This document shows, piece by piece, positions 1 through 64,000 of a stretch of 64,000 nt of DNA. Position numbers and translations under genes: made by a program. Position 1 is the first letter of the stretch, and each line of letters opens with the position of its first letter. The stretch lies in NCBI RefSeq assembly GCF_002934445.1, contig NZ_PTJE01000004.1, forward strand, positions 1 through 64,000, given 5' to 3'. The notes beneath the pieces are model-generated. The model made no database searches and had not been told where the DNA came from. It saw nothing but the letters and a program-made list of their open reading frames with translations. The DNA is from Nonlabens xylanidelens (lineage in GTDB: Bacteria; Bacteroidota; Bacteroidia; Flavobacteriales; Flavobacteriaceae).

Positions 1-3000
1 TCATAAGTCCAAGTTACTACTGTTGTAGTTCCTTCTCCTGTGATTGGGAATATCGCATCGTTAGTTACCGTTACTACAGCACTACAATCATCTGTCGCAG
101 TAGGTGCTACTAGAGTAGTCACTTCACATTCTGCAACAACATCTGCAAGAACAGTTGTGTCTGGTGTAGGCGCTACATTATCTTCGATGGTGAAACTTAC
201 CGTTGTTGATTGCGGGCAATCACCGTTAGTTGTATAAGTAACTATATAAGTACCTCTCATAGAAGTATCTAGATCTACACTTCCTGTTGCCGCATTAATA
301 ACTAACCCTGCTGTAGAAGTAAAAGTACCTCCAGCAAGTCCTGTTATAGTAGGCGTAGGATTTATAGCACTAGGACAATAAACCGTAGTGTTATAATTAA
401 ATGACGCATCATCTAACGGTAAGATAGTTACTGTAAAAGTCTCTTGATCTGTACAGTTTCCTGATACATCTTCTGCATAAACGAATAAAGTTTGCGTCGC
501 ATCGATCACCGTACCTGCATTTAACAAGCTACCGTTACCACCTGGGAAAGAATAATAAGAACCTACACTTAATACAGGTAATACATACTCATCACAAGCC
601 GTCACGTCCATTATCGTATTTATAACTGGTGTTTCTGTAATAGTCAACTGGAAACTAGTTTGTGCACCACAACCTGACATATCAGTATCATAAGCATATA
701 TAGTCACCGGATAACTTGCAAAATCAGAGAAGTTTATAGTATCCGCTTCCGCGAAAGCGATACCATTACCATCACTTTGCGTATAATATGATTGAGAACC
801 AGTTAAATAGTCACCAGTTATAGTGGCTAGGGTAAATGAATCACATACTGCAACGTTTGCAATAGCATCTATAGCTCTTTGCTCAATAATTACTAATTGG
901 TCTTGAGAGCTCACGTTACCGTTACCGTCATCAAACTGCCAAGAAACTACCGTAGTTGATGTAATCGGAAAAGTAGCTGTACCAGTTACCACTCCAACAC
1001 AATTATCTGTTGCTGTAGGTGCAGTTAAACTAGCTACCTCACAATTAAAAACTAAATCAGGTAGTGAAGCAGCGTCTGCCACAGGTAACGTTACATCATC
1101 TAAAATCACATTTTGTGTTTGTGTAGATGTATTTCCATTACCGTCATCATAGGTCCAAGTTACTACCGTTGTACCTTGAACTGTAATAGGCAAAGTCACG
1201 TTATTAGTTACTGTTACTATACCTGCACAGTTATCTGTTGCAGTAGGTGCAACTAGACTTGTTATTTCACATTGAGCAGTTACATCCATTAGAGCTGTTG
1301 CGTCTGCTACTGGAGCAGTCACGTCATCTATAGTTACATTTTGTGTTTGAGTAGATGTATTACCGTTACCGTCATCATAAGTCCAAGTCACTACAGTTGT
1401 AGTCCCTTCTCCGGAGATAGGTAATGTAGCGTCGTTAGTTACCGTTACTGTTGTAGCACAATTATCTGTTGCAGTTGGAGCAGTTAAACTAGTTACTTCA
1501 CATTCTGCAGTTATGTCCATTAGAGTTGTTGCGTCTGCTACTGGAGCAGTCACGTCATCTATAATTACATTTTGTGTTTGTGTAGATGTATTACCGTTTC
1601 CGTCATCATAAGTCCAAGTTACTACTGTTGTAGTTCCTTCTCCTGAGATAGGTAAAGTAGCATCATTAGTTACCGTTACTGTAGTTGCACAATCGTCAGT
1701 TGCTGTTGGTGCAATTAGACTTGTTACCTCACACTCTGCAGTTACATCGGTTAGCGTTGCAACATCTGCTACTGGAGCAGTAGTATCTGCTACTATTACC
1801 ACATCAAAACTACAAGAAGTAGTATTCCCTGAACGGTCTGTTATAGTAAATGAATTTGTAGTGGTCCCAACTGGAAACGTACTACCAGAAGCTAAACCTG
1901 CTGTCTGATTTATAGAGAATGACTCTACCTCTATCAGGTATCTAACAAGAGTTTGTGCTTGTATATCATTCCATCGTCCGCTGGTTGTAAAACCTGTATA
2001 ATCCTCTTCATTAGCATTATTAGGTTCAAATGTATTCCAATTTGTATACGTAGAAGTTGAACCGTCTTGCCAAACAAAAGTACCTTCTGAGTTTACATCA
2101 TTGAAACCAAATAATATCTCACCTCCTAAACTACTTACCTGGTTGTATAAAAAGTCATTTTCTTCAAGATTATTTATAGTAACCAAGTTATATCCATTTG
2201 TTGCAGCTGCTGCAAAAGCATCTACAGAAGAAACTGGAGTGTTTGAGATATAATATGCTTTACCATTTAGGTTACCAAGACTTGTAAAGTCTGCACCTAT
2301 TTCTCTCGCTTGTAAACTACAGTTATCTGTTACCGTAGGTAGTACATAGTTTACTACGGCGCTGTCTGAACATGTAATTAAAACATCACTAGGACAAGTA
2401 ACCACTGGAGCAGTAACGTCATCTATAATCACATTTTGGGTTTGCGTAGACGTATTTCCATTACCATCATCATAAGTCCAGGTCACTACTGTAGTTCCTT
2501 GAGTTGAGATAGGTAGTGTTGCGTCGTTAGTTACAGTGACTGTAGTTGCACAATTATCTGTCGCAGTAGGTGCTGTTAATGTAGTCACTTCACATTCTGC
2601 AGTTACATCCATTAGAGCTGTTGCGTCTGCCAGTGGAGCTTCACTATCTGTTACAATCACATCAAAGCTACAAGTAGAAGTATTACCACCAGCATCTGTA
2701 ACACTAAATGTATTAGTTGTAGTTCCTACAGGGAATGTACTTCCTGAAGCTAGACCTGCTGTTTGAGATACACTTATAGTATTACCTGAAGTGATCATAA
2801 AACTAACATCATCTATTGAAACATTCATAAAAAAGAGTTGAGTCTCTACCTGAATACTTAAATACACTGTAGTTCCTTCTAAAGTTTGTAATAATGATGT
2901 AACATCAAAATTTCTAGTATTTGGACCTAATTGCATATTAGCGTCACCTGCGTTAGTTGAATAAATTTCTTGAATAGGTGACATAGTAGCATCTAACAAT

Positions 3001-6000
3001 AAAACTCTGAATTCTTGATCTGGATCAGAGAATACGGTATTAAAATTTTGTATTCTATCTAACCAGCTGATGTTTGCTCCTGTAACAGCTAGTGGAACCG
3101 TAATAGGTTGTGATACGATAGCTATCCCTGGGTTATTTTGTTCACTTACTATATCAAAAAGGCCGTTAATTGGTAGTGTTGATGTTGGTGATATAATACT
3201 TGAAGACGGTATAAATGTTCCATCATTCAATTCAAAACTAGAAGCTCCAGAATTCATAGGAGTCCACCCTGTAAGGTCTCCGCTTTCAAAATTACCATTA
3301 GTAATATAATCTCTAGTTTCAGAAATAGTGCAATTATCTGAAACAATAGGTGTAGTATAATTTACCACCGCACCACAATCTCCTGCATCATTTACTTGAG
3401 TAATATTACTAGTACAAGTAATGATCGGAGCAGTTACATCATCTATAATTACATTTTGAGTTTGGGTAGATGTATTTCCATTACCATCATCATAAGTCCA
3501 AGTTACTACTGTAGTTCCTTGAGTTGAGATAGGTAAAGTTGCGTCGTTTGTTACCGTTACTATACTTGCACAATTATCTGTTGCTGTTGGGGCTGTAAGA
3601 GTAGTTACTTGACATTCTGAAGTTACATCTGTTAAAACTGTTGCGTCAGCTACCGGAGCAGTAACATCATCTAAAATAATATTTTGAGTTTGTGTAGATA
3701 TGTTTCCATTTCCATCATCATAGGTCCAAGTAACTGTTGTAGTACCTTGAGTATTGATCGGTAAAGTAGCATCATTTGTTACGGTTACTGTTGCGGCACA
3801 ATTATCAGTTGCAGTTGGTGCAACTAGACTTGTTACTTCACACTCTGCAGTAACATCTGCTAACGCTGTTGCGTCTGCTACTGGAGCAGTCACGTCATCT
3901 ATAATTACATTTTGTGTTTGTGTAGATGTATTTCCATTACCGTCATCATAAGTCCAAGTTACTACTATAGTAGTTCCTTCTCCTGAGATAGGTAAAGTAG
4001 CATCGTTAGTAACTGTTACTATACCTGCACAATTATCTGTTGCTGTTGGGGCTGTTAAACTTGTTACTTCACACTCTACTGTTATATCCATTAGAGTTGT
4101 TGCATCTGCTACTGGAGCAGTCACGTCATCTATAATTACATTTTGTGTTTGTGTAGAAGTGTTACCATTACCATCATCATAAGTCCAAGTTATTACTGTT
4201 GTAGTTCCTTCTCCTGAGATAGGTAATGTTGCGTCATTTGTCACCGTCACTGTAGTAGCACAATTATCCGTTGCTGCTGGAGTAGTTAAACTTGTTACTT
4301 CACATTCTGCAGTTACATCTGTTAGAGTTGTTGCGTCTGCTACTGGAGCTTCACTATCTGTTACCACTACATCAAAACTACAGGTAGAAGTATTACCACC
4401 AGCATCTGTAACACTAAATGTATTAGTTGTAGTTCCTACAGGGAATGTACTTCCTGAAGCTAAACCTGCTGTTTGTACTATATTAACATCACTACTAGGC
4501 AGGAAATTTTCTATGAAAGTTGTTGCGATACTCTCTGTAGTTGAGTTATCGATAAAACCACCGCTAGTTCCTGCATATAAAAGATAATAAATTCGTCCTA
4601 CATTATCTAATCCGGAAATTATATGTTCATCGTCATTTGTATTTGTTGGAAACGTCTGACTTACACCAGAATCTGCTGGAATAATAACTAAATGATTTAT
4701 AGAGGGATCACTAGTACCATATACTCTTTTTACTAAAATATTATAATCATTTCCATTAACCGTTATAGCATCAACAAAACCGTTAACAAAACCGCTGCCA
4801 TCAGCTCCGTTATTACCGCTTAATCTAAAGCTAGTAATTCCGTCTAAATCAGCTGCCATTATAAACATATTGTCTACTTTACGAGTAAAGTATTGTCCTG
4901 ATGGACCAAATGCAGTCTGATTAACCAGGGTATTATCAGAATATGAAATTGAAGTACCAATATTTGTATTCATAATATTGCCACCATCATACATATCACT
5001 ACCTCCATCAATAATAGAAGCACCTGTAATACCGTCTGTAAATGGAAAAGCATTAGGTATAAGACTTGTTAAAGTATTAAAATTAGTATTGAAATCAGTA
5101 AGGACAGTTTGAAGACTAGGAGTCGCAGAAACATTTCCAGTCGAGCAATTATCAGTCGCAGTAGGAGTTGCAAACGTTACAACTGCACCACAATCTCCTG
5201 TATCATTTACTTGAGTAATATTACTAGGACAGGAAATGACTGGAGCAGTAACATCATCAATAATTACATTCTGATTTTGTGTAGACGTATTTCCATTACC
5301 ATCATCATATGTCCAAGTTACTACTGTAGTTCCTTGCGTTGTGATAGGTAATGTTGCATCGTTTGTTACCGTTACTGTTCTTCCACAATTACTTGTAGCT
5401 GTAGGACTCGGTAGTGAAACTACCTCACATTCTGATGTTATATTAACCAATGTAGCTGCGTCAGGAACTGGATCACTACACATTTCTATATCGATATTAA
5501 TTGTTCCTAGAGCCACATTTGAACCGCCTCCAATTCCTGTATTTCCTCCATCATTTGCCATGATACTTAAAGTCGATGCGTTATCTCCTATTAAGGCTGC
5601 TGAGCCAATGTATTGAACATTTGAAGTTATATTTAAATAACTGTCAATATTAACATCACTACCTGTTAAGGTTAAAGTTGTTGTACCAGAACCGCTTATT
5701 GTAACACCACCTGATGAAGAAGCTGTTAGTGTTCCTTGAGCTGCAGTGATTATTAAAGTAACAGCATTAGTTCCTGCATCTACATCTGTAAAAATAACAG
5801 CAGATAGATCTACATTACTAGCTGTATTTTCCAATACACTAACATCTGTTGGTAATCCAGAAATTGTAGGGTCATCGTTAACTGCAGTTATAGAAATACC
5901 AAAATTTGCTCCAGTTGTACCTGAACCATTTGTGGAATCTGTGACTGTATAATTTAAAAAACGAGTGTTTTGAGTATTACCGTTTGCAGGATCATCACCT

Positions 6001-6737
6001 GTATTTCTATACGTTATTGATCGTAGAGCTGTTTGCATTTGAGCGGGAGACCCTGAACCGACTAAAGTAAGTACCGCTGTAACTGAATTATAACTTATAG
6101 TATATGGGCCTGGAGTTGTTACTGCCAATTCATCTCCAATAAAAAATCCTGATATACTAACACTTGCTGAAGTAATAGGATGATTATTAGCGTCAACTAC
6201 AGTTAAAGTATTATTAGCTATAGTAGCTGGATCTCCTTCTGTATAAAAGAAGGTACGTGTTGCTAAAGTCACCTCTGGATCTTGATTTCCCAAAATTATA
6301 GAGGACTGCACATCACCAGTTAAGGAATCAAAACCATCGGTTCCACAACCTCCTGCAGGAGTAGCATCTGTCCATGTTCCTAAAGTTAAATCTGGTGGAT
6401 TAGGTAAAGACGCACTAGTATTGAATTGGATCAAATTCTCTCCATTAAAAATGATAGCATCATCACCATCGTCTGCAACAAGTTCCCATCTATTATTTGT
6501 AATACTCCATGAAATCTGAAGTTCGCAAAAGCCCAAAGGACAAGATTGAATATCTGCTGGTGGTAAAGGTGTCGTTTGATATATATTTCTTCCCGTAGCG
6601 TCTGTTCCTACATTATTAAATATAAAGTCTTGATCTCCAAATACAACATCACACCCATTAAGAGTTATCTGTCCATAAGTAAATGAGCCAGTAAGAAATA
6701 TCAAACCGACCCATAAGGTTTTATAAAAATTTCTCAT
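1..6737 (-). CDS. Giant HYR-repeat surface adhesin (3' part outside window)
   Basis: The frame is open from the ATG at 6737 to the left edge, at least 2245 residues, with no stop, so the gene is truncated by the window. It starts with a signal peptide (MRNFYKTLWVGLIFLTGSF, then TYGQ). Residues about 170-420 look like a cadherin/Ig-type domain. From about residue 420 come many HYR-like units of 76-77 residues carrying TDNC, NDATLP and WTYDDGNGN. Three full-length HYR domains each carry a different inserted domain (residues about 532-753, 1136-1323 and 1474-1609). The last 300 residues in view are other Ig-like modules. HYR proteins of this size in gliding or biofilm-forming Flavobacteriia are typically exported by the type IX system; that is inference here because the C-terminus is missing. 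It is co-transcribed with the tail-collar gene at 6740-7318. Only the minus strand gives a sensible protein; short plus-strand frames are shadows. Confidence 0.9.
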   Translation of the reverse strand, partial: MRNFYKTLWVGLIFLTGSFTYGQITLNGCDVVFGDQDFIFNNVGTDATGRNIYQTTPLPPADIQSCPLGFCELQISWSITNNRWELVADDGDDAIIFNGENLIQFNTSASLPNPPDLTLGTWTDATPAGGCGTDGFDSLTGDVQSSIILGNQDPEVTLATRTFFYTEGDPATIANNTLTVVDANNHPITSASVSISGFFIGDELAVTTPGPYTISYNSVTAVLTLVGSGSPAQMQTALRSITYRNTGDDPANGNTQNTRFLNYTVTDSTNGSGTTGANFGISITAVNDDPTISGLPTDVSVLENTASNVDLSAVIFTDVDAGTNAVTLIITAAQGTLTASSSGGVTISGSGTTTLTLTGSDVNIDSYLNITSNVQYIGSAALIGDNASTLSIMANDGGNTGIGGGSNVALGTINIDIEMCSDPVPDAATLVNITSECEVVSLPSPTATSNCGRTVTVTNDATLPITTQGTTVVTWTYDDGNGNTSTQNQNVIIDDVTAPVISCPSNITQVNDTGDCGAVVTFATPTATDNCSTGNVSATPSLQTVLTDFNTNFNTLTSLIPNAFPFTDGITGASIIDGGSDMYDGGNIMNTNIGTSISYSDNTLVNQTAFGPSGQYFTRKVDNMFIMAADLDGITSFRLSGNNGADGSGFVNGFVDAITVNGNDYNILVKRVYGTSDPSINHLVIIPADSGVSQTFPTNTNDDEHIISGLDNVGRIYYLLYAGTSGGFIDNSTTESIATTFIENFLPSSDVNIVQTAGLASGSTFPVGTTTNTFSVTDAGGNTSTCSFDVVVTDSEAPVADATTLTDVTAECEVTSLTTPAATDNCATTVTVTNDATLPISGEGTTTVITWTYDDGNGNTSTQTQNVIIDDVTAPVADATTLMDITVECEVTSLTAPTATDNCAGIVTVTNDATLPISGEGTTIVVTWTYDDGNGNTSTQTQNVIIDDVTAPVADATALADVTAECEVTSLVAPTATDNCAATVTVTNDATLPINTQGTTTVTWTYDDGNGNISTQTQNIILDDVTAPVADATVLTDVTSECQVTTLTAPTATDNCASIVTVTNDATLPISTQGTTVVTWTYDDGNGNTSTQTQNVIIDDVTAPIITCTSNITQVNDAGDCGAVVNYTTPIVSDNCTISETRDYITNGNFESGDLTGWTPMNSGASSFELNDGTFIPSSSIISPTSTLPINGLFDIVSEQNNPGIAIVSQPITVPLAVTGANISWLDRIQNFNTVFSDPDQEFRVLLLDATMSPIQEIYSTNAGDANMQLGPNTRNFDVTSLLQTLEGTTVYLSIQVETQLFFMNVSIDDVSFMITSGNTISVSQTAGLASGSTFPVGTTTNTFSVTDAGGNTSTCSFDVIVTDSEAPLADATALMDVTAECEVTTLTAPTATDNCATTVTVTNDATLPISTQGTTVVTWTYDDGNGNTSTQTQNVIIDDVTAPVVTCPSDVLITCSDSAVVNYVLPTVTDNCSLQAREIGADFTSLGNLNGKAYYISNTPVSSVDAFAAAATNGYNLVTINNLEENDFLYNQVSSLGGEILFGFNDVNSEGTFVWQDGSTSTYTNWNTFEPNNANEEDYTGFTTSGRWNDIQAQTLVRYLIEVESFSINQTAGLASGSTFPVGTTTNSFTITDRSGNTTSCSFDVVIVADTTAPVADVATLTDVTAECEVTSLIAPTATDDCATTVTVTNDATLPISGEGTTTVVTWTYDDGNGNTSTQTQNVIIDDVTAPVADATTLMDITAECEVTSLTAPTATDNCATTVTVTNDATLPISGEGTTTVVTWTYDDGNGNTSTQTQNVTIDDVTAPVADATALMDVTAQCEITSLVAPTATDNCAGIVTVTNNVTLPITVQGTTVVTWTYDDGNGNTSTQTQNVILDDVTLPVADAASLPDLVFNCEVASLTAPTATDNCVGVVTGTATFPITSTTVVSWQFDDGNGNVSSQDQLVIIEQRAIDAIANVAVCDSFTLATITGDYLTGSQSYYTQSDGNGIAFAEADTINFSDFASYPVTIYAYDTDMSGCGAQTSFQLTITETPVINTIMDVTACDEYVLPVLSVGSYYSFPGGNGSLLNAGTVIDATQTLFVYAEDVSGNCTDQETFTVTILPLDDASFNYNTTVYCPSAINPTPTITGLAGGTFTSTAGLVINAATGSVDLDTSMRGTYIVTYTTNGDCPQSTTVSFTIEDNVAPTPDTTVLADVVAECEVTTLVAPTATDDCSAVVTVTNDAIFPITGEGTTTVVTWTY
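744..759. repeat. Dispersed palindrome, one-mismatch copy (in adhesin)
   Basis: CGCTTCCGCGAAAGCG, one base off the consensus CGCTTTCGCGAAAGCG. On the coding (minus) strand it is read as AFAEA. Confidence 0.75.
1909..2318 (-). other. C-type lectin domain inserted in an HYR domain
   Basis: Minus-strand residues about 1474-1609 of the adhesin. The translation contains FVWQDGST, YTNWN, EPNN, EDY, GRWND and RYLIE in the order expected of the second half of a C-type lectin fold; EPN and WND are the family's calcium and mannose-type sugar-binding motifs. It interrupts an HYR domain between TDNCS and NQTAGLASGS. The family is established knowledge; sugar specificity is inference. Confidence 0.8.
2674..2752. 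repeat. 79-bp identical segment, copy 1
   Basis: Identical by eye to 4384-4462. It encodes the second half of an HYR domain (TAGLASGSTFPVGTTT, then NTFSVTDAGGNTSTCSF) directly downstream, in coding direction, of an inserted domain. Confidence 0.85.
2768..3328 (-). other. Jelly-roll-like domain inserted in an HYR domain
   Basis: Residues about 1136-1323 of the adhesin. It opens with DYITNGNFESGDLTGWTP and closes with a VSIDDVSF strand. This opening and closing pair is typical of galactose-binding or CBM-like beta-sandwich domains in secreted proteins. It lies between SDNCT and VSQTAGLASGS of an HYR domain. Ligand unknown. Confidence 0.65.
4384..4462. repeat. 79-bp identical segment, copy 2
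   Basis: Identical by eye to 2674-2752, at the equivalent position downstream of a different inserted domain. Confidence 0.85.
4477..5142 (-). other. Unrecognised ~220-residue domain inserted in an HYR domain
   Basis: Residues about 532-753 of the adhesin, between TDNCS and VQTAGLASGS. It contains ITGASIIDGGSDMYDGGN, a QYFTRKVDNMFIM segment, HLVIIPADSG and GRIYYLLYAG. I do not recognise a family. It occupies the same loop as the lectin and jelly-roll inserts of the same protein, which suggests a third binding module. Confidence 0.6.
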
Positions 6738-6739
6738 GA

Positions 6740-7318
6740 CTAACTTCTTGAAGGGAAAATTCCTTGTAAACAAATGATGTAATGCATACCTAAAGAAGGT
6801 TGTTTGATACTGACTGACTGACCACCACCAGTGTATCCTATCATACCTGCATGCATTGGAGTAGATGTTCCAGTTCCATATTCGTTATCAAAAACACCTG
6901 AATTTGCAGGATAAGCTCCTGAAGGAACATTAGTAGTTCCTACTTCTGACACACCATTTACCGCATGATTATGTGATGGTAAATTTGCCGTTGTTAAGGT
7001 CACAGTTTCAGCTCCTGATCTTTGTCCCCATTGGACAGGAGATAATCCTGGACCAGTTCCAACTCCTTCTGGTACTCTACCACGTAAATCTGGTAATCCA
7101 AAAGTAGTACGACCATCACCACCATAAGTGGTTCCTATTATACTAAATAAAGCTGAATTTTGAGCAATAGGTAATAATTGACCTTGACAAAGCGCCCATC
7201 CTCTAGGAGCGAAATTCCCAGCAAACATTTTCACTTCGCCTATAAAGTCATCTTGTGCACTCACATTATAAATGCTTCCTAAAAGCATGAATAATAAAAT
7301 AAAAGTAGTTTTTTTCAT
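6740..7318 (-). CDS. Secreted phage tail collar domain protein
   Basis: The protein has 192 residues. Residues 1-21 form a signal peptide (MKKTTFILLFMLLGSIYNVSA). The rest is a tail collar (microcystin-dependent protein MdpB-like) domain: GEVKMFAGNFAPRGWALCQG, then LFSIIGTTYGGDGRTTF, GLPDLRGRVP and LPSHNHAVNG. In phages this fold tips short tail fibres. In Bacteroidota, signal-peptide-bearing versions without any other phage gene are common, and no phage gene is nearby here. Its stop is two bases from the ATG of the giant adhesin, so the two are almost certainly translated from one message and may act together at the cell surface. Function is otherwise unknown. Confidence 0.88.
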   Translation of the reverse strand: MKKTTFILLFMLLGSIYNVSAQDDFIGEVKMFAGNFAPRGWALCQGQLLPIAQNSALFSIIGTTYGGDGRTTFGLPDLRGRVPEGVGTGPGLSPVQWGQRSGAETVTLTTANLPSHNHAVNGVSEVGTTNVPSGAYPANSGVFDNEYGTGTSTPMHAGMIGYTGGGQSVSIKQPSLGMHYIICLQGIFPSRS

Positions 7319-7427
7319 AATAGTAATTTCAGGTTATATTTTTAAGGTTTTGAGACGCTAAAAATACACTTGAAAAATACCTGCTATGACCTGTTATCAG
7401 GGCGATGACTTAAAATTACGTACTTAC

Positions 7428-7456
7428 ACCCATAACCTAATGGGTATAAATACCCA
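7428..7456. promoter_or_regulatory. Overlapping inverted repeats upstream of the adhesin operon
   Basis: ACCCAT (7428-7433) can pair with ATGGGT (7440-7445), and TGGGTA (7441-7446) can pair with TACCCA (7451-7456). The middle arm is shared, so the two stems are mutually exclusive. This could be a repressor site or an RNA switch in a long leader; nothing in the sequence decides between these. Confidence 0.35.
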
Positions 7457-7492
7457 AATACAGCTGAAATCACATAAATTAGGATGTCATTC

Positions 7493-7508
7493 GTCTAAAA
7501 GATTAGAC
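7493..7508. repeat. Short inverted repeat upstream of the adhesin operon
   Basis: GTCTAA (7493-7498) and TTAGAC (7503-7508) are separated by four bases. Possible operator half-sites or a hairpin in the adhesin leader. Confidence 0.35.
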
Positions 7509-7601
7509 CAACTCAGTTCTTAAAACTTGAATTAAATCATCTAATTCTAGTAAATGATGAGAATAATTGAGAGAAAGAGTCCGTTCAATGAATTATCTAT
7601 A

Positions 7602-7647
7602 ACAAAAAAAGCTTCTTCTTAATTCACGATGAATTAAAAAGAAGCTT
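7602..7647 (-). terminator. Rho-independent terminator of argS
   Basis: Arm 7609-7617 pairs with 7639-7647 and arm 7619-7626 with 7630-7637 across one mismatch. On the minus strand the stem is followed by seven T (7608-7602). It begins about 30 bases past the argS stop. Confidence 0.88.
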
Positions 7648-7678
7648 AGTACTATATATATATTAGTCTTACTATATT

Positions 7679-9463
7679 TTACATTTGTTCAGGAACTTCT
7701 ATTCCCATGAGGTGACAAGCGCTTTTCACAACCGCTGCTGTCTTATAACATAATAACAAACGGAATTGCTTCAAGTCTGCATTATTTTCTTCTACTATTT
7801 TAGGTACGTTTTGATAGAAAGAATTGAATTCTTTAACTAACTCGTATACATAGTTTGCTATTAATGCTGGACTGTATTTATCTGCCGCAGTTTGTATCAT
7901 GTTAGGATATTGCTGTAATGACATAATTACTGCGGTATCCTTATCTGTCAACTCTAAATTTGTGGCAGTCATTAATTTATTAGAATCAAATCCTGTTTTC
8001 TTTAATATCGACTGAATACGAGCATGTGTATATTGAATAAAAGGACCGGTATTCCCTTGAAAATCTACCGATTCTGCTGGATCAAACATCATGTTTTTCT
8101 TAGGATCTACTTTCAACATAAAGTATTTTAAAGCCCCTAAGCCTATCATATTATACAGACGTTCTTTCTCATCTTCAGAAAGACCTTCTAATTTCCCTTG
8201 TTCTTGTGCAATGGTTTTTGCAGTTGAGGTCATTTCTTCCATCAACTCGTCAGCATCTACCACAGTTCCTTCACGAGATTTCATTTTACCAGAAGGAAGC
8301 TCTACCATACCATAACTCAGGTGGTATAAATTCTCTGCCCAGTCAAAACCTAGTTTCTTAAGTATTAAGAAAAGTACTTTAAAGTGATAATCTTGTTCAT
8401 TACCTACGGTATAAACCATAGAATTAATGTTGTGATCTTTTACTCTCTGTATAGCTGTTCCTATATCTTGAGTCATGTAAACTGCAGTTCCATCACTACG
8501 TAAAACAATTTTTCTGTCTAACCCATCTTCTGTAAGATCTATCCATACAGAACCATCAGGATCTTTTTCAAAAACACCTTTATCAAGACCTTCTTGTACG
8601 ACATCCTTACCTAATAAATACGTATTACTTTCATAATACAAACTATCAAAGTTTACTCCTAGATTTCTATACGTAGTTTCAAAACCGTCATAAACCCAGC
8701 TGTTCATCTTTTCCCATAGTGCAACTACCTCAGCATCGCCTTGCTCCCATTTTTGAAGCATTTCTTGAGCTGCTAGAATAGATGGAGCTTCTTTCTTTGC
8801 TTCTTCTTCGGTTTTACCTTGAGCAATAAGAGTTGCTATTTCCTTTTTATATTCCTGATCAAATTTCACATAGTAGTTACCTACTAACTTATCTCCTTTT
8901 AAACCTGTAGATTCTGGAGTCTCGCCATCTCCATATTGCTCCCATGCTAGCATAGATTTACAAATATGAATACCGCGATCGTTTATTATTTGTGTCTTGT
9001 TTACTGTGCGTCCAGTCGCCTCAATAATATTTGCTACAGAAAAACCTAATAAGTTATTTCTAACATGTCCTAAGTGAAGCGGTTTATTTGTGTTAGGAGA
9101 ACTATATTCTACCATAACACCAGGTTGGGTAGTATCTTGATTTTTTACACCATAATTTGCATCACTAAGTATTCGGTTAAAGTCTTTTAAGAATGCGGTT
9201 GCAGCAACTGTTATGTTTAAAAAACCTTTAATGACTTCTATATCGGTAACTAAATCAGTATTCTCTTTTAGATACTCTCCTATTTGCTGACCTATCGCCG
9301 CAGGATTACCTTTAATATGACGTAACATAGGAAATACCATGATGGTAAAGTCTCCGTTTTGATCCTTTCGCGTAAGCGTAATTTCTACATTTTCTAATTC
9401 TATAGAAAAAATAGATTTCACAGCTTCTTTTGATGCGTTCTCCAATTGTTGAAAAAGTGTCAT
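7679..9463 (-). CDS. argS: Arginyl-tRNA synthetase
   Basis: A 594-residue class I aminoacyl-tRNA synthetase that charges tRNA-Arg in the cytoplasm. The N-terminal Add-1 domain spans about 1-105. The HIGH signature is HLGH at 130-133 within PNTNKPLHLGHVRNN, and the KMSKS equivalent is GKMKSREGTVV near residue 395. The DALR anticodon-binding domain closes the protein (about 470-594, ending MGIEVPEQM). Length is normal. It is a single gene with its own terminator at 7602-7647, and a -7 box TATCTTTG lies 18 bases upstream of the ATG. Codons near 9365-9379 contain a decayed copy of the dispersed palindrome, read as TLTRK. Confidence 0.98.
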   Translation of the reverse strand: MTLFQQLENASKEAVKSIFSIELENVEITLTRKDQNGDFTIMVFPMLRHIKGNPAAIGQQIGEYLKENTDLVTDIEVIKGFLNITVAATAFLKDFNRILSDANYGVKNQDTTQPGVMVEYSSPNTNKPLHLGHVRNNLLGFSVANIIEATGRTVNKTQIINDRGIHICKSMLAWEQYGDGETPESTGLKGDKLVGNYYVKFDQEYKKEIATLIAQGKTEEEAKKEAPSILAAQEMLQKWEQGDAEVVALWEKMNSWVYDGFETTYRNLGVNFDSLYYESNTYLLGKDVVQEGLDKGVFEKDPDGSVWIDLTEDGLDRKIVLRSDGTAVYMTQDIGTAIQRVKDHNINSMVYTVGNEQDYHFKVLFLILKKLGFDWAENLYHLSYGMVELPSGKMKSREGTVVDADELMEEMTSTAKTIAQEQGKLEGLSEDEKERLYNMIGLGALKYFMLKVDPKKNMMFDPAESVDFQGNTGPFIQYTHARIQSILKKTGFDSNKLMTATNLELTDKDTAVIMSLQQYPNMIQTAADKYSPALIANYVYELVKEFNSFYQNVPKIVEENNADLKQFRLLLCYKTAAVVKSACHLMGIEVPEQM

Positions 9464-9481
9464 AATAAAAATTTAAGCCCG

Positions 9482-9489
9482 CAAAGATA
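9482..9489 (-). promoter_or_regulatory. Putative -7 promoter box of argS
   Basis: TATCTTTG on the minus strand matches the Bacteroidota TAnnTTTG element, 18 bases before the argS ATG. No clear -33 TTTG at the usual spacing. Confidence 0.55.
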
Positions 9490-9530
9490 AGGATTATGAA
9501 AGGCTTAGGGAATTACTACTACTAAGAAAG

Positions 9531-9538
9531 TAACTTTA
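9531..9538 (+). promoter_or_regulatory. Putative -7 box immediately before the 9543 gene
   Basis: TAACTTTA ends four bases before the ATG at 9543, so transcription would begin at or beside the start codon. See the finding on leaderless genes. Confidence 0.45.
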
Positions 9539-9542
9539 CGAT

Positions 9543-9968
9543 ATGCTACATAATGTCTCTTACAATAATCCTAAAATTGAACGCACTATTTCTAGCGAGG
9601 TAGGTGCTATTCTCACTTTAAAAGAAAGGTGGAAATTAAAAGGATCTGGTTCTCCTAAGCTTTTTATAACCGCATGCAGCATACAGATTCACAACCTATT
9701 AGTACTGGATAACAACATCAATTCTTGCAACATGGAGTTGAGGAAAAACGGTGTGATATTAAGATTTAGATCTTTACTAGAAACCTATGCCCTGCCTATT
9801 CCCTATTATAAACTGGTTATTTATAAAGGAAAAGCCCAAGAGTATAGCATACATAGAGATAACTACTTTATTAAAGTAAAGGCAGATCATAAGAAGATTC
9901 ATAAGTTTTTTGAAAAGCTAGCTCAATTAAAATCTGACCAAGGTTTTGAATACATAGATGACTTATAA
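9543..9968 (+). CDS. Conserved-looking hypothetical protein, 141 residues
   Basis: I do not recognise this protein. It has no signal peptide or membrane segment, so it is probably cytoplasmic. It is rich in Lys and Ile, with a middle segment (GVILRFRSLLETYALPIPYYKLVIYKG) that alternates in beta-strand fashion and an acidic C-terminus (FEYIDDL). Codon use matches its neighbours. It is divergent from argS and lies 78 bases upstream of the ABC transporter genes, which may share its transcript. It has a -7 box four bases before the ATG. A small lipid- or ligand-binding regulator is possible, but that is a guess. Confidence 0.75.
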   Translation: MLHNVSYNNPKIERTISSEVGAILTLKERWKLKGSGSPKLFITACSIQIHNLLVLDNNINSCNMELRKNGVILRFRSLLETYALPIPYYKLVIYKGKAQEYSIHRDNYFIKVKADHKKIHKFFEKLAQLKSDQGFEYIDDL

Positions 9969-10046
9969 TCGGCGTCTTTATAAGAGAAAAATGTAACGTA
10001 TTGGATGAAGGAGACACTAACTCTTTAAATAATAAATTTCAATCAC

Positions 10047-10946
10047 ATGATTCTCAGTTTAAAGAATGTTTCTAAAACATATAGTAATGGTGTAAAAGCG
10101 CTAGATAATGTAACGATAGATATCAACGCTGGTATGTTCGGTTTACTAGGTCCTAATGGTGCTGGTAAATCTTCCTTAATGAGAACTATTGCTACTTTAC
10201 AATCTCCTGACTCTGGTAGTATACATCTAGACGGATTAGATATTTTAAATAACAAGATTGAATTTAGAAAAAACTTAGGTTATCTACCACAAGAATTTGG
10301 TGTGTATCCTAAAATGAGTGCACATGATTTATTACATTATTTTGCTAGTTTAAAAGGAATTACCAATAAATCTGAACGTAGAGCCATAGTAGAAAAAGCT
10401 CTTGAGGTGACTAATCTTACTGATGTCCAAGACAAACATGTAGCTGGTTATTCTGGTGGTATGAAACAGCGTTTTGGTATCGCTCAATTATTATTAAATA
10501 ACCCAAAACTTATTATAGTAGATGAACCTACTGCTGGGCTGGACCCTGCAGAGCGTCATCGTTTTTTAAATGTTCTTAGAGAAATAGGGACCAACCACAT
10601 TGTTATATTTTCTACGCACATTGTAGACGACGTAAAAGAATTATGTACCGACATGGCTATTCTTAACGGCGGTAAAATACTTGCACAAAGCACTCCTAAA
10701 CAAATGGTTGCAAGTCTACAGGACAAAGTGTGGACTACTACGGTAAATCGTGAGGCTATAGAAAAAATGCAAAAAGATTATAATGTTATTTCTTCTAGTT
10801 ATAATGAGGACAACATGCTTACTGTACGTGTTTATGGAGATGTTAGTCCTGGTGCCGCTTTCGCGAAAGCGAATCCGACACTAGAAGACGTTTACTTCAC
10901 CACACTAAGTAGTGATAAGTTTACTACCCAACCAGAAATAGTTTAA
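10047..10946 (+). CDS. ABC transporter ATP-binding protein
   Basis: A 299-residue ABC ATPase that would power the permease encoded two bases downstream. Walker A is GPNGAGKSS near residues 35-43. The signature motif is YSGGMKQR, read here in place of LSGGQ, near 140. Walker B is LIIVDEPTAGLDP near 160, and the switch His is in FSTHIVDD. The last 75 residues form a poorly conserved tail that includes GAAFAKAN, of which AFAKA is encoded by the dispersed palindrome (10856-10871). Such ATPases paired with an ABC-2 permease/M1 fusion are common in Bacteroidota; the substrate is unknown. Confidence 0.93.
   Translation: MILSLKNVSKTYSNGVKALDNVTIDINAGMFGLLGPNGAGKSSLMRTIATLQSPDSGSIHLDGLDILNNKIEFRKNLGYLPQEFGVYPKMSAHDLLHYFASLKGITNKSERRAIVEKALEVTNLTDVQDKHVAGYSGGMKQRFGIAQLLLNNPKLIIVDEPTAGLDPAERHRFLNVLREIGTNHIVIFSTHIVDDVKELCTDMAILNGGKILAQSTPKQMVASLQDKVWTTTVNREAIEKMQKDYNVISSSYNEDNMLTVRVYGDVSPGAAFAKANPTLEDVYFTTLSSDKFTTQPEIV
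10856..10871. repeat. Dispersed palindrome copy (in ABC ATPase)
   Basis: Exact CGCTTTCGCGAAAGCG, read as AFAKA in the poorly conserved C-terminal tail. Confidence 0.9.
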
Positions 10947-10948
10947 TT

Positions 10949-13900
10949 ATGTTCTCTACCATATTTATTCACGAGATAAAAACGTGGTTTAAGAAACCGC
11001 TTTTTTATGTATTTGCTGCAATCTTTTTAATTTTAGGTATGCTAGTGATGGCAATACCTGCAGGCTTTTTTGACGGTGATAATGCAACAACCACGAGCAA
11101 TTCATTTATAAACAGTCCATTTGAGATTTTAAAATCTATTTCTATAATTTCTATTTTCTGTTATTTGATGATTCCCACATTTGTAGGGAGCACCATTTAC
11201 AGAGATTTCAAGAATAACATGCACAACGTGCTTTATTCTTATCCCATAAAAAAATGGGAATACTTACTGGCTAAATATTGTGCTGGTATTTCTATCTACT
11301 TAATTCTTATTTTTCTAGTAGTCGTGGGGTTAATGATAGGTGGTTATCTACCTGGAACAAACCCAGAACTTCTCGGTCCTTTTAAACTATGGAATTATGT
11401 ACAACCATTTCTCATAGTTGTAGTTCCTAACGTGATTTTTTATAGTGCTATAGTATTTGCCATTATCGTTTTTACTCGCAATATGAATGTGGGTTTCATG
11501 TCTATTCTTACTCTGATTATTGTGCAATTAATAGTGACCTCTTATGTAGATCAGGTAGAAGATCCATTCTGGCTCGCTCTTGCAGACCCACTAGGAATTG
11601 TGGCTACTGGCCAGACTACAAAATACTGGACACCTATAGAACAGAGTTTCCGTATGTTACCATTTGAAGATATGATTCTATGGAATAGAGTCCTATGGGC
11701 TGGTATTTCTATACTTATTCTAGGTCTCGTTATTGCAAGATTTAATTTTGCTCAAAATGCAGCGACTTTATTCAAATCTAAAAAATCTAAAAAAGTAACT
11801 AAAGAAAACACAAGCGGGATAAGCAAAATAATCTTGCCTACTGTCTCTACAGATTTTTCTTTAAAAGGCCAACTTTCTACTTTATGGCTTCTTATTAAAA
11901 GCGATACTAAATACATCATTTATGGGTGGCCATTTATCATTATTGCTTTTCTTGCCATAGTATTAACTTTTGTAATGATGTTTAATAGTGGTCTTATTTT
12001 CAGCACGCCATTATTGCCTAAAACGTGGGTTATGCTAGGTATTCCATCTACGTATGTGCTGTTATTTTCCTTTTTATTGATCTTCTTGTATTCAGGATTT
12101 TTAATAGATCGTTCTAACTCTGCTCACATTAAACAAATAGTAGATGTGACACCTACTAAGAGCTGGTTATTTCTAGTTTCTAATATTGGTGCACTAGTCC
12201 TCATGCTAGCAGTTTTACAAGTTATTCTTATAATTTGTGGTGTAGCTACACAATCACTTTTATCCTTCCATGACTACCAGATAGACCTATATTTGTTTCA
12301 GGCATTTTTCCTTAATATCTGGAAATACATCCCATGGATTTTAATGTCTCTGTTAGTACATACACTAATCAAAAACAAATGGTTAGGACTCGCTGTATTA
12401 GTAATTCTAGGGGTGGCTATACCTACAGTAACCGGAGCCATAGGAATAGACCAAGCTATTTTTGACTTTAATTCTGTAGGAGAACCCAGCCCATCAGACT
12501 TTAACGGTTATGGAGATGCGCTCGCGCCATATTATACCTATCGAGTGTATTGGATTCTATTCGGCATCGTGTTACTTTGTATTGCTTTATTGTTCTACAG
12601 ACGTGGTATGAGCACAGATGTTGCTGGTCGTATCGCTTTCGCGAAAGCGAGATTATCAAAATCAATTATAACCATTGCATCCATTTCTTTATTAGGTTTT
12701 ATAGGTTTAGGTGGTTACATATGGAAAATAAACAACTATGACAATGAGCGTCTAACCGGTAAAGAACAAGAAGAACGTCGTGTGAATTATGAAAAAGATT
12801 TAGGACAATATTTAAACATTGCACAACCTAGACTGGTTGCTGTAAATACGTTTATGGACATCTTTCCTGAGACAAAGGATTTTAAAGCTGGTGCTACCTA
12901 TACATTGATTAATCAGACTATGGTTGCGATAGACACTCTTCATGTAAATGTAACAGATTACCCTGTAGAATTTACACTAGACAGAGCTACTGAAGTGGTC
13001 TATGATAACGAAGATTATCAATATAGAATGTATCAATTTAATGAAGCATTGCAACCTGGTGACACGCTTATCATGAAATTTACCATGCACAATGAGGAGA
13101 ATAGATTTATGGATAATAAATCTCCTATTGCTAGTAATGGTACTTTTTTAAATAACAGCATGTATCCATCTATAGGTTATAATGATGCATATGAATTGCG
13201 CAATGTAAAATTAAGAGAAAAGTATGACTTACCTCCTAAGGATAGGTTGCCTGCAGCTACTAGTCCTGGTGCAACCGATAATAATTATATAGGTGGTAAT
13301 AGTGACTGGATAGATTTTGAAGCTACAGTAAGCACCTCTCCAGATCAGATAGCCATCGCACCTGGGTATTTAATTAAAGAATGGGAAGAAAATGGACAGA
13401 AGTATTTCCATTATAAAATGGATTCTAAGATGCTTAATTTCTATTCGTTTTTGAGCGGTAGATATGAAGTGGTTAAAGAAGTTCACAATGGAGTGAATCT
13501 AGAAATATACCACCATCCAGATCACACCTATAACCTAGATCGCATGATGAAGGGTTTAAAAGAAGGACTGGATTATTACAATGAGAATTTTACGCCTTAT
13601 CAGCACAGACAGGCACGCATTATTGAATTCCCTAAGGGATATGGAAGTTTTGCACAGGCGTTTGCAAATACAATTCCTTTCAGTGAAGGTGTAGGTTTTA
13701 TAGCCGATGTTGATGATACCGATAAGGATGCTGTAGATTATCCGCTAGCAATTACAGCGCATGAACTGGCACACCAGTGGTGGGCACACCAGGTAATAGG
13801 CGCAAATGCAAAAGGTGCGACTCTACTTTCTGAAAGTATGTCTGAGTACAGTTGTCTTAAAGTATTAGAAAAGGTCTATGGTAAAAATCAAATGCGCAAA

Positions 13901-14629
13901 TTTCTTAAAGACGCACTAGATGGTTATCTATCCGGACGTACTGGAGAGTCTATTAAAGAAAATCCTTTAATGTATAATGAGAACCAACAGTATATACATT
14001 ATCAAAAAGGTTCTCTAGTATTATATGCTATGAGCGATTACATAGGAGAAAAGAAATTTAATGGAGTCATTAAAAGATTTGCCGAAAAGTATCAGTTTAA
14101 AAGCGCTCCTTACCCTACAGCTATAGAATTTGTAGAAGACATAAAATTAGTTACTCCAGATTCATTACAGTATGTAATAAAAGATATGTTTGAGACCATT
14201 ACTCTTTATGATAATGAAATAACAGATGCAACTTACACAAAGATCAATGAAGATGAATATTTGGTGAACATAAAGAGTCTGGTAAGCAAATATAGGTCTG
14301 ATAAAAGAGGTGAGAAATCTTATGCATCAGTTGCCGGAGACAGTCTTAACTTTACTCCAAAAGGTAAAAAGAAAGCCATTTCTTCACTACCGCTTGCCGA
14401 CTATATAGAAATAGGAATCTTTGGAGAAGAAAATGAAGAAACCGGTGAAGAAGAAGTGCTGTTCTTAAAGAAACTAAAATTTACTGATATTGAGAATAAT
14501 CAATCTATACTCGTTACTAAGAAACCTGTAGAAGTAGGTATCGACCCTTATAACAAACTAATAGATAGAGGTACTAATGATAACCGTAAAAAAGTAACCG
14601 AATCTGACAGCAAGAAAAAAGAAGAGTAA
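10949..14629 (+). CDS. ABC-2 permease fused to an M1-type metallopeptidase
   Basis: A 1226-residue fusion. Residues 1 to about 550 form an ABC-2-type membrane part with many hydrophobic helices in two sets (MFSTIFIHEIKTWFKKPLFY at the start, a second set from about 310). A further helix at about 570-590 leads to a soluble M1 (gluzincin) domain to the C-terminus. Zinc ligands are H938ELAH942 with a downstream Glu in LLSESMSEY, and HELAHQWW is the M1 hallmark. The usual GxMEN exopeptidase motif is not evident; the equivalent stretch reads GYGSFAQAFANTIPFSEG. The tail is charged (ESDSKKKEE). It pairs with the ATPase two bases upstream. An export pump with a periplasmic peptidase is inferred. AFAKA at residues 562-566 comes from the palindrome at 12634. 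Confidence 0.92.
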   Translation: MFSTIFIHEIKTWFKKPLFYVFAAIFLILGMLVMAIPAGFFDGDNATTTSNSFINSPFEILKSISIISIFCYLMIPTFVGSTIYRDFKNNMHNVLYSYPIKKWEYLLAKYCAGISIYLILIFLVVVGLMIGGYLPGTNPELLGPFKLWNYVQPFLIVVVPNVIFYSAIVFAIIVFTRNMNVGFMSILTLIIVQLIVTSYVDQVEDPFWLALADPLGIVATGQTTKYWTPIEQSFRMLPFEDMILWNRVLWAGISILILGLVIARFNFAQNAATLFKSKKSKKVTKENTSGISKIILPTVSTDFSLKGQLSTLWLLIKSDTKYIIYGWPFIIIAFLAIVLTFVMMFNSGLIFSTPLLPKTWVMLGIPSTYVLLFSFLLIFLYSGFLIDRSNSAHIKQIVDVTPTKSWLFLVSNIGALVLMLAVLQVILIICGVATQSLLSFHDYQIDLYLFQAFFLNIWKYIPWILMSLLVHTLIKNKWLGLAVLVILGVAIPTVTGAIGIDQAIFDFNSVGEPSPSDFNGYGDALAPYYTYRVYWILFGIVLLCIALLFYRRGMSTDVAGRIAFAKARLSKSIITIASISLLGFIGLGGYIWKINNYDNERLTGKEQEERRVNYEKDLGQYLNIAQPRLVAVNTFMDIFPETKDFKAGATYTLINQTMVAIDTLHVNVTDYPVEFTLDRATEVVYDNEDYQYRMYQFNEALQPGDTLIMKFTMHNEENRFMDNKSPIASNGTFLNNSMYPSIGYNDAYELRNVKLREKYDLPPKDRLPAATSPGATDNNYIGGNSDWIDFEATVSTSPDQIAIAPGYLIKEWEENGQKYFHYKMDSKMLNFYSFLSGRYEVVKEVHNGVNLEIYHHPDHTYNLDRMMKGLKEGLDYYNENFTPYQHRQARIIEFPKGYGSFAQAFANTIPFSEGVGFIADVDDTDKDAVDYPLAITAHELAHQWWAHQVIGANAKGATLLSESMSEYSCLKVLEKVYGKNQMRKFLKDALDGYLSGRTGESIKENPLMYNENQQYIHYQKGSLVLYAMSDYIGEKKFNGVIKRFAEKYQFKSAPYPTAIEFVEDIKLVTPDSLQYVIKDMFETITLYDNEITDATYTKINEDEYLVNIKSLVSKYRSDKRGEKSYASVAGDSLNFTPKGKKKAISSLPLADYIEIGIFGEENEETGEEEVLFLKKLKFTDIENNQSILVTKKPVEVGIDPYNKLIDRGTNDNRKKVTESDSKKKEE
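12634..12649. repeat. Dispersed palindrome copy (in permease-peptidase fusion)
   Basis: Exact CGCTTTCGCGAAAGCG, read as AFAKA in the linker between the permease part and the last transmembrane helix. Confidence 0.9.
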
Positions 14630-14649
14630 AATACTTTTATAATAGTCTT

Positions 14650-14684
14650 AAAACGCCATCCTCAACAGATGGCGTTTTTGTTTT
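14650..14684 (+). terminator. Rho-independent terminator after the ABC operon
   Basis: AAAACGCCATC (14650-14660) pairs with GATGGCGTTTT (14668-14678), followed by TTGTTTT. It ends the 10047-14629 operon. Confidence 0.88.
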
Positions 14685-14719
14685 AACAAACTATTGGTCG
14701 AGGTACCTATCTAGTGTAG

Positions 14720-14727
14720 TATCTTTA
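14720..14727 (+). promoter_or_regulatory. Putative -7 box immediately before the 14732 gene
   Basis: TATCTTTA ends four bases before the ATG. A TTG at 14694-14696 is a possible but widely spaced -33 element. Confidence 0.45.
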
Positions 14728-14731
14728 AGAC

Positions 14732-16159
14732 ATGAAAGTATTACTTACAGGTGCCAACGGTTATATAGGAGTCCGTTTATTATATGAACTTCTTAAAGCA
14801 GATCATAAGGTGGTTTGTGCAGTGCGCAATGCCGCAAGACTATCTGTGCCACAAGAAATACGCGATCAAATAGAGATTATAGAAGTAGATTTTCTAAAGG
14901 TAGAATTAAATCAAAAATTACCTCAAGATATAGATGCTGCCTATTATTTGATCCATTCCATGACATCGAGCACAGAAGATTTTGATCAACTAGAAGCGCA
15001 AAGTGCTCAACACTTTGTAAAATTAATTAGAGAAACAGACTGTAAACAAGTTATTTATCTCTCCGGAATAGTAAACGAGGATAAATTGAGTAAGCATTTG
15101 CTTTCGCGAAAGCGAGTGGAAGACATACTTTATACAGGAGATTATAACCTCACGGTATTAAGAGCTGGAATAATTGTGGGTAGTGGTAGTTCTTCTTTTG
15201 AAATAGTACGCGACCTATGTGAAAAGTTACCTGTAATGATCACTCCTAAATGGGTGAATACTAAAACGCATCCCATCGCTATACGCAATGTGATGAGTTT
15301 TTTAATAGGTGTTTTAGGTAGAGAAGATTGTTACCGTCAAAGTTTTGATATAGGTGGTAAAAGCATTTTAACTTACAAGGAAATGATGCAAGGCTATGCT
15401 AAAAATAGGAATTTAAAACTGGCTATAATTACGGTGCCTGTTATGACGCCTAAGTTGAGCAGTTACTGGTTGTATTTTGTGACCAGCACTAGTTATAAAC
15501 TTGCTCAAAATCTAGTGAACAGCATGGCGATAGAAGTGATCGCTTCTAAGAATGATCTTGCTCAAAGGTTAGGTATAGAATTATACGATTATCAAGAAGC
15601 GCTTACTATGGCTTTTGCAAAAATTGAGCAAAATCAGGTAGTAAGCAGCTGGAAAGATTCTATGGTGAGCGGTAGATTTAAATACAATCTCAATAAATAT
15701 AAACAGGTCCCAAGTTATGGATGTCTTAAGGATGCTCAAAAACTAGCAGCTAATGATCCTGACGCGGCGCTGGAAAGGATCTGGTCCATAGGCGGTAAAA
15801 ACGGTTATTATTACGCAACGTTTTTATGGAAAATAAGAGGTTATCTGGATAAGCTTTTGGGTGGTGTAGGCTTGCGACGCGGTCGTACAAATCCTACCAC
15901 TATCTATGCTGGAGATGCCTTAGATTTTTGGCGTGTTCTTGTTGCAGACCGTGAGGGAAAAAGGTTACTACTATTTGCCGAAATGCGTGTGCCTGGAGAA
16001 GCCTGGTTAGAATTTGAAATCGATGAGAACAATGTCGTACATCAAACAGCCACTTTTAGACCCAAAGGTATATGGGGTAGATTATACTGGTACTCTATGC
16101 TGCCGTTTCATTACTTTATTTTTGCTGGTATGATGAAACATATCGCAACTGGGAAGTAG
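14732..16159 (+). CDS. NAD(P)-binding SDR-type protein with DUF2867-like C-terminus
   Basis: A 475-residue cytoplasmic protein. An N-terminal Rossmann fold of the atypical SDR (NmrA/epimerase-like) type begins MKVLLTGANGYIGVRLLYEL, with the GxxGxxG dinucleotide motif at residues 7-13. YLIHSM follows near residue 75. The C-terminal half (about 330-475) resembles DUF2867, with KIRGYLDKLLGGVGLRRGR and DFWRVL. These two-domain proteins are widespread in Bacteroidota; the substrate is unknown. It stands alone after the ABC terminator and ends at the bidirectional terminator at 16171. LSRKR at residues 123-127 is encoded by a palindrome copy. Confidence 0.87.
   Translation: MKVLLTGANGYIGVRLLYELLKADHKVVCAVRNAARLSVPQEIRDQIEIIEVDFLKVELNQKLPQDIDAAYYLIHSMTSSTEDFDQLEAQSAQHFVKLIRETDCKQVIYLSGIVNEDKLSKHLLSRKRVEDILYTGDYNLTVLRAGIIVGSGSSSFEIVRDLCEKLPVMITPKWVNTKTHPIAIRNVMSFLIGVLGREDCYRQSFDIGGKSILTYKEMMQGYAKNRNLKLAIITVPVMTPKLSSYWLYFVTSTSYKLAQNLVNSMAIEVIASKNDLAQRLGIELYDYQEALTMAFAKIEQNQVVSSWKDSMVSGRFKYNLNKYKQVPSYGCLKDAQKLAANDPDAALERIWSIGGKNGYYYATFLWKIRGYLDKLLGGVGLRRGRTNPTTIYAGDALDFWRVLVADREGKRLLLFAEMRVPGEAWLEFEIDENNVVHQTATFRPKGIWGRLYWYSMLPFHYFIFAGMMKHIATGK
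15099..15114. repeat. Dispersed palindrome copy (in SDR gene)
   Basis: TGCTTTCGCGAAAGCG, with one outer base different; read as LSRKR, a different frame from the AFAKA copies. Confidence 0.88.
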
Positions 16160-16170
16160 TATTAAAAATA

Positions 16171-16213
16171 CTCACGAGAGGTTAATTTAACTCTATCTCT
16201 CGTGAGCATATTT
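16171..16213. terminator. Bidirectional terminator between convergent genes
   Basis: CTCACGAGAG (16171-16180) pairs with CTCTCGTGAG (16197-16206). An A-rich run lies on the left and a T-run on the right, so it can stop both the SDR gene (plus) and the nitroreductase gene (minus). Confidence 0.87.
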
Positions 16214-16215
16214 TT

Positions 16216-16815
16216 TTAAATAGAGGTTACAACTTTTTCCATAGGTAATCTAGATTTAGGACTGCGATCTATTTGATTACTATCATCTTCATCTCGATAT
16301 CCAACAGCCACTGCGACTATAGAATGATAACCTTTATGTCCTAAAATTTCATTATACTTTACACCATCAATACCTTCCATAGGTGTTGCATCTATTTTCA
16401 TTTGAGCACAAGCGCTCAATAGTACACCTATAGAAAGATAAACTTGCTTATCAAACCATGTAGTTATATCTTTCTTAGATAATGGCTTTAAAACATCCTT
16501 ATAATACTCTACAGAACCATCTGGCAATGAGTTTTCTATCTGCTCTTCAAATAATTCTAAATTATCAACTCTGTTAAAGATAACTAGAGTATCACAATCT
16601 TTAATTTTATGTTCATTAAAATAAGAAGCTGCAGCTAATTTATCTTTTAAATCGGCATCATTTACAAATGTAAAATTCCACGGCTGGCTATTAATAGAAG
16701 AAGGTGATAACCTAAGAATCTCTTTCAATTCTTCCATTTTATCTATCGCCACTTTCTTTGAAGGATTATATCTTTTTGTTGAATACCTCCATTGCATCGA
16801 TTCTAAAAAACTCAT
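16216..16815 (-). CDS. Nitroreductase family NAD(P)H oxidoreductase
   Basis: A 199-residue FMN flavoprotein of the nitroreductase family, NfsB-like. N-terminal RYSTKRY and SPSSINSQPWNF are FMN-contacting segments. The middle has QVYLSIGVLLSACAQMKIDATPMEG, and the C-terminal part has GYHSIVAVAVGYRDEDD, both typical of the family. It would reduce nitro compounds or quinones with NAD(P)H; the physiological substrate is unknown. It is a single gene transcribed towards the convergent SDR gene, with 173 bases of non-coding DNA upstream that show no clear promoter. Confidence 0.92.
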   Translation of the reverse strand: MSFLESMQWRYSTKRYNPSKKVAIDKMEELKEILRLSPSSINSQPWNFTFVNDADLKDKLAAASYFNEHKIKDCDTLVIFNRVDNLELFEEQIENSLPDGSVEYYKDVLKPLSKKDITTWFDKQVYLSIGVLLSACAQMKIDATPMEGIDGVKYNEILGHKGYHSIVAVAVGYRDEDDSNQIDRSPKSRLPMEKVVTSI

Positions 16816-16988
16816 ATATTAAATTTTAAGATTTATGTATTACGCTTATTTCTATGAATTTAAGCATTCCTATAATAGATGCCACAAGTTTATAAATAAA
16901 CGCAACAACTTTAACAGTGGTTCTTAAAACAACATCATTTAAAAGTTAAAAAAGAGTCGAAAAAATTAATCTAGAAAATCAAAAGCAT

Positions 16989-17918
16989 CTATACCTTAGG
17001 TAAAAACACCTCGGCCATCATACATCTTACAGAGCCACCACCTAAGGTTTCAATAGTAGAAATAGATGGATGTAAAATCTCGTTATATTTTTCTAATTTT
17101 TCAATTTGCATAGGAGTTAACGACTTATATGCCTGGTCACTCATTACTAGAATGCGATCACCTTTATCATTATGAACCTGCATCATGTTACCTGCAAACG
17201 CATTCACTTGCTCTTCGGTAATCTTTATTACTTCTTTACCGTCTTCTTTAAGGTGATTAAGAACGTTTTTAGCTTCTTTCTTATCATCAATGGAATCTAG
17301 GCAAATTACTGCATAATCTTCTCCTAGAGCCATCATTACGTTAGTATGATAAATAGATAGACGCTCTTCTCCTACTGTTTGATAAGCTTTGAAGATAACA
17401 GGTGTGTATTCAAAATCTTCACAAAATTCGATCATCAGTTCTTCGTCTGCACGAGCAGATAAACTACAGTATGCTTTACGATTTACACGATCTAATAACA
17501 AACTACCAGTTCCTTCTAGAAAGATCCCTTCGTCTTCAGCACTTGTGTAATCTATAACGTTATTGATCTGGAAACCTTCTGTTTCCATTAACTCCATAGC
17601 GTCTGGTCTTCTCTCTCTACGTCTGTTCTCGGCAAACATAGGATATAATGCGATGTCTCCGTTTTCATGAGTAGAGATCCAGTTGTTAGGAAATATAGAA
17701 TCTGGCGTGTCAAATTCTATGCGATCTTGTACTACTAATACATGAATTCCTTTTTCTTGTAATGCTATTACAAAAGCGTCAAATTCATCTTGAGCTTTCT
17801 TGTTTTGATCAATGATCTTTACGCCTTCATCTTGATAATAGTTGTTTACGGCAGTTTCTTCGTTTAAACGGAACTGTATAGGGCGTACCATGAAAATGGT
17901 ATCAGTAATTTGTCTCAT
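16989..17918 (-). CDS. ctlX: Citrulline utilisation hydrolase, CtlX type
   Basis: A 309-residue member of the guanidino-group-modifying (amidinotransferase/arginine deiminase) superfamily. It begins TDTIFMVRPIQFRLNEETAV, characteristic of CtlX. Catalytic elements visible are PDSIFPNNWIS with the acidic residue, the His in SIYHTNVMMALG, and the nucleophilic Cys in GGGSVRCMMAE near the C-terminus. The family is named from subsystem inference as a citrulline hydrolase; biochemical proof is limited. It overlaps the stop of the related gene upstream by one base, so the two form an operon and probably act on linked arginine-derived compounds. Confidence 0.85.
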   Translation of the reverse strand: MRQITDTIFMVRPIQFRLNEETAVNNYYQDEGVKIIDQNKKAQDEFDAFVIALQEKGIHVLVVQDRIEFDTPDSIFPNNWISTHENGDIALYPMFAENRRRERRPDAMELMETEGFQINNVIDYTSAEDEGIFLEGTGSLLLDRVNRKAYCSLSARADEELMIEFCEDFEYTPVIFKAYQTVGEERLSIYHTNVMMALGEDYAVICLDSIDDKKEAKNVLNHLKEDGKEVIKITEEQVNAFAGNMMQVHNDKGDRILVMSDQAYKSLTPMQIEKLEKYNEILHPSISTIETLGGGSVRCMMAEVFLPKV

Positions 17919-18838
17919 TAATCTCTAATTAAGGGTAAGGTAGAACATCTTAAAAGACCTTCTTGTTTTGATATTTCAGCATATGGCACTTCTTCTACGG
18001 TGATACCGTGACTGCGCAACCATGTATTTAATCTTGTAAAATTCTTTTCTGACACTACTACGTCTGGAGCGATAGAAAAGATATTTGAATTCATGTAATA
18101 CATCTCTTCTTGAGATATTTCAAAGCAATTTTCTGATCCAAAGAAATCAATTAAATATTGATACTCTTCTTCTTGTAAAAATCCGTTTCTATGTATAATA
18201 CATTTACCGTCACCTACAGGCTGGAAACAACAATCTAAATGCAATGCGTTATTGTATGGATCGTGATTATCTTTTCTTAAATTAAAAGAGACCACTTTCT
18301 TATTAGGAAAAGTTTTTTCTAGCCATTCTACACCTTGTACATTAGTGCGAGCTATTATATAATCTGCATAGTCCTCTCCACGATAAGTCCCTACAAAAAT
18401 ATGATCGTTATATAACATAACATCACCACCTTCTATATGAACCTCTTCTGGAGGTCGTACTACGTTGTCAGTATTAATTAGGTCTATTACGTATTGTATA
18501 GCCTCTATTTCTTCCTCACGATCTGGGAGAATATTTGCCTTCACAAAAACATTATCGATTACAAAACCTATATCACGTGTAAATATCTGATTACAGTCTT
18601 CTATTTGTTCAGGTCTAAAAACCTTTACATCATATTTCTCAAACACAGCAGCAACCGCTTCCATCTCTCTTACCATATCCTCATTTTTAGGATAAGTACC
18701 TGCTATGATGTGTTCTCTAGACTTAGGGTCATAGGCATCTACTAGATCTGGCACTGGACCATTGCTTTTAGCTGTACCTAAAATTACCGACCTTAACCTT
18801 GAGGTCTCGTTATTAACATGAAGATTAATTTTTTCCAT
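17918..18838 (-). CDS. DDAH/arginine deiminase-like hydrolase
   Basis: A 306-residue protein of the same superfamily as its downstream neighbour but only distantly similar. Catalytic landmarks are IFTRDIGFV (Asp), ALHLDCCFQPVG (His) and GLLRCSTLPL (Cys near the C-terminus). Annotation usually reads amidinotransferase or dimethylarginine dimethylaminohydrolase; the exact substrate (arginine, methylarginine or another guanidino compound) cannot be read from the sequence. It is the first gene of a two-gene operon, and its stop overlaps the ATG of ctlX. A nearby carA is not in the same operon. Confidence 0.85.
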   Translation of the reverse strand: MEKINLHVNNETSRLRSVILGTAKSNGPVPDLVDAYDPKSREHIIAGTYPKNEDMVREMEAVAAVFEKYDVKVFRPEQIEDCNQIFTRDIGFVIDNVFVKANILPDREEEIEAIQYVIDLINTDNVVRPPEEVHIEGGDVMLYNDHIFVGTYRGEDYADYIIARTNVQGVEWLEKTFPNKKVVSFNLRKDNHDPYNNALHLDCCFQPVGDGKCIIHRNGFLQEEEYQYLIDFFGSENCFEISQEEMYYMNSNIFSIAPDVVVSEKNFTRLNTWLRSHGITVEEVPYAEISKQEGLLRCSTLPLIRD

Positions 18839-18942
18839 AATGCGAATTTAATAATTACCGCTAGTCTTTTCTACTAATATCACAATGCTTTTATCAACTC
18901 TTTATAATCATTTAAAGATCAACTTATAAAGTTTATAAAATT

Positions 18943-18978
18943 AAAAAACTCCCAAAAGCAATTACTTTTGGGAGTTTT
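18943..18978 (-). terminator. Rho-independent terminator of gltA
   Basis: AAAACTCCCAAAAG (18945-18958) pairs perfectly with 18965-18978 around a six-base loop, and T residues follow on the minus strand. It starts about 20 bases past the gltA stop. Confidence 0.9.
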
Positions 18979-18999
18979 AAATATCTAATTTAAAAGAGA

Positions 19000-20286
19000 T
19001 TATCTGTCAGATGCTTCTTTAAAAGATCTTAAGTTTTCACCTGTATAAACCTGACGTGGTCTACCTATAGGTTCTTTATTTTCTCTCATTTCTTTCCATT
19101 GTGCGATCCATCCTGGAAGACGTCCTAATGCAAACATAACTGTAAACATTTCAACTGGAATTCCCATTGCACGGTAAATAATACCAGAATAGAAATCTAC
19201 GTTTGGATATAATTTACGATCTACAAAGTAAGGATCGTTAAGAGCTTCTTGTTCTAGACCTTTAGCAATGTCTAAGATAGGATCTTCTACACCTAATGCT
19301 TCAAGAACCTCGTCTGCAGCTACTTTTATGATCTTAGCACGTGGATCAAAGTTTTTATAAACTCTGTGTCCGAATCCCATTAAACGGAATGGATCATTCT
19401 TATCCTTAGCCTTAGCCATATACTTTTTAGTATCACCACCATCTTCTTTAATTGCTTCTAGCATTTCAAGAACTGCCTGGTTAGCACCACCATGAAGTGG
19501 TCCCCAAAGTGCAGATATACCAGCACTTAAACTAGCAAAAAGACCTGCATGAGAAGAACCTACGATACGTACTGTACTTGTAGAACAGTTTTGCTCATGG
19601 TCTGCATGAAGGATTAATAATTTATCTAGTGCGTTAGAAACAATAGGGTCTACTTTATATTCAGAATTAGGTTTCTTAAACATCATTTTAAGGATGTTAT
19701 CTACATAACCTAGACTATCATCACCATAATCAAGTGGCTGTCCTGTACGTTTTCTTAATGCCCATGCTACAAGAACTGGGAATTTACCCATGATGTTCAC
19801 GATAGCTTTGTACATATCTTCTTCACTATCTACATTTACTGAAGATGGATTAAATGCTATAAGCGCACTTGTTAAAGAAGAAAGCACTCCCATAGGGTGA
19901 GCCGTTTTAGGAAAACCATCTAAGATTTTCTTTACATCTTCATCTACATGAGATTGAGCTTTAATGTCACTGTGAAACTTCTCTAATTGAGTAGTTGTAG
20001 GTAACTCACCAAAGATTAATAAATAGGCAACTTCAAGGAAATCAGCTTTATCTGCAAGGTCTTCTATAGAGTAACCTCTATATCTAAGAATTCCTTCTTC
20101 ACCATTTAAGAATGTTATTGCACTAGTACAACTACCAGTATTTTTATAACCTGGGTCAATAGTGGTAAGTCCACCAGTTGCACCTCTAAGTGTTTTTATG
20201 TCTATTGCCTTTTCATCTTCTGAGCCAGTAATAACAGGAAACTCGTATTTCTTGCCTTCAAACTCTAATATCGCCTTGTCTGCCAT
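19000..20286 (-). CDS. gltA: Citrate synthase
   Basis: A 428-residue type II (hexameric) citrate synthase, condensing acetyl-CoA and oxaloacetate in the first step of the TCA cycle. Seen: the N-terminal beta region (AILEFEGKKYEFPVITGSE), the active-site His segment LILHADHEQNCSTSTVR, the GPLHGGANQAVLEM segment, the signature GFGHRVYKNFDPRAK, and the C-terminal Asp/Arg region (VDFYSGIIYRAMGIP). Length is normal for the family. It stands as a single gene with its own terminator at 18943-18978. Confidence 0.98.
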   Translation of the reverse strand: MADKAILEFEGKKYEFPVITGSEDEKAIDIKTLRGATGGLTTIDPGYKNTGSCTSAITFLNGEEGILRYRGYSIEDLADKADFLEVAYLLIFGELPTTTQLEKFHSDIKAQSHVDEDVKKILDGFPKTAHPMGVLSSLTSALIAFNPSSVNVDSEEDMYKAIVNIMGKFPVLVAWALRKRTGQPLDYGDDSLGYVDNILKMMFKKPNSEYKVDPIVSNALDKLLILHADHEQNCSTSTVRIVGSSHAGLFASLSAGISALWGPLHGGANQAVLEMLEAIKEDGGDTKKYMAKAKDKNDPFRLMGFGHRVYKNFDPRAKIIKVAADEVLEALGVEDPILDIAKGLEQEALNDPYFVDRKLYPNVDFYSGIIYRAMGIPVEMFTVMFALGRLPGWIAQWKEMRENKEPIGRPRQVYTGENLRSFKEASDR

Positions 20287-20451
20287 TTTTATTTTTAGAT
20301 TTTCTGTCTACGAAAATACGTCACAAGCTTTAATTTTCATACTATATAGAAGTGAAGTTTAATTATTTAATAAATATTTAATCTTTAATACATCTATTTA
20401 GGGCGATAACTTAGAATATTCTACGAATAAGCACAGTTTTAACTTGAATTC

Positions 20452-20467
20452 CGCTTTCGCGAAAGCG
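20452..20467. repeat. Dispersed palindrome copy (intergenic)
   Basis: Exact CGCTTTCGCGAAAGCG, between gltA and the terminator of the protease gene. Confidence 0.9.
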
Positions 20468-20480
20468 AAACTAAAATCAT

Positions 20481-20516
20481 CTTAAAAACAAAACGACGAC
20501 CAAAAAAGGCCGCCGT
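20481..20516 (-). terminator. Terminator of the secreted protease gene
   Basis: On the minus strand ACGGCGGCC (20516-20508) pairs with GGTCGTCGT (20501-20493) through seven standard and two G-U pairs, with a six-T loop. TTTGTTTTT follows. Confidence 0.75.
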
Positions 20517-20550
20517 AAAGCAATTTGTAGTCCCAAAAACTAACAAAAAA

Positions 20551-23500
20551 TTATTTCACTATAAGTTGTACAGCAGCAGCATCTACATCTGTTTCTACTT
20601 TTAAAATATACATACCTGCGCTTAACACTGTAGATGGTTTTATGGTTTGAGAACCATTAAATTCATTTGTATGGGTATAAATCCTTTGACCTAACGTATT
20701 ATACAAAGTCATAGTCACTTCTTTACCACTTAAATAACTACTATTTACTTGAAACGAATTACCTACTACCGGATTAGGAAATACTTCTAGATCGTTTTCT
20801 AATAACGACTGCTCTAAGGAAAGTATCGCTGCCCCATATTCTATCTTAAATCTGTTGCTACTACTACCAGCAGCACTTACATTAAAATTAACGACATTCA
20901 CACCGTTTTGTAAAATTGTGCGCGTTCCTATTTCATTATCTACTAGAGTCGCTGTTACACCACTGTTTAAATTGAGATCTAATTCCATGACATAATTATT
21001 GATTCTATAATTAGAAATATGTAGTGGTGTTACATCTCCTGCCTGTGGATGTTGTGTTTTTTCTACACTTAGAATATCAACACCATTTGATATAGCAAGA
21101 GTTTCATCTAAGTTGTTAAACTTTAATGCATCACTGTTATCTACCTGGTCGTTATATGAATTATTAAAACGCATCACAGCCTGATCTAAAACAGTCCTAG
21201 TCGCTGCATCCTTTAATCCAATAATTATCTCATTATCTAAATCATAGATTCCAAAGACTTGAGTCAACGGCTGGCTAACTGCTTTTTGAGATTCTTTAAA
21301 TGTTAAAGTACTAGCACCGCTAGTGGACACAAACAGAGACTGTCCTGGTTGCAAGAACTTATTTGCTGTACTAGACATAGGTATCGCGTCACCATTTGCC
21401 GTACCTAAATCTACTGTGGCATAACCGCCACGTACATTTAAATTAGGGTCCCATACATAAACAAAGTTTGCATTCATACCAGTAGTTGCAGCATCTAATA
21501 GAACGCTTTTAAAATCTACGACTGCCTGGTATGGATTTGCTATCATCGCAAATTCTCCATTACTAGTTGCATAAGATGCCGAATAATCTCCTGTATGTAA
21601 AACACCACTAGACCTTAATGTCGTGTTAGAAGGTGTTGCTGCATTATTTGTTAAATCTGTATTACGATCTCCTCTTACTAACATTCTTATAGGTGTACCT
21701 ATAACTAATTGTTCTATATTAGTATTAGGCACCGCGTTCCATAAATAATTATCATTATCAAATGTAAATAGAGAATAAGCTCCTGTAGAGGTAACATCAA
21801 AACCGTTTGCAGCGCTTGGCCCTGTAATATGCGTACCTAATCCTGTTGCAACATTTCCATCCTCTTGCCAGTTTTCTCTTATACTACCAGTAGAGTTTAC
21901 TGAAGAACTGAGGAATCTAAAAGCTCGTTTTGCTGGTATATAACGCTCTACTTTTACACTGCCGTTGATAGTTGCTAGACTAGCATTATCCAGTTGTCCT
22001 GTTGTGGTTGCATTACTCTTAAATACAATATTATTATTGGCATTTATAACAGATGACTGAGGTTTTAAGACATTATAAATATTTGTAACAGCATCAAAGG
22101 TCACTCCAGCTGTGTTGTTAACCTCTAGAATATCTAAGTCCAAAGATCCTGTACCAGTTACTGTCTGACTAGATGCTCCACTTATTTCTAGAACACCATC
22201 TGTTGCATCTACTAGACCATCTACAGTCAGGTTGCCTTTTACAGCAAGTGTTGCATTAATATCTAGAGTACTCATGGCACCCATAACGTCCATATTATTA
22301 ATCACAGAACTAACAGCTATAGGAGCTACACCACTTAATACTTGAGCATTTAAACCTCCTGTTTCTGCATGAGGAGCAAATGGAGACCATGCACCAGCAT
22401 CATATATAAGTGTAGGATCTTCTATCGTGATAGTAAATACATCACCTAATAAAACAGTGTCTGAATTACCTAAAACTGTATATCCAAATGAGTCTTCATT
22501 AACCAACTCCATAGAGTCATGTACATATTGAATATTACTATTATTTAAATCTCCTTGACTAAATGAATCTCCTACATTAAGATCTACACCGTTTAATTGA
22601 ATTTGTCCATAATCTACATCGTTAGTTACTACATAAACTAGGTTTGCATTAGTAAATCCTGTTTGAACCGATCTTAATAATGTATTATCAATGATGCTAG
22701 TTGCATTAAAAGCAGTTGTTAATCCTAAGTTTCTATTATTATCGATATCATTTACATATTGTAATCTACCACAAACGGTAACTGAAAACTCATTGAATGT
22801 TCCACCATCTTGCGTTGTAATATTTCCAAATCTATCTCTGACTGTTCCTACTCTATCGGTTGCTAAAAGCACCCATTCTCCTTGAGCACTTAACCCATTG
22901 AAACGAGTAAAAGCTTGTCCTGGTCTTTGATTACCAGTTAGGGCACCACGATAAGTTGAAGCACAGCTAAAGTTCTGAGTACCATTATCACTTACTGTAA
23001 GGTCAAAGTTTGCTCCATCTGCACATTCCCGATTATATACTTCAGAAAATCTTCCAGAAGGTGCGCTAAATTGCATTTTAATATCTCCTGTATCTGAATG
23101 ACTTGCTCGCATATAATAACTCACTTGAGTAATTTCTATATCATCTGGAATACTCATACGTGCGCTTACAGCATTAACTGCGCTGTTTTCCCACACATTA
23201 TCTCCGTTTTCAAAATATTCATTTTCATAAGTTCTACATACATCTTGTGCTGTTTGAAAAGAACTTATTGAATTAATAGTTCCAGCGACACAATCACTAG
23301 AAGGTGTTACTTTCCAGTAATAGATTTTACCTGCTTCTAATACAGTAGGTTGATATGAATTCACAAAAGAAACCATACCAGATTCTGCAATAGTAGAAAA
23401 GCTAGGATTTTCTGATATTTCAACAAAATAATTAGCAGCACTAGCTAGATCCTCCCATTCTAGTAATGGATTTGCAACTTGATTTCCTGCACCATTTACT

Positions 23501-25791
23501 GGCGCTACTTGAAGAACATCTCCTATACTATTATCAAATAGTTTAAAAGTAAAATCTTTAACTATTGTTGCCGTAGAAGATTGTGCCTCTACAGTAAAAT
23601 CATACTGACTTGCTTCTACCGAAGATGTTCCTGAAATAACAATATCTACCGTAGCGTCTACAGTAGTTGTGTTAGGGTTAAAGCTTGCTATTAATCCTGC
23701 TGGTAAACCTACTGCGCTAAATGTAACCGTTTCATTAAAACCAGGCGCAGCGTTGTATTGAAAAGAAGTTGTTCCGTTACCAGGTTGACAAACAGAAAAG
23801 TCTTTTGTTACTGCAGTTAATTCAAATGTTCCTTCTTTGATCTCAAAGTTACCGTTATTCACATTAAAGAAATAGTTATCTACAGCTTCTACCATAATTC
23901 GAGCATTTGCAGTTTTAGTCCCAGTAGGAATAACAACACTACTAGATCCTGTATTACTCACATTAGATGCCAATGTAACCGGATAAGTGTAACCTCCATC
24001 TAATGATAATTTGATATTAACTTCAGTTGCTAGCTCTACTCTATTGGTTCCAGCAACATCCCAAGTTACAGTTTGCATCTCTCCTTCGTGCCATATTTCA
24101 TTTAACAATGGAGTATTGACTACGAAGGGACCTACGACATCCCTAGGTTTAACTATTACTTCTCCACGATCTGTCTGACCTCCAAAAAGATTATTATCTC
24201 TTATAGTGCAAACAAACCTCATATCTCTCGACACCGAATTTAAAGTTTCCCAAGTATCATCTGTACCATTCAGCACTTCCTCTAAGTTCGGAAAATATCT
24301 AGTAGGACTAGTTGTTGCAAATTTAGTTCGGAACATAGGCCCAGTCGTATTTGTGCTGACCGGAGGTTGAGTTGATCCTGCATTTGCCGATGTACCTTCA
24401 TCCCATTGCTCCCAGTTATATGTATACACCTCACCACTATCAGGAACTTGTCCAGAATTTCCAGTCAGCTTAAAAGGAGTAGAAATAGGTAAAAACTTTT
24501 CTGCTAAATCATTTGATATAGGAGCAGTAGGATTATCATTAGTTAAGTTAACTTCTACTTCGCAAGTATCTGCATCAATTGAATTATGCATTTGCTGAAT
24601 ACTTGCTGCATGGAAATATGCATCACTATTTTCCTGAACATTTGGAGAACAAATACCTGCGTAACCCATGATGGTTGACGCACTACCTGTCTCAAACGGC
24701 TGACCACCAGCGGAACCAAAACATGGATTATAATAAGTATGAGAAGCACCAAATTGGTGCCCTATCTCATGACATACATAATCGATATCAAAAGGATCAA
24801 ATTCTGGAGTAACTATTCCCGTTACACCACGTTCCTTACCTGTGCTACAAGGACTAGTCCCAGCAATACCACCACCACCTGTAGAGAACACATGACCTAT
24901 ATCATAACTACCAGTACCCAAAACACTTGTTAATGTATTTGTGTTTTCAGCTAGCATATCACTTCCAGAGTAATTACTGTAAGGATCAGTAGATGGATCT
25001 GTATAAATAACATTATTATTATTTCCTACAAGACTGAATCTCATAGACATTTCTTGTTCATAGACAGAGTTAACTCTTGTAAGAGTAACGACTATTCCAG
25101 AAAGAGCATCTGACACGGCATTCCCATTGGCTATGTTTCCATCATCATGGTAGGCAGTATATTCTGCAGTAGCAGCAATTGCTATTCTATATGTTCTAAA
25201 AGTAAGATCTCTAAATGATTTTGTTTGTGCAACAGCAACAGACGACTTACTTAATGCGTCTAAACTATCGTCTACCTGACACGCAAAATTATCGTCACTA
25301 GCACGGTTAAGATCTTTTCTATTATAGATCATAATAGATTCTGGAGATACTTTAGAATATGGATCCATATAAAGAATCTTCTCTCCAGTGATTAAACCAT
25401 GAAAACCTTTAGGTGTAATGGTAAAATAAATTTTATTTAAAAGGTTTGTTTTACTCTGACCTACATAAGATTGAATCTGTGGGTATTGAGCATGTAGCTC
25501 TTCAGAAACAGCACCAGAAGTGTAGATGCTAAATGTTTCAAATTGATCATTACCTAATGGAAAGTCTACTTCTATAGCTGTGCCGCCATCAAATCTATCG
25601 ACAGCTCCATCTAACTTTGTAGAAAGTGCATCTACATCAATATCAAAAATATCAAATTTATTAGGCTGTATCGGTCTTAAATCTTTAGATATCTTACCTA
25701 CTATAGACATATCTGGACTTTTCCAGATCGTTTGTGAATAAGTAGAAAACGGTAAGAGAATTAAAAATGCAAAAAATAGAATTTTGTTCAT
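20551..25791 (-). CDS. Large secreted reprolysin-like metalloprotease with T9SS sorting domain
   Basis: The frame extends to 25824, but the ATG at 25791 fits best because it gives the signal peptide MNKILFFAFLILLPFSTYSQ; the mature start is 1746 residues long with it. A propeptide region precedes a zincin catalytic domain with HEIGHQFGASH near residues 340-350 and a downstream MGYAGIC Met-turn. Then come Ig/Fn3-like modules, a proprotein convertase P-type domain (GDNVWENSAVNA to FSVTVCGRL), cadherin-like repeats, a long beta-rich region, and a type IX secretion type A sorting domain (EVFPNPVVGNSFQV, LYNTLGQRIY, SAGMYILKVE). It should be exported across the outer membrane and be surface-held or released. 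It is monocistronic. Confidence 0.93.
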   Translation of the reverse strand: MNKILFFAFLILLPFSTYSQTIWKSPDMSIVGKISKDLRPIQPNKFDIFDIDVDALSTKLDGAVDRFDGGTAIEVDFPLGNDQFETFSIYTSGAVSEELHAQYPQIQSYVGQSKTNLLNKIYFTITPKGFHGLITGEKILYMDPYSKVSPESIMIYNRKDLNRASDDNFACQVDDSLDALSKSSVAVAQTKSFRDLTFRTYRIAIAATAEYTAYHDDGNIANGNAVSDALSGIVVTLTRVNSVYEQEMSMRFSLVGNNNNVIYTDPSTDPYSNYSGSDMLAENTNTLTSVLGTGSYDIGHVFSTGGGGIAGTSPCSTGKERGVTGIVTPEFDPFDIDYVCHEIGHQFGASHTYYNPCFGSAGGQPFETGSASTIMGYAGICSPNVQENSDAYFHAASIQQMHNSIDADTCEVEVNLTNDNPTAPISNDLAEKFLPISTPFKLTGNSGQVPDSGEVYTYNWEQWDEGTSANAGSTQPPVSTNTTGPMFRTKFATTSPTRYFPNLEEVLNGTDDTWETLNSVSRDMRFVCTIRDNNLFGGQTDRGEVIVKPRDVVGPFVVNTPLLNEIWHEGEMQTVTWDVAGTNRVELATEVNIKLSLDGGYTYPVTLASNVSNTGSSSVVIPTGTKTANARIMVEAVDNYFFNVNNGNFEIKEGTFELTAVTKDFSVCQPGNGTTSFQYNAAPGFNETVTFSAVGLPAGLIASFNPNTTTVDATVDIVISGTSSVEASQYDFTVEAQSSTATIVKDFTFKLFDNSIGDVLQVAPVNGAGNQVANPLLEWEDLASAANYFVEISENPSFSTIAESGMVSFVNSYQPTVLEAGKIYYWKVTPSSDCVAGTINSISSFQTAQDVCRTYENEYFENGDNVWENSAVNAVSARMSIPDDIEITQVSYYMRASHSDTGDIKMQFSAPSGRFSEVYNRECADGANFDLTVSDNGTQNFSCASTYRGALTGNQRPGQAFTRFNGLSAQGEWVLLATDRVGTVRDRFGNITTQDGGTFNEFSVTVCGRLQYVNDIDNNRNLGLTTAFNATSIIDNTLLRSVQTGFTNANLVYVVTNDVDYGQIQLNGVDLNVGDSFSQGDLNNSNIQYVHDSMELVNEDSFGYTVLGNSDTVLLGDVFTITIEDPTLIYDAGAWSPFAPHAETGGLNAQVLSGVAPIAVSSVINNMDVMGAMSTLDINATLAVKGNLTVDGLVDATDGVLEISGASSQTVTGTGSLDLDILEVNNTAGVTFDAVTNIYNVLKPQSSVINANNNIVFKSNATTTGQLDNASLATINGSVKVERYIPAKRAFRFLSSSVNSTGSIRENWQEDGNVATGLGTHITGPSAANGFDVTSTGAYSLFTFDNDNYLWNAVPNTNIEQLVIGTPIRMLVRGDRNTDLTNNAATPSNTTLRSSGVLHTGDYSASYATSNGEFAMIANPYQAVVDFKSVLLDAATTGMNANFVYVWDPNLNVRGGYATVDLGTANGDAIPMSSTANKFLQPGQSLFVSTSGASTLTFKESQKAVSQPLTQVFGIYDLDNEIIIGLKDAATRTVLDQAVMRFNNSYNDQVDNSDALKFNNLDETLAISNGVDILSVEKTQHPQAGDVTPLHISNYRINNYVMELDLNLNSGVTATLVDNEIGTRTILQNGVNVVNFNVSAAGSSSNRFKIEYGAAILSLEQSLLENDLEVFPNPVVGNSFQVNSSYLSGKEVTMTLYNTLGQRIYTHTNEFNGSQTIKPSTVLSAGMYILKVETDVDAAAVQLIVK

Positions 25792-25925
25792 TTGTTGTGA
25801 ATTTTTGGGATCACAAATAAACAACAGTTCGTCTGACTTTAGGTTACTTCATCTATAAAAAGCGCTTTTAATTGGTTTTTAATGCATTTAATCGATTTTC
25901 AAAACCAATGATATGAACATATATC

Positions 25926-25958
25926 AATAAAAAAAGCCACCTATGTTCTAGGTGGCTT
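25926..25958 (-). terminator. Rho-independent terminator of carA-eno
   Basis: AAGCCACCT (25934-25942) pairs with AGGTGGCTT (25950-25958). T residues follow on the minus strand. Confidence 0.88.
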
Positions 25959-25966
25959 GTGTTTTA

Positions 25967-25984
25967 CCGCTTTCGCGAAAGCGG
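25967..25984. repeat. Dispersed palindrome copy (intergenic, 18-bp form)
   Basis: CCGCTTTCGCGAAAGCGG, a perfect 18-bp palindrome, lies between the eno stop and the eno terminator, so it is transcribed in the 3' end of the message. Confidence 0.9.
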
Positions 25985-26000
25985 AATAATATCAATTATA

Positions 26001-28402
<2,402 letters not shown>

Positions 28403-28430
28403 AATCAGTTTGTATTCAAAAATAATCTAA

Positions 28431-28476
28431 AAAAAATGCAAAAAAAAAGGATCAATGAAATAATCATTGATCCTTT
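28431..28476 (-). terminator. Terminator of the ribosomal protein superoperon
   Basis: AAAGGATCAATGA (28446-28458) pairs with 28464-28476 around AATAA. A long T-rich run follows on the minus strand. It starts 22 bases past the rplQ stop. Confidence 0.92.
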
Positions 28477-28497
28477 TTCTACATATTATAAAGAAAT

Positions 28498-28968
28498 TTA
28501 CTCTTCTTCATTTGACTTTGTATCAGCTACAGCAGCGGCAGAAGATGACTTACTTCTTCTACTACGTCTAGTAGTTGCTTTTTTAGCACCAGCTTCTAAC
28601 TTATAAATTTCATTATAGTCAACAAGCTCTATCATAGCCATATCTGCATTATCACCAAGTCTATTACCTAATTTGATAATTCTAGTGTAACCACCTGGAC
28701 GGTCACCTACTTTTGCAGCTACATCTCTAAAAAGCTCTGTTACTGCTTCCTTACTTCTAAGTTTAGCAAAAACCAATCTTCTATTGTGAGTTGTATCCTC
28801 TTTAGACTTTGTAATCAATGGCTCAACAAATTGCTTAAGCGCTTTAGCCTTAGCCACAGTAGTATTTATACGTTTGTGCTCAATAAGAGAACAACTCATA
28901 TTTGAAAGCATAGCCTTACGGTGTGCAGTCTTTCTACTTAAATGGTTTACTTTTTTTCCGTGTCTCAT
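28498..28968 (-). CDS. rplQ: 50S ribosomal protein L17
   Basis: A 156-residue protein beginning [20 protein letters not shown], the L17 signature, with [19 protein letters not shown] later. The first ~120 residues match the bacterial core; the remaining 35 form a lineage-specific charged tail ([10 protein letters not shown] then [13 protein letters not shown]). It sits at the exit-tunnel side of the large subunit. It is the last gene of the superoperon, 30 bases after rpoA, and is followed by the terminator at 28431-28476. Confidence 0.97.
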
Positions 28969-28998
28969 TTTGTATTATATTCTTGAACTAGGAAGAAC

Positions 28999-29991
28999 CT
29001 AGTCACGGTCTAATTTATATTTTGCTAGATCCATACCAAAGTTCAAGCCTTTGACATTTACTAATTCTTCTAACTCAGTTAAAGACTTCTTACCGAAGTT
29101 TCTGAACTTCATCAAATCATTCTTGTTATATGAAACAAGATCACCCAATGTTTCAACTTCAGCAGCTTTCAAGCAGTTTAAAGCTCTTACAGAAAGCTCC
29201 ATATCTACCAACTTAGTCTTAAGCAACTGACGCATATGAAGACTTTCTTCATCATAAGTTTCAGTCTGAGCTATCTCATCTGCCTCTAGAGTTATTCTCT
29301 CATCAGAAAATAACATAAAGTGATGAATTAAAGTTTTAGCAGCCTCAGTTAATGCATGCTTTGGATGAATACTACCATCCGTTACAATTTCAAAAACTAA
29401 TTTTTCAAAATCTGTCTTTTGTTCTACACGATAGTTTTCAATGCTATATTTAACATTCTTAATAGGTGTAAAAATAGAATCTATTGCTATAGTACCAATC
29501 GCAGCACTTACGTTTTTATTTTCCTCTGCAGGAACATAACCACGACCTTTTTCAATAGTCAGTTCTAAATTAAGACTAACACTACTTTCAGTATTACAAA
29601 TAACCATATCAGGGTTCAAAACTTGAAAACCTGAAATATGTTTTTGCAAATCTCCGGCAGTAAATTGATTCTTACCTGAAAAAGATACATTAACAACTTC
29701 GCTATCTACCTCGTCAATTTGTCTTCTAAAACGTACTTGTTTAAAATTAAGAATAATTTCAGTAACGTCTTCAACAACACCTTCGATTGTAGAAAATTCA
29801 TGATCCACACCCTCAATACGAATTGAAGTTATAGCGAACCCTTCTAAAGAAGATAAAAGTACTCTTCTAAGTGCATTACCAACGGTAAGTCCATAACCTG
29901 GTTCTAACGGTCTGAATTCGAATTTTCCTTCAAAATCAGTCGAATCAATCATGATTACTTTATCCGGCTTTTGGAAATTTAATATTGCCAT
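28999..29991 (-). CDS. rpoA: RNA polymerase alpha subunit
   Basis: A 330-residue protein that nucleates RNA polymerase assembly. The N-terminal dimerisation domain has [20 protein letters not shown] and [19 protein letters not shown] linker near 235-250 joins it to the C-terminal domain (LDLS-like [20 protein letters not shown], then [16 protein letters not shown]) that contacts upstream promoter DNA and activators. Length is normal. Its position between rpsD and rplQ is the usual alpha-operon order, so polymerase subunit supply is tied to ribosome synthesis. Confidence 0.98.
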
Positions 29992-30014
29992 AAGATTACT
30001 TAATGAATTGGTTA

Positions 30015-30620
30015 TTATTTAGAGTACAATTCTACTATCAGTTGTTCCTTAACATTTTCAGGTATTTGTAGACGTTCTGGAACGCTAACGAAAGTACCTG
30101 ATAAAGAAGCTTTATTGAAAGTTATAAAATCGTAAACACGATCATTACTTGATAAAGAATCATCGATAGTAGCTAAAGATTTTGACTTTTCACGAACTGC
30201 AACAACATCACCTGGTTTTAATTGGTAAGAAGGAATATTCACCAACTGACCGTTAACCGTCATGTGTCTGTGAGAAACAAGTTGTCTAGCTCCTCTTCTT
30301 GTTCTAGCAAGACCCATACGATAAACCACGTTATCTAGTCTTGACTCACAAAGTTGAAGTAACACCTCACCTGTAATACCTGTACTACGAACAGCTTTGT
30401 CAAACATAAGTCTGAATTGCTTTTCTAAAATACCATAAGTATACTTAGCTTTTTGCTTCTCTTTGAGCTGAACAGCATATTCAGACTCTTTACCACGGCG
30501 TCTTGCGTTACCGTGCATACCTGGAGGATAGTTTTTCTTCTCCAATGCTTTACTAGGGCCAAAAATTGGTTCTCTGAATCTACGAGCAATTTTTGCCTTA
30601 GGACCTCTATATCTTGCCAT
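30015..30620 (-). CDS. rpsD: 30S ribosomal protein S4
   Basis: A 201-residue primary 16S rRNA-binding protein. Seen: [20 protein letters not shown] at the N-terminus without zinc cysteines, then the S4 RNA-binding domain ([39 protein letters not shown]). An 84-base gap to rpsK, by far the longest in the alpha part of this cluster, can fold into a long hairpin (30636-30689). S4 is the autogenous regulator of alpha operons in several bacteria, so feedback at this leader is a reasonable inference. Confidence 0.98.
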
Positions 30621-30635
30621 TTCTATAAATTTTGT

Positions 30636-30689
30636 GAGTGATGTATCATGAATTCAGGTCTATATCCTTCAATGATCTAATAATCACTC
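30636..30689 (-). ncRNA. Candidate structured leader before rpsD (possible S4 autoregulatory RNA)
   Basis: Outer arms 30636-30642 and 30683-30689 are perfect seven-base complements. Inner arms 30645-30652 and 30668-30676 pair with one bulged base. The element ends 15 bases before the rpsD ATG. Structure is seen; S4 binding is inferred. Confidence 0.55.
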
Positions 30690-30704
30690 GATATTAAAAT
30701 TAAA

Positions 30705-31094
30705 TTAAACTCTTCTTCTTTTCGGAGGACGACAACCATTATGTGGTAAAGGAGTAACATCAATGATTTCAGTTACTTCGATTCCTGCATTATGAATTGA
30801 ACGAACAGCGCTTTCACGACCATTACCAGGTCCCTTTACGTATGCTTTCACTTTACGTAATCCCGCCTCGTGAGCCACCTTAGAACAATCCTCAGCTGCT
30901 AATTGCGCTGCATAAGGTGTATTCTTTTTTGAACCACGAAAACCCATTTTACCAGCTGATGACCAAGAGATCACTTCACCTTTTTTATTTGTTAGAGATA
31001 TCAAAATATTATTGAAAGATGATGAAATGTGAACCTCACCAACACTATCTACTATAACTTTACGTTTTTTAGCTACCGCTTTAGACTTTGCCAT
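30705..31094 (-). CDS. rpsK: 30S ribosomal protein S11
   Basis: A 129-residue protein of the small-subunit platform. Seen: [60 protein letters not shown] and the basic C-terminus [18 protein letters not shown], all S11 hallmarks. It lies 12 bases after rpsM and 84 bases before rpsD, the break at which the candidate leader sits. Confidence 0.98.
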
Positions 31095-31106
31095 ATCAGT
31101 TACTTA

Positions 31107-31481
31107 TTATTTAGTTGCTTTCTTTTTATTAGCAACAGTCTTACGTTTTCCTTTACGTGTACGAGAATTATTCTTTGTACGCTGACCTCTTAATGGAAGC
31201 CCAGATCTATGACGAATACCTCTATAACATCCTATATCCATAAGACGTTTAATATTCAACTGCGTCTCAGATCTTAATTCACCTTCAATAGTATATTCAC
31301 CAATAGCAGCACGAATCTTACTGATCTCATCGTCATTCCAATCACTAACTTTCTTATCTACACCAACTCCTGTAGCCATAAGAACTTCTTTAGCTCGATT
31401 CCTACCTACACCGTAAATGTAAGTTAATGCAATCTCTCCACGTTTATTTTTAGGTACATCTACCCCTGCAATTCTAGCCAT
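31107..31481 (-). CDS. rpsM: 30S ribosomal protein S13
   Basis: A 124-residue head protein that contacts the P-site tRNA and the 50S subunit. Seen: [20 protein letters not shown] with YGVGRNRA (helix-hairpin-helix-like) and the C-terminal rRNA/tRNA-contacting [20 protein letters not shown] followed by a basic tail. It lies three bases after rpmJ, matching the order infA-rpmJ-rpsM found in most bacteria. Confidence 0.98.
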
Positions 31482-31484
31482 AGC

Positions 31485-31601
31485 TTACCCTTGTCTTTGT
31501 TTAAATTTAGGATTCTTTTTGTTAATGACGTATAGTCTGCCCTTACGACGAACTATCTTACAGTCAGCACTTCTTTTTTTAATTGACGCTCTTACTTTCA
31601 T
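31485..31601 (-). CDS. rpmJ: 50S ribosomal protein L36
   Basis: A 38-codon gene: [20 protein letters not shown], then [18 protein letters not shown]. It is the zinc-free form: of the usual Cys-Cys-Cys-His ligands only one Cys (C14) remains, the others being Ser, Asn and Lys. Zinc-free L36 is common in Bacteroidota and lets the cell build ribosomes when zinc is scarce. The ATG lies one base past the infA stop and the stop three bases before the rpsM ATG. Confidence 0.95.
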
Positions 31602-31602
31602 T

Positions 31603-31818
31603 TTAGTATCTATAAGTTATCCTTGCTTTCGAAAGATCGTAAGGACTCATTTCTAATTTCACTTTATCACCAGGTAATAATTTAATATAGTGCATACGCA
31701 TTTTACCTGAAATATGCGCAGTCACGACGTGACCATTTTCTAACTCAACTCTAAACATTGCATTAGAAAGTGCTTCTATGATAGAACCATCTTGCTCTAT
31801 CGCTGATTGTTTTGCCAT
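31603..31818 (-). CDS. infA: Translation initiation factor IF-1
   Basis: A 71-residue OB-fold protein that occupies the ribosomal A site during initiation. Seen: [40 protein letters not shown] and the C-terminal ARITYRY. Length is the family norm. The ATG overlaps the secY stop by one base (TAATG), so its translation is probably coupled to secY. Confidence 0.98.
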
Positions 31819-33152
31819 TATGCTACTGCTTTTCTATTCTTACCAGTTTTGATCAAACCATCATAATGACGATTAAGAAGATAAGAGTTAATTTGTTGCA
31901 TTGTATCTATTGCTACTCCAACCATAATTAATAATGACGTACCACCATAAAACAAAGCCCATGATTGAGTAACACCCATTAATGAAATAATTGCAGGAAA
32001 AATAGCCACTGCTGCTAAAAACAAAGAACCAGGTAATGTAATCTGTGACATGATACGATCTAAGTACTCAGAAGTTTCAGTCCCTGGTCTAATTCCAGGT
32101 ATAAAACCACCATTTCTTTTAAGATCATCAGCCATCTTATTAGTTGGAACTGTTATCGCGGTGTAAAAATAAGTAAAAACTATGATTAATAGTGCAAAAG
32201 TTAAATTATACCAGAAACCAAAAATATCGCCATAAGCAGTACCAATAGACTTAGCCCAAGATGCATCCATCTGCCCAATAGCCGACGGTACGAACATAAT
32301 AGCCTGAGCGAAAATTATTGGCATAACGCCAGAAGCATTAAGTTTAAGAGGAATGTACTGACGAGAACCGAAAACATTCTTCTCATAACCGCCAGTTGCA
32401 GACCTTCTAGCATACTGAACAGGTATCTTTCTAACACCCATAACAAGCATAATACAAGCCGCTATAACAAGAAGCCAAATCACTACTTCTACAATAATGA
32501 GAAACCATCCACCTACTCCATCTACTCTAGAGCCTATTTCTTGAATAAACGCTTGAGGCAAAGTAGCAATAATACCGACCATAATTAATAATGAAATACC
32601 ATTACCAATACCTTTATCCGTAATTTTTTCACCAAGCCACATTGCAAAAACACAGCCAGTAACTAAAATTATTGTACTAATTACTAAAAACAAAGTTTGT
32701 TGATCCTGCATCATAAATGCAGACTCAGGAACACCTAAAGAACCTAAAGACAGCATATAGCTAGGTGCTTGTATTAAACAAATACCAATCGTTAACCATC
32801 TAGTTATTTGATTAATCTTTCTTCTACCAGACTCACCTTCTTTTTGAAGTTTTTGTAAATAAGGTATAGCTATACCCATTAACTGAACAACAATACTAGC
32901 AGATATATACGGCATAATACCTAAGGCAAAAACAGAGGCTTTAGCAAAAGCACCACCTGTAAAAGCATTAAGTATACCACCAATTCCGTCCTTAAAATTA
33001 GAAGCTAAACCAACTAATTGAGTCGAATCTATACCTGGTAAGGTAATTTGAGCACCAAACCTATAAACAAGAAGCAAACTAAAGGTCATTAAAATACGAT
33101 CTCTTAGCTCTTCTATTTGCCAAACATTCTTTAAATTTTCAATTAACTTCAT
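31818..33152 (-). CDS. secY: Protein translocase subunit SecY
   Basis: A 444-residue inner-membrane channel of the Sec system with about ten hydrophobic helices. Seen: the plug/TM1-TM2 region [66 protein letters not shown] and [16 protein letters not shown]. It exports the many signal-peptide proteins seen in this window. It is in the standard position after rplO (9 bases) and overlaps infA by one base. Confidence 0.98.
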
Positions 33153-33161
33153 CGAGTAAAA

Positions 33162-33614
33162 TTAAATTGTTTGTGCTTGTCCACCTACTCCTTCTATAGC
33201 AGCTTTTGCAGTAGAAGTAAATTTATGTGCAGTTATATTAACTTTAGCCTTCAACTCACCACGACCAAGAATCTTTACCAAGTCATTTTTTGAAACCAAT
33301 CTTTCAGCTACTAAATCACCTATAGTGATTGTATCCGAAAACCTACCAGCTTCATGATAAGCCTGAATAACGTCTAAATTAACTCCCGCATATTCCTTGC
33401 GATTAATATTCGTGAAACCAAATTTAGGAACACGACGCTGAAGAGGCATTTGACCACCTTCGAAACCTACTTTCTTAGAGTAACCAGAACGAGATTTAGC
33501 TCCCTTATGACCACGAGTTGCAGTACCACCTTTACCAGATCCTTGACCACGACCAATAATCTTTGCAGATCTCTTTACAGAACCTTCAGCCGGTTTTAAA
33601 TTATGTAAACCCAT
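33162..33614 (-). CDS. rplO: 50S ribosomal protein L15
   Basis: A 150-residue assembly protein of the large subunit. The N-terminus is glycine- and lysine-rich (GRGQGSGKGGTATRGHKGAK, then SRSGYSKKVGFEGGQMPLQR), the extended tail that penetrates 23S rRNA; the globular part ends KAAIEGVGGQAQTI. It is eleven bases after rpmD and nine before secY, the spc-operon order. Confidence 0.98.
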   Translation of the reverse strand: MGLHNLKPAEGSVKRSAKIIGRGQGSGKGGTATRGHKGAKSRSGYSKKVGFEGGQMPLQRRVPKFGFTNINRKEYAGVNLDVIQAYHEAGRFSDTITIGDLVAERLVSKNDLVKILGRGELKAKVNITAHKFTSTAKAAIEGVGGQAQTI

Positions 33615-33625
33615 TATAAATATTT

Positions 33626-33805
33626 TTAAGCCTTCTCTACAGAAACCAAATGTTGAACTTTTGCGATCATTCCTTGTATCACAGAATTATCTTCATGCTC
33701 TACAACCTGATTCATTTTTCTTAGACCAAGAGACTCAAGAGTCCTCTTTTGTCTTGCAGTCCTATTAATAGCACTACGTACTTTTTTTACTTTTAACTTA
33801 GCCAT
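33626..33805 (-). CDS. rpmD: 50S ribosomal protein L30
   Basis: A 59-residue protein in the gap between rpsE and rplO: MAKLKVKKVRSAINRTARQK, then RTLESLGLRKMNQVVEHEDN, then SVIQGMIAKVQHLVSVEKA. RTLESLGLRK is the L30 signature. ATG at 33805, stop at 33626-33628, with eight bases to rpsE and eleven to rplO. Confidence 0.96.
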   Translation of the reverse strand: MAKLKVKKVRSAINRTARQKRTLESLGLRKMNQVVEHEDNSVIQGMIAKVQHLVSVEKA

Positions 33806-33813
33806 AATAGAAA

Positions 33814-34338
33814 TTATCCGTTAAATACTTTATTCATTGAAATCCCTCTTTGCTTCGCTACTGTTTCTGCACTTCTCAATTGTAATAAAGCATCAAAAGT
33901 TGCTTTAACTACATTATGAGGATTAGAAGAACCCTGGTTTTTACTAAGTACATCATGAACACCTACAGCCTCAAGTACAGCTCTAATTGCTCCACCAGCA
34001 ATAACTCCGGTACCAGTTGATGCAGGCATCAATAACACCCTAGCACCACCAAACTTACCTTTTTGCTCATGAGGAATAGTTCCCTTTAGCAATGGTATGC
34101 GTACTAAATTCTTTTTTGCATCTTCAACAGATTTAGAAATAGCTTCAGAAACCTCTTTAGATTTACCTAAACCATGACCTACAACTCCATTTTCATCACC
34201 TACAACAACTATTGCAGAAAATCCAAATGCACGACCACCTTTTGTCACCTTAGTAACACGTTGAACACCTACTAAACGATCCTTAAGCTCAAGTCCTCCT
34301 GGCTTAACCGTTTCTACGTTTTTATATTTTTGGTACAT
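33814..34338 (-). CDS. rpsE: 30S ribosomal protein S5
   Basis: A 174-residue protein important for decoding fidelity. Seen: the dsRNA-binding-like N-terminal domain ([39 protein letters not shown]) and the second domain ([40 protein letters not shown]). It is 18 bases after rplR. No sign of the ram-type deletions known to alter accuracy in other bacteria. Confidence 0.98.
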
Positions 34339-34356
34339 TATATTAAATGTTTCAAA

Positions 34357-34704
34357 TTAAAATTTAAGACCACCTTCACGAGCTCCCTCTGCAAGAGATA
34401 GCACACGACCATGGTACAAATATCCACCACGATCAAAAGAAACAGATTCAATACCAGCAGCTTTAGCCTTAGCGGCAACTGCAATACCTACTTCCTTAGC
34501 AACCTCCACCTTTCCAGCAGTAGATTTTAATTCACGTGATGAAGCCGATGCAATGGTCACTCCATCTACATCATTAATTACTTGAGCATAAATCTCCTTA
34601 TTACTTCTAAAAACAGATAACCTAGGACGTAAAGCCGTTCCATTAACTGTTTTACGAATGCGTCTACGAATTTTTATTCTTCTTGCTGACTTTGAAAATG
34701 CCAT
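34357..34704 (-). CDS. rplR: 50S ribosomal protein L18
   Basis: A 115-residue 5S rRNA-binding protein of the central protuberance. Seen: [38 protein letters not shown] and the C-terminal [20 protein letters not shown]. It works with L5 to place 5S rRNA. It is 12 bases after rplF. Confidence 0.98.
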
Positions 34705-34716
34705 AATATCTATAAA

Positions 34717-35259
34717 TTATGCTGATTTACCAGCTTTTCTTCTAATAATTTCTCCAACAAACTTAACACCTTTTCCTTTATAAGGCTCTGGCGGACGGAA
34801 ACCACGAATTTTAGCAGCAACCTGACCAACTAACTGCTTGTCAAATGATGTAAGCTTTACACGAGGATTTTTACCCTTCTCTGAGATCGTTTCAACCTTA
34901 ACTTCAGAAGCTATATTCAAAACGATATTGTGAGAAAAACCTAAAGATAAGTCTAGTTTTTGCCCTTGATTTGATGCTCTATATCCAACACCAACTAGTT
35001 CTAACTCCTTAGTCCAACCTGTTGAAACACCTTCAACCATATTGCTAATTAAAGATCTGTACAAGCCATGTTTAGCTCTATGATCCTTAGCATCAGAAGG
35101 TCTACTAACTACTACTTCTTCCGCATCAACCTCAATTGATACATCAGAAAAAGGCTGAACCAACTTTCCTAATTTTCCTTCTACAACAATCTCGTTGTTT
35201 TCAACTTTTACTGTAACACCAGCAGGTATAGTTACTGGATTTTTTCCTATTCTAGACAT
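34717..35259 (-). CDS. rplF: 50S ribosomal protein L6
   Basis: A 180-residue protein near the GTPase-associated centre, with two repeated L6 folds. Seen: MSRIGKNPVTIPAGVTV at the N-terminus and the signature FRPPEPYKGKGVKFVGEIIR near the C-terminus. It is nine bases after rpsH. Length is normal. Confidence 0.98.
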   Translation of the reverse strand: MSRIGKNPVTIPAGVTVKVENNEIVVEGKLGKLVQPFSDVSIEVDAEEVVVSRPSDAKDHRAKHGLYRSLISNMVEGVSTGWTKELELVGVGYRASNQGQKLDLSLGFSHNIVLNIASEVKVETISEKGKNPRVKLTSFDKQLVGQVAAKIRGFRPPEPYKGKGVKFVGEIIRRKAGKSA

Positions 35260-35268
35260 AGCTGTATA

Positions 35269-35667
35269 TTAATAAACGTAACAAAGAACTTCACCTCCTA
35301 CGTTCTCAGAACGAGCCTGCTTGTCAGTCATAACACCTCTAGAAGTAGATATGATTGCAATACCAAGACCATTAAGAACACGTGGTAAATCATTAGCTCC
35401 TGAATACTTACGTAAACCTGGCTTTGATAAGCGTTGTAAATCTTTTATTACTGATTCCTTTGTATCTCTATCGTATTTTAAAGCGATTTTGATATTTTGT
35501 TGAGTTGTGTTATCTTCAAACTTATAGCTTAAGATATATCCCTGATCAAATAAGATTTTAGTAATCTCTTTTTTTAATTTTGAAGCAGGAACGTCAACTA
35601 CTCTGTGATTTGCTCTTACAGCATTTCTAATTCTCGTTAGATAATCTGCGATTGGATCTGTATTCAT
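35269..35667 (-). CDS. rpsH: 30S ribosomal protein S8
   Basis: A 132-residue primary binder of the central domain of 16S rRNA. Seen: [16 protein letters not shown] at the N-terminus, [19 protein letters not shown] and the C-terminal signature [21 protein letters not shown]8 is the spc-operon repressor in E. coli; no such target was looked for here beyond the 18-base gap to rpsN, which is too short to hold one. Confidence 0.98.
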
Positions 35668-35685
35668 AAATATATCTTTAAGCGA

Positions 35686-35955
35686 TTACCAACTAGCTTT
35701 TTTAACGCCTGGGATTAAACCTTGATTTGCCATTTGTCTGAACATTACACGAGAAATACCAAATTGTCTCATGTAACCCTTAGGTCTTCCAGTTAATTTA
35801 CAACGATTATGTAATCTAACAGGAGACGCATTCTTAGGTAACTTTTGTAGCTCCTCGTAGTCGCCAGCTTCCTTAAGTGCCTTTCTTTTAGCAGAATATT
35901 TATCCACTAATGCCTGACGCTTGCGCTCACGCGCTTTCATTGATTCTTTTGCCAT
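35686..35955 (-). CDS. rpsN: 30S ribosomal protein S14 (long, zinc-free form)
   Basis: An 89-residue S14 of the long type without the CxxC zinc ribbon. Seen: [20 protein letters not shown] at the N-terminus and [20 protein letters not shown] towards the C-terminus, ending KKASW. A single Cys remains. With the zinc-free L36 this indicates low zinc demand of the ribosome. It is six bases after rplE. Confidence 0.98.
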
Positions 35956-35961
35956 CTCTAC

Positions 35962-36513
35962 TTAGTTCTTTTTAAATGGTAAACCTAGTTCCGTAAGTAA
36001 TGACTTTGCTTCTTTATCAGTATTAGCACTGGTAACGAAAGCAATATCCATACCTGAAATTTTGTTAACCTTATCTATGTTTATCTCTGGAAATATAATT
36101 TGCTCAGTAATACCTAAATTATAATTTCCTCTTCCATCAAAACCGTCTGCTTTGATTCCTTGAAAATCTCTAACCCTTGGTAAAGCAACGGTTACGAAAC
36201 GGTCCAAAAATTCATACATACGTTCTCCACGTAATGTTACCTTAACACCGATAGGCATTCCCTTACGCAACTTAAATGCCGCAACATCTTTCTTAGATAA
36301 AGTAGCAACTGCTTTTTGTCCAGTTATAGTTGTTAGTTCTTCCAATGCATAATCGATAAGTTTCTTATCTGCTACAGCAGCACCAACCCCACGGCTTAGT
36401 ACAATCTTCTGAAGCTTTGGAATCTCCATTACATTCTTGTAAGCAAACTCCTTCTGTAAAACATCAGCAATACGCTCTTTATATTCTCCTTTTAATCTTG
36501 GTAAATATGACAT
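35962..36513 (-). CDS. rplE: 50S ribosomal protein L5
   Basis: A 183-residue 5S rRNA-binding protein that touches P-site tRNA. Seen: [60 protein letters not shown] and [18 protein letters not shown]. Length is normal. It is two bases after rplX. Confidence 0.98.
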
Positions 36514-36515
36514 GA

Positions 36516-36827
36516 TTATATTACTTCTTTAGTTGTTTTAGCAAAACGAACGTTTTTACCATCCTTAGATTCATATCCAACTCTAGTATTCTTACCATTC
36601 TTATCTATTAAAGAAAGGTTAGAAACGTGTAATGCAGCCTCTTTTTCTTTTATACCACCTTGTGGATTAGTAGCGCTAGGTTTCTCATGTTTAGAAACCA
36701 TATTAACACCTTCTACAATAGCTCTATTCTTTTCGATAAAAACTTTTGTTACTTTCCCTTCAGCACCTTTATGCTCACCAGCAGTTACTCTAACTGTATC
36801 TCCGGTTTTAATTTTTAACTTTGCCAT
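36516..36827 (-). CDS. rplX: 50S ribosomal protein L24
   Basis: A 103-residue KOW-domain protein that initiates large-subunit assembly. Seen: [20 protein letters not shown] (the KOW motif), then [20 protein letters not shown]. It is eight bases after rplN and two before rplE. Confidence 0.98.
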
Positions 36828-36835
36828 AATAATTA

Positions 36836-37204
36836 TTATAGTACTTCTGGAGCAAGTGATACAATTTTCATGAACTGTCTATCACGTAATTCACGTGCTA
36901 CAGGTCCAAAAACACGAGTACCTCTCATGTCAGATGTAGGATTTAACAAAACGCAGGCGTTATCATCAAAACGGATATAAGAACCATCAGGTCTTCTCAC
37001 CTCTTTTTTAGTACGCACTACAACCGCTGTAGAAACAGCACCTTTTTTTATATTACCATTAGGAGTTGATTCCTTTACAGAAACAACAATCTTATCACCA
37101 ACCGAAGCATATCTTCTTTTAGTACCACCAAGAACACGTATACAAAGAACTTCCTTTGCACCAGTATTATCAGCGACTCTTAATCTCGATTCTTGTTGTA
37201 CCAT
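36836..37204 (-). CDS. rplN: 50S ribosomal protein L14
   Basis: A 122-residue protein at the subunit interface, also the docking site of the silencing factor RsfS in other bacteria. Seen: [40 protein letters not shown] and [20 protein letters not shown]. Length is the family norm of 122. Its ATG overlaps the rpsQ stop by one base. Confidence 0.98.
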
Positions 37205-37461
37205 TACTTAGCTCTTTCTATTATTTCTACTAATCTCCAATTCTTAGACTTACTCAAAGGACGAGTTTCCATAATACGAACTGTATCTCCTTCGTTGCAG
37301 TCATTATTTTCGTCGTGAGCAACATATTTCTTAGTTTTCAAAACGAATTTACCATACATAGGATGCTTCTGTCTTTTAACTTCAGCTACGACAATACTCT
37401 TGTCCATCTTGTTGCTTTTAACAACACCTACACGTTCTTTTCTTAAATTTCTAGTCTCCAT
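37204..37461 (-). CDS. rpsQ: 30S ribosomal protein S17
   Basis: An 85-residue OB-fold protein binding the 5' domain of 16S rRNA. Seen: [20 protein letters not shown] at the N-terminus, [19 protein letters not shown], then [20 protein letters not shown]. It is seven bases after rpmC and overlaps rplN by one base. Confidence 0.98.
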
Positions 37462-37468
37462 TGTCGTA

Positions 37469-37651
37469 CTATTTATTGTTGATAGCAGTCTTGATTCTCG
37501 CGATAGTCTTACGTAACTTGGTAATCTGTGAAGGATTATCCAGCGGTGACATACTATGAGTCCTTTTCAAATCTCCGTAAGCAACTTGTGATTCTACAAG
37601 CTTATCTTTTAACTCTTCAAGAGAGTATCCTTTAACTTCTGATTGTTTCAT
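37469..37651 (-). CDS. rpmC: 50S ribosomal protein L29
   Basis: A 60-residue helical hairpin protein near the exit tunnel. Seen: [20 protein letters not shown] and the second helix [15 protein letters not shown]. The QLRFQ-like core of other phyla reads here as [15 protein letters not shown], as is usual in Bacteroidota. It is nine bases after rplP. Confidence 0.96.
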
Positions 37652-37660
37652 AACTCAAAT

Positions 37661-38080
37661 CTATTCTTGATAATCGCGAGCGACTATGAATTTAGTTTTA
37701 ACTGGTAATTTCTGAGCAGCAAGCCTTAAAGCTTCTTGTGCAACTGCTTGCGGTACACCTGAGATTTCAAAAAGAATTCTACCTGGTTTAACCACTGCAG
37801 CCCAATACTCAACATTACCCTTACCTTTACCCATACGTACCTCTAAAGGCTTTTTCGTAATAGGTTTATCCGGAAATATTTTTATCCATAAAGAACCTTC
37901 TCTTTTCATAAATCTAGTCGCTGCAATACGCGCCGCTTCGATTTGTCGAGAATTAATGAAATTTGCATCTAAAGATTTAATTCCAAAAGTCCCATAGGCT
38001 AGTTGGTTACCGCGTCCTGAATCACCTTTCATGCGACCCTTCTGCTGTTTTCTAAACTTTGTTTTTCTAGGTTGTAACAT
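37661..38080 (-). CDS. rplP: 50S ribosomal protein L16
   Basis: A 139-residue protein contacting A-site tRNA. Seen: [40 protein letters not shown] and the C-terminal [16 protein letters not shown]. The conserved Arg in the [12 protein letters not shown] segment is the site that is hydroxylated in E. coli. It is 12 bases after rpsC. Confidence 0.98.
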
Positions 38081-38092
38081 TTCTAGCTATTA

Positions 38093-38818
38093 TTATTTTC
38101 TACGACGACGGTTGCCTCCACGATTGTTTGCACCACCACCTTTATTACCTTGTTGTTTCTTTGCTAAGCCAGCCAAAGGAGATAAATCTCTTTTACCATA
38201 AACCTCGCCCTTCATAATCCATACTTTAACTCCAATCCTTCCATACGTAGTATGAGATTCTACTAAAGCATAATCTATATCAGCACGAAAAGTAGAAAGA
38301 GGAATACGACCATCTTTATAAGATTCAGAACGAGCCATTTCAGCCCCATTCAATCTCCCAGAAATCTGAACTTTAATACCTTCAGAATTCATTCTCATCG
38401 CAGCGGCAATAGCCATCTTAATAGCACGTCTATAAGAAATCCTATTCTCTATTTGTCTAGCAATACTAGAACCGACTAAATGCGCATCTAGCTCAGGTCT
38501 TTTAATTTCATGAATATTGATCTGCACATCCTTACCAGATATCTTTTTCAACTCTTCCTTTAAACGGTCAACTTCCGTACCACCTTTACCGATAATAATA
38601 CCAGGTCTAGCAGTAGTAATAGTAACTGTAACTAACTTTAAAGTACGTTCAATAATGATACGTGAAACACTAGCTTTAGACAAACGAGCATGAATATACT
38701 TGCGTATTTTATCATCTTCAGCAAGTTTATCACCATAATCATTTCCACCGTACCAATTAGATTCCCATCCTCTGATGATACCTAAACGATTTCCTATTGG
38801 ATTTGTTTTCTGTCCCAT
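38093..38818 (-). CDS. rpsC: 30S ribosomal protein S3
   Basis: A 241-residue protein at the mRNA entry site. Seen: [20 protein letters not shown], the KH domain with [20 protein letters not shown], and the C-terminal half with [19 protein letters not shown] and [10 protein letters not shown]. The last 25 residues are a Gly/Asn/Arg-rich lineage-specific tail. It is seven bases after rplV. Confidence 0.98.
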
Positions 38819-38825
38819 ACCTTTA

Positions 38826-39236
38826 TTAGTTAACCTCTAAATTATTAGTCTGACCTAACACAAGAGTAACGTGGTTTGATCTTTTTCTTATTCTATGCGC
38901 TCTACCCTGCGGTGCTGGACGCAATCTTTTTAACATAGCACCACCATCAACTCGAATCTCTTTAATAAAGAGTCCAGCCTCAGCCACATCAGCATCCTCG
39001 TTCTTAGCTTGCCAATTTGCAACAGCACTAAGAACTAACTTATCTAATCTTCTTGCCGCTTCTTTAGAAGAAAACTTAAGGATATTTAACGCATCCTCAA
39101 CCTTTTTACCTCTAATTATATCAGCAACCAATCTCATCTTTCTTGGAGATGTAGGACAGTTGTTTAATTTTGCAAACGCTATCTTACTTCTCTCTTCCTT
39201 TAGCCTTTCAGCCATTTGTCTTTTACGAACTCCCAT
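38826..39236 (-). CDS. rplV: 50S ribosomal protein L22
   Basis: A 136-residue protein lining the exit tunnel. Seen: [40 protein letters not shown], and the beta-hairpin [20 protein letters not shown] with [11 protein letters not shown]. An N-terminal extension of about 20 residues ([20 protein letters not shown]) is typical of Flavobacteriia and supports this start. It is eight bases after rpsS. Confidence 0.97.
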
Positions 39237-39244
39237 AGCTTAGA

Positions 39245-39523
39245 TTATTTTTTACCCTTGTTCTTAGCACCACCATGACCTCTATAAGATCTAGTAGGTG
39301 AAAATTCACCAAGTTTATGTCCAACCATGTTCTCAGTAACATACACAGGTATGAACTGACGTCCGTTATGAACAGCAATTGTCTGACCAACGAAGTCCGG
39401 CGTAATCATAGACGCACGAGACCAAGTTTTTATTACAGTTTTTTTACCAGACTCAACATTTTGAGCCACCTTAGATTCAAGTTTATGAAATACGTAAGGT
39501 CCTTTTTTAAGTGAACGAGCCAT
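39245..39523 (-). CDS. rpsS: 30S ribosomal protein S19
   Basis: A 92-residue head protein. Seen: [59 protein letters not shown] and [13 protein letters not shown], the full S19 signature. It is three bases after rplB. Confidence 0.98.
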
Positions 39524-39526
39524 AAT

Positions 39527-40351
39527 TTATTTCTTTCTACGTTCTATTATATATTGAGTACTAGCTTTATTCTTATCACGTGTACGATAACCTTTAGCAG
39601 GTATACCATTACGAGATCTTGGATGACCACCTGAAGACTTACCTTCACCACCACCCATTGGGTGATCCACTGGATTCATCACAACCGGTCTAGTTCTAGG
39701 CCTTCTACCTAACCATCTAGATCTACCAGCTTTACCACCAACAACAAGTTGATGATCACTGTTAGAAACAGCACCAATAGTAGCTAAACATTCTTGTAAA
39801 ATCAATCTAGTTTCACCAGAAGGCATCTTAACAGTAGCATACTTACCATCTCTAGCCATTAACTGAGCAAAAGAACCAGCACTACGAGCGATCACAGCCC
39901 CTTGTCCAGGACGTAACTCAATACAACTAATAATTGAACCCAAAGGCATTTGTGATAACTTCATTGCATTACCAACATCTGGAGTTGCAGATTCACCAGA
40001 AACAATATTCTGACCAACCTTCATACCATTCTGAGCAATTACATAACGCTTCTCTCCATCTTGATAATTAACTAAAGCTATGAAGGCAGTACGATTAGGA
40101 TCATACTCTATCGACGCAACAGTTGCAGGAACACCATGACGATCTCTTTTGAAATCAATGATACGGTAGCGCCTCTTATGACCACCACCAATGTAACGCA
40201 TAGTCATACGACCACTAGCATTACGACCACCTGAACGTTTTTTCGGAGCGAGTAAACTCTTCTCCGGCTTATCAGTTGTAATAGCGTCGTAGCCATTCAC
40301 AACTCTAAATCGCTGTCCAGGAGTTACAGGTTTTAATTTTCTTACTGACAT
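39527..40351 (-). CDS. rplB: 50S ribosomal protein L2
   Basis: A 274-residue protein needed for subunit joining and peptidyl transfer. Seen: [40 protein letters not shown], and the C-terminal [20 protein letters not shown] with the conserved His. It is 13 bases after rplW. Confidence 0.98.
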
Positions 40352-40364
40352 TATTGTCTTTTAA

Positions 40365-40655
40365 TTATAGATTACTATAAAGATCAATGGTTTCACCATC
40401 TTTAAGCTGTACAAATGCCTTCTTACGCGCACTTGTTTTACCAACTTGAATCCCTGATTTAGTATATTTAGTATTACGATCAATACGTGTATTCATTGTT
40501 CTAACCTTAAGAACAGTAACACCATACGTCGCTTCAACTTCTTTCTTTATCTGTACTTTATTAGCTTTTGAAGACACCTCAAAACCATAACGATTTAGAA
40601 GCTCACTATCTCTAGTTGCCTTCTCAGTAATAATCGGTTTAATTAAAATGCTCAT
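40365..40655 (-). CDS. rplW: 50S ribosomal protein L23
   Basis: A 96-residue protein at the tunnel exit, docking site for trigger factor and SRP. Seen: IKPIITEKATRDSELLNRYG, FEVSSKANKVQIKKEVEATY and a basic middle. It is three bases after rplD. Confidence 0.97.
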   Translation of the reverse strand: MSILIKPIITEKATRDSELLNRYGFEVSSKANKVQIKKEVEATYGVTVLKVRTMNTRIDRNTKYTKSGIQVGKTSARKKAFVQLKDGETIDLYSNL

Positions 40656-40658
40656 AGC

Positions 40659-41288
40659 TTATTTACTTAAATTTTCTTCAATTCCTTCTAACGAACCTTC
40701 CAAAAGAACAACATTAGTTGCGTTCAAAATTTTGTAAGTACTTAATTCTGAGTTAAGTACAACATCAGAACCCTTCAAATTTCGCGAAGACAAATATACA
40801 TTATTATTTGATTCCCCCAAGACAATTAGAGATTTTTTATTTTCAAGACCTAGACCTTCTAAAACCTTAACAAAATCCTTAGTACTTGGAGCATCTAAAT
40901 TGAAATTCTCAACAATTGAAAGTGTACCTTCAGACATCTTTTGACTTAGTGCACTTTTACGAGCTAATCTCTTCTGACCTTTATTCAATTTGAATGAATA
41001 ACTACGAGGTACAGGACCAAAAATACGACCACCACCTCTAAATACAGGAGACTTGATAGAACCAGCACGAGCTGTACCTGTTCCTTTTTGCTTTTTGATC
41101 TTACGAGTACTACCTGCAATCTCTGCACGTTGCTTAGCTTTGTGTGTCCCTTGACGTTGATTAGCAAGATATTGCTTTACATCAAGATAAATAGCGTGTT
41201 CACTAGGCTCAATACCGAATATCTCTTCAGATAATTCTACCTGACGTCCAGTTTCTTTTCCTTTTATATCTAATACTGCTACCTTCAT
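40659..41288 (-). CDS. rplD: 50S ribosomal protein L4
   Basis: A 209-residue protein whose loop reaches into the exit tunnel and which in E. coli represses the S10 operon. Seen: QRQGTHKAKQRAEIAGSTRK, KKQKGTGTARAGSIKSPVFR and GGGRIFGPVPRSYSFKLNKG. Its ATG overlaps the rplC stop by one base. A partial motif TTTCGCGAA near 40790 is not a palindrome copy. Confidence 0.98.
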   Translation of the reverse strand: MKVAVLDIKGKETGRQVELSEEIFGIEPSEHAIYLDVKQYLANQRQGTHKAKQRAEIAGSTRKIKKQKGTGTARAGSIKSPVFRGGGRIFGPVPRSYSFKLNKGQKRLARKSALSQKMSEGTLSIVENFNLDAPSTKDFVKVLEGLGLENKKSLIVLGESNNNVYLSSRNLKGSDVVLNSELSTYKILNATNVVLLEGSLEGIEENLSK

Positions 41289-41905
41289 TATTTCTGTACG
41301 ATTACATAAGAATTTTTATGACCAGGTACACAACCTTTAACCACAAGTAGGTTCTTGTCAGCAACAACCTTTAAAACTCTTAAATTTTGAACTTTTACTT
41401 TTTCATTCCCCATCTGTCCAGCCATGCGCATTCCTTTGAATACACGTGCAGGATAAGATGCAGCTCCAATAGATCCTGGAGCTCTCAAACGGTTATGTTG
41501 ACCATGTGTAGCTTGACCAACACCACCAAAACCGTGACGTTTAACAACACCTTGAAAACCTTTACCTTTAGAGGTTCCTGAAACATCTACAAATTCACCT
41601 TCAGTGAACATATCAACAGTAATTGAATCTCCTAATTTGTATTCCTCATCAAAACTTTTGAATTCGGCAACTTTTCTTTTGACAGCAGTTCCTGCTTTCT
41701 TAAAGTGCCCTTGAGCAGCCTTAGAAGCATTCTTGTCTGATTTGTCATCGAAACCTAATTGCAAAGCAGCATATCCATCTACCTCCTCAGTTCTGACTTG
41801 GGTAACCACGCAAGGACCTAATTCTATAACAGTACAAGGCATGTTTTTGCCGTTCTCATCATAAATACTAGTCATTCCGACTTTTTTTCCTATTAACCCA
41901 GACAT
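41288..41905 (-). CDS. rplC: 50S ribosomal protein L3
   Basis: A 205-residue protein near the peptidyl transferase centre. Seen: [20 protein letters not shown] at the N-terminus and [20 protein letters not shown], with the Gln methylated by PrmB in other bacteria. The gap of 94 bases before it, unusually long for this cluster, carries a terminator-like hairpin (41941-41971), so S10-operon expression may be adjusted between rpsJ and rplC. Confidence 0.98.
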
Positions 41906-41940
41906 ATTTATATTAATTAATAATTGTTATATATAATTTT

Positions 41941-41971
41941 AAAAACAGTTCCGCCTAATAATAGACGGAAC
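41941..41971 (-). promoter_or_regulatory. Terminator-like attenuator hairpin between rpsJ and rplC
   Basis: On the minus strand GTTCCGTCT (41971-41963) pairs with AGGCGGAAC (41956-41948), nine pairs with one G-U, loop of six. TGTTTTT follows directly. It lies inside an operon where all other genes need read-through, so a regulated or partial terminator is the likely meaning. Confidence 0.6.
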
Positions 41972-41999
41972 CAAATTTTGATTTAATAAATTAAAGTAA

Positions 42000-42305
42000 T
42001 TACACTTTAATTTCAACTTCAACACCACTAGGAAGTTCAAGCTTCATAAGAGCATCAATGGTCTTAGAAGAAGAACTATATATATCTAATAGTCTCTTAT
42101 ATGAACTAAGTTGAAATTGCTCACGTGACTTTTTATTTACGTGAGGAGATCTTAATACAGTAAAAATCTTCTTGTGTGTAGGAAGTGGAATAGGTCCAGT
42201 TACAACAGCACCAGTACTTTTTACAGTTTTAACGATTTTTTCAGCAGATTTATCTACCAGATTATAATCGTATGATTTGAGTTTAATTCTGATTTTTTGA
42301 CTCAT
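42000..42305 (-). CDS. rpsJ: 30S ribosomal protein S10
   Basis: A 101-residue protein, also NusE in transcription antitermination. Seen: [40 protein letters not shown] and NKKSREQF. It is 11 bases after fusA with no tuf gene in between, an arrangement usual in Bacteroidota, so the str and S10 sets are one unit. Confidence 0.98.
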
Positions 42306-42316
42306 CGTTTGAAATA

Positions 42317-44455
42317 TTAATTGTTACCTTTTGTTGCTGCTATTACCTCTTCACTAATATTAGAAGGTGTCTCAGCATAATGAGAGAATTCCATTGTAGA
42401 CGTTGCACGACCTGAAGAAAGAGTACGTAACGTTGTTACATAACCAAACATTTCAGAAAGAGGAACATCAGCTTTTACAACCTTTGCACCATTACGGTCA
42501 CCCATGTCATTTACTTGACCACGACGACGGTTAAGGTCACCGACTATATCACCCATATTTTCTTCAGGAGTAATAACTTCAAGTTTCATCATAGGTTCTA
42601 ATATAACAGCACCTGCAGACTTTGCAGAAGCCTTATAACCCATTCTAGCTGCTAATTCAAAAGAAAGAGCATCAGAATCTACAGGGTGAAAAGAACCATC
42701 TGTAAGAGTAACTTTCATACTATCCATTTCGAATCCGGCAAGAGGACCAGCCTTCATAGCTTCACGGAAACCTTTTTCAATTGCAGGAATAAATTCCTTA
42801 GGAACATTACCACCTTTAATTTTATTAACAAACTGAAGACCTTCTTCTACCTTACCTTCTTCATTTTCTTCAGCAGGTTCAATAGTAAAGACAATATCTC
42901 CAAATTTACCACGACCACCAGATTGCTTCTTATAAGTTTCTCTGTGATCAGCAGATCTTGTAATAGCTTCTTTATACTCCACTTGAGGAGCACCTTGATT
43001 AAGCTCTACTTTAAATTCACGACGCATACGGTCAACGATAATATCAAGGTGAAGCTCACCCATACCAGATATAATAGTTTGACCAGAAGCCTCATCAGTT
43101 CTTACCTGGAAAGTAGGATCTTCTTCAGCTAATTTTGCCAAAGCCATACCCATTTTATCCACATCAGCCTTAGTTTTAGGCTCTACAGCAATACCGATTA
43201 CTGGATCTGGGAAGTCCATAGACTCAAGAACAATAGGATGCTTTTCATCAGACATAGTATCACCAGTCTTGATATCTTTAAACCCTACTGCTGCACCAAT
43301 ATCACCAGCTTCTATGTATTCAATAGCATTCTGTTTATTAGAATGCATTTGATAAATACGTGAAATACGTTCTTTTTTACCTGAACGATTATTTAATATA
43401 TAAGAACCAGCATCCAAACGACCTGAATAAGCACGGAAAAATGCAAGACGACCTACAAAAGGATCCGTTGCAATTTTAAATGCAAGAGCAGCAAAAGGCT
43501 CCTTAACACTTGGCTTACGTAATTCTTGTTCTTCTGTATCCGGATTTGTACCAACAATACCTTCCTTATCCGTAGGAGAAGGCAAGTAACGACAAACTGC
43601 ATCTAATAAAAATTGAACACCTTTATTTTTAAACGCAGAACCACAAATCATAGGAATGATAGACATATCCATAACAGCAGCACGAAGAGCAGCATGCACT
43701 TCATCCTCTGAAATAGAATCCTCATCTTCCATAAATTTCTCAAGAAGGTTCTCATCATAAGCAGCAACCTCTTCAATTAGCAACCCACGATATTTTCTCG
43801 CCTCCTCTTTCATGTCCTCAGGAATGTCAACTACATCAAAAGTAGAACCCTGTGTAGCATCATGCCATACGATAGCACGATTCTTTACAAGATCAACAAC
43901 ACCTTTGAACTCATCTTCGTCACCAATGTTCAATACAATTGGCACCGCATTAGACTTCAACATATCTTTAACTTGCTGACAAACAGCTAAGAAATTAGAT
44001 CCCTGACGATCCATTTTATTTACAAAACCAATACGTGGCACTTTGTAATTATCTGCTAATCTCCAGTTAGTTTCTGATTGTGGCTCAACACCATCTACAG
44101 CACTAAACAAGAAAACCAAACCATCTAATACACGTAACGATCTATTTACCTCTACAGTAAAATCAACGTGACCAGGTGTGTCAATAATATTAAAGTGATA
44201 ATCCTTCGTATCAGGAGTAGTTTGAGCATTTTCTAATGGAAACTTCCATGTACAAGTAGTAGCAGCAGACGTAATAGTAATACCACGCTCTTGCTCTTGC
44301 TCCATCCAGTCCATAGTAGCAGCACCATCATGAACCTCACCTATCTTATGAGAAACTCCTGTATAATAAAGGATACGCTCAGTAGTAGTTGTTTTACCTG
44401 CATCAATATGAGCAGCAATACCTATGTTTCTAGTAAATTTTAAATCTCTTGACAT
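42317..44455 (-). CDS. fusA: Elongation factor G
   Basis: A 712-residue GTPase that drives ribosomal translocation. G1 is [19 protein letters not shown], switch [16 protein letters not shown]3 DTPGHVDFT, and G4 NKMDR. Domains II-V follow ([50 protein letters not shown]). Length is typical. It is three bases after rpsG. The 148-residue open frame on its other strand is a shadow. Confidence 0.98.
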
Positions 44456-44458
44456 TTC

Positions 44459-44935
44459 TTAGAATCTAAAGTGTGAGAATGCTTTATTTGCTTCAGCCAT
44501 CTTATGAGTGTCTACCTTTTTCTTAACAGCAGCACCTTCTTCCTTAGCCGCAGCAAGGATTTCAGAAGCTAATCTTACAGAAAAAGATTTTTCGTTACGC
44601 TTACGAGAGTAACTAATCAACCACTTCATTGCTGTAGATATCTTTCTATCTGGTCTGATTTGCATTGGAATTTGAAACGTAGCACCACCTACACGGCGTG
44701 AACGCACTTCAACGTGCGGCATAACGTTAGATAACGCATCTTTCCACACTTCCAAAGAAGTTTTCTCTTCATCTTGATTTTTTTCTTCTACAATATCCAT
44801 TGCATCATAGAAAAGTTTGAAAGCTGTAGACTTTTTTCCGTGTAACATCATCATGTTAACGAAACGTGTCACTAGCTGGTCGTTAAAACGTGGATCCGGA
44901 AGGATAGGACGTTTCTTGGCCTGTCTTTTTCTCAT
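44459..44935 (-). CDS. rpsG: 30S ribosomal protein S7
   Basis: A 158-residue protein that organises the 3' major domain of 16S rRNA and is the repressor of the str operon in E. coli. Seen: [40 protein letters not shown], and [19 protein letters not shown]. The 67-base gap to rpsL contains a small hairpin (44957-44985) and would be the equivalent of the E. coli S7 target, but no sequence match is claimed. Confidence 0.98.
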
Positions 44936-44956
44936 TTCTTCTTGTTGAAATTGTTA

Positions 44957-44985
44957 ATTAAAAAACCCTAACAGAGTATTGTTAG
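44957..44985 (-). promoter_or_regulatory. Weak hairpin with T-run between rpsL and rpsG
   Basis: CTAACA (44985-44980) pairs with TGTTAG (44973-44968) on the minus strand around a six-base loop; GGTTTTTTAA follows. A weak attenuator is possible. Confidence 0.4.
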
Positions 44986-45002
44986 AATCTTTAAAAATTG
45001 GT

Positions 45003-45377
45003 TTACTTCTTTGGGCGTTTTGCTCCATACTTAGACCTACGTTGTGTGCGGTCTGCAACACCAGCGGTGTCCAGTGCCCCACGCACGATATGATATCTAA
45101 CTCCTGGCAAATCTTTTACCCTTCCACCTCTAACCAATACTATCGAGTGCTCTTGTAGATTGTGTCCTTCTCCTGGGATGTAAGCATTTACTTCCTTACC
45201 GTTAGTAAGTCTAACCCTTGCAACCTTTCTCATTGCTGAGTTAGGCTTCTTAGGTGTAGTTGTGTAAACACGTGTACATACTCCACGACGTTGAGGACAA
45301 GAATCTAAAGCAGCCGATTTACTCTTCTTGGTTATTTTGGCTCTTCCTTTACGTACTAATTGTGAAATCGTTGGCAT
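45003..45377 (-). CDS. rpsL: 30S ribosomal protein S12
   Basis: A 124-residue decoding-centre protein and first gene of the superoperon. Seen: [40 protein letters not shown] and [20 protein letters not shown]. The two lysines (PKKPNSA and GRVKDLPG) whose change gives streptomycin resistance are wild type. A well-formed promoter lies upstream (45421-45451). Confidence 0.98.
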
Positions 45378-45420
45378 ATTGTTTTACGCTAATAAATTAA
45401 TTCCCTTTTTTAAGAGTCGG

Positions 45421-45451
45421 CAAAGGTATGAATAAAAAAGAGTTATTCAAA
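45421..45451 (-). promoter_or_regulatory. Promoter of the ribosomal superoperon
   Basis: On the minus strand TTTG (45451-45448) and TACCTTTG (45428-45421) are separated by 19 bases, the exact form of the Bacteroidota TTTG-n19-TAnnTTTG primary-sigma promoter. The rpsL ATG is 43 bases further on. Confidence 0.88.
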
Positions 45452-45544
45452 CCTCAGTTTCAAATATTTAGAATATCTTTTCAAAATACACAAGAAACAA
45501 GAAAAAATTACCGTTTACAAAATAATGAAAAACAATAGATATTA

Positions 45545-47203
45545 ATGAAAATCAGATCCTGCATAGTCCTTATTATATATATACTAACTACCCATTCTTT
45601 ATTATCACAGAATAAAGAAGTCTTACTGCAGTACAAAAGCAACACTGCAAAAAAAGCAGACTCTACAAGAATTATACAATTAAACCATTCAACCACTCCT
45701 CATAAAATAACCGACAGTTTAAAATCACAATTAAAAAATCAAGGATATTTAAATCTATTAATTTCTGAACCTAAAAGAATCACAAATAATATTACCAAGT
45801 TAACTATTAACTTAAACCGAAAATACACCCACATTAAATACTTTTTCAATATTAAAAATAAACAAGATAGTTTGATTATGCATTCGCTTTCGCGAAAGCA
45901 AGAAAACATAATAACAATTAAAGATCAAAAAAAAATCATTGATGATTACAATGAGCAATTAAAAGAAATGGGATACCCCTTTAACGAAATAAAATTATCC
46001 AATATAAAACTAAAAGATAGCGATACTATAACAGCAAATTTAAATTTCAAGATAATTGAAAAACGTTATATCGACAACATCATTTTGAAAGGCTACACTA
46101 ACTTTCCAAAAACAACTATATCTTCATTTAACAACAAAACAAGAAACTATAATGAAAAAACAATTAAAGAAATAGATGAAATTATAAAAAACATACCTTT
46201 TGCAAAACAAACTAAAAAAACCGAAGTCCTATTTAAAAAAGACTCCACTAATATTTATGTTTATTTAGAAAAAATCAACACCAATACTGCAGAAGGCTTA
46301 TTAGGCTTTAACAACACCACAGATGGAAAACTAGAACTGAATGGATATATAGATTTAAAATTACAGAATAATTTAAATAGAGCTGAAACTTTCATTTTAC
46401 AATATCGAAATGATAATGGAGATCAAACCAATTTACAAACTAGTATAAATCTACCGTATGTATGGAAGACTCCAATAGGCATAGGTACAGAATTAAATAT
46501 TCAGCGTAGAGACAGCACATACCAAAGCACATCATTCAGCACTGGGTTATTTTATAAACCAAATTGGAAAACTAGCTTAGGAATCAACTACAAATCAAAA
46601 ACATCCAATGCTACAGCAACCGATACAAATCTAGAAAACTACACCAAAAACGGAATTGAACTAACATCTAACTATCAAAAAAACACGACTGATCCTTTAA
46701 TGCCAGAAAACCTCTATTTAAAAGCGAATTTCGGATTAATAAAAAGGACTGGAATAGAAATAAATGAAAAACAATTAAGTTTTAACGCAACCTTTTTAAA
46801 GTTATGGCATCTATCTCATAGAAGTGTATTTTTAAGCAATATCACTAGCTATTATTTGAAATCGAAAAACATACAATTTAATGAGCTTTATCAGTTCGGA
46901 GGATTGGGAAGCATTAGAGGTTTTAACCAAAATAGCATTGACAGCTCTTTCTATACGACGCTCGCTACAGAGTATAGATACCGTTTAAACGATCAAATTT
47001 ACCTTCACACCATTCTAGATATAGGTGTATTTGAGAATTTTAACAGTAAAAACCTTGATAAGCTTTACGGTTTTGGAGGCGGAATTGCAATTTTAACACA
47101 AGCTGGAATATTAAATTTAAGTATCGCAAACGGCCGATTTGAAGATGCTAAAGTGGACTTATCCAGCACAATAGCTCATATAAGCTTAAAAATAAACTTC
47201 TGA
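45545..47203 (+). CDS. Omp85/TamA-like outer-membrane protein
   Basis: A 552-residue protein with a signal peptide (MKIRSCIVLIIYILTTHSLLS). Residues about 25-230 are periplasmic, probably POTRA-like (a repeated pattern ending YIDNIILKGYTNFPKTTISS). From about 235 a 16-stranded-type barrel follows, with the Omp85 signature GGLGSIRGFNQNSI and the C-terminal FGGGIAILTQAGILNLSIAN ending in INF. The family inserts or exports proteins at the outer membrane. It is divergent from rpsL and upstream of the SusCD operon, but has its own unit. SLSRKQ at 115-120 is encoded by a palindrome copy. TamA-like is more likely than BamA given the short POTRA region. Confidence 0.88.
   Translation: MKIRSCIVLIIYILTTHSLLSQNKEVLLQYKSNTAKKADSTRIIQLNHSTTPHKITDSLKSQLKNQGYLNLLISEPKRITNNITKLTINLNRKYTHIKYFFNIKNKQDSLIMHSLSRKQENIITIKDQKKIIDDYNEQLKEMGYPFNEIKLSNIKLKDSDTITANLNFKIIEKRYIDNIILKGYTNFPKTTISSFNNKTRNYNEKTIKEIDEIIKNIPFAKQTKKTEVLFKKDSTNIYVYLEKINTNTAEGLLGFNNTTDGKLELNGYIDLKLQNNLNRAETFILQYRNDNGDQTNLQTSINLPYVWKTPIGIGTELNIQRRDSTYQSTSFSTGLFYKPNWKTSLGINYKSKTSNATATDTNLENYTKNGIELTSNYQKNTTDPLMPENLYLKANFGLIKRTGIEINEKQLSFNATFLKLWHLSHRSVFLSNITSYYLKSKNIQFNELYQFGGLGSIRGFNQNSIDSSFYTTLATEYRYRLNDQIYLHTILDIGVFENFNSKNLDKLYGFGGGIAILTQAGILNLSIANGRFEDAKVDLSSTIAHISLKINF
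45885..45899. repeat. Dispersed palindrome copy (in Omp85-like gene)
   Basis: CGCTTTCGCGAAAGC, last base differs from the 16-bp form; read as SLSRKQ. Confidence 0.88.
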
Positions 47204-47261
47204 TATGTTAGCTTAATGTTAATGAGATCTTAAGAAATAGTATAAATAGAACACAGAAAAG

Positions 47262-47292
47262 TTGTTTTATTAACTTCTTTTTTTGATTTTTG
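47262..47292 (+). promoter_or_regulatory. Putative promoter of the SusCD operon
   Basis: TTG (47262-47264), 20-base spacer, GATTTTTG (47285-47292), close to TAnnTTTG. The ATG is 28 bases further on. Confidence 0.45.
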
Positions 47293-47320
47293 GAGCTGGC
47301 TAATTCAAATAAATCTAAAC

Positions 47321-50300
47321 ATGAAAACAAAATTAAATGGAATTTTGACGCTTTTACTAGCGTTAGTTGTGCAAGTAGCGTTTGCACAGCAAACTGTTAC
47401 CGGTAAGGTAACTGATGCCGATGGCGGTCTATTAGGAGCAGTTGTATCAGTAAAAGGAGGTAGCGCTAACGCAACTACCGACTTTGATGGAAACTACACG
47501 ATCCTAGCTGGACCAGAAGATACATTAGTTTTTACCTACTCAGGTTATGAAACCGTATCTATCCTTGTCGGTAATCAAACAGTTATTAATACAACATTGC
47601 AAGCAAGTCTTGACACTGTAGTATTAATTGGTTATCGTAATTCAACGAAACCAAGAAGTAACATTGCATCAACAACCGTAGATAGCAAGGATATCGTAGA
47701 TAGACCAAATGCATCTGTAATACAGAGACTACAAGGTCAGGTTGCAGGATTAACAGTGCAAACTAACTCTGGTCAACCAGGAGCAAATTCTCTTATTCAA
47801 TTAAGAGGTATTAGTTCTATTAATGGTAACACAGAACCTCTAATTCTAGTAGATGGAGTACCAGTAGATGAAGATGCTTTTGCTACTTTTAACCCCAATG
47901 ACGTTGAAAACATGACTATATTAAAAGATGCAGCAGCAACTGCTATATATGGTAACAGAGGAGCAAATGGAGTTATTCTAATAACTACTAAAAGAGGTGA
48001 ATATGACAGCCCACTTTCAATAAGTTATTCTGGAACAACATCATTTACAGAATTCATTGACACGGACTATAATTTATATAGCTCTAGAGGTTTATTAGCA
48101 CTTGAAAATAGAAGAGGAGCTGGATTTGGTAACACGTTAACTGAAGCTGAAATTGCAGCTTATGACATTCAAACGGATTGGAACGATGTGTTTTTCAGAA
48201 CAGGTGTTAACCAATCACATAACCTATCATTATCTTCAGGAGGTAAAAACTCTAGACAGTTTACATCTATAAACTATACGAAGCAAGAAGGAACTCTTTT
48301 AGCAACTGACTTACAAAGATTTAATGTAAGGACTAATGTTTCAGGTAAATCTGACAATGAGAGATTTACTTATAATACTACTGCCTCTTTAGGATATTCT
48401 CAAAGTAATTCTCAAACTGAAACTGGAAACAACAGAAATACATTATTTTTCTTCAGCTCTATTCTAGGTGCTAACAGAGGACTGCCATATGTAGATATCA
48501 ACGAGTATACTCCTGATTTCTTAACTGGAATTAATGCATTTACCGCAAGAAACGCTCCTTTTGTTACATTTGACAATATACAATTCAATAGTAACAGAGA
48601 TGATGAGTTAAAGCTAATTGTAGGTGGAGATTTCGCTTATAAGTTAAACGATGATTTCACACTCGCATATAATATTGGTGCTGATTACGGTCAAACTACA
48701 GGGTTAAGAGTGATTGATCCAAATTCTGCTTTAGCAAGAGTTAGAGCTTCTTTCATTAGCCCAACTGCTGTGGAAGGTGCACAAACAGAAAGTTTTTTAC
48801 GTGATTTTAGATTCAACTCTAACTTAAGCTTAAGATTCAAAAGATCTTATGGTGACAAGGACCAACATACAGTTATAGCAAATGGTTATGTAGAATATGT
48901 AAAAGGACATTACAAAGATTTCTTGTATCAACAAACTGGTCTTAACCCAAGAACATTTAGCCCAGGTAACAATGGTGGAGCTTTTATAGGCGATACTGCA
49001 GCCGATGATAACAATGTACCATTTGTAACTTCAAATAAAGCAAGTACTGGATTATTCTCTTACTTTGGGGAATTTGATTATGATTATGATGACAAGTATG
49101 GTTTCCAAGCTACAATAAGAAGAGATGCTTCTTCAAGATTTACAGCTGATAATGCTTGGGGTACTTTCTACTCTGTTGCTGGTAGATGGAACTTACACAA
49201 AGAAGATTTCTTAGCTGAAGTAGACTGGTTAAATACTTTAAAACTTAGAGCATCTTATGGTACAACTGGTAATGACCGTATCAATGAAGCAGATGGATTG
49301 GGTGGTTACTATGGAGCATTAAACAGTACTCGTACTTTATTTGCTACAGGTCAAAGCTACAATGACCAACAAACCTTCGTAAGAAATCAAATAGGAAATG
49401 AGGATTTAAGATGGGAAACTATTAAGACAGTTAACATCGGTATCGATTTCGAAATGTTTGACAACAGATTACGTGGAGCAATCGATGCATACCAAAGAAA
49501 AACAGAAGATTTATTCTTTGCTAGATCTACTTCTCTAATAAGCGGAATATCACAACTAGATGCAAACCTTGGAGATATTTCTAACACAGGTATTGAACTT
49601 ACTGCTTCTTATGATTTATTAAGAGCAAACAATAAGGATGAAGTAAATCTAAGAGTATATGGAAACATTGCATACAACCGAAATGAAGCTGATTTTATAG
49701 ACTTACCTGATGGCTTACAAGATAACAGTGCGTCTGGAACAGTTATCCAAGAAGGGCAAAGACTTAATGAATATTTCGTTGTTCCTTACGTAGGTGTAAA
49801 CCCAGCTAACGGTAATCTTTTGTACGAAGATATTAATGGTAACTTAACTGAATCTCCTACTCTTGATGATAGAAGACTTACTGGTACTAGTTCAGTCCCT
49901 GACTTTTTCGGAGGTTTTGGTTTCAATGCATCTTACAAAAACTTCTTCATTGAGACACAATTTAGTTATATGACAGGCTTACAAAGATTTGATAATAACT
50001 TATTCAACTATCTAAATCCAGCAGAAATAGGTCAATTACAATTATCAAGTGATTTAGACAGAGCATGGACTCCTGATAATCGTGTAACTGATATACCATC
50101 ACTAGACGCAGATAATATAAGTCCTGGTGTTGCAACAGATAGATTCTTAATAGATTCTGACTTCTTAAGATTACGTTTCTTACAAGTAGGTTACAACTTT
50201 GACCAAGAAATTTTAGACAGAACGTTCTTAAAATCAGCTAGAATTTATGCTAGTGGAGAGAATCTTGCAACGTGGACTGGATGGTTAGGTAGTGACCCAG

Positions 50301-50377
50301 AAAGTCAAAGAACAGTTGAGGAGAACAGATTCCCAACACCAAGAATTATTTCAGTTGGACTTGATTTAAAATTTTAA
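47321..50377 (+). CDS. SusC/RagA-family TonB-dependent receptor
   Basis: A 1018-residue outer-membrane importer. Signal peptide MKTKLNGILTLLLALVVQVA with cleavage near FAQQ. A carboxypeptidase-like regulatory domain (about 24-100, VTGKVTDADGGLLGAVVSVK), then the plug (RLQGQVAGLTVQTNSGQPGA, LRGISSINGNTEPLILVDGV, AAATAIYGNRGANGVILITT), then a 22-strand barrel ending GLDLKF. SusC partners with the SusD lipoprotein that follows 10 bases later. No glycan-active enzyme or sensor is nearby, so the ligand (glycan, peptide or other) is unknown. Confidence 0.95.
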   Translation: MKTKLNGILTLLLALVVQVAFAQQTVTGKVTDADGGLLGAVVSVKGGSANATTDFDGNYTILAGPEDTLVFTYSGYETVSILVGNQTVINTTLQASLDTVVLIGYRNSTKPRSNIASTTVDSKDIVDRPNASVIQRLQGQVAGLTVQTNSGQPGANSLIQLRGISSINGNTEPLILVDGVPVDEDAFATFNPNDVENMTILKDAAATAIYGNRGANGVILITTKRGEYDSPLSISYSGTTSFTEFIDTDYNLYSSRGLLALENRRGAGFGNTLTEAEIAAYDIQTDWNDVFFRTGVNQSHNLSLSSGGKNSRQFTSINYTKQEGTLLATDLQRFNVRTNVSGKSDNERFTYNTTASLGYSQSNSQTETGNNRNTLFFFSSILGANRGLPYVDINEYTPDFLTGINAFTARNAPFVTFDNIQFNSNRDDELKLIVGGDFAYKLNDDFTLAYNIGADYGQTTGLRVIDPNSALARVRASFISPTAVEGAQTESFLRDFRFNSNLSLRFKRSYGDKDQHTVIANGYVEYVKGHYKDFLYQQTGLNPRTFSPGNNGGAFIGDTAADDNNVPFVTSNKASTGLFSYFGEFDYDYDDKYGFQATIRRDASSRFTADNAWGTFYSVAGRWNLHKEDFLAEVDWLNTLKLRASYGTTGNDRINEADGLGGYYGALNSTRTLFATGQSYNDQQTFVRNQIGNEDLRWETIKTVNIGIDFEMFDNRLRGAIDAYQRKTEDLFFARSTSLISGISQLDANLGDISNTGIELTASYDLLRANNKDEVNLRVYGNIAYNRNEADFIDLPDGLQDNSASGTVIQEGQRLNEYFVVPYVGVNPANGNLLYEDINGNLTESPTLDDRRLTGTSSVPDFFGGFGFNASYKNFFIETQFSYMTGLQRFDNNLFNYLNPAEIGQLQLSSDLDRAWTPDNRVTDIPSLDADNISPGVATDRFLIDSDFLRLRFLQVGYNFDQEILDRTFLKSARIYASGENLATWTGWLGSDPESQRTVEENRFPTPRIISVGLDLKF

Positions 50378-50387
50378 AAAAAAAGCG

Positions 50388-51899
50388 ATGAAAAAAATAA
50401 TATTAACAATTACAGCAGCTGCTTTTCTATTGTACAGCTGTGAGGACGCACAAGATATCGTTCAACCAAGTGAATTTAACTTTGCTGCAGCTTTTCAAAG
50501 CGTAGATGATTTAAAATCTTCTACTATAGCAGTATATGGATCTGCAGATAATCAGGATGAAATCCAATTCACATCACATTTCACAGATGAATGTGCATTA
50601 GGAAACTCAGCAGGTTCCGGAACAGCGGCATCTAGATTACAATTAAATGTAAGCGACCCATTTGCAGAAGGTATCTGGGCTGCTAATTACTCCACAATCC
50701 TTAACGCAAACATTGTATTACTAGGATCAAATGAAATAACACCTGCAGATGCCGCAGAACAAGCTTTATTTGATGAATCAATAGGTGAAGCTTATGCATT
50801 AAGAGCATATGCTCACTTAAAACTACTGGCTTATTTTGGTGAGGATTTATCAGACAGAAACTCTGCTGGTATCATAAATGTTGATTTCGTTCCTTCTATA
50901 GAAGATATTCTGCCACGTAATACAGTTGGTGAAACTATAGATTTCATTAATGATGATATTGATGAAGCAGAACGTTTATTAACAAGCGCGGGAACAACTT
51001 ACTCTCCGATTTTTGTATCATTAGACTTTGTTAGAGCACTTAGAGCAAGAGCAAATGCATATGTAGGTAACTATGGTGTGGCAGTAACAGCAGCAAATTC
51101 TGTTTTAGCGAGTTTCTCTTTACCTGCAGCCGCAGACAGTGCTTCTTATGGAAATCTATGGGAAGATGTTTACACTTTACCAGCAACAAATCAAGAAGTT
51201 ATTTTCAGATTCAATGCAACTGAAAATAATGGTAGTAGTATAGGTCAAATCTATAATACTAACGCAAGTACGGCTGATGGAGCACCTCTATATGAAATGA
51301 GTAGAAACCTATTCAATCAATTAGAAGAAAATGAAGCAAACTTTGGTGACATAAGAAGACAAATTTACATTGATCCAACTTCTATTATATCAGCAGATTA
51401 TCCTGCAACTACAGACCCAAGAGAAGAAGATCTACTTGTGGTAGATAAATATCCTGGTGATGCATCTATACCTAGTTTAGTTGGTGGGTACACTAATGAT
51501 CAAAAAGTTTTTAGAACTGCAGAAATGCACTTTATTCTTGCTGAAGCAGCTATTGTTAATGGGAATTTACTTGAAGCATCTGCACAAATAAAAACAATCA
51601 GGGATGCTAGATATACCATTCAACAAGCAGCTCCTGTATATGCTAGTGCTATTGATGCATGGCAAGATGTATTAGCTGAACGTAAAATTGAACTTTTTGC
51701 AGAAGGACATAGATATATTGACATTAAGCGTCTAGGTGGTTTAGCAAATGTAGGTTATGACAGAAATGAAACAGACTGTTCTTTTGTACAAGGTAGTGAA
51801 TGTGATTTATCATTTAGTGACTTTAGATCAAGAGCACTTCCTATTCCTGCAGTAGAGTTCAGAGCTAATGCTGGAATCCAACAAAACCCTGGTTACTAA
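50388..51899 (+). CDS. SusD/RagB-family surface lipoprotein
   Basis: A 503-residue lipoprotein with lipobox LLYSC at about 15-19, followed by acidic residues (EDAQD) that favour surface display in Bacteroidota. TPR-rich SusD core with GEAYALRAYAHLKLLAYFGE and a C-terminal AERKIELFAEGHRYIDIKRL, the SusD family signature. It caps the SusC barrel and binds the ligand. It is 10 bases after the SusC stop. Confidence 0.95.
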   Translation: MKKIILTITAAAFLLYSCEDAQDIVQPSEFNFAAAFQSVDDLKSSTIAVYGSADNQDEIQFTSHFTDECALGNSAGSGTAASRLQLNVSDPFAEGIWAANYSTILNANIVLLGSNEITPADAAEQALFDESIGEAYALRAYAHLKLLAYFGEDLSDRNSAGIINVDFVPSIEDILPRNTVGETIDFINDDIDEAERLLTSAGTTYSPIFVSLDFVRALRARANAYVGNYGVAVTAANSVLASFSLPAAADSASYGNLWEDVYTLPATNQEVIFRFNATENNGSSIGQIYNTNASTADGAPLYEMSRNLFNQLEENEANFGDIRRQIYIDPTSIISADYPATTDPREEDLLVVDKYPGDASIPSLVGGYTNDQKVFRTAEMHFILAEAAIVNGNLLEASAQIKTIRDARYTIQQAAPVYASAIDAWQDVLAERKIELFAEGHRYIDIKRLGGLANVGYDRNETDCSFVQGSECDLSFSDFRSRALPIPAVEFRANAGIQQNPGY

Positions 51900-51916
51900 T
51901 TTAAATATAAAACAAA

Positions 51917-52663
51917 ATGAAAAATTATTTTAAAATATTAGGTTTAAGCTTGGCGGTGATTCTAACGTCATGTGATCCAGATGAACAAGAGCAATTTGAT
52001 AATGTAAATGGATCAACTGCGATAGCTTTTTCTCAAACAAGTATTGAAACATCAGTACCTACCGCAGGAAGAACTATAACTCTTCCAGTAACTATTACAA
52101 CAATTTCTTCTGAAAGTAGAAGTTTTAATGTATCTGTTTCTGAATCTGATGATGTTGCAGCTTTCACTCTAGGAAGCGTAGTAATACCAGCTAATTCTTA
52201 TGAAGGAATTCTAGACATTACTATCGATTTTGATGAAATAGGAGGAAATGATGGAGAAGTAAGAACTGCATTGATACAACTTACACCTTCTGAAGGAGCA
52301 AGTGCATACAATGATATTGCTACAGTATCTTATTTCCGTGAGATAGTTTGTAATGATGCAACTTTAACTATCAACACTGATAGTTTTGCTTCTGAAACTG
52401 GATTCCAAATCATAGATGATGCCGGTGTGATAGTTTATGAATTAGCTACTGGATCTTTAGCTAATGGTGTACAAACATTTACAGCAGATATTTTCTTAGC
52501 TGATGGTTGTTATACTGCAGTTATAACAGACTCATATTCTGATGGTCAAGTAGACAGTACTACTACAGGTAACTATACAATCACTTGTTCAATTATTACT
52601 TTTGCTACAGGTGGTGGTGCATTCGGCGCAAGTCAATCAGTACCTTTCTGTGTGAATCAATAA
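51917..52663 (+). CDS. Third SusCD-operon lipoprotein, putative ligand-binding
   Basis: A 248-residue lipoprotein with lipobox VILTSC and an acidic DPDEQEQ. The first half (about 30-140) resembles the beta-sandwich DUF1735/Calx-beta-type modules (PTAGRTITLPVTITTISSES, DEIGGNDGEVRTALIQLT). The second half (about 145-248) is a small cysteine-bearing beta domain (CNDATLTINTDSFASETGF, then LADGCYTAVITDSYSDG) of the kind attached to secreted Bacteroidota proteins. The four Cys after the lipobox may form disulfides. It probably helps the SusCD pair bind its ligand; ligand unknown. It is 17 bases after SusD and followed by a terminator. Confidence 0.82.
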   Translation: MKNYFKILGLSLAVILTSCDPDEQEQFDNVNGSTAIAFSQTSIETSVPTAGRTITLPVTITTISSESRSFNVSVSESDDVAAFTLGSVVIPANSYEGILDITIDFDEIGGNDGEVRTALIQLTPSEGASAYNDIATVSYFREIVCNDATLTINTDSFASETGFQIIDDAGVIVYELATGSLANGVQTFTADIFLADGCYTAVITDSYSDGQVDSTTTGNYTITCSIITFATGGGAFGASQSVPFCVNQ

Positions 52664-52688
52664 TTATTGACACACATTATAAATTTAG

Positions 52689-52717
52689 AAACCCAAGCTT
52701 AGGCTTGGGTTTTTTTA
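52689..52717 (+). terminator. Terminator of the SusCD operon
   Basis: AAACCCAAGC (52689-52698) pairs with GCTTGGGTTT (52703-52712) around TTAG, followed by further T. Confidence 0.92.
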
Positions 52718-52742
52718 TGCAATAAACTCAAATAATTACTAC

Positions 52743-52750
52743 TACCTTTG
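52743..52750 (+). promoter_or_regulatory. Putative -7 box immediately before rlmB
   Basis: TACCTTTG matches the consensus and ends four bases before the ATG. No TTG at the usual upstream spacing. Confidence 0.5.
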
Positions 52751-52754
52751 CAGC

Positions 52755-53489
52755 ATGGAAAAGACTACATACATTTACGGAATAAGAGCAATTATAGAAG
52801 CTATAGAAAGTAACAAAGAGATATCTAAACTCTACCTTCTTAAAGAAGCTGACGGTGTACTTATGCACCAACTTCAAAATGCCGCTCGTAAAAACAACAT
52901 AGCCGTATCTTATGTACCATCAGAAAAACTTGATCACATAGCCAAAGGTGGAAACCATCAAGGGGCAGCAGCTAGTATCTCTCCTGTTAATTTTCATGAT
53001 CTAGAAACGATTCTAGAAAATACAGATATGGAAACAAAACCATTGTTCTTATTACTAGATGGTGTGACTGATGTAAGAAATTTTGGTGCTATTATACGCA
53101 CAGCAGAATGTACTGGAGTAAAAGCCATTATAGTATCTGAAAAAGGAAGCGCACCTGTAAACGCAGCTACTGTAAAAACAAGTGCAGGAGCTGTATTTAA
53201 TATGCCTATTTGTAAAGTGAATCACATTAAAGATGCTGTGTTTTTATTACAAGCATACGGTGTGAAAACTGCTGGGGCAAATGAGAAAACTACAGATTTA
53301 ATATATGATGTAGATCTCAACACTCCACTAGCCATAGTTATGGGTAGTGAAGAGAGAGGCATTAACCCATCTACTTTAAAGATTCTAGATCACGTTGTCA
53401 AATTACCAATGCAAGGTGATATCGCTTCATTAAATGTGTCTGTAGCGTGTGGAGCCATGTTATATGAAGTAGTAAGACAAAAGTTATAA
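52755..53489 (+). CDS. rlmB: 23S rRNA 2'-O-ribose methyltransferase, RlmB type
   Basis: A 244-residue SPOUT methyltransferase that methylates a conserved guanosine ribose of 23S rRNA (G2251 in E. coli) using SAM. An N-terminal L30e-like substrate-binding domain spans about 1-75. The catalytic domain carries motif 1 NFGAIIRTAE, motif 2 LAIVMGSEERGI and motif 3 SLNVSVACGAMLYEVVRQ. It is a single gene whose terminator lies in the convergent rhomboid gene. Confidence 0.93.
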   Translation: MEKTTYIYGIRAIIEAIESNKEISKLYLLKEADGVLMHQLQNAARKNNIAVSYVPSEKLDHIAKGGNHQGAAASISPVNFHDLETILENTDMETKPLFLLLDGVTDVRNFGAIIRTAECTGVKAIIVSEKGSAPVNAATVKTSAGAVFNMPICKVNHIKDAVFLLQAYGVKTAGANEKTTDLIYDVDLNTPLAIVMGSEERGINPSTLKILDHVVKLPMQGDIASLNVSVACGAMLYEVVRQKL

Positions 53490-53499
53490 CCCTTTACTC

Positions 53500-54177
53500 C
53501 TACTCCTCTTCTTCAGAGAATTCAATGAAGTTTCCATTTTCGTCAAAATGACGCATAAAAGGATCTTCATCTTCTTTATAATGATCTAACTCCCACAAAT
53601 ACTTTTTCTTTTGTGGGAGTTTGTTTTTAGTGAAAATTGCTAAGACAATTCCAGAGATGGCACCACTTAAATGTCCTTCCCAAGAAATACCTTCTTCTAT
53701 AGGTAAAACATACCACACCATACTTCCATAGAAAAAAGCAACTAAAAAACTTAATGACAACAGTTTGTAATGACCAGTAAACAAACCCTTGAAGAACAAG
53801 AAAGTTGTTAACATATACACTACACCACTCGCTCCTATATGATAAGATGGTCTACCTATTAACCATGTAAGAATACCGGTTAAAAGAAGTCCTATTATTA
53901 AAACAAATAAGCTAATTCTTCTATAAAAAAAAGACAAAGCTGTTATAAGTACAAGACTAGGTAAAGAATTGCTCCATAAATGTTTAAGACCTGAATGAAT
54001 AAAAGGCCCAAAAACAACACCTTGTAAACCAGACACTTTCTGCGGTTGTATTCCATGACTATTGAAGCGGAAGTGAAATTTAACTTCTAACCAATATACC
54101 GTCCACATAATAAGAACAAAAAGTAAGGCCGGAAAAACGGTTACTATATCAAATTTAAAATAATCAGAATCTTTCAT
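53500..54177 (-). CDS. Rhomboid-family intramembrane serine protease
   Basis: A 225-residue membrane protein with about six hydrophobic segments. Catalytic Ser is in GASGVVYM and catalytic His in WEGHLSGAISG, in the last membrane helix. HSGLKHLWSNSL near residue 60 matches the rhomboid HxxxHxxxN element. It cleaves transmembrane substrates; the substrate is unknown. The C-terminal tail of about 40 residues is charged and cytoplasmic (EEDPFMRHFDENGNFIEFSE). The coding DNA for KLPQKKKYLWEL doubles as the rlmB terminator. Confidence 0.9.
   Translation of the reverse strand: MKDSDYFKFDIVTVFPALLFVLIMWTVYWLEVKFHFRFNSHGIQPQKVSGLQGVVFGPFIHSGLKHLWSNSLPSLVLITALSFFYRRISLFVLIIGLLLTGILTWLIGRPSYHIGASGVVYMLTTFLFFKGLFTGHYKLLSLSFLVAFFYGSMVWYVLPIEEGISWEGHLSGAISGIVLAIFTKNKLPQKKKYLWELDHYKEDEDPFMRHFDENGNFIEFSEEEE
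53590..53628 (+). terminator. rlmB terminator embedded in the convergent rhomboid gene
   Basis: CTCCCACAAA (53590-53599) pairs perfectly with TTTGTGGGAG (53610-53619), followed on the plus strand by TTTGTTTTT. It lies about 100 bases beyond the rlmB stop, inside the rhomboid reading frame. The gap between the two stops is only ten bases, leaving no room outside. Confidence 0.82.
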
Positions 54178-54296
54178 TACAACAAAGTTATCAATATAGA
54201 AGCCAAACCTATATCTACCAAAAATGTCATGACATAAACGACAAAACTATTGTTAATCAAATTGTATGAGTAGGATAGAAACTTTAATTTAGCACC

Positions 54297-55589
54297 ATGC
54301 AAAACACTCCTCTAGCAGAACGTATAAGACCTATTAATCTTGATCAATACCTAAGTCAGCAACATCTAGTAGGTGACAAAGGAACGTTGAGACAACATAT
54401 ATTAAACGGTACTACTCCATCTTTGATTTTATGGGGACCACCAGGTACAGGTAAGACTACTCTTGCACAAATTATTGCTGCAGAAAGTAAACGACCTTTC
54501 TACATTTTGAGCGCCATAAATAGTGGTGTAAAAGATATAAGAGAAGTTATTGAAAAGGCTAAAAATTCAGGAGGACTATTTACTGCAAAGAACCCTATAC
54601 TTTTTATAGATGAAATTCATCGTTTTAGTAAATCCCAACAAGATTCTTTACTGGGTGCTGTAGAAAAAGGCTGGGTAACTCTTATTGGGGCAACTACAGA
54701 GAACCCAAGTTTTGAAGTCATTCCTGCACTTTTATCTCGCTGTCAGGTTTATGTTTTAGACGCTTTCGCGAAAGCGGACCTAGAAAATTTACTTAATAGA
54801 GCTATAGAAATAGATGAAATATTATCTAAGAAAGATATAGAAATTATTGAAACAGAAGCTCTAATAAGAATAAGTGGTGGTGATGCGAGAAAACTACTCA
54901 ACGTTTTTGAATTAGTGGTAAATGCACAAACTGAAGACAAAATTATAATCACTAATAAAATGGTGTTATCTCAAGTCCAAGCAAACCCAGCTAGGTATGA
55001 TAAAACTGGAGAACAACATTATGACATAATCAGTGCTTTTATAAAATCCATACGAGGTAGTGATCCTAATGGAGCGGTTTACTGGCTAGCCCGCATGATA
55101 GAAGGCGGTGAAGATTTAAAATTTATAGCTCGTAGAATGCTCATACTCTCGTCTGAAGATATAGGTAATGCAAATCCTACAGCATTAATCATGGCTAATA
55201 ATACGTTCCAAGCAGTGTCTACCATAGGTTATCCTGAATCGCGTATCATTTTAAGTCAGTGTGCTGTCTATCTCGCTACTTCTTTAAAGAGCAATTCTAG
55301 CTACATGGCTATAGGAAACGCTCAACGTGCTGTAAAAGAAACCGGAGACCTATCTGTGCCACTAGGTCTAAGAAACGCTCCTACAAAGCTCATGAAAGAG
55401 TTAGGTTATGGAGAGCAATACAAATATGCACATGACCACCCTGGTAATTTTGCTCATTATGACTTTTTACCTACAGAAATAAGTAAAACCAAGTTTTATG
55501 AACCTGGTAATAACCCTAGAGAGCAAGCACAAAGAGATTTTTTACAAAAACGCTGGAAAGATCATTATGATTATGATAATAAAGGATAA
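54297..55589 (+). CDS. rarA: Replication-associated recombination protein A (AAA+)
   Basis: A 430-residue AAA+ ATPase of the RarA/MgsA/WRNIP1 family that acts at stalled replication forks. Walker A is GPPGTGKTT near residue 48, Walker [11 protein letters not shown], sensor GATTENPSF, arginine finger region [13 protein letters not shown]. The C-terminal MgsA domain has [20 protein letters not shown] and [19 protein letters not shown]. The AFAKA stretch (residues 156-160) is encoded by a palindrome copy. Its last 19 bases overlap the end of the convergent HAD gene. Confidence 0.95.
54761..54776. repeat. Dispersed palindrome copy (in rarA)
   Basis: Exact CGCTTTCGCGAAAGCG, read as AFAKA between the AAA+ core and the lid. 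Confidence 0.9.
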
Positions 55590-56263
55590 ATATCCTTAAG
55601 GTGATGCACTACTACCTCTCCTTCTTTTATTTCTTCATTAGTGACATGAAACCATATAGTCGGCAGGCCTATATTCTGAGCTCCTTTAATATCTGCCTCA
55701 AAACTGTCACCTATCATAATGCTATTTTCTATCTTGGCACCTGCCATTTCTAATGCTTTATGAAAGATTTGTGGCGCAGGTTTTTTCACACCTGCTGTCT
55801 CACCTGTAAGAACTACCTTGAAGTATTTTGATAATCCAGAATTCTTCACTTTATTTTGCTGTACACCATTAAATCCATTAGTAATTAGATGCAGTTGATA
55901 CTTTTCATACAGTGCATCTAAAAGTTCTATACAACCATCAAATAAATGATTATGATTGGGCAGGTATTTGATATACAAATCTGCAAAGAGATGTATTTGT
56001 TCGTCTGTTAATGGGTAGTCACAAGCATCAAAAGCAGTTTTAAGTCGTTGGAAACGTAAATCTTCTTTAGTGATTTTGTTTTCTCTAAACATGCGCCAAA
56101 ATTGCAGATTAAGCGGTTCATATATCCTTATGAATTTTTCTAAATCTAAATCGACATGATGCTCTTCAAAGATTTGTTGATAGGTTAATTTACTATTTAG
56201 ATCAAAATCCCACAGGGTATGGTCCAAATCGAAAAAAATGTGTTCTATATTATTAAACTTCAT
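55571..56263 (-). CDS. HAD-superfamily phosphatase, YjjG-like
   Basis: A 230-residue HAD hydrolase. Motif I is FFDLDHTLWDF (nucleophile Asp), motif II LITNGF, motif III Lys in GVKKPAPQIF, motif IV IGDSFEADIKGA. The helical cap matches the YjjG (noncanonical pyrimidine nucleotidase) subgroup. It probably dephosphorylates a nucleotide or sugar phosphate; that is inferred. It is last in a radC-led operon, starts within the upstream gene (11-base overlap), and its 3' end overlaps rarA by 19 bases in opposite orientation. Confidence 0.88.
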   Translation of the reverse strand: MKFNNIEHIFFDLDHTLWDFDLNSKLTYQQIFEEHHVDLDLEKFIRIYEPLNLQFWRMFRENKITKEDLRFQRLKTAFDACDYPLTDEQIHLFADLYIKYLPNHNHLFDGCIELLDALYEKYQLHLITNGFNGVQQNKVKNSGLSKYFKVVLTGETAGVKKPAPQIFHKALEMAGAKIENSIMIGDSFEADIKGAQNIGLPTIWFHVTNEEIKEGEVVVHHLKDIYPLLS

Positions 56264-57566
56264 TATCGTATATATATTCTAATGTGGTAGTCGCATGACT
56301 TTTTAATCCTTTCTCAAATTGAGCATAATTGAACATAACAATAAAATGTCCTGAAACCTCTTCTACCCTGCGCTTTAATTGTTGTACTACTTGTTTTTGT
56401 CCATTGAGCATGTTGCCAGAAATACTTTTATAATGCAAAGCATATGGATATATTAATAAAGGGGTTTGTACTTCATAATCTAAATCATAGAAATAGAATG
56501 GATGACTCGTACTAGCTCTAAAACCAGGCATGGATTCATAACCCATGCTGTAATCTTCTAATTTTTCTAAATCTACTAACCGCTTGTAATGACCAGGTGT
56601 TGCTATTTTAGAATACGCTGCCATAGTTTTATGTAAAGATCGGTTAGATATTTCTTCAAACTTCCTACCCTGTTTTAGAACCTCATTATCATTACAATAA
56701 AATGAAAAACGTAAACCTATATCTAGGTAATCACCTATTAGTTTTATAGCCTCACGGTATTTTCTAGATGTATAATTGATACCATTATCTACACGATTAT
56801 AGCTCCCTAGGTGAAAAAAGAAAACCATGTTATGCGCTGCATTAGTAGATTTCTTACCGTATTTCCATTTCTTCCTTATAGTAGAGATTAACTCTTCATA
56901 GTTTTTAAAAGGATCTACTCTTAACCCCAACAGCACCACAATCTGTTTAAAAAAAGGTCTTATTTTAAATCTTCTAAAGTGATTATAAAGCATCATAGAA
57001 TTATCTAGAGCACCTCTACCACGATATTTAAAAAAGGAGGACACCTCAATAGCAACAGTAGTTTTAAGCTTCTGTTTTCTTGTTAATGAGACCTCAAAGT
57101 TTCTATTTAATATATCTAGAAGTTTTCTAACCCATAAATCTACTACAGGCATTAAAATAAAGCAGCCTTGAACTGCTACACTTTCTTTAGCACTATATCT
57201 ACCTAAATCATCTTTTACTTGTGGTAAATACTCTTCGTATCTAGTGATTAAATAAAATGCTGCAGAGAATATATCAAAAGGAATATCACTCCTATCTGGT
57301 GCTTTAAAAAATATGGGTAACTCGTCCCATTTATGAAAATCTATCTCGTGATAATCTATACCAGTTTCATCCAATAATCCTTGAGACCATATAAAAAGCT
57401 CATCTCCTAGTGGTTTAACTCCATAACTTAACTTTACACCAGAGTGACTTACAAATTCACTTACATCTGATGTAAGTTTAAATTCTTGCATCATCATTCT
57501 ACGGAAAATATGCTTGAAAATGTATTCTTTCCTAGGCGTTATATGAGAACAGTAAACTAATATCAT
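56253..57566 (-). CDS. DUF7033/polysaccharide deacetylase-like protein
   Basis: A 437-residue protein of a family conserved in Bacteroidota, here identified by MILVYCSHITPRKEYIFKHI, the conserved N-terminus, and by RYEEYLPQVKDDLGRYSAKE. The second half (from about 180) fits a divergent NodB/deacetylase-like barrel (AAHNMVFFFHLGSYNRVDNG, GFRASTSHPFYFYDL, PLLIYPYALHY), but the classical HxxxH zinc motif is not obvious, so activity is uncertain. No signal peptide. It overlaps radC by one base and the HAD gene by eleven, so three genes are translationally coupled. Confidence 0.7.
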   Translation of the reverse strand: MILVYCSHITPRKEYIFKHIFRRMMMQEFKLTSDVSEFVSHSGVKLSYGVKPLGDELFIWSQGLLDETGIDYHEIDFHKWDELPIFFKAPDRSDIPFDIFSAAFYLITRYEEYLPQVKDDLGRYSAKESVAVQGCFILMPVVDLWVRKLLDILNRNFEVSLTRKQKLKTTVAIEVSSFFKYRGRGALDNSMMLYNHFRRFKIRPFFKQIVVLLGLRVDPFKNYEELISTIRKKWKYGKKSTNAAHNMVFFFHLGSYNRVDNGINYTSRKYREAIKLIGDYLDIGLRFSFYCNDNEVLKQGRKFEEISNRSLHKTMAAYSKIATPGHYKRLVDLEKLEDYSMGYESMPGFRASTSHPFYFYDLDYEVQTPLLIYPYALHYKSISGNMLNGQKQVVQQLKRRVEEVSGHFIVMFNYAQFEKGLKSHATTTLEYIYDNEV

Positions 57567-58264
57567 TACATCAGGCCTTCGTCTGCAAAGCTGTAAAAGC
57601 CTTGTTGCGTTATAATTAAATGATCTAAAACTTTAATATCTAATAACTTACCTGCTTCCACCAGTTTCATAGTAAGAGCTTTATCTTGATGACTAGGTTT
57701 TAAATTACCACTAGGGTGATTATGAGATAACACCATAGCGACAGCACCGGATTCTATAGCCTTTTTAAAAACCAATCTTGTGTCTACTAGAGTTCCAGTA
57801 ATTCCACCTATACTTATATTTTTTTTCTCTAAAACTTTATGGCTATTATCTAATAATAAAATCCAAAATTCTTCATGCGGTAATTCACCTAAAATAGGCT
57901 GCAATATTTTAAAAGCATCATTACTAGATTTAATCTTAGGTAATGTTATAGGCATTTCCATAGCACGACGTTTTCCCAGTTCCATTGCCGCAGCAATGGT
58001 AATAGCCTTAGCCTCTCCTATTCCCTTATATTTCATAAGTTCCTTCAGGCTTTTTTTACCTAAAATATCTAATGAATTTTGAGCGTCATTAACTATAATG
58101 CGACTTAATTCTACGGCACTCATTTTACGTGTACCGCTACCTATTAAGATAGCAATTAACTCTGCCTCAGAAAGTGATGAACTACCTTTATGTAATAATT
58201 TTTCTCGAGGTCTATCATTGAGCGACCAGTCTTTAATAGAAAAATGAGCTTTTTCTTCTTCCAT
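57566..58264 (-). CDS. radC: RadC-family JAB-domain protein
   Basis: A 232-residue protein with an N-terminal UPF0758/helix-hairpin-helix part (SLSEAELIAILIGSGTRKMS, LMKYKGIGEAKAITIAAAME) and a C-terminal JAB/MPN domain with metal motif HNHPSGNLKPSHQD (H-x-H-x7-S-x2-D). The family is named RadC, but its DNA-repair role has not been supported; the molecular function is unknown. It starts at a -7 box only four bases away, and its stop overlaps the start of the next gene by one base. Confidence 0.92.
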   Translation of the reverse strand: MEEEKAHFSIKDWSLNDRPREKLLHKGSSSLSEAELIAILIGSGTRKMSAVELSRIIVNDAQNSLDILGKKSLKELMKYKGIGEAKAITIAAAMELGKRRAMEMPITLPKIKSSNDAFKILQPILGELPHEEFWILLLDNSHKVLEKKNISIGGITGTLVDTRLVFKKAIESGAVAMVLSHNHPSGNLKPSHQDKALTMKLVEAGKLLDIKVLDHLIITQQGFYSFADEGLM

Positions 58265-58268
58265 GAAC

Positions 58269-58276
58269 GAAAGATA
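58269..58276 (-). promoter_or_regulatory. Putative -7 box immediately before radC
   Basis: TATCTTTC on the minus strand ends four bases before the ATG at 58264. Confidence 0.45.
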
Positions 58277-58280
58277 GAAC

Positions 58281-59042
58281 TTATCTCACAAAAACCGGCT
58301 CGTTTTCTTTAACGGTTTCCTGCTCAGAGTATTTATAATCATCCATTGCAAATGACTGGATACCTTTTAAAGTATCAATCTTATTTTCTACTAGATATCT
58401 TGCCATTGTACCTCTAGCTCTTTTTGCAAAGAAAGATATGATTTTTAATTTACCGTTTTTAAAGTCCTTAAAAACAGGAGAAATTAACGTACCGTGCTGT
58501 TGCTTTTTATCTATAGCCTTAAAATACTCATTACTAGCTAGATTAACTAATAACTCACCTTCTTTGATTTCTTTATTCAATGCTGGTGTGATTTTATCTT
58601 TCCAGTATTCATAAAGATTTTTATTACTTTCTATAGGTAAAGAAGTCCCCATTTCTAAGCGATAAGGTTGTAATAAATCTAATGGTCTCAAGTAACCATA
58701 CATTCCAGATAGAATACGAATATTATCTTGTGCATAATCTAAATGTTTAGAATCTAGATCATAGGCATTAAAACCAGTATACACATCTCCAGAGAAGGCA
58801 TAGATCGCTGGACGTGCATTTTCTGTATTAAATTCTGACTCAAAACTTTTATAGCGTTGGTAATTCAGATCTGCTAGCTTATCAGAAATATGCATTAATT
58901 TACCTACCTCACCTTTACTCATGCGTTCTAACTTTGCATTTATCTTAATGGCATCTTCTACAAATAAGGGCTGTGTAGCTCTATCAGTAGGTAAATCGGT
59001 TTTATAATCAAGGGATTTTGCTGGAGAAAGTAAGATTTTCAT
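58281..59042 (-). CDS. yaaA: Peroxide stress protein YaaA (DUF328)
   Basis: A 253-residue protein beginning [18 protein letters not shown], the YaaA/DUF328 start. Seen later: [78 protein letters not shown] and GFAM-like [11 protein letters not shown]. In E. coli YaaA binds DNA and limits iron-dependent damage during peroxide stress. It is a single gene, 16 bases upstream of radC, with a -7-like TATTTTTA 22 bases before the ATG. Confidence 0.95.
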
Positions 59043-59199
59043 GACTTAAATTTTGAGTCGTAAAAATACTATGGGTAATGCGATTAAGCACTCAAATTCA
59101 AGTTAAGTTCTTAATACATGTATAAGTAATGATTATAATGTATATGTTTTTAATAATCAAATACTATAGTTTAGATGTAATAATAACGATTGGTAAATA

Positions 59200-59229
59200 A
59201 TTATCTCGCTTTCGCGAAAGCGAGATAAT
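59200..59229. repeat. Dispersed palindrome, extended perfect 30-bp form
   Basis: The 16-bp core CGCTTTCGCGAAAGCG (59207-59222) is extended by seven complementary bases on each side, so all 30 bases pair. It lies ten bases past the rluD stop, where it could also act as an RNA hairpin; no clear T-run follows. Confidence 0.9.
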
Positions 59230-59239
59230 CACCATTCAT

Positions 59240-60280
59240 TTACATATCTTTTGAATTAGTAGCATATACACGCCACTTCTCTATACATTCTACCATATCA
59301 GAGGGAACCTCGCTTGTAAAACTCATCCACTCCTTAGTATGTGGATGCTCAAAACCTAGTGTTCTAGCATGTAATGCCTGACGCGGTAAGACTTTAAAAC
59401 AATTGTCTACAAATTGTTTATACTTAGTGAAGTTAGTTCCTTTAAGAATCTTATCACCTCCATAACGCTCGTCGTTAAATAAGGTGTGTCCTATAAATTT
59501 CATGTGTACACGTATTTGATGTGTACGACCAGTTTCTAGACGACAACTTATAACGCTTACATAACCTAGATCTTCAGTCACCTCATAGTGTGTAACTGCG
59601 ACCTTACCTTTATAAGCATCTTCACCTAACCATACAGTGTTTTGTAAACGGTTTTTAGGGTGGCGTCCTATATTACCTTCTACTGTTCCTTTAGGCTCTG
59701 TAAAGTTACCCCATACTATAGCGATATATTCTCTCTCACTGGTCTTTGCTGCAAATTGAGCAGATAGATGCGCCATTGCTTCTTCTGTTTTTGCAACAAC
59801 TAGTAAACCACTGGTATCTTTATCTATTCTATGTACCAGCCCTGGTCTATTACTCGTATTATTAGGTAAATTATCAAAATGGTGAATCAGAGCATTAATT
59901 AAAGTACCTGAATAGTTACCATGTCCTGGATGCACCACCATACCTGCAGGCTTATTAACGACTACTAAATGGTCATCTTCATAAACTACATTTAGAGGAA
60001 TATCTTCAGCAACAAGAAGTGATTCATGCGGCGGATGGTCAAATAAAACTCTAATATCATCATGAGGTTTTACCTTGTAATTAGATTTTACAACGTCTCC
60101 ATTTACGGTAACCGCTCCTTCTTTTATCCCTTGCTGAATTTTAGAACGTGTTGCGTTCTCTATAAAATTCATTAAATATTTATCTATACGTAAAGGGTCT
60201 TGTCCACTACCAGCAACAAAGTGATGATGTTCATGTTTTTGTTGCACATAATGATTCTCGTTTTCTAACTCGTTATTCAT
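59240..60280 (-). CDS. rluD: 23S rRNA pseudouridine synthase, RluD type
   Basis: A 346-residue enzyme that converts uridines of 23S rRNA to pseudouridine. An S4 RNA-binding domain (LRIDKYLMNFIENATRSKIQ) spans about 30-95. The catalytic Asp is in VHRIDKDTSGLLVVAK, followed by GRTHQIRVHMKFIGHTLFND. The first 25 residues are a Asn/Glu/His-rich extension (NNELENENHYVQQKHEHHHF). It overlaps the upstream PASTA gene by eight bases, a pairing widely conserved in Bacteroidota. Confidence 0.95.
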   Translation of the reverse strand: MNNELENENHYVQQKHEHHHFVAGSGQDPLRIDKYLMNFIENATRSKIQQGIKEGAVTVNGDVVKSNYKVKPHDDIRVLFDHPPHESLLVAEDIPLNVVYEDDHLVVVNKPAGMVVHPGHGNYSGTLINALIHHFDNLPNNTSNRPGLVHRIDKDTSGLLVVAKTEEAMAHLSAQFAAKTSEREYIAIVWGNFTEPKGTVEGNIGRHPKNRLQNTVWLGEDAYKGKVAVTHYEVTEDLGYVSVISCRLETGRTHQIRVHMKFIGHTLFNDERYGGDKILKGTNFTKYKQFVDNCFKVLPRQALHARTLGFEHPHTKEWMSFTSEVPSDMVECIEKWRVYATNSKDM

Positions 60281-60857
60281 TATCGGTAGGTTCTACTATT
60301 TCTGATGGGTTATCACCGTCTGCCAAGACTAAATCAATTATAGATGTTTTACTTAATTGTGTTCCAGGCTCAAGTTTTTTACCTTTATAACGCATTTCTA
60401 GCACCGTATTTTCTGCAATATTAGGTTTATAAGTAATATCACCTATCTTAAATCCTAACGCCTCTAATGTAGGTATAGCCTGCCTTTTAGTTTTAAATAT
60501 CAAATCTGGAACAGTAACTTTCCCATAACCAGACGCATTTAATTTGATATAAACCTGTCTATTCTCTTTTACTAACTTATCTGCTAGTGGATCTTGTTCT
60601 ATTACCGTTCTAGGTGCATAAGCAGGGTTAAAACTAGCACTATCGATAATCTTGCGACGTAGATTAAGCTGTTCTAACTGCTCATCTACCTGAGTGAGTG
60701 TCAGTTTTTCTAAATTAGGCACTTTAATTTCCTGATCGTGATTAGTATACCAGTCTAGCCAGAATAAATAAGCAAAACATAATAAAACAGTAACTAATCC
60801 AGCAATAACTACTTGGATCCAGAAGGCTTTAGTAAAAATGAATCTGAAGAAATTCAT
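60273..60857 (-). CDS. PASTA-domain membrane protein
   Basis: A 194-residue protein with one N-terminal membrane helix (FWIQVVIAGLVTVLLCFAYL) and two to three PASTA-like modules facing the periplasm (IKVPNLEKLTLTQVDEQLEQ, VTVPDLIFKTKRQAIPTLEA, then a last ending IDLVLADGDN). PASTA domains bind peptidoglycan fragments in Ser/Thr kinases and penicillin-binding proteins, but no kinase or transpeptidase domain is present. It is divergent from ddl, which fits a cell-wall role. Confidence 0.9.
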   Translation of the reverse strand: MNFFRFIFTKAFWIQVVIAGLVTVLLCFAYLFWLDWYTNHDQEIKVPNLEKLTLTQVDEQLEQLNLRRKIIDSASFNPAYAPRTVIEQDPLADKLVKENRQVYIKLNASGYGKVTVPDLIFKTKRQAIPTLEALGFKIGDITYKPNIAENTVLEMRYKGKKLEPGTQLSKTSIIDLVLADGDNPSEIVEPTDNE

Positions 60858-60919
60858 AAGGATAAAATGATTTTATAGGCTCGAAAAGATGTATTTTTCT
60901 ATGACCGTTAATAAAAGAA

Positions 60920-60927
60920 CAAAGATA
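60920..60927 (-). promoter_or_regulatory. Putative -7 box of the PASTA-rluD operon
   Basis: TATCTTTG on the minus strand, 62 bases before the PASTA gene ATG. Confidence 0.55.
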
Positions 60928-60938
60928 AGGATAGAAAA

Positions 60939-60951
60939 CGTTCTTAGAACG
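60939..60951. promoter_or_regulatory. Symmetric operator candidate between divergent promoters
   Basis: CGTTCT-T-AGAACG, a perfect inverted repeat with one central base. It lies 11 bases from the minus-strand -7 box and 10 bases from the plus-strand -7 box, where both -33 regions would overlap. Confidence 0.5.
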
Positions 60952-60961
60952 ACATCTTTTT

Positions 60962-60969
60962 TAACTTTG
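60962..60969 (+). promoter_or_regulatory. Putative -7 box of the ddl-coaD operon
   Basis: TAACTTTG, 29 bases before the ddl ATG. Confidence 0.6.
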
Positions 60970-60998
60970 TTGTTTAAGCTTGTTTATAAATTAAATTA

Positions 60999-61979
60999 AT
61001 GAAAAACATCGCAGTTTTAATGGCCGGCTATTCTCATGAGTGGGAAATCTCTATGAAGAGTGGCGCCGTCATTACCCAGAATTTAGATTCTGACTTATAT
61101 AAAGTGTATCCAGTTGCTATTTTAAAAGATAGCTGGCACTATAAAGATGCTGCTGGTAAGTGTCATGAAATAGATAAAAATGATTTTAGCCTCACCATAA
61201 ATGGAGACAAAGTCTACTTTGACTGTTGTTACAACACCATTCACGGTACTCCAGGAGAAGATGGAAAAATACAAGCGATGTTAGAGCTTTTAAACATTCC
61301 ACAAACATCTTGTGATTCTTATCAAAGTGCTATTACATTTAATAAGAGAGATTGTATCGCCATACTTAAACCATGGAATATCACCACAGGTAATCACATG
61401 TACTTGAATCATGGTGATCAAATAGATGCCGAAATAATAGCTCGTAACATAGGTTTACCTTGCTTTGTTAAAGCAAATCGTAGTGGTAGTAGTTTAGGCG
61501 TGACTAAGGTCTATAAGACTAAAGATATGGATGCTGCACTAGAAATAGCCTTTAAAATAGATGATGAGATCATTATAGAATCCTTTCTAGATGGTGTAGA
61601 AGTGTCTGTAGGTGCCTATCAAATAGATGATGAGATAAAAGTTTTACTACCTACAGAAATTGTTAGTGAAAATGACTTCTTTGATTACGAGGCAAAATAT
61701 CAAGGTAAATCTAAAGAAATCACACCTGCACGTATTACCGATGCAAACACGCGTGTAGTTCAAGAAACAACTAGGCGTATTTACCAAGTATTAAAGCTTA
61801 AAGGTCTAGCACGTGCTGACTTTATTTTTCACAATGGCACACCTCATTTTATTGAGATTAACACAAATCCAGGAATGAGTGAAGAAAGTATAATACCACA
61901 ACAAATAAAAGCATCTGGAGATACTATGAAAAATGTATTTACAGAGATTATTGAAAACACTATTAAACACCATAACTAA
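60999..61979 (+). CDS. ddl: D-alanine--D-alanine ligase
   Basis: A 326-residue ATP-grasp enzyme that makes D-Ala-D-Ala for peptidoglycan. Seen: IAVLMAGYSHEWEISMKSGA, VIHGTPGEDGKIQ-like NTIHGTPGEDGKIQAMLELL, FVKANRSGSSLGVTKV, GLARADFIFHNGTPHFIEIN and NTNPGMSEESIIPQQIKASG. Length is normal. Its stop overlaps the coaD ATG by one base (TAATG). It is divergent from a PASTA protein. Confidence 0.96.
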   Translation: MKNIAVLMAGYSHEWEISMKSGAVITQNLDSDLYKVYPVAILKDSWHYKDAAGKCHEIDKNDFSLTINGDKVYFDCCYNTIHGTPGEDGKIQAMLELLNIPQTSCDSYQSAITFNKRDCIAILKPWNITTGNHMYLNHGDQIDAEIIARNIGLPCFVKANRSGSSLGVTKVYKTKDMDAALEIAFKIDDEIIIESFLDGVEVSVGAYQIDDEIKVLLPTEIVSENDFFDYEAKYQGKSKEITPARITDANTRVVQETTRRIYQVLKLKGLARADFIFHNGTPHFIEINTNPGMSEESIIPQQIKASGDTMKNVFTEIIENTIKHHN

Positions 61980-62431
61980 TGAAGAGAGCCGTTTTTCCAG
62001 GGAGTTTTGACCCTATAACATTAGGTCACTTTGATATTATAGAGAGAGGTTTAGGCCTTTTTGACGAGATTATTATCGCTATAGGCGTTAATGCCGATAA
62101 GAAATACATGTTCTCATTAGAAGAGCGCAAGCGTTTTATAGAAGAGTCTTTTAAACATGAATCAAAGATTAAGGTGATGACCTACTCAGGACTTACCATA
62201 GATTTTTGTAAAAAACAAGAAGCTGAATTTATATTAAGAGGCCTGCGTAATCCAGGTGATTTTGAATTTGAAAAAGCCATCGCACACACTAACAGAAAAC
62301 TATCTGAAATCGAAACTGTATTTTTACTTACTAGTTCTGGTAAAAGCTACATCTCTTCTTCTATAGTAAGAGATGTCATTAGAAATAATGGTGATTACAC
62401 CAGTTTAGTACCAGACACAGTAAGAATATAA
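61979..62431 (+). CDS. coaD: Phosphopantetheine adenylyltransferase
   Basis: A 150-residue enzyme that makes dephospho-CoA from 4'-phosphopantetheine and ATP, the penultimate step of CoA synthesis. The nucleotidyltransferase motif is GSFDPITLGHFDII near residues 8-21; ILRGLRNPGDFEFE and ISSSIVRDVI complete the family pattern. It is coupled to ddl by a one-base overlap and is followed two bases later by the M14 gene. Confidence 0.96.
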   Translation: MKRAVFPGSFDPITLGHFDIIERGLGLFDEIIIAIGVNADKKYMFSLEERKRFIEESFKHESKIKVMTYSGLTIDFCKKQEAEFILRGLRNPGDFEFEKAIAHTNRKLSEIETVFLLTSSGKSYISSSIVRDVIRNNGDYTSLVPDTVRI

Positions 62432-62433
62432 AT

Positions 62434-64000
62434 ATGAAAAAACTTATAGCACTTTTTACAGCAGCACTTCTTCTCCACTCTTGTAATAAAACTACTCAAA
62501 AAGAAGCCATACAAGAAGCCAAAGAATACCCAACTGCTTTTGAACTAGGTAACGGTAATCAAACCGCGACCTATAATGAAGTTATTAAATTTTACAAAGA
62601 ACTCTCTACCGACTTTTCTAACATCGAGCTAGAAGAAATAGGTCAGACCGACAGTGGGAAACCTTTGCACTTAATAAGCTTCTCTAAAAATACTATAGAC
62701 TGGAATAGTGCTAATGAAGATAAAATTAAAATATTAATAAATAATGGTATCCACCCAGGAGAAAGCGATGGTATAGATGCTACCATGATGCTCATGAGAG
62801 ATCTTGCTACAGGTGCTATAGACGCTCCAGAGAATTTAATCTTCAGCACCATTGCCGTTTATAATGTAGGTGGCTCTTTAAATCGCAATTCATCTACACG
62901 CACAAATCAAAATGGTCCAGAAGAATATGGTTTTAGAGGTAACGCACGCAATTATGATCTCAATAGGGATTTTATAAAGGCAGACTCGCGCAATGCACTA
63001 GCTTTTTATGAAGTCTACCATAAAATAAATCCAGATATTTTTATTGATAACCATGTAAGTAACGGTGCAGACTACCAGTACACATTAACCCATCTTTTTA
63101 CACAACACAATAAATTAGGCAGTACTACTGGTCATTATTTACATACACAATTACAGCCACAATTAGAAAAAAGACTGGCAGCACGAGAACTTCCTATCAC
63201 GCCTTATGTAAACGTGCACAACGCATCTCCAGTTAAGGGTTTCTCTCAATTCATGGATTACCCTAGATATTCTACTGGATATACCAGCCTGTGGAACACA
63301 CTAGGCATGATGGTAGAAACACACATGTTAAAACCCTACAAAGACAGAGTATTAGGTACAAAAGCTATCATGGAAGAGATGATCCATATAGGATCTGAAA
63401 ATGTAGATACCATAAAGAAAGCTCGCAAGAGTTCCTTTAATAACTTTGAAAACGCAACACATTACACACTCAATTATTCCTTAGATAAAACACAGGCAGA
63501 CACATTAGATTTTCTAGGTTATGAAGCAGTCATAGGAAAGAGTGACGTTACAGGAAATGATTTACTTACATATGATCGCAGTAAACCATTTAATAAAAAA
63601 ACAGTTTATCACAATTACTTTGTAGCAACCGACAGTATATCCATACCAGATTATTATGTAGTACCACAAAGTCAGTGGAAAGTAATTGAATTAATGCGTC
63701 GCAATAACATACAACTAGAGTTTTTAACTAAGGACACTACACTAACAGTAAGTAAATACCGCATAGCAAATTACAAAACAGCTACTAACGCATATGAAGG
63801 TCATTACCCACATAGCGGTATTGATGTAAAAGAAGATGTTGTAGAGTTACGCTTTCGCGAAAGCGATATAATCATCCCAACGCGTCAACCTGGTATTAGA
63901 TATATAATTGAAACTCTAGAACCTGCTGGACCAGATTCTTTCTTTAAATGGAATTACTTTGACACCATTTTACAACAAAAAGAAGGTTTTTCTAGCTATG
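62434..64000 (+). CDS. M14-family carboxypeptidase lipoprotein (3' end outside window)
   Basis: The frame is open from the ATG at 62434 to the right edge, at least 522 residues, so it is cut by the window. Lipobox LLLHSC at residues 12-17 makes it a lipoprotein. The M14 zinc site is seen as NNGIHPGESDGID (His and Glu) and FIDNHVSNG (His), with substrate-binding RNYDLNRDF between. The catalytic Glu is probably in the MMVETHML segment. It starts two bases after coaD, so it is likely part of the ddl-coaD operon, and may cleave peptidoglycan or protein C-termini; the substrate is inferred only. RFRES at residues 473-477 is encoded by a palindrome copy. Confidence 0.88.
   Translation, partial: MKKLIALFTAALLLHSCNKTTQKEAIQEAKEYPTAFELGNGNQTATYNEVIKFYKELSTDFSNIELEEIGQTDSGKPLHLISFSKNTIDWNSANEDKIKILINNGIHPGESDGIDATMMLMRDLATGAIDAPENLIFSTIAVYNVGGSLNRNSSTRTNQNGPEEYGFRGNARNYDLNRDFIKADSRNALAFYEVYHKINPDIFIDNHVSNGADYQYTLTHLFTQHNKLGSTTGHYLHTQLQPQLEKRLAARELPITPYVNVHNASPVKGFSQFMDYPRYSTGYTSLWNTLGMMVETHMLKPYKDRVLGTKAIMEEMIHIGSENVDTIKKARKSSFNNFENATHYTLNYSLDKTQADTLDFLGYEAVIGKSDVTGNDLLTYDRSKPFNKKTVYHNYFVATDSISIPDYYVVPQSQWKVIELMRRNNIQLEFLTKDTTLTVSKYRIANYKTATNAYEGHYPHSGIDVKEDVVELRFRESDIIIPTRQPGIRYIIETLEPAGPDSFFKWNYFDTILQQKEGFSSY
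63850..63865. repeat. Dispersed palindrome copy (in M14 gene)
   Basis: Exact CGCTTTCGCGAAAGCG, read as RFRES, the third possible reading frame. Confidence 0.9.

Follow-up and report, generated by a model that had tools for sequence, protein, structure and literature searches.

To our knowledge, only a few kinds of short signal recur in hundreds of copies on a bacterial chromosome, namely HIP1, uptake sequences and Chi, and we know of no accepted function for HIP1. Chi sites are short and non-palindromic. The parS, Noc, SlmA and matS sites each consist of a short dyad that a dimeric chromosome protein recognises, and those of matS, Noc and SlmA number fewer than 100 and are not uniform in placement. 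Rickettsia palindromic elements lie inside genes in more than one reading frame; they are longer, mobile insertions, whereas no insertion was seen for the palindrome described here. This palindrome, 16 bp long with the 12-bp core CTTTCGCGAAAG, combines features of several of the repeated signals.

Like HIP1 (GCGATCGC) and the alternate HIPs of cyanobacteria, it is a GC-rich palindrome that is present in very many copies, within genes and clade-wide; HIPs differ in being 8 bp rather than 16 bp long and in numbering 1000–2000 per Mb, against one copy per 4–5 kb here (available part of PMC4390886). It further differs from HIP1 in its regular spacing, its A-rich arms, its unenriched inner hexamer and the fact that neither methylase family tested is shared. 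The DNA-uptake sequences of Neisseriaceae (DUS) and Pasteurellaceae (USS) are likewise clade-specific and occur in hundreds of evenly spaced copies, with an intergenic excess, a core with A/T-rich flanks and an origin by point substitution (last four features as reported in the accessible portions of PMC1939737 and PMC7811141). By contrast, the present motif is palindromic and longer, and its half sites are unenriched. The 18-nt palindrome of Caldithrix abyssi is also dispersed, rather uniform along the genome and not surrounded by a larger repeat, but it has only 38 exact copies, prefers intergenic DNA and was related to REP by its authors, as far as the available text of PMC5317091 goes. A literature search without subscription papers and preprints found neither a description of the present motif nor its 16-mer or 12-mer string.

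Number, conservation and distribution of the sites

The window, a stretch of 64,000 nucleotides from a 3.28-Mb Nonlabens genome (G000), contains nine exact copies of the 12-mer and seven of the 16-mer (Table 1). Allowing up to three mismatches, the 16-mer occurs at 11 places (seven exact, three with one mismatch and one with three), compared with a mean of 0.05 in shuffles. Allowing up to two, the 12-mer occurs at 12 places (nine exact, two with one mismatch and one with two), compared with a mean of 1.38 in the shuffled window, and 12 places were reached in 0 of 100 shuffles. The predicted number of exact 12-mers in 64 kb is 0.0022, in agreement with the figure of about 0.002 in the preliminary description. 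All ten copies listed there were found, although two coordinates were off by 1 and 7 bases (correctly 25968 and 59207) and the degenerate copy at 9363 was absent from the list. Its division into seven coding and three intergenic copies held: judged from stop-to-stop frames, the coding copies are read as AFAxA, LSRK or RFRES, and the intergenic copies lie in no long open frame. Because all three codon phases are used, selection at the peptide level can be rejected, and selection (or drive) acts on the DNA, as had been proposed.

Table 1. Copies of the palindrome in the window
Copy	Position	Location	Read as	State in related genomes
One mismatch, CGCTTCCGCGAAAGCG	744..759	inside long minus-strand open frame	AFAEA	no alignment to G010 or G242
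Degenerate, 3/16 mismatches (1 in 12-mer core)	9363..9378	within ORF 7679..9463		same degenerate core in G010
Exact	10856..10871	within ORF 10047..10946 (ABC transporter ATPase)	AFAKA	exact in G010
Exact	12634..12649	within ORF 10949..14629	AFAKA	no alignment to relatives
One outer mismatch	15099..15114	within ORF 14732..16159	LSRK	exact 12-mer in G010
Exact	20452..20467	intergenic		exact in G010 despite differing flanks
Exact	25968..25983	intergenic; precedes 19.9-kb copy-free gap		exact in G010
One outer mismatch	45885..45900	within ORF 45545..47203 (Omp85 domain)	LSRK	full 16-mer in G010
Exact	54761..54776	within ORF 54297..55589 (MgsA/RarA-type AAA ATPase)	AFAKA	exact in G010 and G242
Exact	59207..59222	intergenic		exact in G010
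Exact	63850..63865	open frame leaving the window	RFRES	exact in G010 and G242

The genome-wide count suggested earlier as a check gave 685 exact 12-mers in G000, compared with 0.11 expected from base composition and none in the control. Together with the excess over shuffles in the window, this rules out chance. Like a highly iterated palindrome, the motif is far over-represented across the whole genome, genes included; ORFs hold 66 of the 117 copies sampled in G000. Neither of the outcomes that would have refuted the observation, a count at the level expected from composition or copies that are ordinary codons shared with distant relatives, was observed. In the RarA-type gene (copy at 54761), the aligned codons differ from the 12-mer at three positions in Dokdonia and at one in G190.

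Among the genomes searched, exact 14-mers number 288–905 per genome in 23 of 23 Nonlabens, 18 of 18 Dokdonia and one further genome, and 0–17 in 244 of 249 sampled genomes of the family. Copy number showed little correlation with genome size in Nonlabens (Spearman 0.19, P = 0.43, n = 20) or Dokdonia (0.40, P = 0.18, n = 13). In the sampled stretches of G190, 55 copies are exact and 36 have one mismatch, so that variants are many, and the flanks are weak. No comparable dispersed motif was found in 20-kb samples of 20 other genera, a length that could miss a sparse motif; the same sampling found the motif in all seven control stretches from carriers. Some relatives appear to have lost the motif system, which argues that it is not essential. 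Near-matches occur in five genomes (G144, G042, G053, G051 and G076) and may be remnants of former sites, among other possibilities. Two Nonlabens phages (71 kb) contain no motif within two mismatches, although they are 97.9% identical over 32 kb and thus amount to nearly a single test.

Anatomy and spacing of the sites

The conserved unit is the 16-bp dyad. Across 15 sites, identity to G242 is 0.972 at 1–6 bases and 0.933 at 7–8 bases from the centre, and falls to 0.67–0.76 outside the dyad. The arms are symmetric and A-rich to about ±25 bp, with A peaks at +11, +17 and +20, and G makes up 0–14% across +11 to +25, whether a copy is intergenic or coding. Complementarity between the two arms of a copy did not exceed that of shuffled arms in G000 (z −1.7 to 1.2, eight tests), which argues for independent half sites rather than a hairpin. 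In 524 kb of G000 (both strands), all 223 occurrences of the half site CGAAAGCG have no more than two mismatches in the other half; as it is never found alone in this genome, the dyad is the unit. Halves with a poor partner make up 24 of 209 in Dokdonia and 20 of 87 in G190, and in both, single halves outside palindromes occur at the expected frequency. Outside the palindrome, neither half sites nor sub-words are over-represented.

In Nonlabens, the words CGAA and GCGAA are strongly avoided outside palindromes even when protein and codon usage are held fixed; the coding ratios are 0.34 and 0.16 in G000, 0.69 and 0.45 in Dokdonia, 0.80 and 0.86 in G190, and 0.92 and 0.95 in other genera pooled. 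TCGAA, which lies outside the palindrome sequence, is avoided equally (0.18), as are the unrelated words ACCCG, CCAA and CGGA, so this avoidance is not taken as evidence for a reader protein.

The sites are regularly spaced. In a 400-kb sample of G000, 92 sites lie at a mean interval of 4.3 kb (minimum 1268, maximum 10417), with a coefficient of variation (CV) of 0.48 compared with 0.98 in simulations, none of 5000 of which was equally regular. The CV was 0.73 (P = 0.012) and 0.55 (0 of 5000 simulations) for two Dokdonia contigs and 0.57 (P = 0.001) for G242. Regularity is weaker in some respects: the largest gap of Dokdonia contig C1 and the minimum interval of G242 were both as simulated. 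Long gaps are tolerated, namely about 30 kb in G249 and the 19.9 kb in the window, a Pfam-verified region that contains rpoA, secY, ribosomal protein and EF-G genes. In G190, assembled as a single contig, each of 20 stretches across 3.16 Mb held one to five copies, without concentration in one region; the density gradient from origin to terminus that had been suggested for examination was not seen at this coarse resolution.

Intergenic DNA, 10.8% of the sequence in G000 and 10.6% in Dokdonia, holds 51 of 117 and 51 of 103 copies, respectively; G190 showed no such excess (7 of 55 copies in 13.1% of the DNA). By gene orientation, the intergenic copies of G000 split 29/14/8, close to the 27.6/14.0/9.4 predicted from spacer length. 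Copies are thus placed regardless of transcriptional context.

Candidate readers and functions of the palindrome

Of the roles named in the preliminary description, a protein-binding site at the level of the chromosome fits these data best, and we tentatively read the palindrome as the genome-wide site of a putative dimeric chromosome-level protein, an assignment that falls a little short of probable. Each copy would form a symmetric double-stranded site of about 50 bp, consisting of the 16-bp inverted repeat of CGCTTTCG and CGAAAGCG and two arms of about 17 bp each, A-rich and depleted of G. A putative homodimeric, sequence-specific protein of Nonlabens, Dokdonia and G190 would bind the dyad; we infer that a single such protein acts inside the cell and serves a chromosome process, for which compaction, segregation and repair anchoring are candidates. 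Several hundred sites every few kilobases, blind to promoters and terminators, would suit marking or organising the whole chromosome rather than regulating genes.

Compared with the known parS, Noc, SlmA and matS sites, the 685 copies are widely placed and do not number in the tens, and their sequence is unlike the parS consensus; no parS-like site within two mismatches of two consensus strings was found in 544 kb (4.7 kb masked). Each of five carriers has one ParB (PF02195) and no second ParB-family gene, which rejects a Noc-like ParB paralogue as the reader. Several points count against a chromosome-level protein site: known architectural sites are fewer than 100 and non-uniform, gaps of 19.9 kb and about 30 kb are tolerated, and copy number barely tracks genome size, with which an architectural need should scale. 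The same holds for the weaker regularity in Dokdonia contig C1 and G242, for the weak flanks, many variants and missing intergenic excess of G190, for the single ParB-family gene of the carriers and for the apparent loss in relatives. A more specific proposal, which we hold with somewhat less confidence, is a dedicated chromosome-wide marking by a putative dimeric protein on several hundred 50-bp dyads, one per 4–5 kb, in Nonlabens, Dokdonia and one or more additional flavobacterial genera. It would be independent of ParB, the tested methylases and type IV pili, and would represent an undescribed class of chromosome organisation that was formerly more widespread in the family and disappeared on several occasions. 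If the motif does organise the chromosome, it would add a kind of system, and the long exact dyad makes a reader protein easy to fish from cultivable marine strains. The motif can also serve as a watermark that reveals islands derived from Nonlabens or Dokdonia.

The main rival, rather unlikely in our estimate, is a palindromic DNA-uptake or self signal whose copies are spread by biased uptake and recombination (molecular drive), as for DUS and USS. The traits shared with those sequences, from copy number and even spacing to the flanked core and point-mutation origin, are consistent with it, as are the copy number that does not scale with genome size, the absence from phages and the loss in relatives. 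A flavobacterium, Riemerella columbina, is described in the accessible part of PMC7965970 as favouring its own DNA. Drive also predicts full-length forms with one or two mismatches, and of 766 14-mers with up to two mismatches in G000, 664 are exact, leaving 102 mismatched forms compared with 11 in the control; decay would do likewise. However, DUS and USS are non-palindromic (available portion of PMC1939737), whereas the motif is a perfect 16-bp dyad, and the lack of enriched half sites or sub-words outside it also speaks against an uptake signal. A shared type IV pilus can be rejected: the PilB/GspE ATPase (PF00437 over cut-off) was found in only one of five carriers, and 3 of the 20 non-carriers examined also had it, so the pilus of both known systems is not shared. 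Should the motif prove to serve uptake, it would be, within our literature search, the first such signal in Bacteroidota, and a palindromic one.

We consider it improbable that DNA methylation and methyl-directed repair keep the palindrome, as proposed for HIP1 of cyanobacteria. In favour of this reading, the motif is a GC-rich palindrome that occurs hundreds of times, lies in genes in all frames and holds a potential methylation core (CGCG or TCGCGA), and in Dokdonia 28 of 45 one-mismatch forms deviate from the 12-mer at its outermost base, as reported for HIP1. However, this holds for just 1 of 13 such forms in G000 and 12 of 36 in G190. Outside the motif, TCGCGA is found 43 times in G000 compared with 42 expected (observed/expected 1.02 in Dokdonia), which rejects it as the selected unit, and CGCG 354 times compared with 447. 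In a search limited to two methylase families, PF00145 was absent from G000 and G190 and PF01555 from G000, G242 and G206, so neither is a shared methylase. The earlier suggestion of a HIP1-like methylation target thus found no backing in these data.

Slightly less probable again is a Chi-like recombination signal, read on a single strand by a nuclease of the RecBCD/AddAB type, for which a palindrome would serve both directions. One copy per 4–5 kb resembles the density of E. coli Chi sites, of which there are 1008 in about 4.64 Mb (accessible part of PMC1939737); the motif is absent from the two near-identical phages, and 5′ of each half the strand is rich in T and poor in C. Yet the half site is never solitary in G000 and not enriched alone in Dokdonia and G190, so selection does not act on one strand-specific octamer, and a half site acting alone is rejected.

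Very improbable, in our view, is an RNA element, such as a terminator or REP-like hairpin, or a small mobile palindrome. In its favour, the motif is palindromic and repeated; five window copies folded as RNA gave z-scores of −6.2, −2.1 and −0.9 for intergenic copies and of −3.0 and −2.0 for coding ones, as any such palindrome would; and of the copies between tandem genes, 20 of 29 in G000 and 22 of 38 in Dokdonia lie closer to the upstream stop. However, most G000 copies are in ORFs, convergent genes show no excess (8 compared with 9.4 in G000, 3 compared with 8.6 in Dokdonia), and arms no more complementary than shuffled ones, together with the orientation split, rule out a hairpin, terminator or promoter element. 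The tiny mobile palindrome proposed earlier can also be set aside, as aligned orthologues showed no clean insertion of 16 to 50 bp, the only gaps being a few bases long and confined to stretches that aligned poorly; RarA genes without the copy have codons of equal length.

Under the chromosome-level reading, sites seem to arise by point substitution, preferably at low-cost places between genes, and then to be long kept. On contig C4, at about 105–107.6 kb in G000 numbering, an intact site lies at 107572 in G000, 105685 in G010 and 105003 in G242; the site at 107572 is broken in G010 and G242, and that at 105685 is broken in G000. This one instance suggests that a site may be dropped once a neighbour serves the same interval.

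Abundance of the palindrome and its carriers

The 16-bp palindrome CGCTTTCGCGAAAGCG occurs 11 times in the window, against a mean of 0.05 in shuffled sequence: seven copies are exact, three carry a single mismatch and one carries three. Its 12-mer form CTTTCGCGAAAG has nine exact copies in the window and 685 in the whole genome (G000; 3,276,842 bases in 21 contigs), whereas base composition predicts 0.11 and a reversed control gave none. The dispersed palindrome of the preliminary description is thus borne out, and we also confirmed that seven of its ten copies are coding, each within a long open frame and between them using three codon phases, and that three are intergenic. Samples of 400 kb contained 92 exact, 10 one-mismatch and 9 two-mismatch 12-mers in G000, 103 exact and 45 one-mismatch copies in Dokdonia, and 55 exact and 36 one-mismatch copies in G190, a carrier of a further genus (45% G+C, single contig); all genome samples used in the analysis together amount to about 17% of G000, with one genome per species and naive gene calls.

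We counted the exact 14-mer GCTTTCGCGAAAGC in 249 genomes drawn evenly from the single family to which all genomes compared here belong. At least one copy occurred in 53 of them, and more than 17 in only five. Exact counts were 664 in G000, 609 and 578 in the Nonlabens genomes G242 and G010, 857 in G206, probably Dokdonia sinensis, and 408 in G190. All 23 Nonlabens genomes carried the 14-mer (288–857 copies, the lowest count coming from a genome 78% complete), as did all 18 Dokdonia genomes (369–905 copies), and the one genome of the G190 genus carried the motif. Contigs of named genomes yielded at least 109 stretches with the motif; among the matches listed, 94 came from Dokdonia or Nonlabens, with which we counted strain BBFL7, and 15 were from various other bacteria. 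When these 109 were compared with G000, 15 matched it, over 464 kb; in the longest matches identity was 71–78% for Nonlabens stretches, with one shorter match at 94%, and mostly 66–72% for Dokdonia.

The 16-mer was also present in 41 IMG/VR viral-contig stretches (L140–L180), which are possibly prophages or misassigned host DNA; some had a host-like density (seven 12-mers in 27.9 kb). By contrast, two Nonlabens phages, 71 kb together, held no copy within two mismatches, and given their mutual identity of 97.9% across 32 kb this absence is nearly one observation.

Anatomy and history of the sites

The symmetrised G000 profile carried strong information across 16 bp and a weaker flank out to about +25, in which G fell to 2–14%, C was on average undiminished and A peaked at +11, +17 and +20; this flank was similar in coding and intergenic copies. 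Dokdonia had a variant flank (T at +9, A at +10), and the flanks of G190 were weak. Identity between G000 and G242 at 15 sites was 0.97 at 1–6 bases and 0.93 at 7–8 bases off centre and 0.67–0.76 beyond; between G000 and G010, at 19 sites, it was 0.99 in both parts of the dyad versus 0.86–0.91 beyond. As identity is high in the 16-bp dyad and drops outside it, the letters conserved are those of the dyad, and the arms keep only their composition.

A selected hairpin or cruciform should make the arms match better within a copy than between different copies. We found no such within-copy match in G000 (z −1.7 to 1.2 in 8 tests on 66 coding and 51 intergenic copies), Dokdonia (−1.7 to 1.6), G242 (−0.6 to 1.5) or G190 (−1.3 to 1.9), and we rejected that structure on these grounds. 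Each half keeps to its consensus independently, as expected for a protein dimer. The half CGAAAGCG occurred 223 times in 524 kb of G000 (both strands); its partner half was exact in 192 cases, had one mismatch in 27 and two in 4, and never more. Halves were paired in 185 of 209 cases in Dokdonia and in 67 of 87 in G190, the remainder being at about chance level. The anatomy of the site argues for a dimeric protein that would bind double-stranded DNA.

We compared 25 exact G000 sites in 124 kb with G010 (about 89% identity) and G242 (about 75%). Nineteen aligned in G010, 18 of them exact, and six had no alignment; in G242, 15 aligned (11 exact, four with one or two mismatches) and ten did not. 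Aligned DNA also held exact sites missing from G000, one in G010 and three in G242. Among named stretches, preselected in that each holds the motif somewhere, aligned sites were exact in six of eight comparisons with Nonlabens and two of eight with Dokdonia; in G190, one of three was exact. At the RarA site, the Dokdonia form is three bases off the 12-mer and the G190 form (CTTTCGGGAAAG) one base off, which fits a site that would have arisen in place through substitution. Decay or growth of a site may also account for the G190 form. The suggestion of a tiny mobile palindrome found no backing in the aligned orthologues, which contained no clean insertion and only few-base gaps where alignment was poor.

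Features with coordinates in the window, its contig and other Nonlabens genomes
Feature	Location	Strand	Observation
Long open frame	window 1-6700	minus	open for at least 2294 codons, off the window edge, many similar internal segments, suggesting a large repetitive protein
S4-Flavobacteria ribosomal protein leader (RF03141)	window 30643-30677	minus	slightly over gathering score; upstream of S4 gene
RarA site	window 54761		LDAFAKADL in Nonlabens; equal-length codons for LNPFGK in Dokdonia and G190
Displaced site	contig 105-107.6 kb		intact site at three different positions in three Nonlabens species
Pair 223 bp apart	stretch L289, 9092/9315; genome G249, contig C4, 285704/285927		two Nonlabens genomes

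Spacing, placement and possible readers

Intervals between copies in the 400-kb G000 sample averaged 4305 bp (minimum 1268, maximum 10417, CV 0.48), a regularity that 0 of 5000 simulations reached. One Dokdonia contig had a CV of 0.73 (P 0.012), with a largest gap of 17.7 kb that was no smaller than simulated, and another had a CV of 0.55, again matched in none of 5000 simulations. G242 gave 0.57 (P 0.001), with one pair 223 bp apart; in its close pair, one copy lies inside a DUF7192 gene and the second in the next small ORF. The single instance of a displaced site (see table) suggests that one site per interval is what is kept. A copy-free gap of 19.9 kb in the window spans the rpoA, secY, ribosomal protein and EF-G genes, which allow little room for substitutions.

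Counting as intergenic what lies outside ORFs of at least 80 aa (naive gene calls), we found 51 of 117 copies between genes in G000 (10.8% of the DNA), 51 of 103 in Dokdonia (10.6%), 11 of 48 in G242 (7.3%) and only 7 of 55 in G190 (13.1%). Tandem, divergent and convergent spacers of G000 held 29, 14 and 8 copies versus 27.6, 14.0 and 9.4 expected from spacer length, and Dokdonia had fewer copies between convergent genes (3 versus 8.6 expected). Between tandem genes, the upstream stop was the nearer gene boundary for 20 of 29 copies in G000 and 22 of 38 in Dokdonia. Given this spread over gene orientations, we took there to be no promoter or terminator role.

Copy number, regularity and indifference to transcription argue for a chromosome-level role. 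Our tentative preference is that a protein marking or organising the chromosome inside the cell reads the palindrome. The other reading left standing, in which drive maintains the motif as a signal for uptake or self-recognition, seems rather unlikely. Uptake sequences, too, are evenly spaced, in excess between genes and flanked by A/T tracts, according to passages of PMC1939737 and PMC7811141, and full-length forms with one or two mismatches exceed the control in G000 (102 versus 11), but the motif is palindromic, its halves and sub-words are not enriched, and a PilB/GspE ATPase scored over the cut-off in only one of five carriers (three of 20 non-carriers). Part of PMC7965970 records a preference for its own DNA in the flavobacterium Riemerella columbina, and a comparison with HIP1 draws on part of PMC4390886.

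None of the five carriers has a second ParB-family gene (one per genome), and no parS-like site within two mismatches occurs in 544 kb including the parB neighbourhood (4.7 kb masked). PF00145 methylases were absent from G000 and G190, and PF01555 methylases from G000, G242 and G206.

Several short words are scarce. Outside the palindromes, ACCCG stood at 1% of dinucleotide expectation in G000 (218 expected in a 524-kb sample) and CCCCG at 0.00 in G000 and G242, versus 1.00 and 0.67 in pooled other genera, perhaps reflecting restriction-site avoidance. With the palindromes again excluded, CGAA/TTCG, above all GCGAA and TCGAA, was strongly avoided in Nonlabens and less so in Dokdonia, and such avoidance persisted with protein sequence and codon usage fixed (samples of G000, G010, G242 and G206). 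CATG was at 10% of dinucleotide expectation in D. sinensis, 1.03 in G000 and 0.69 in pooled other genera.

Traces of the palindrome outside the carriers

In a midpoint-rooted tree of 23 genomes, built from 20 ribosomal-region proteins only (3722 columns), Nonlabens adjoins G218 (zero copies), Dokdonia and G190 adjoin G144 (nine copies), and non-carriers fall between the two carrier groups (the two larger groups each have support 1.0, Dokdonia plus G190 has 0.68). Near-matches, 14-mers with up to two mismatches, exceeded the control in G144 (86 versus 20; 9 exact), G042 (69 versus 8; 6 exact), G076 (41 versus 5; 16 exact), G051 (39 versus 7; 17 exact) and G053 (38 versus 7; zero exact), and somewhat so in G073 (31 versus 12), G215 (29 versus 18) and G101 (27 versus 17). 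No excess was found in G218 (10 versus 8) or in the majority of the 20 further non-carriers counted. From these counts and the tree, we infer that the palindrome was formerly wider in the family and was then lost repeatedly.

Non-carrier copies are often clustered, and the two clusters with genes examined (L313 and L314) are a copper/heavy-metal resistance island encoding an RND pump, an outer membrane efflux protein, a multicopper oxidase, a metal P-type ATPase and CusB-like proteins. Further genera have related DNA, as does G242 (contig C13), where identity reaches 93% over long blocks. Two of the four L313 sites recur at the same places in 78%-identical islands and two do not; decay has affected some copies. 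The palindrome thus seems to be a watermark of carrier-derived DNA. A Nonlabens shares the island, at about 70–97% identity, with several motif-poor flavobacterial genera.
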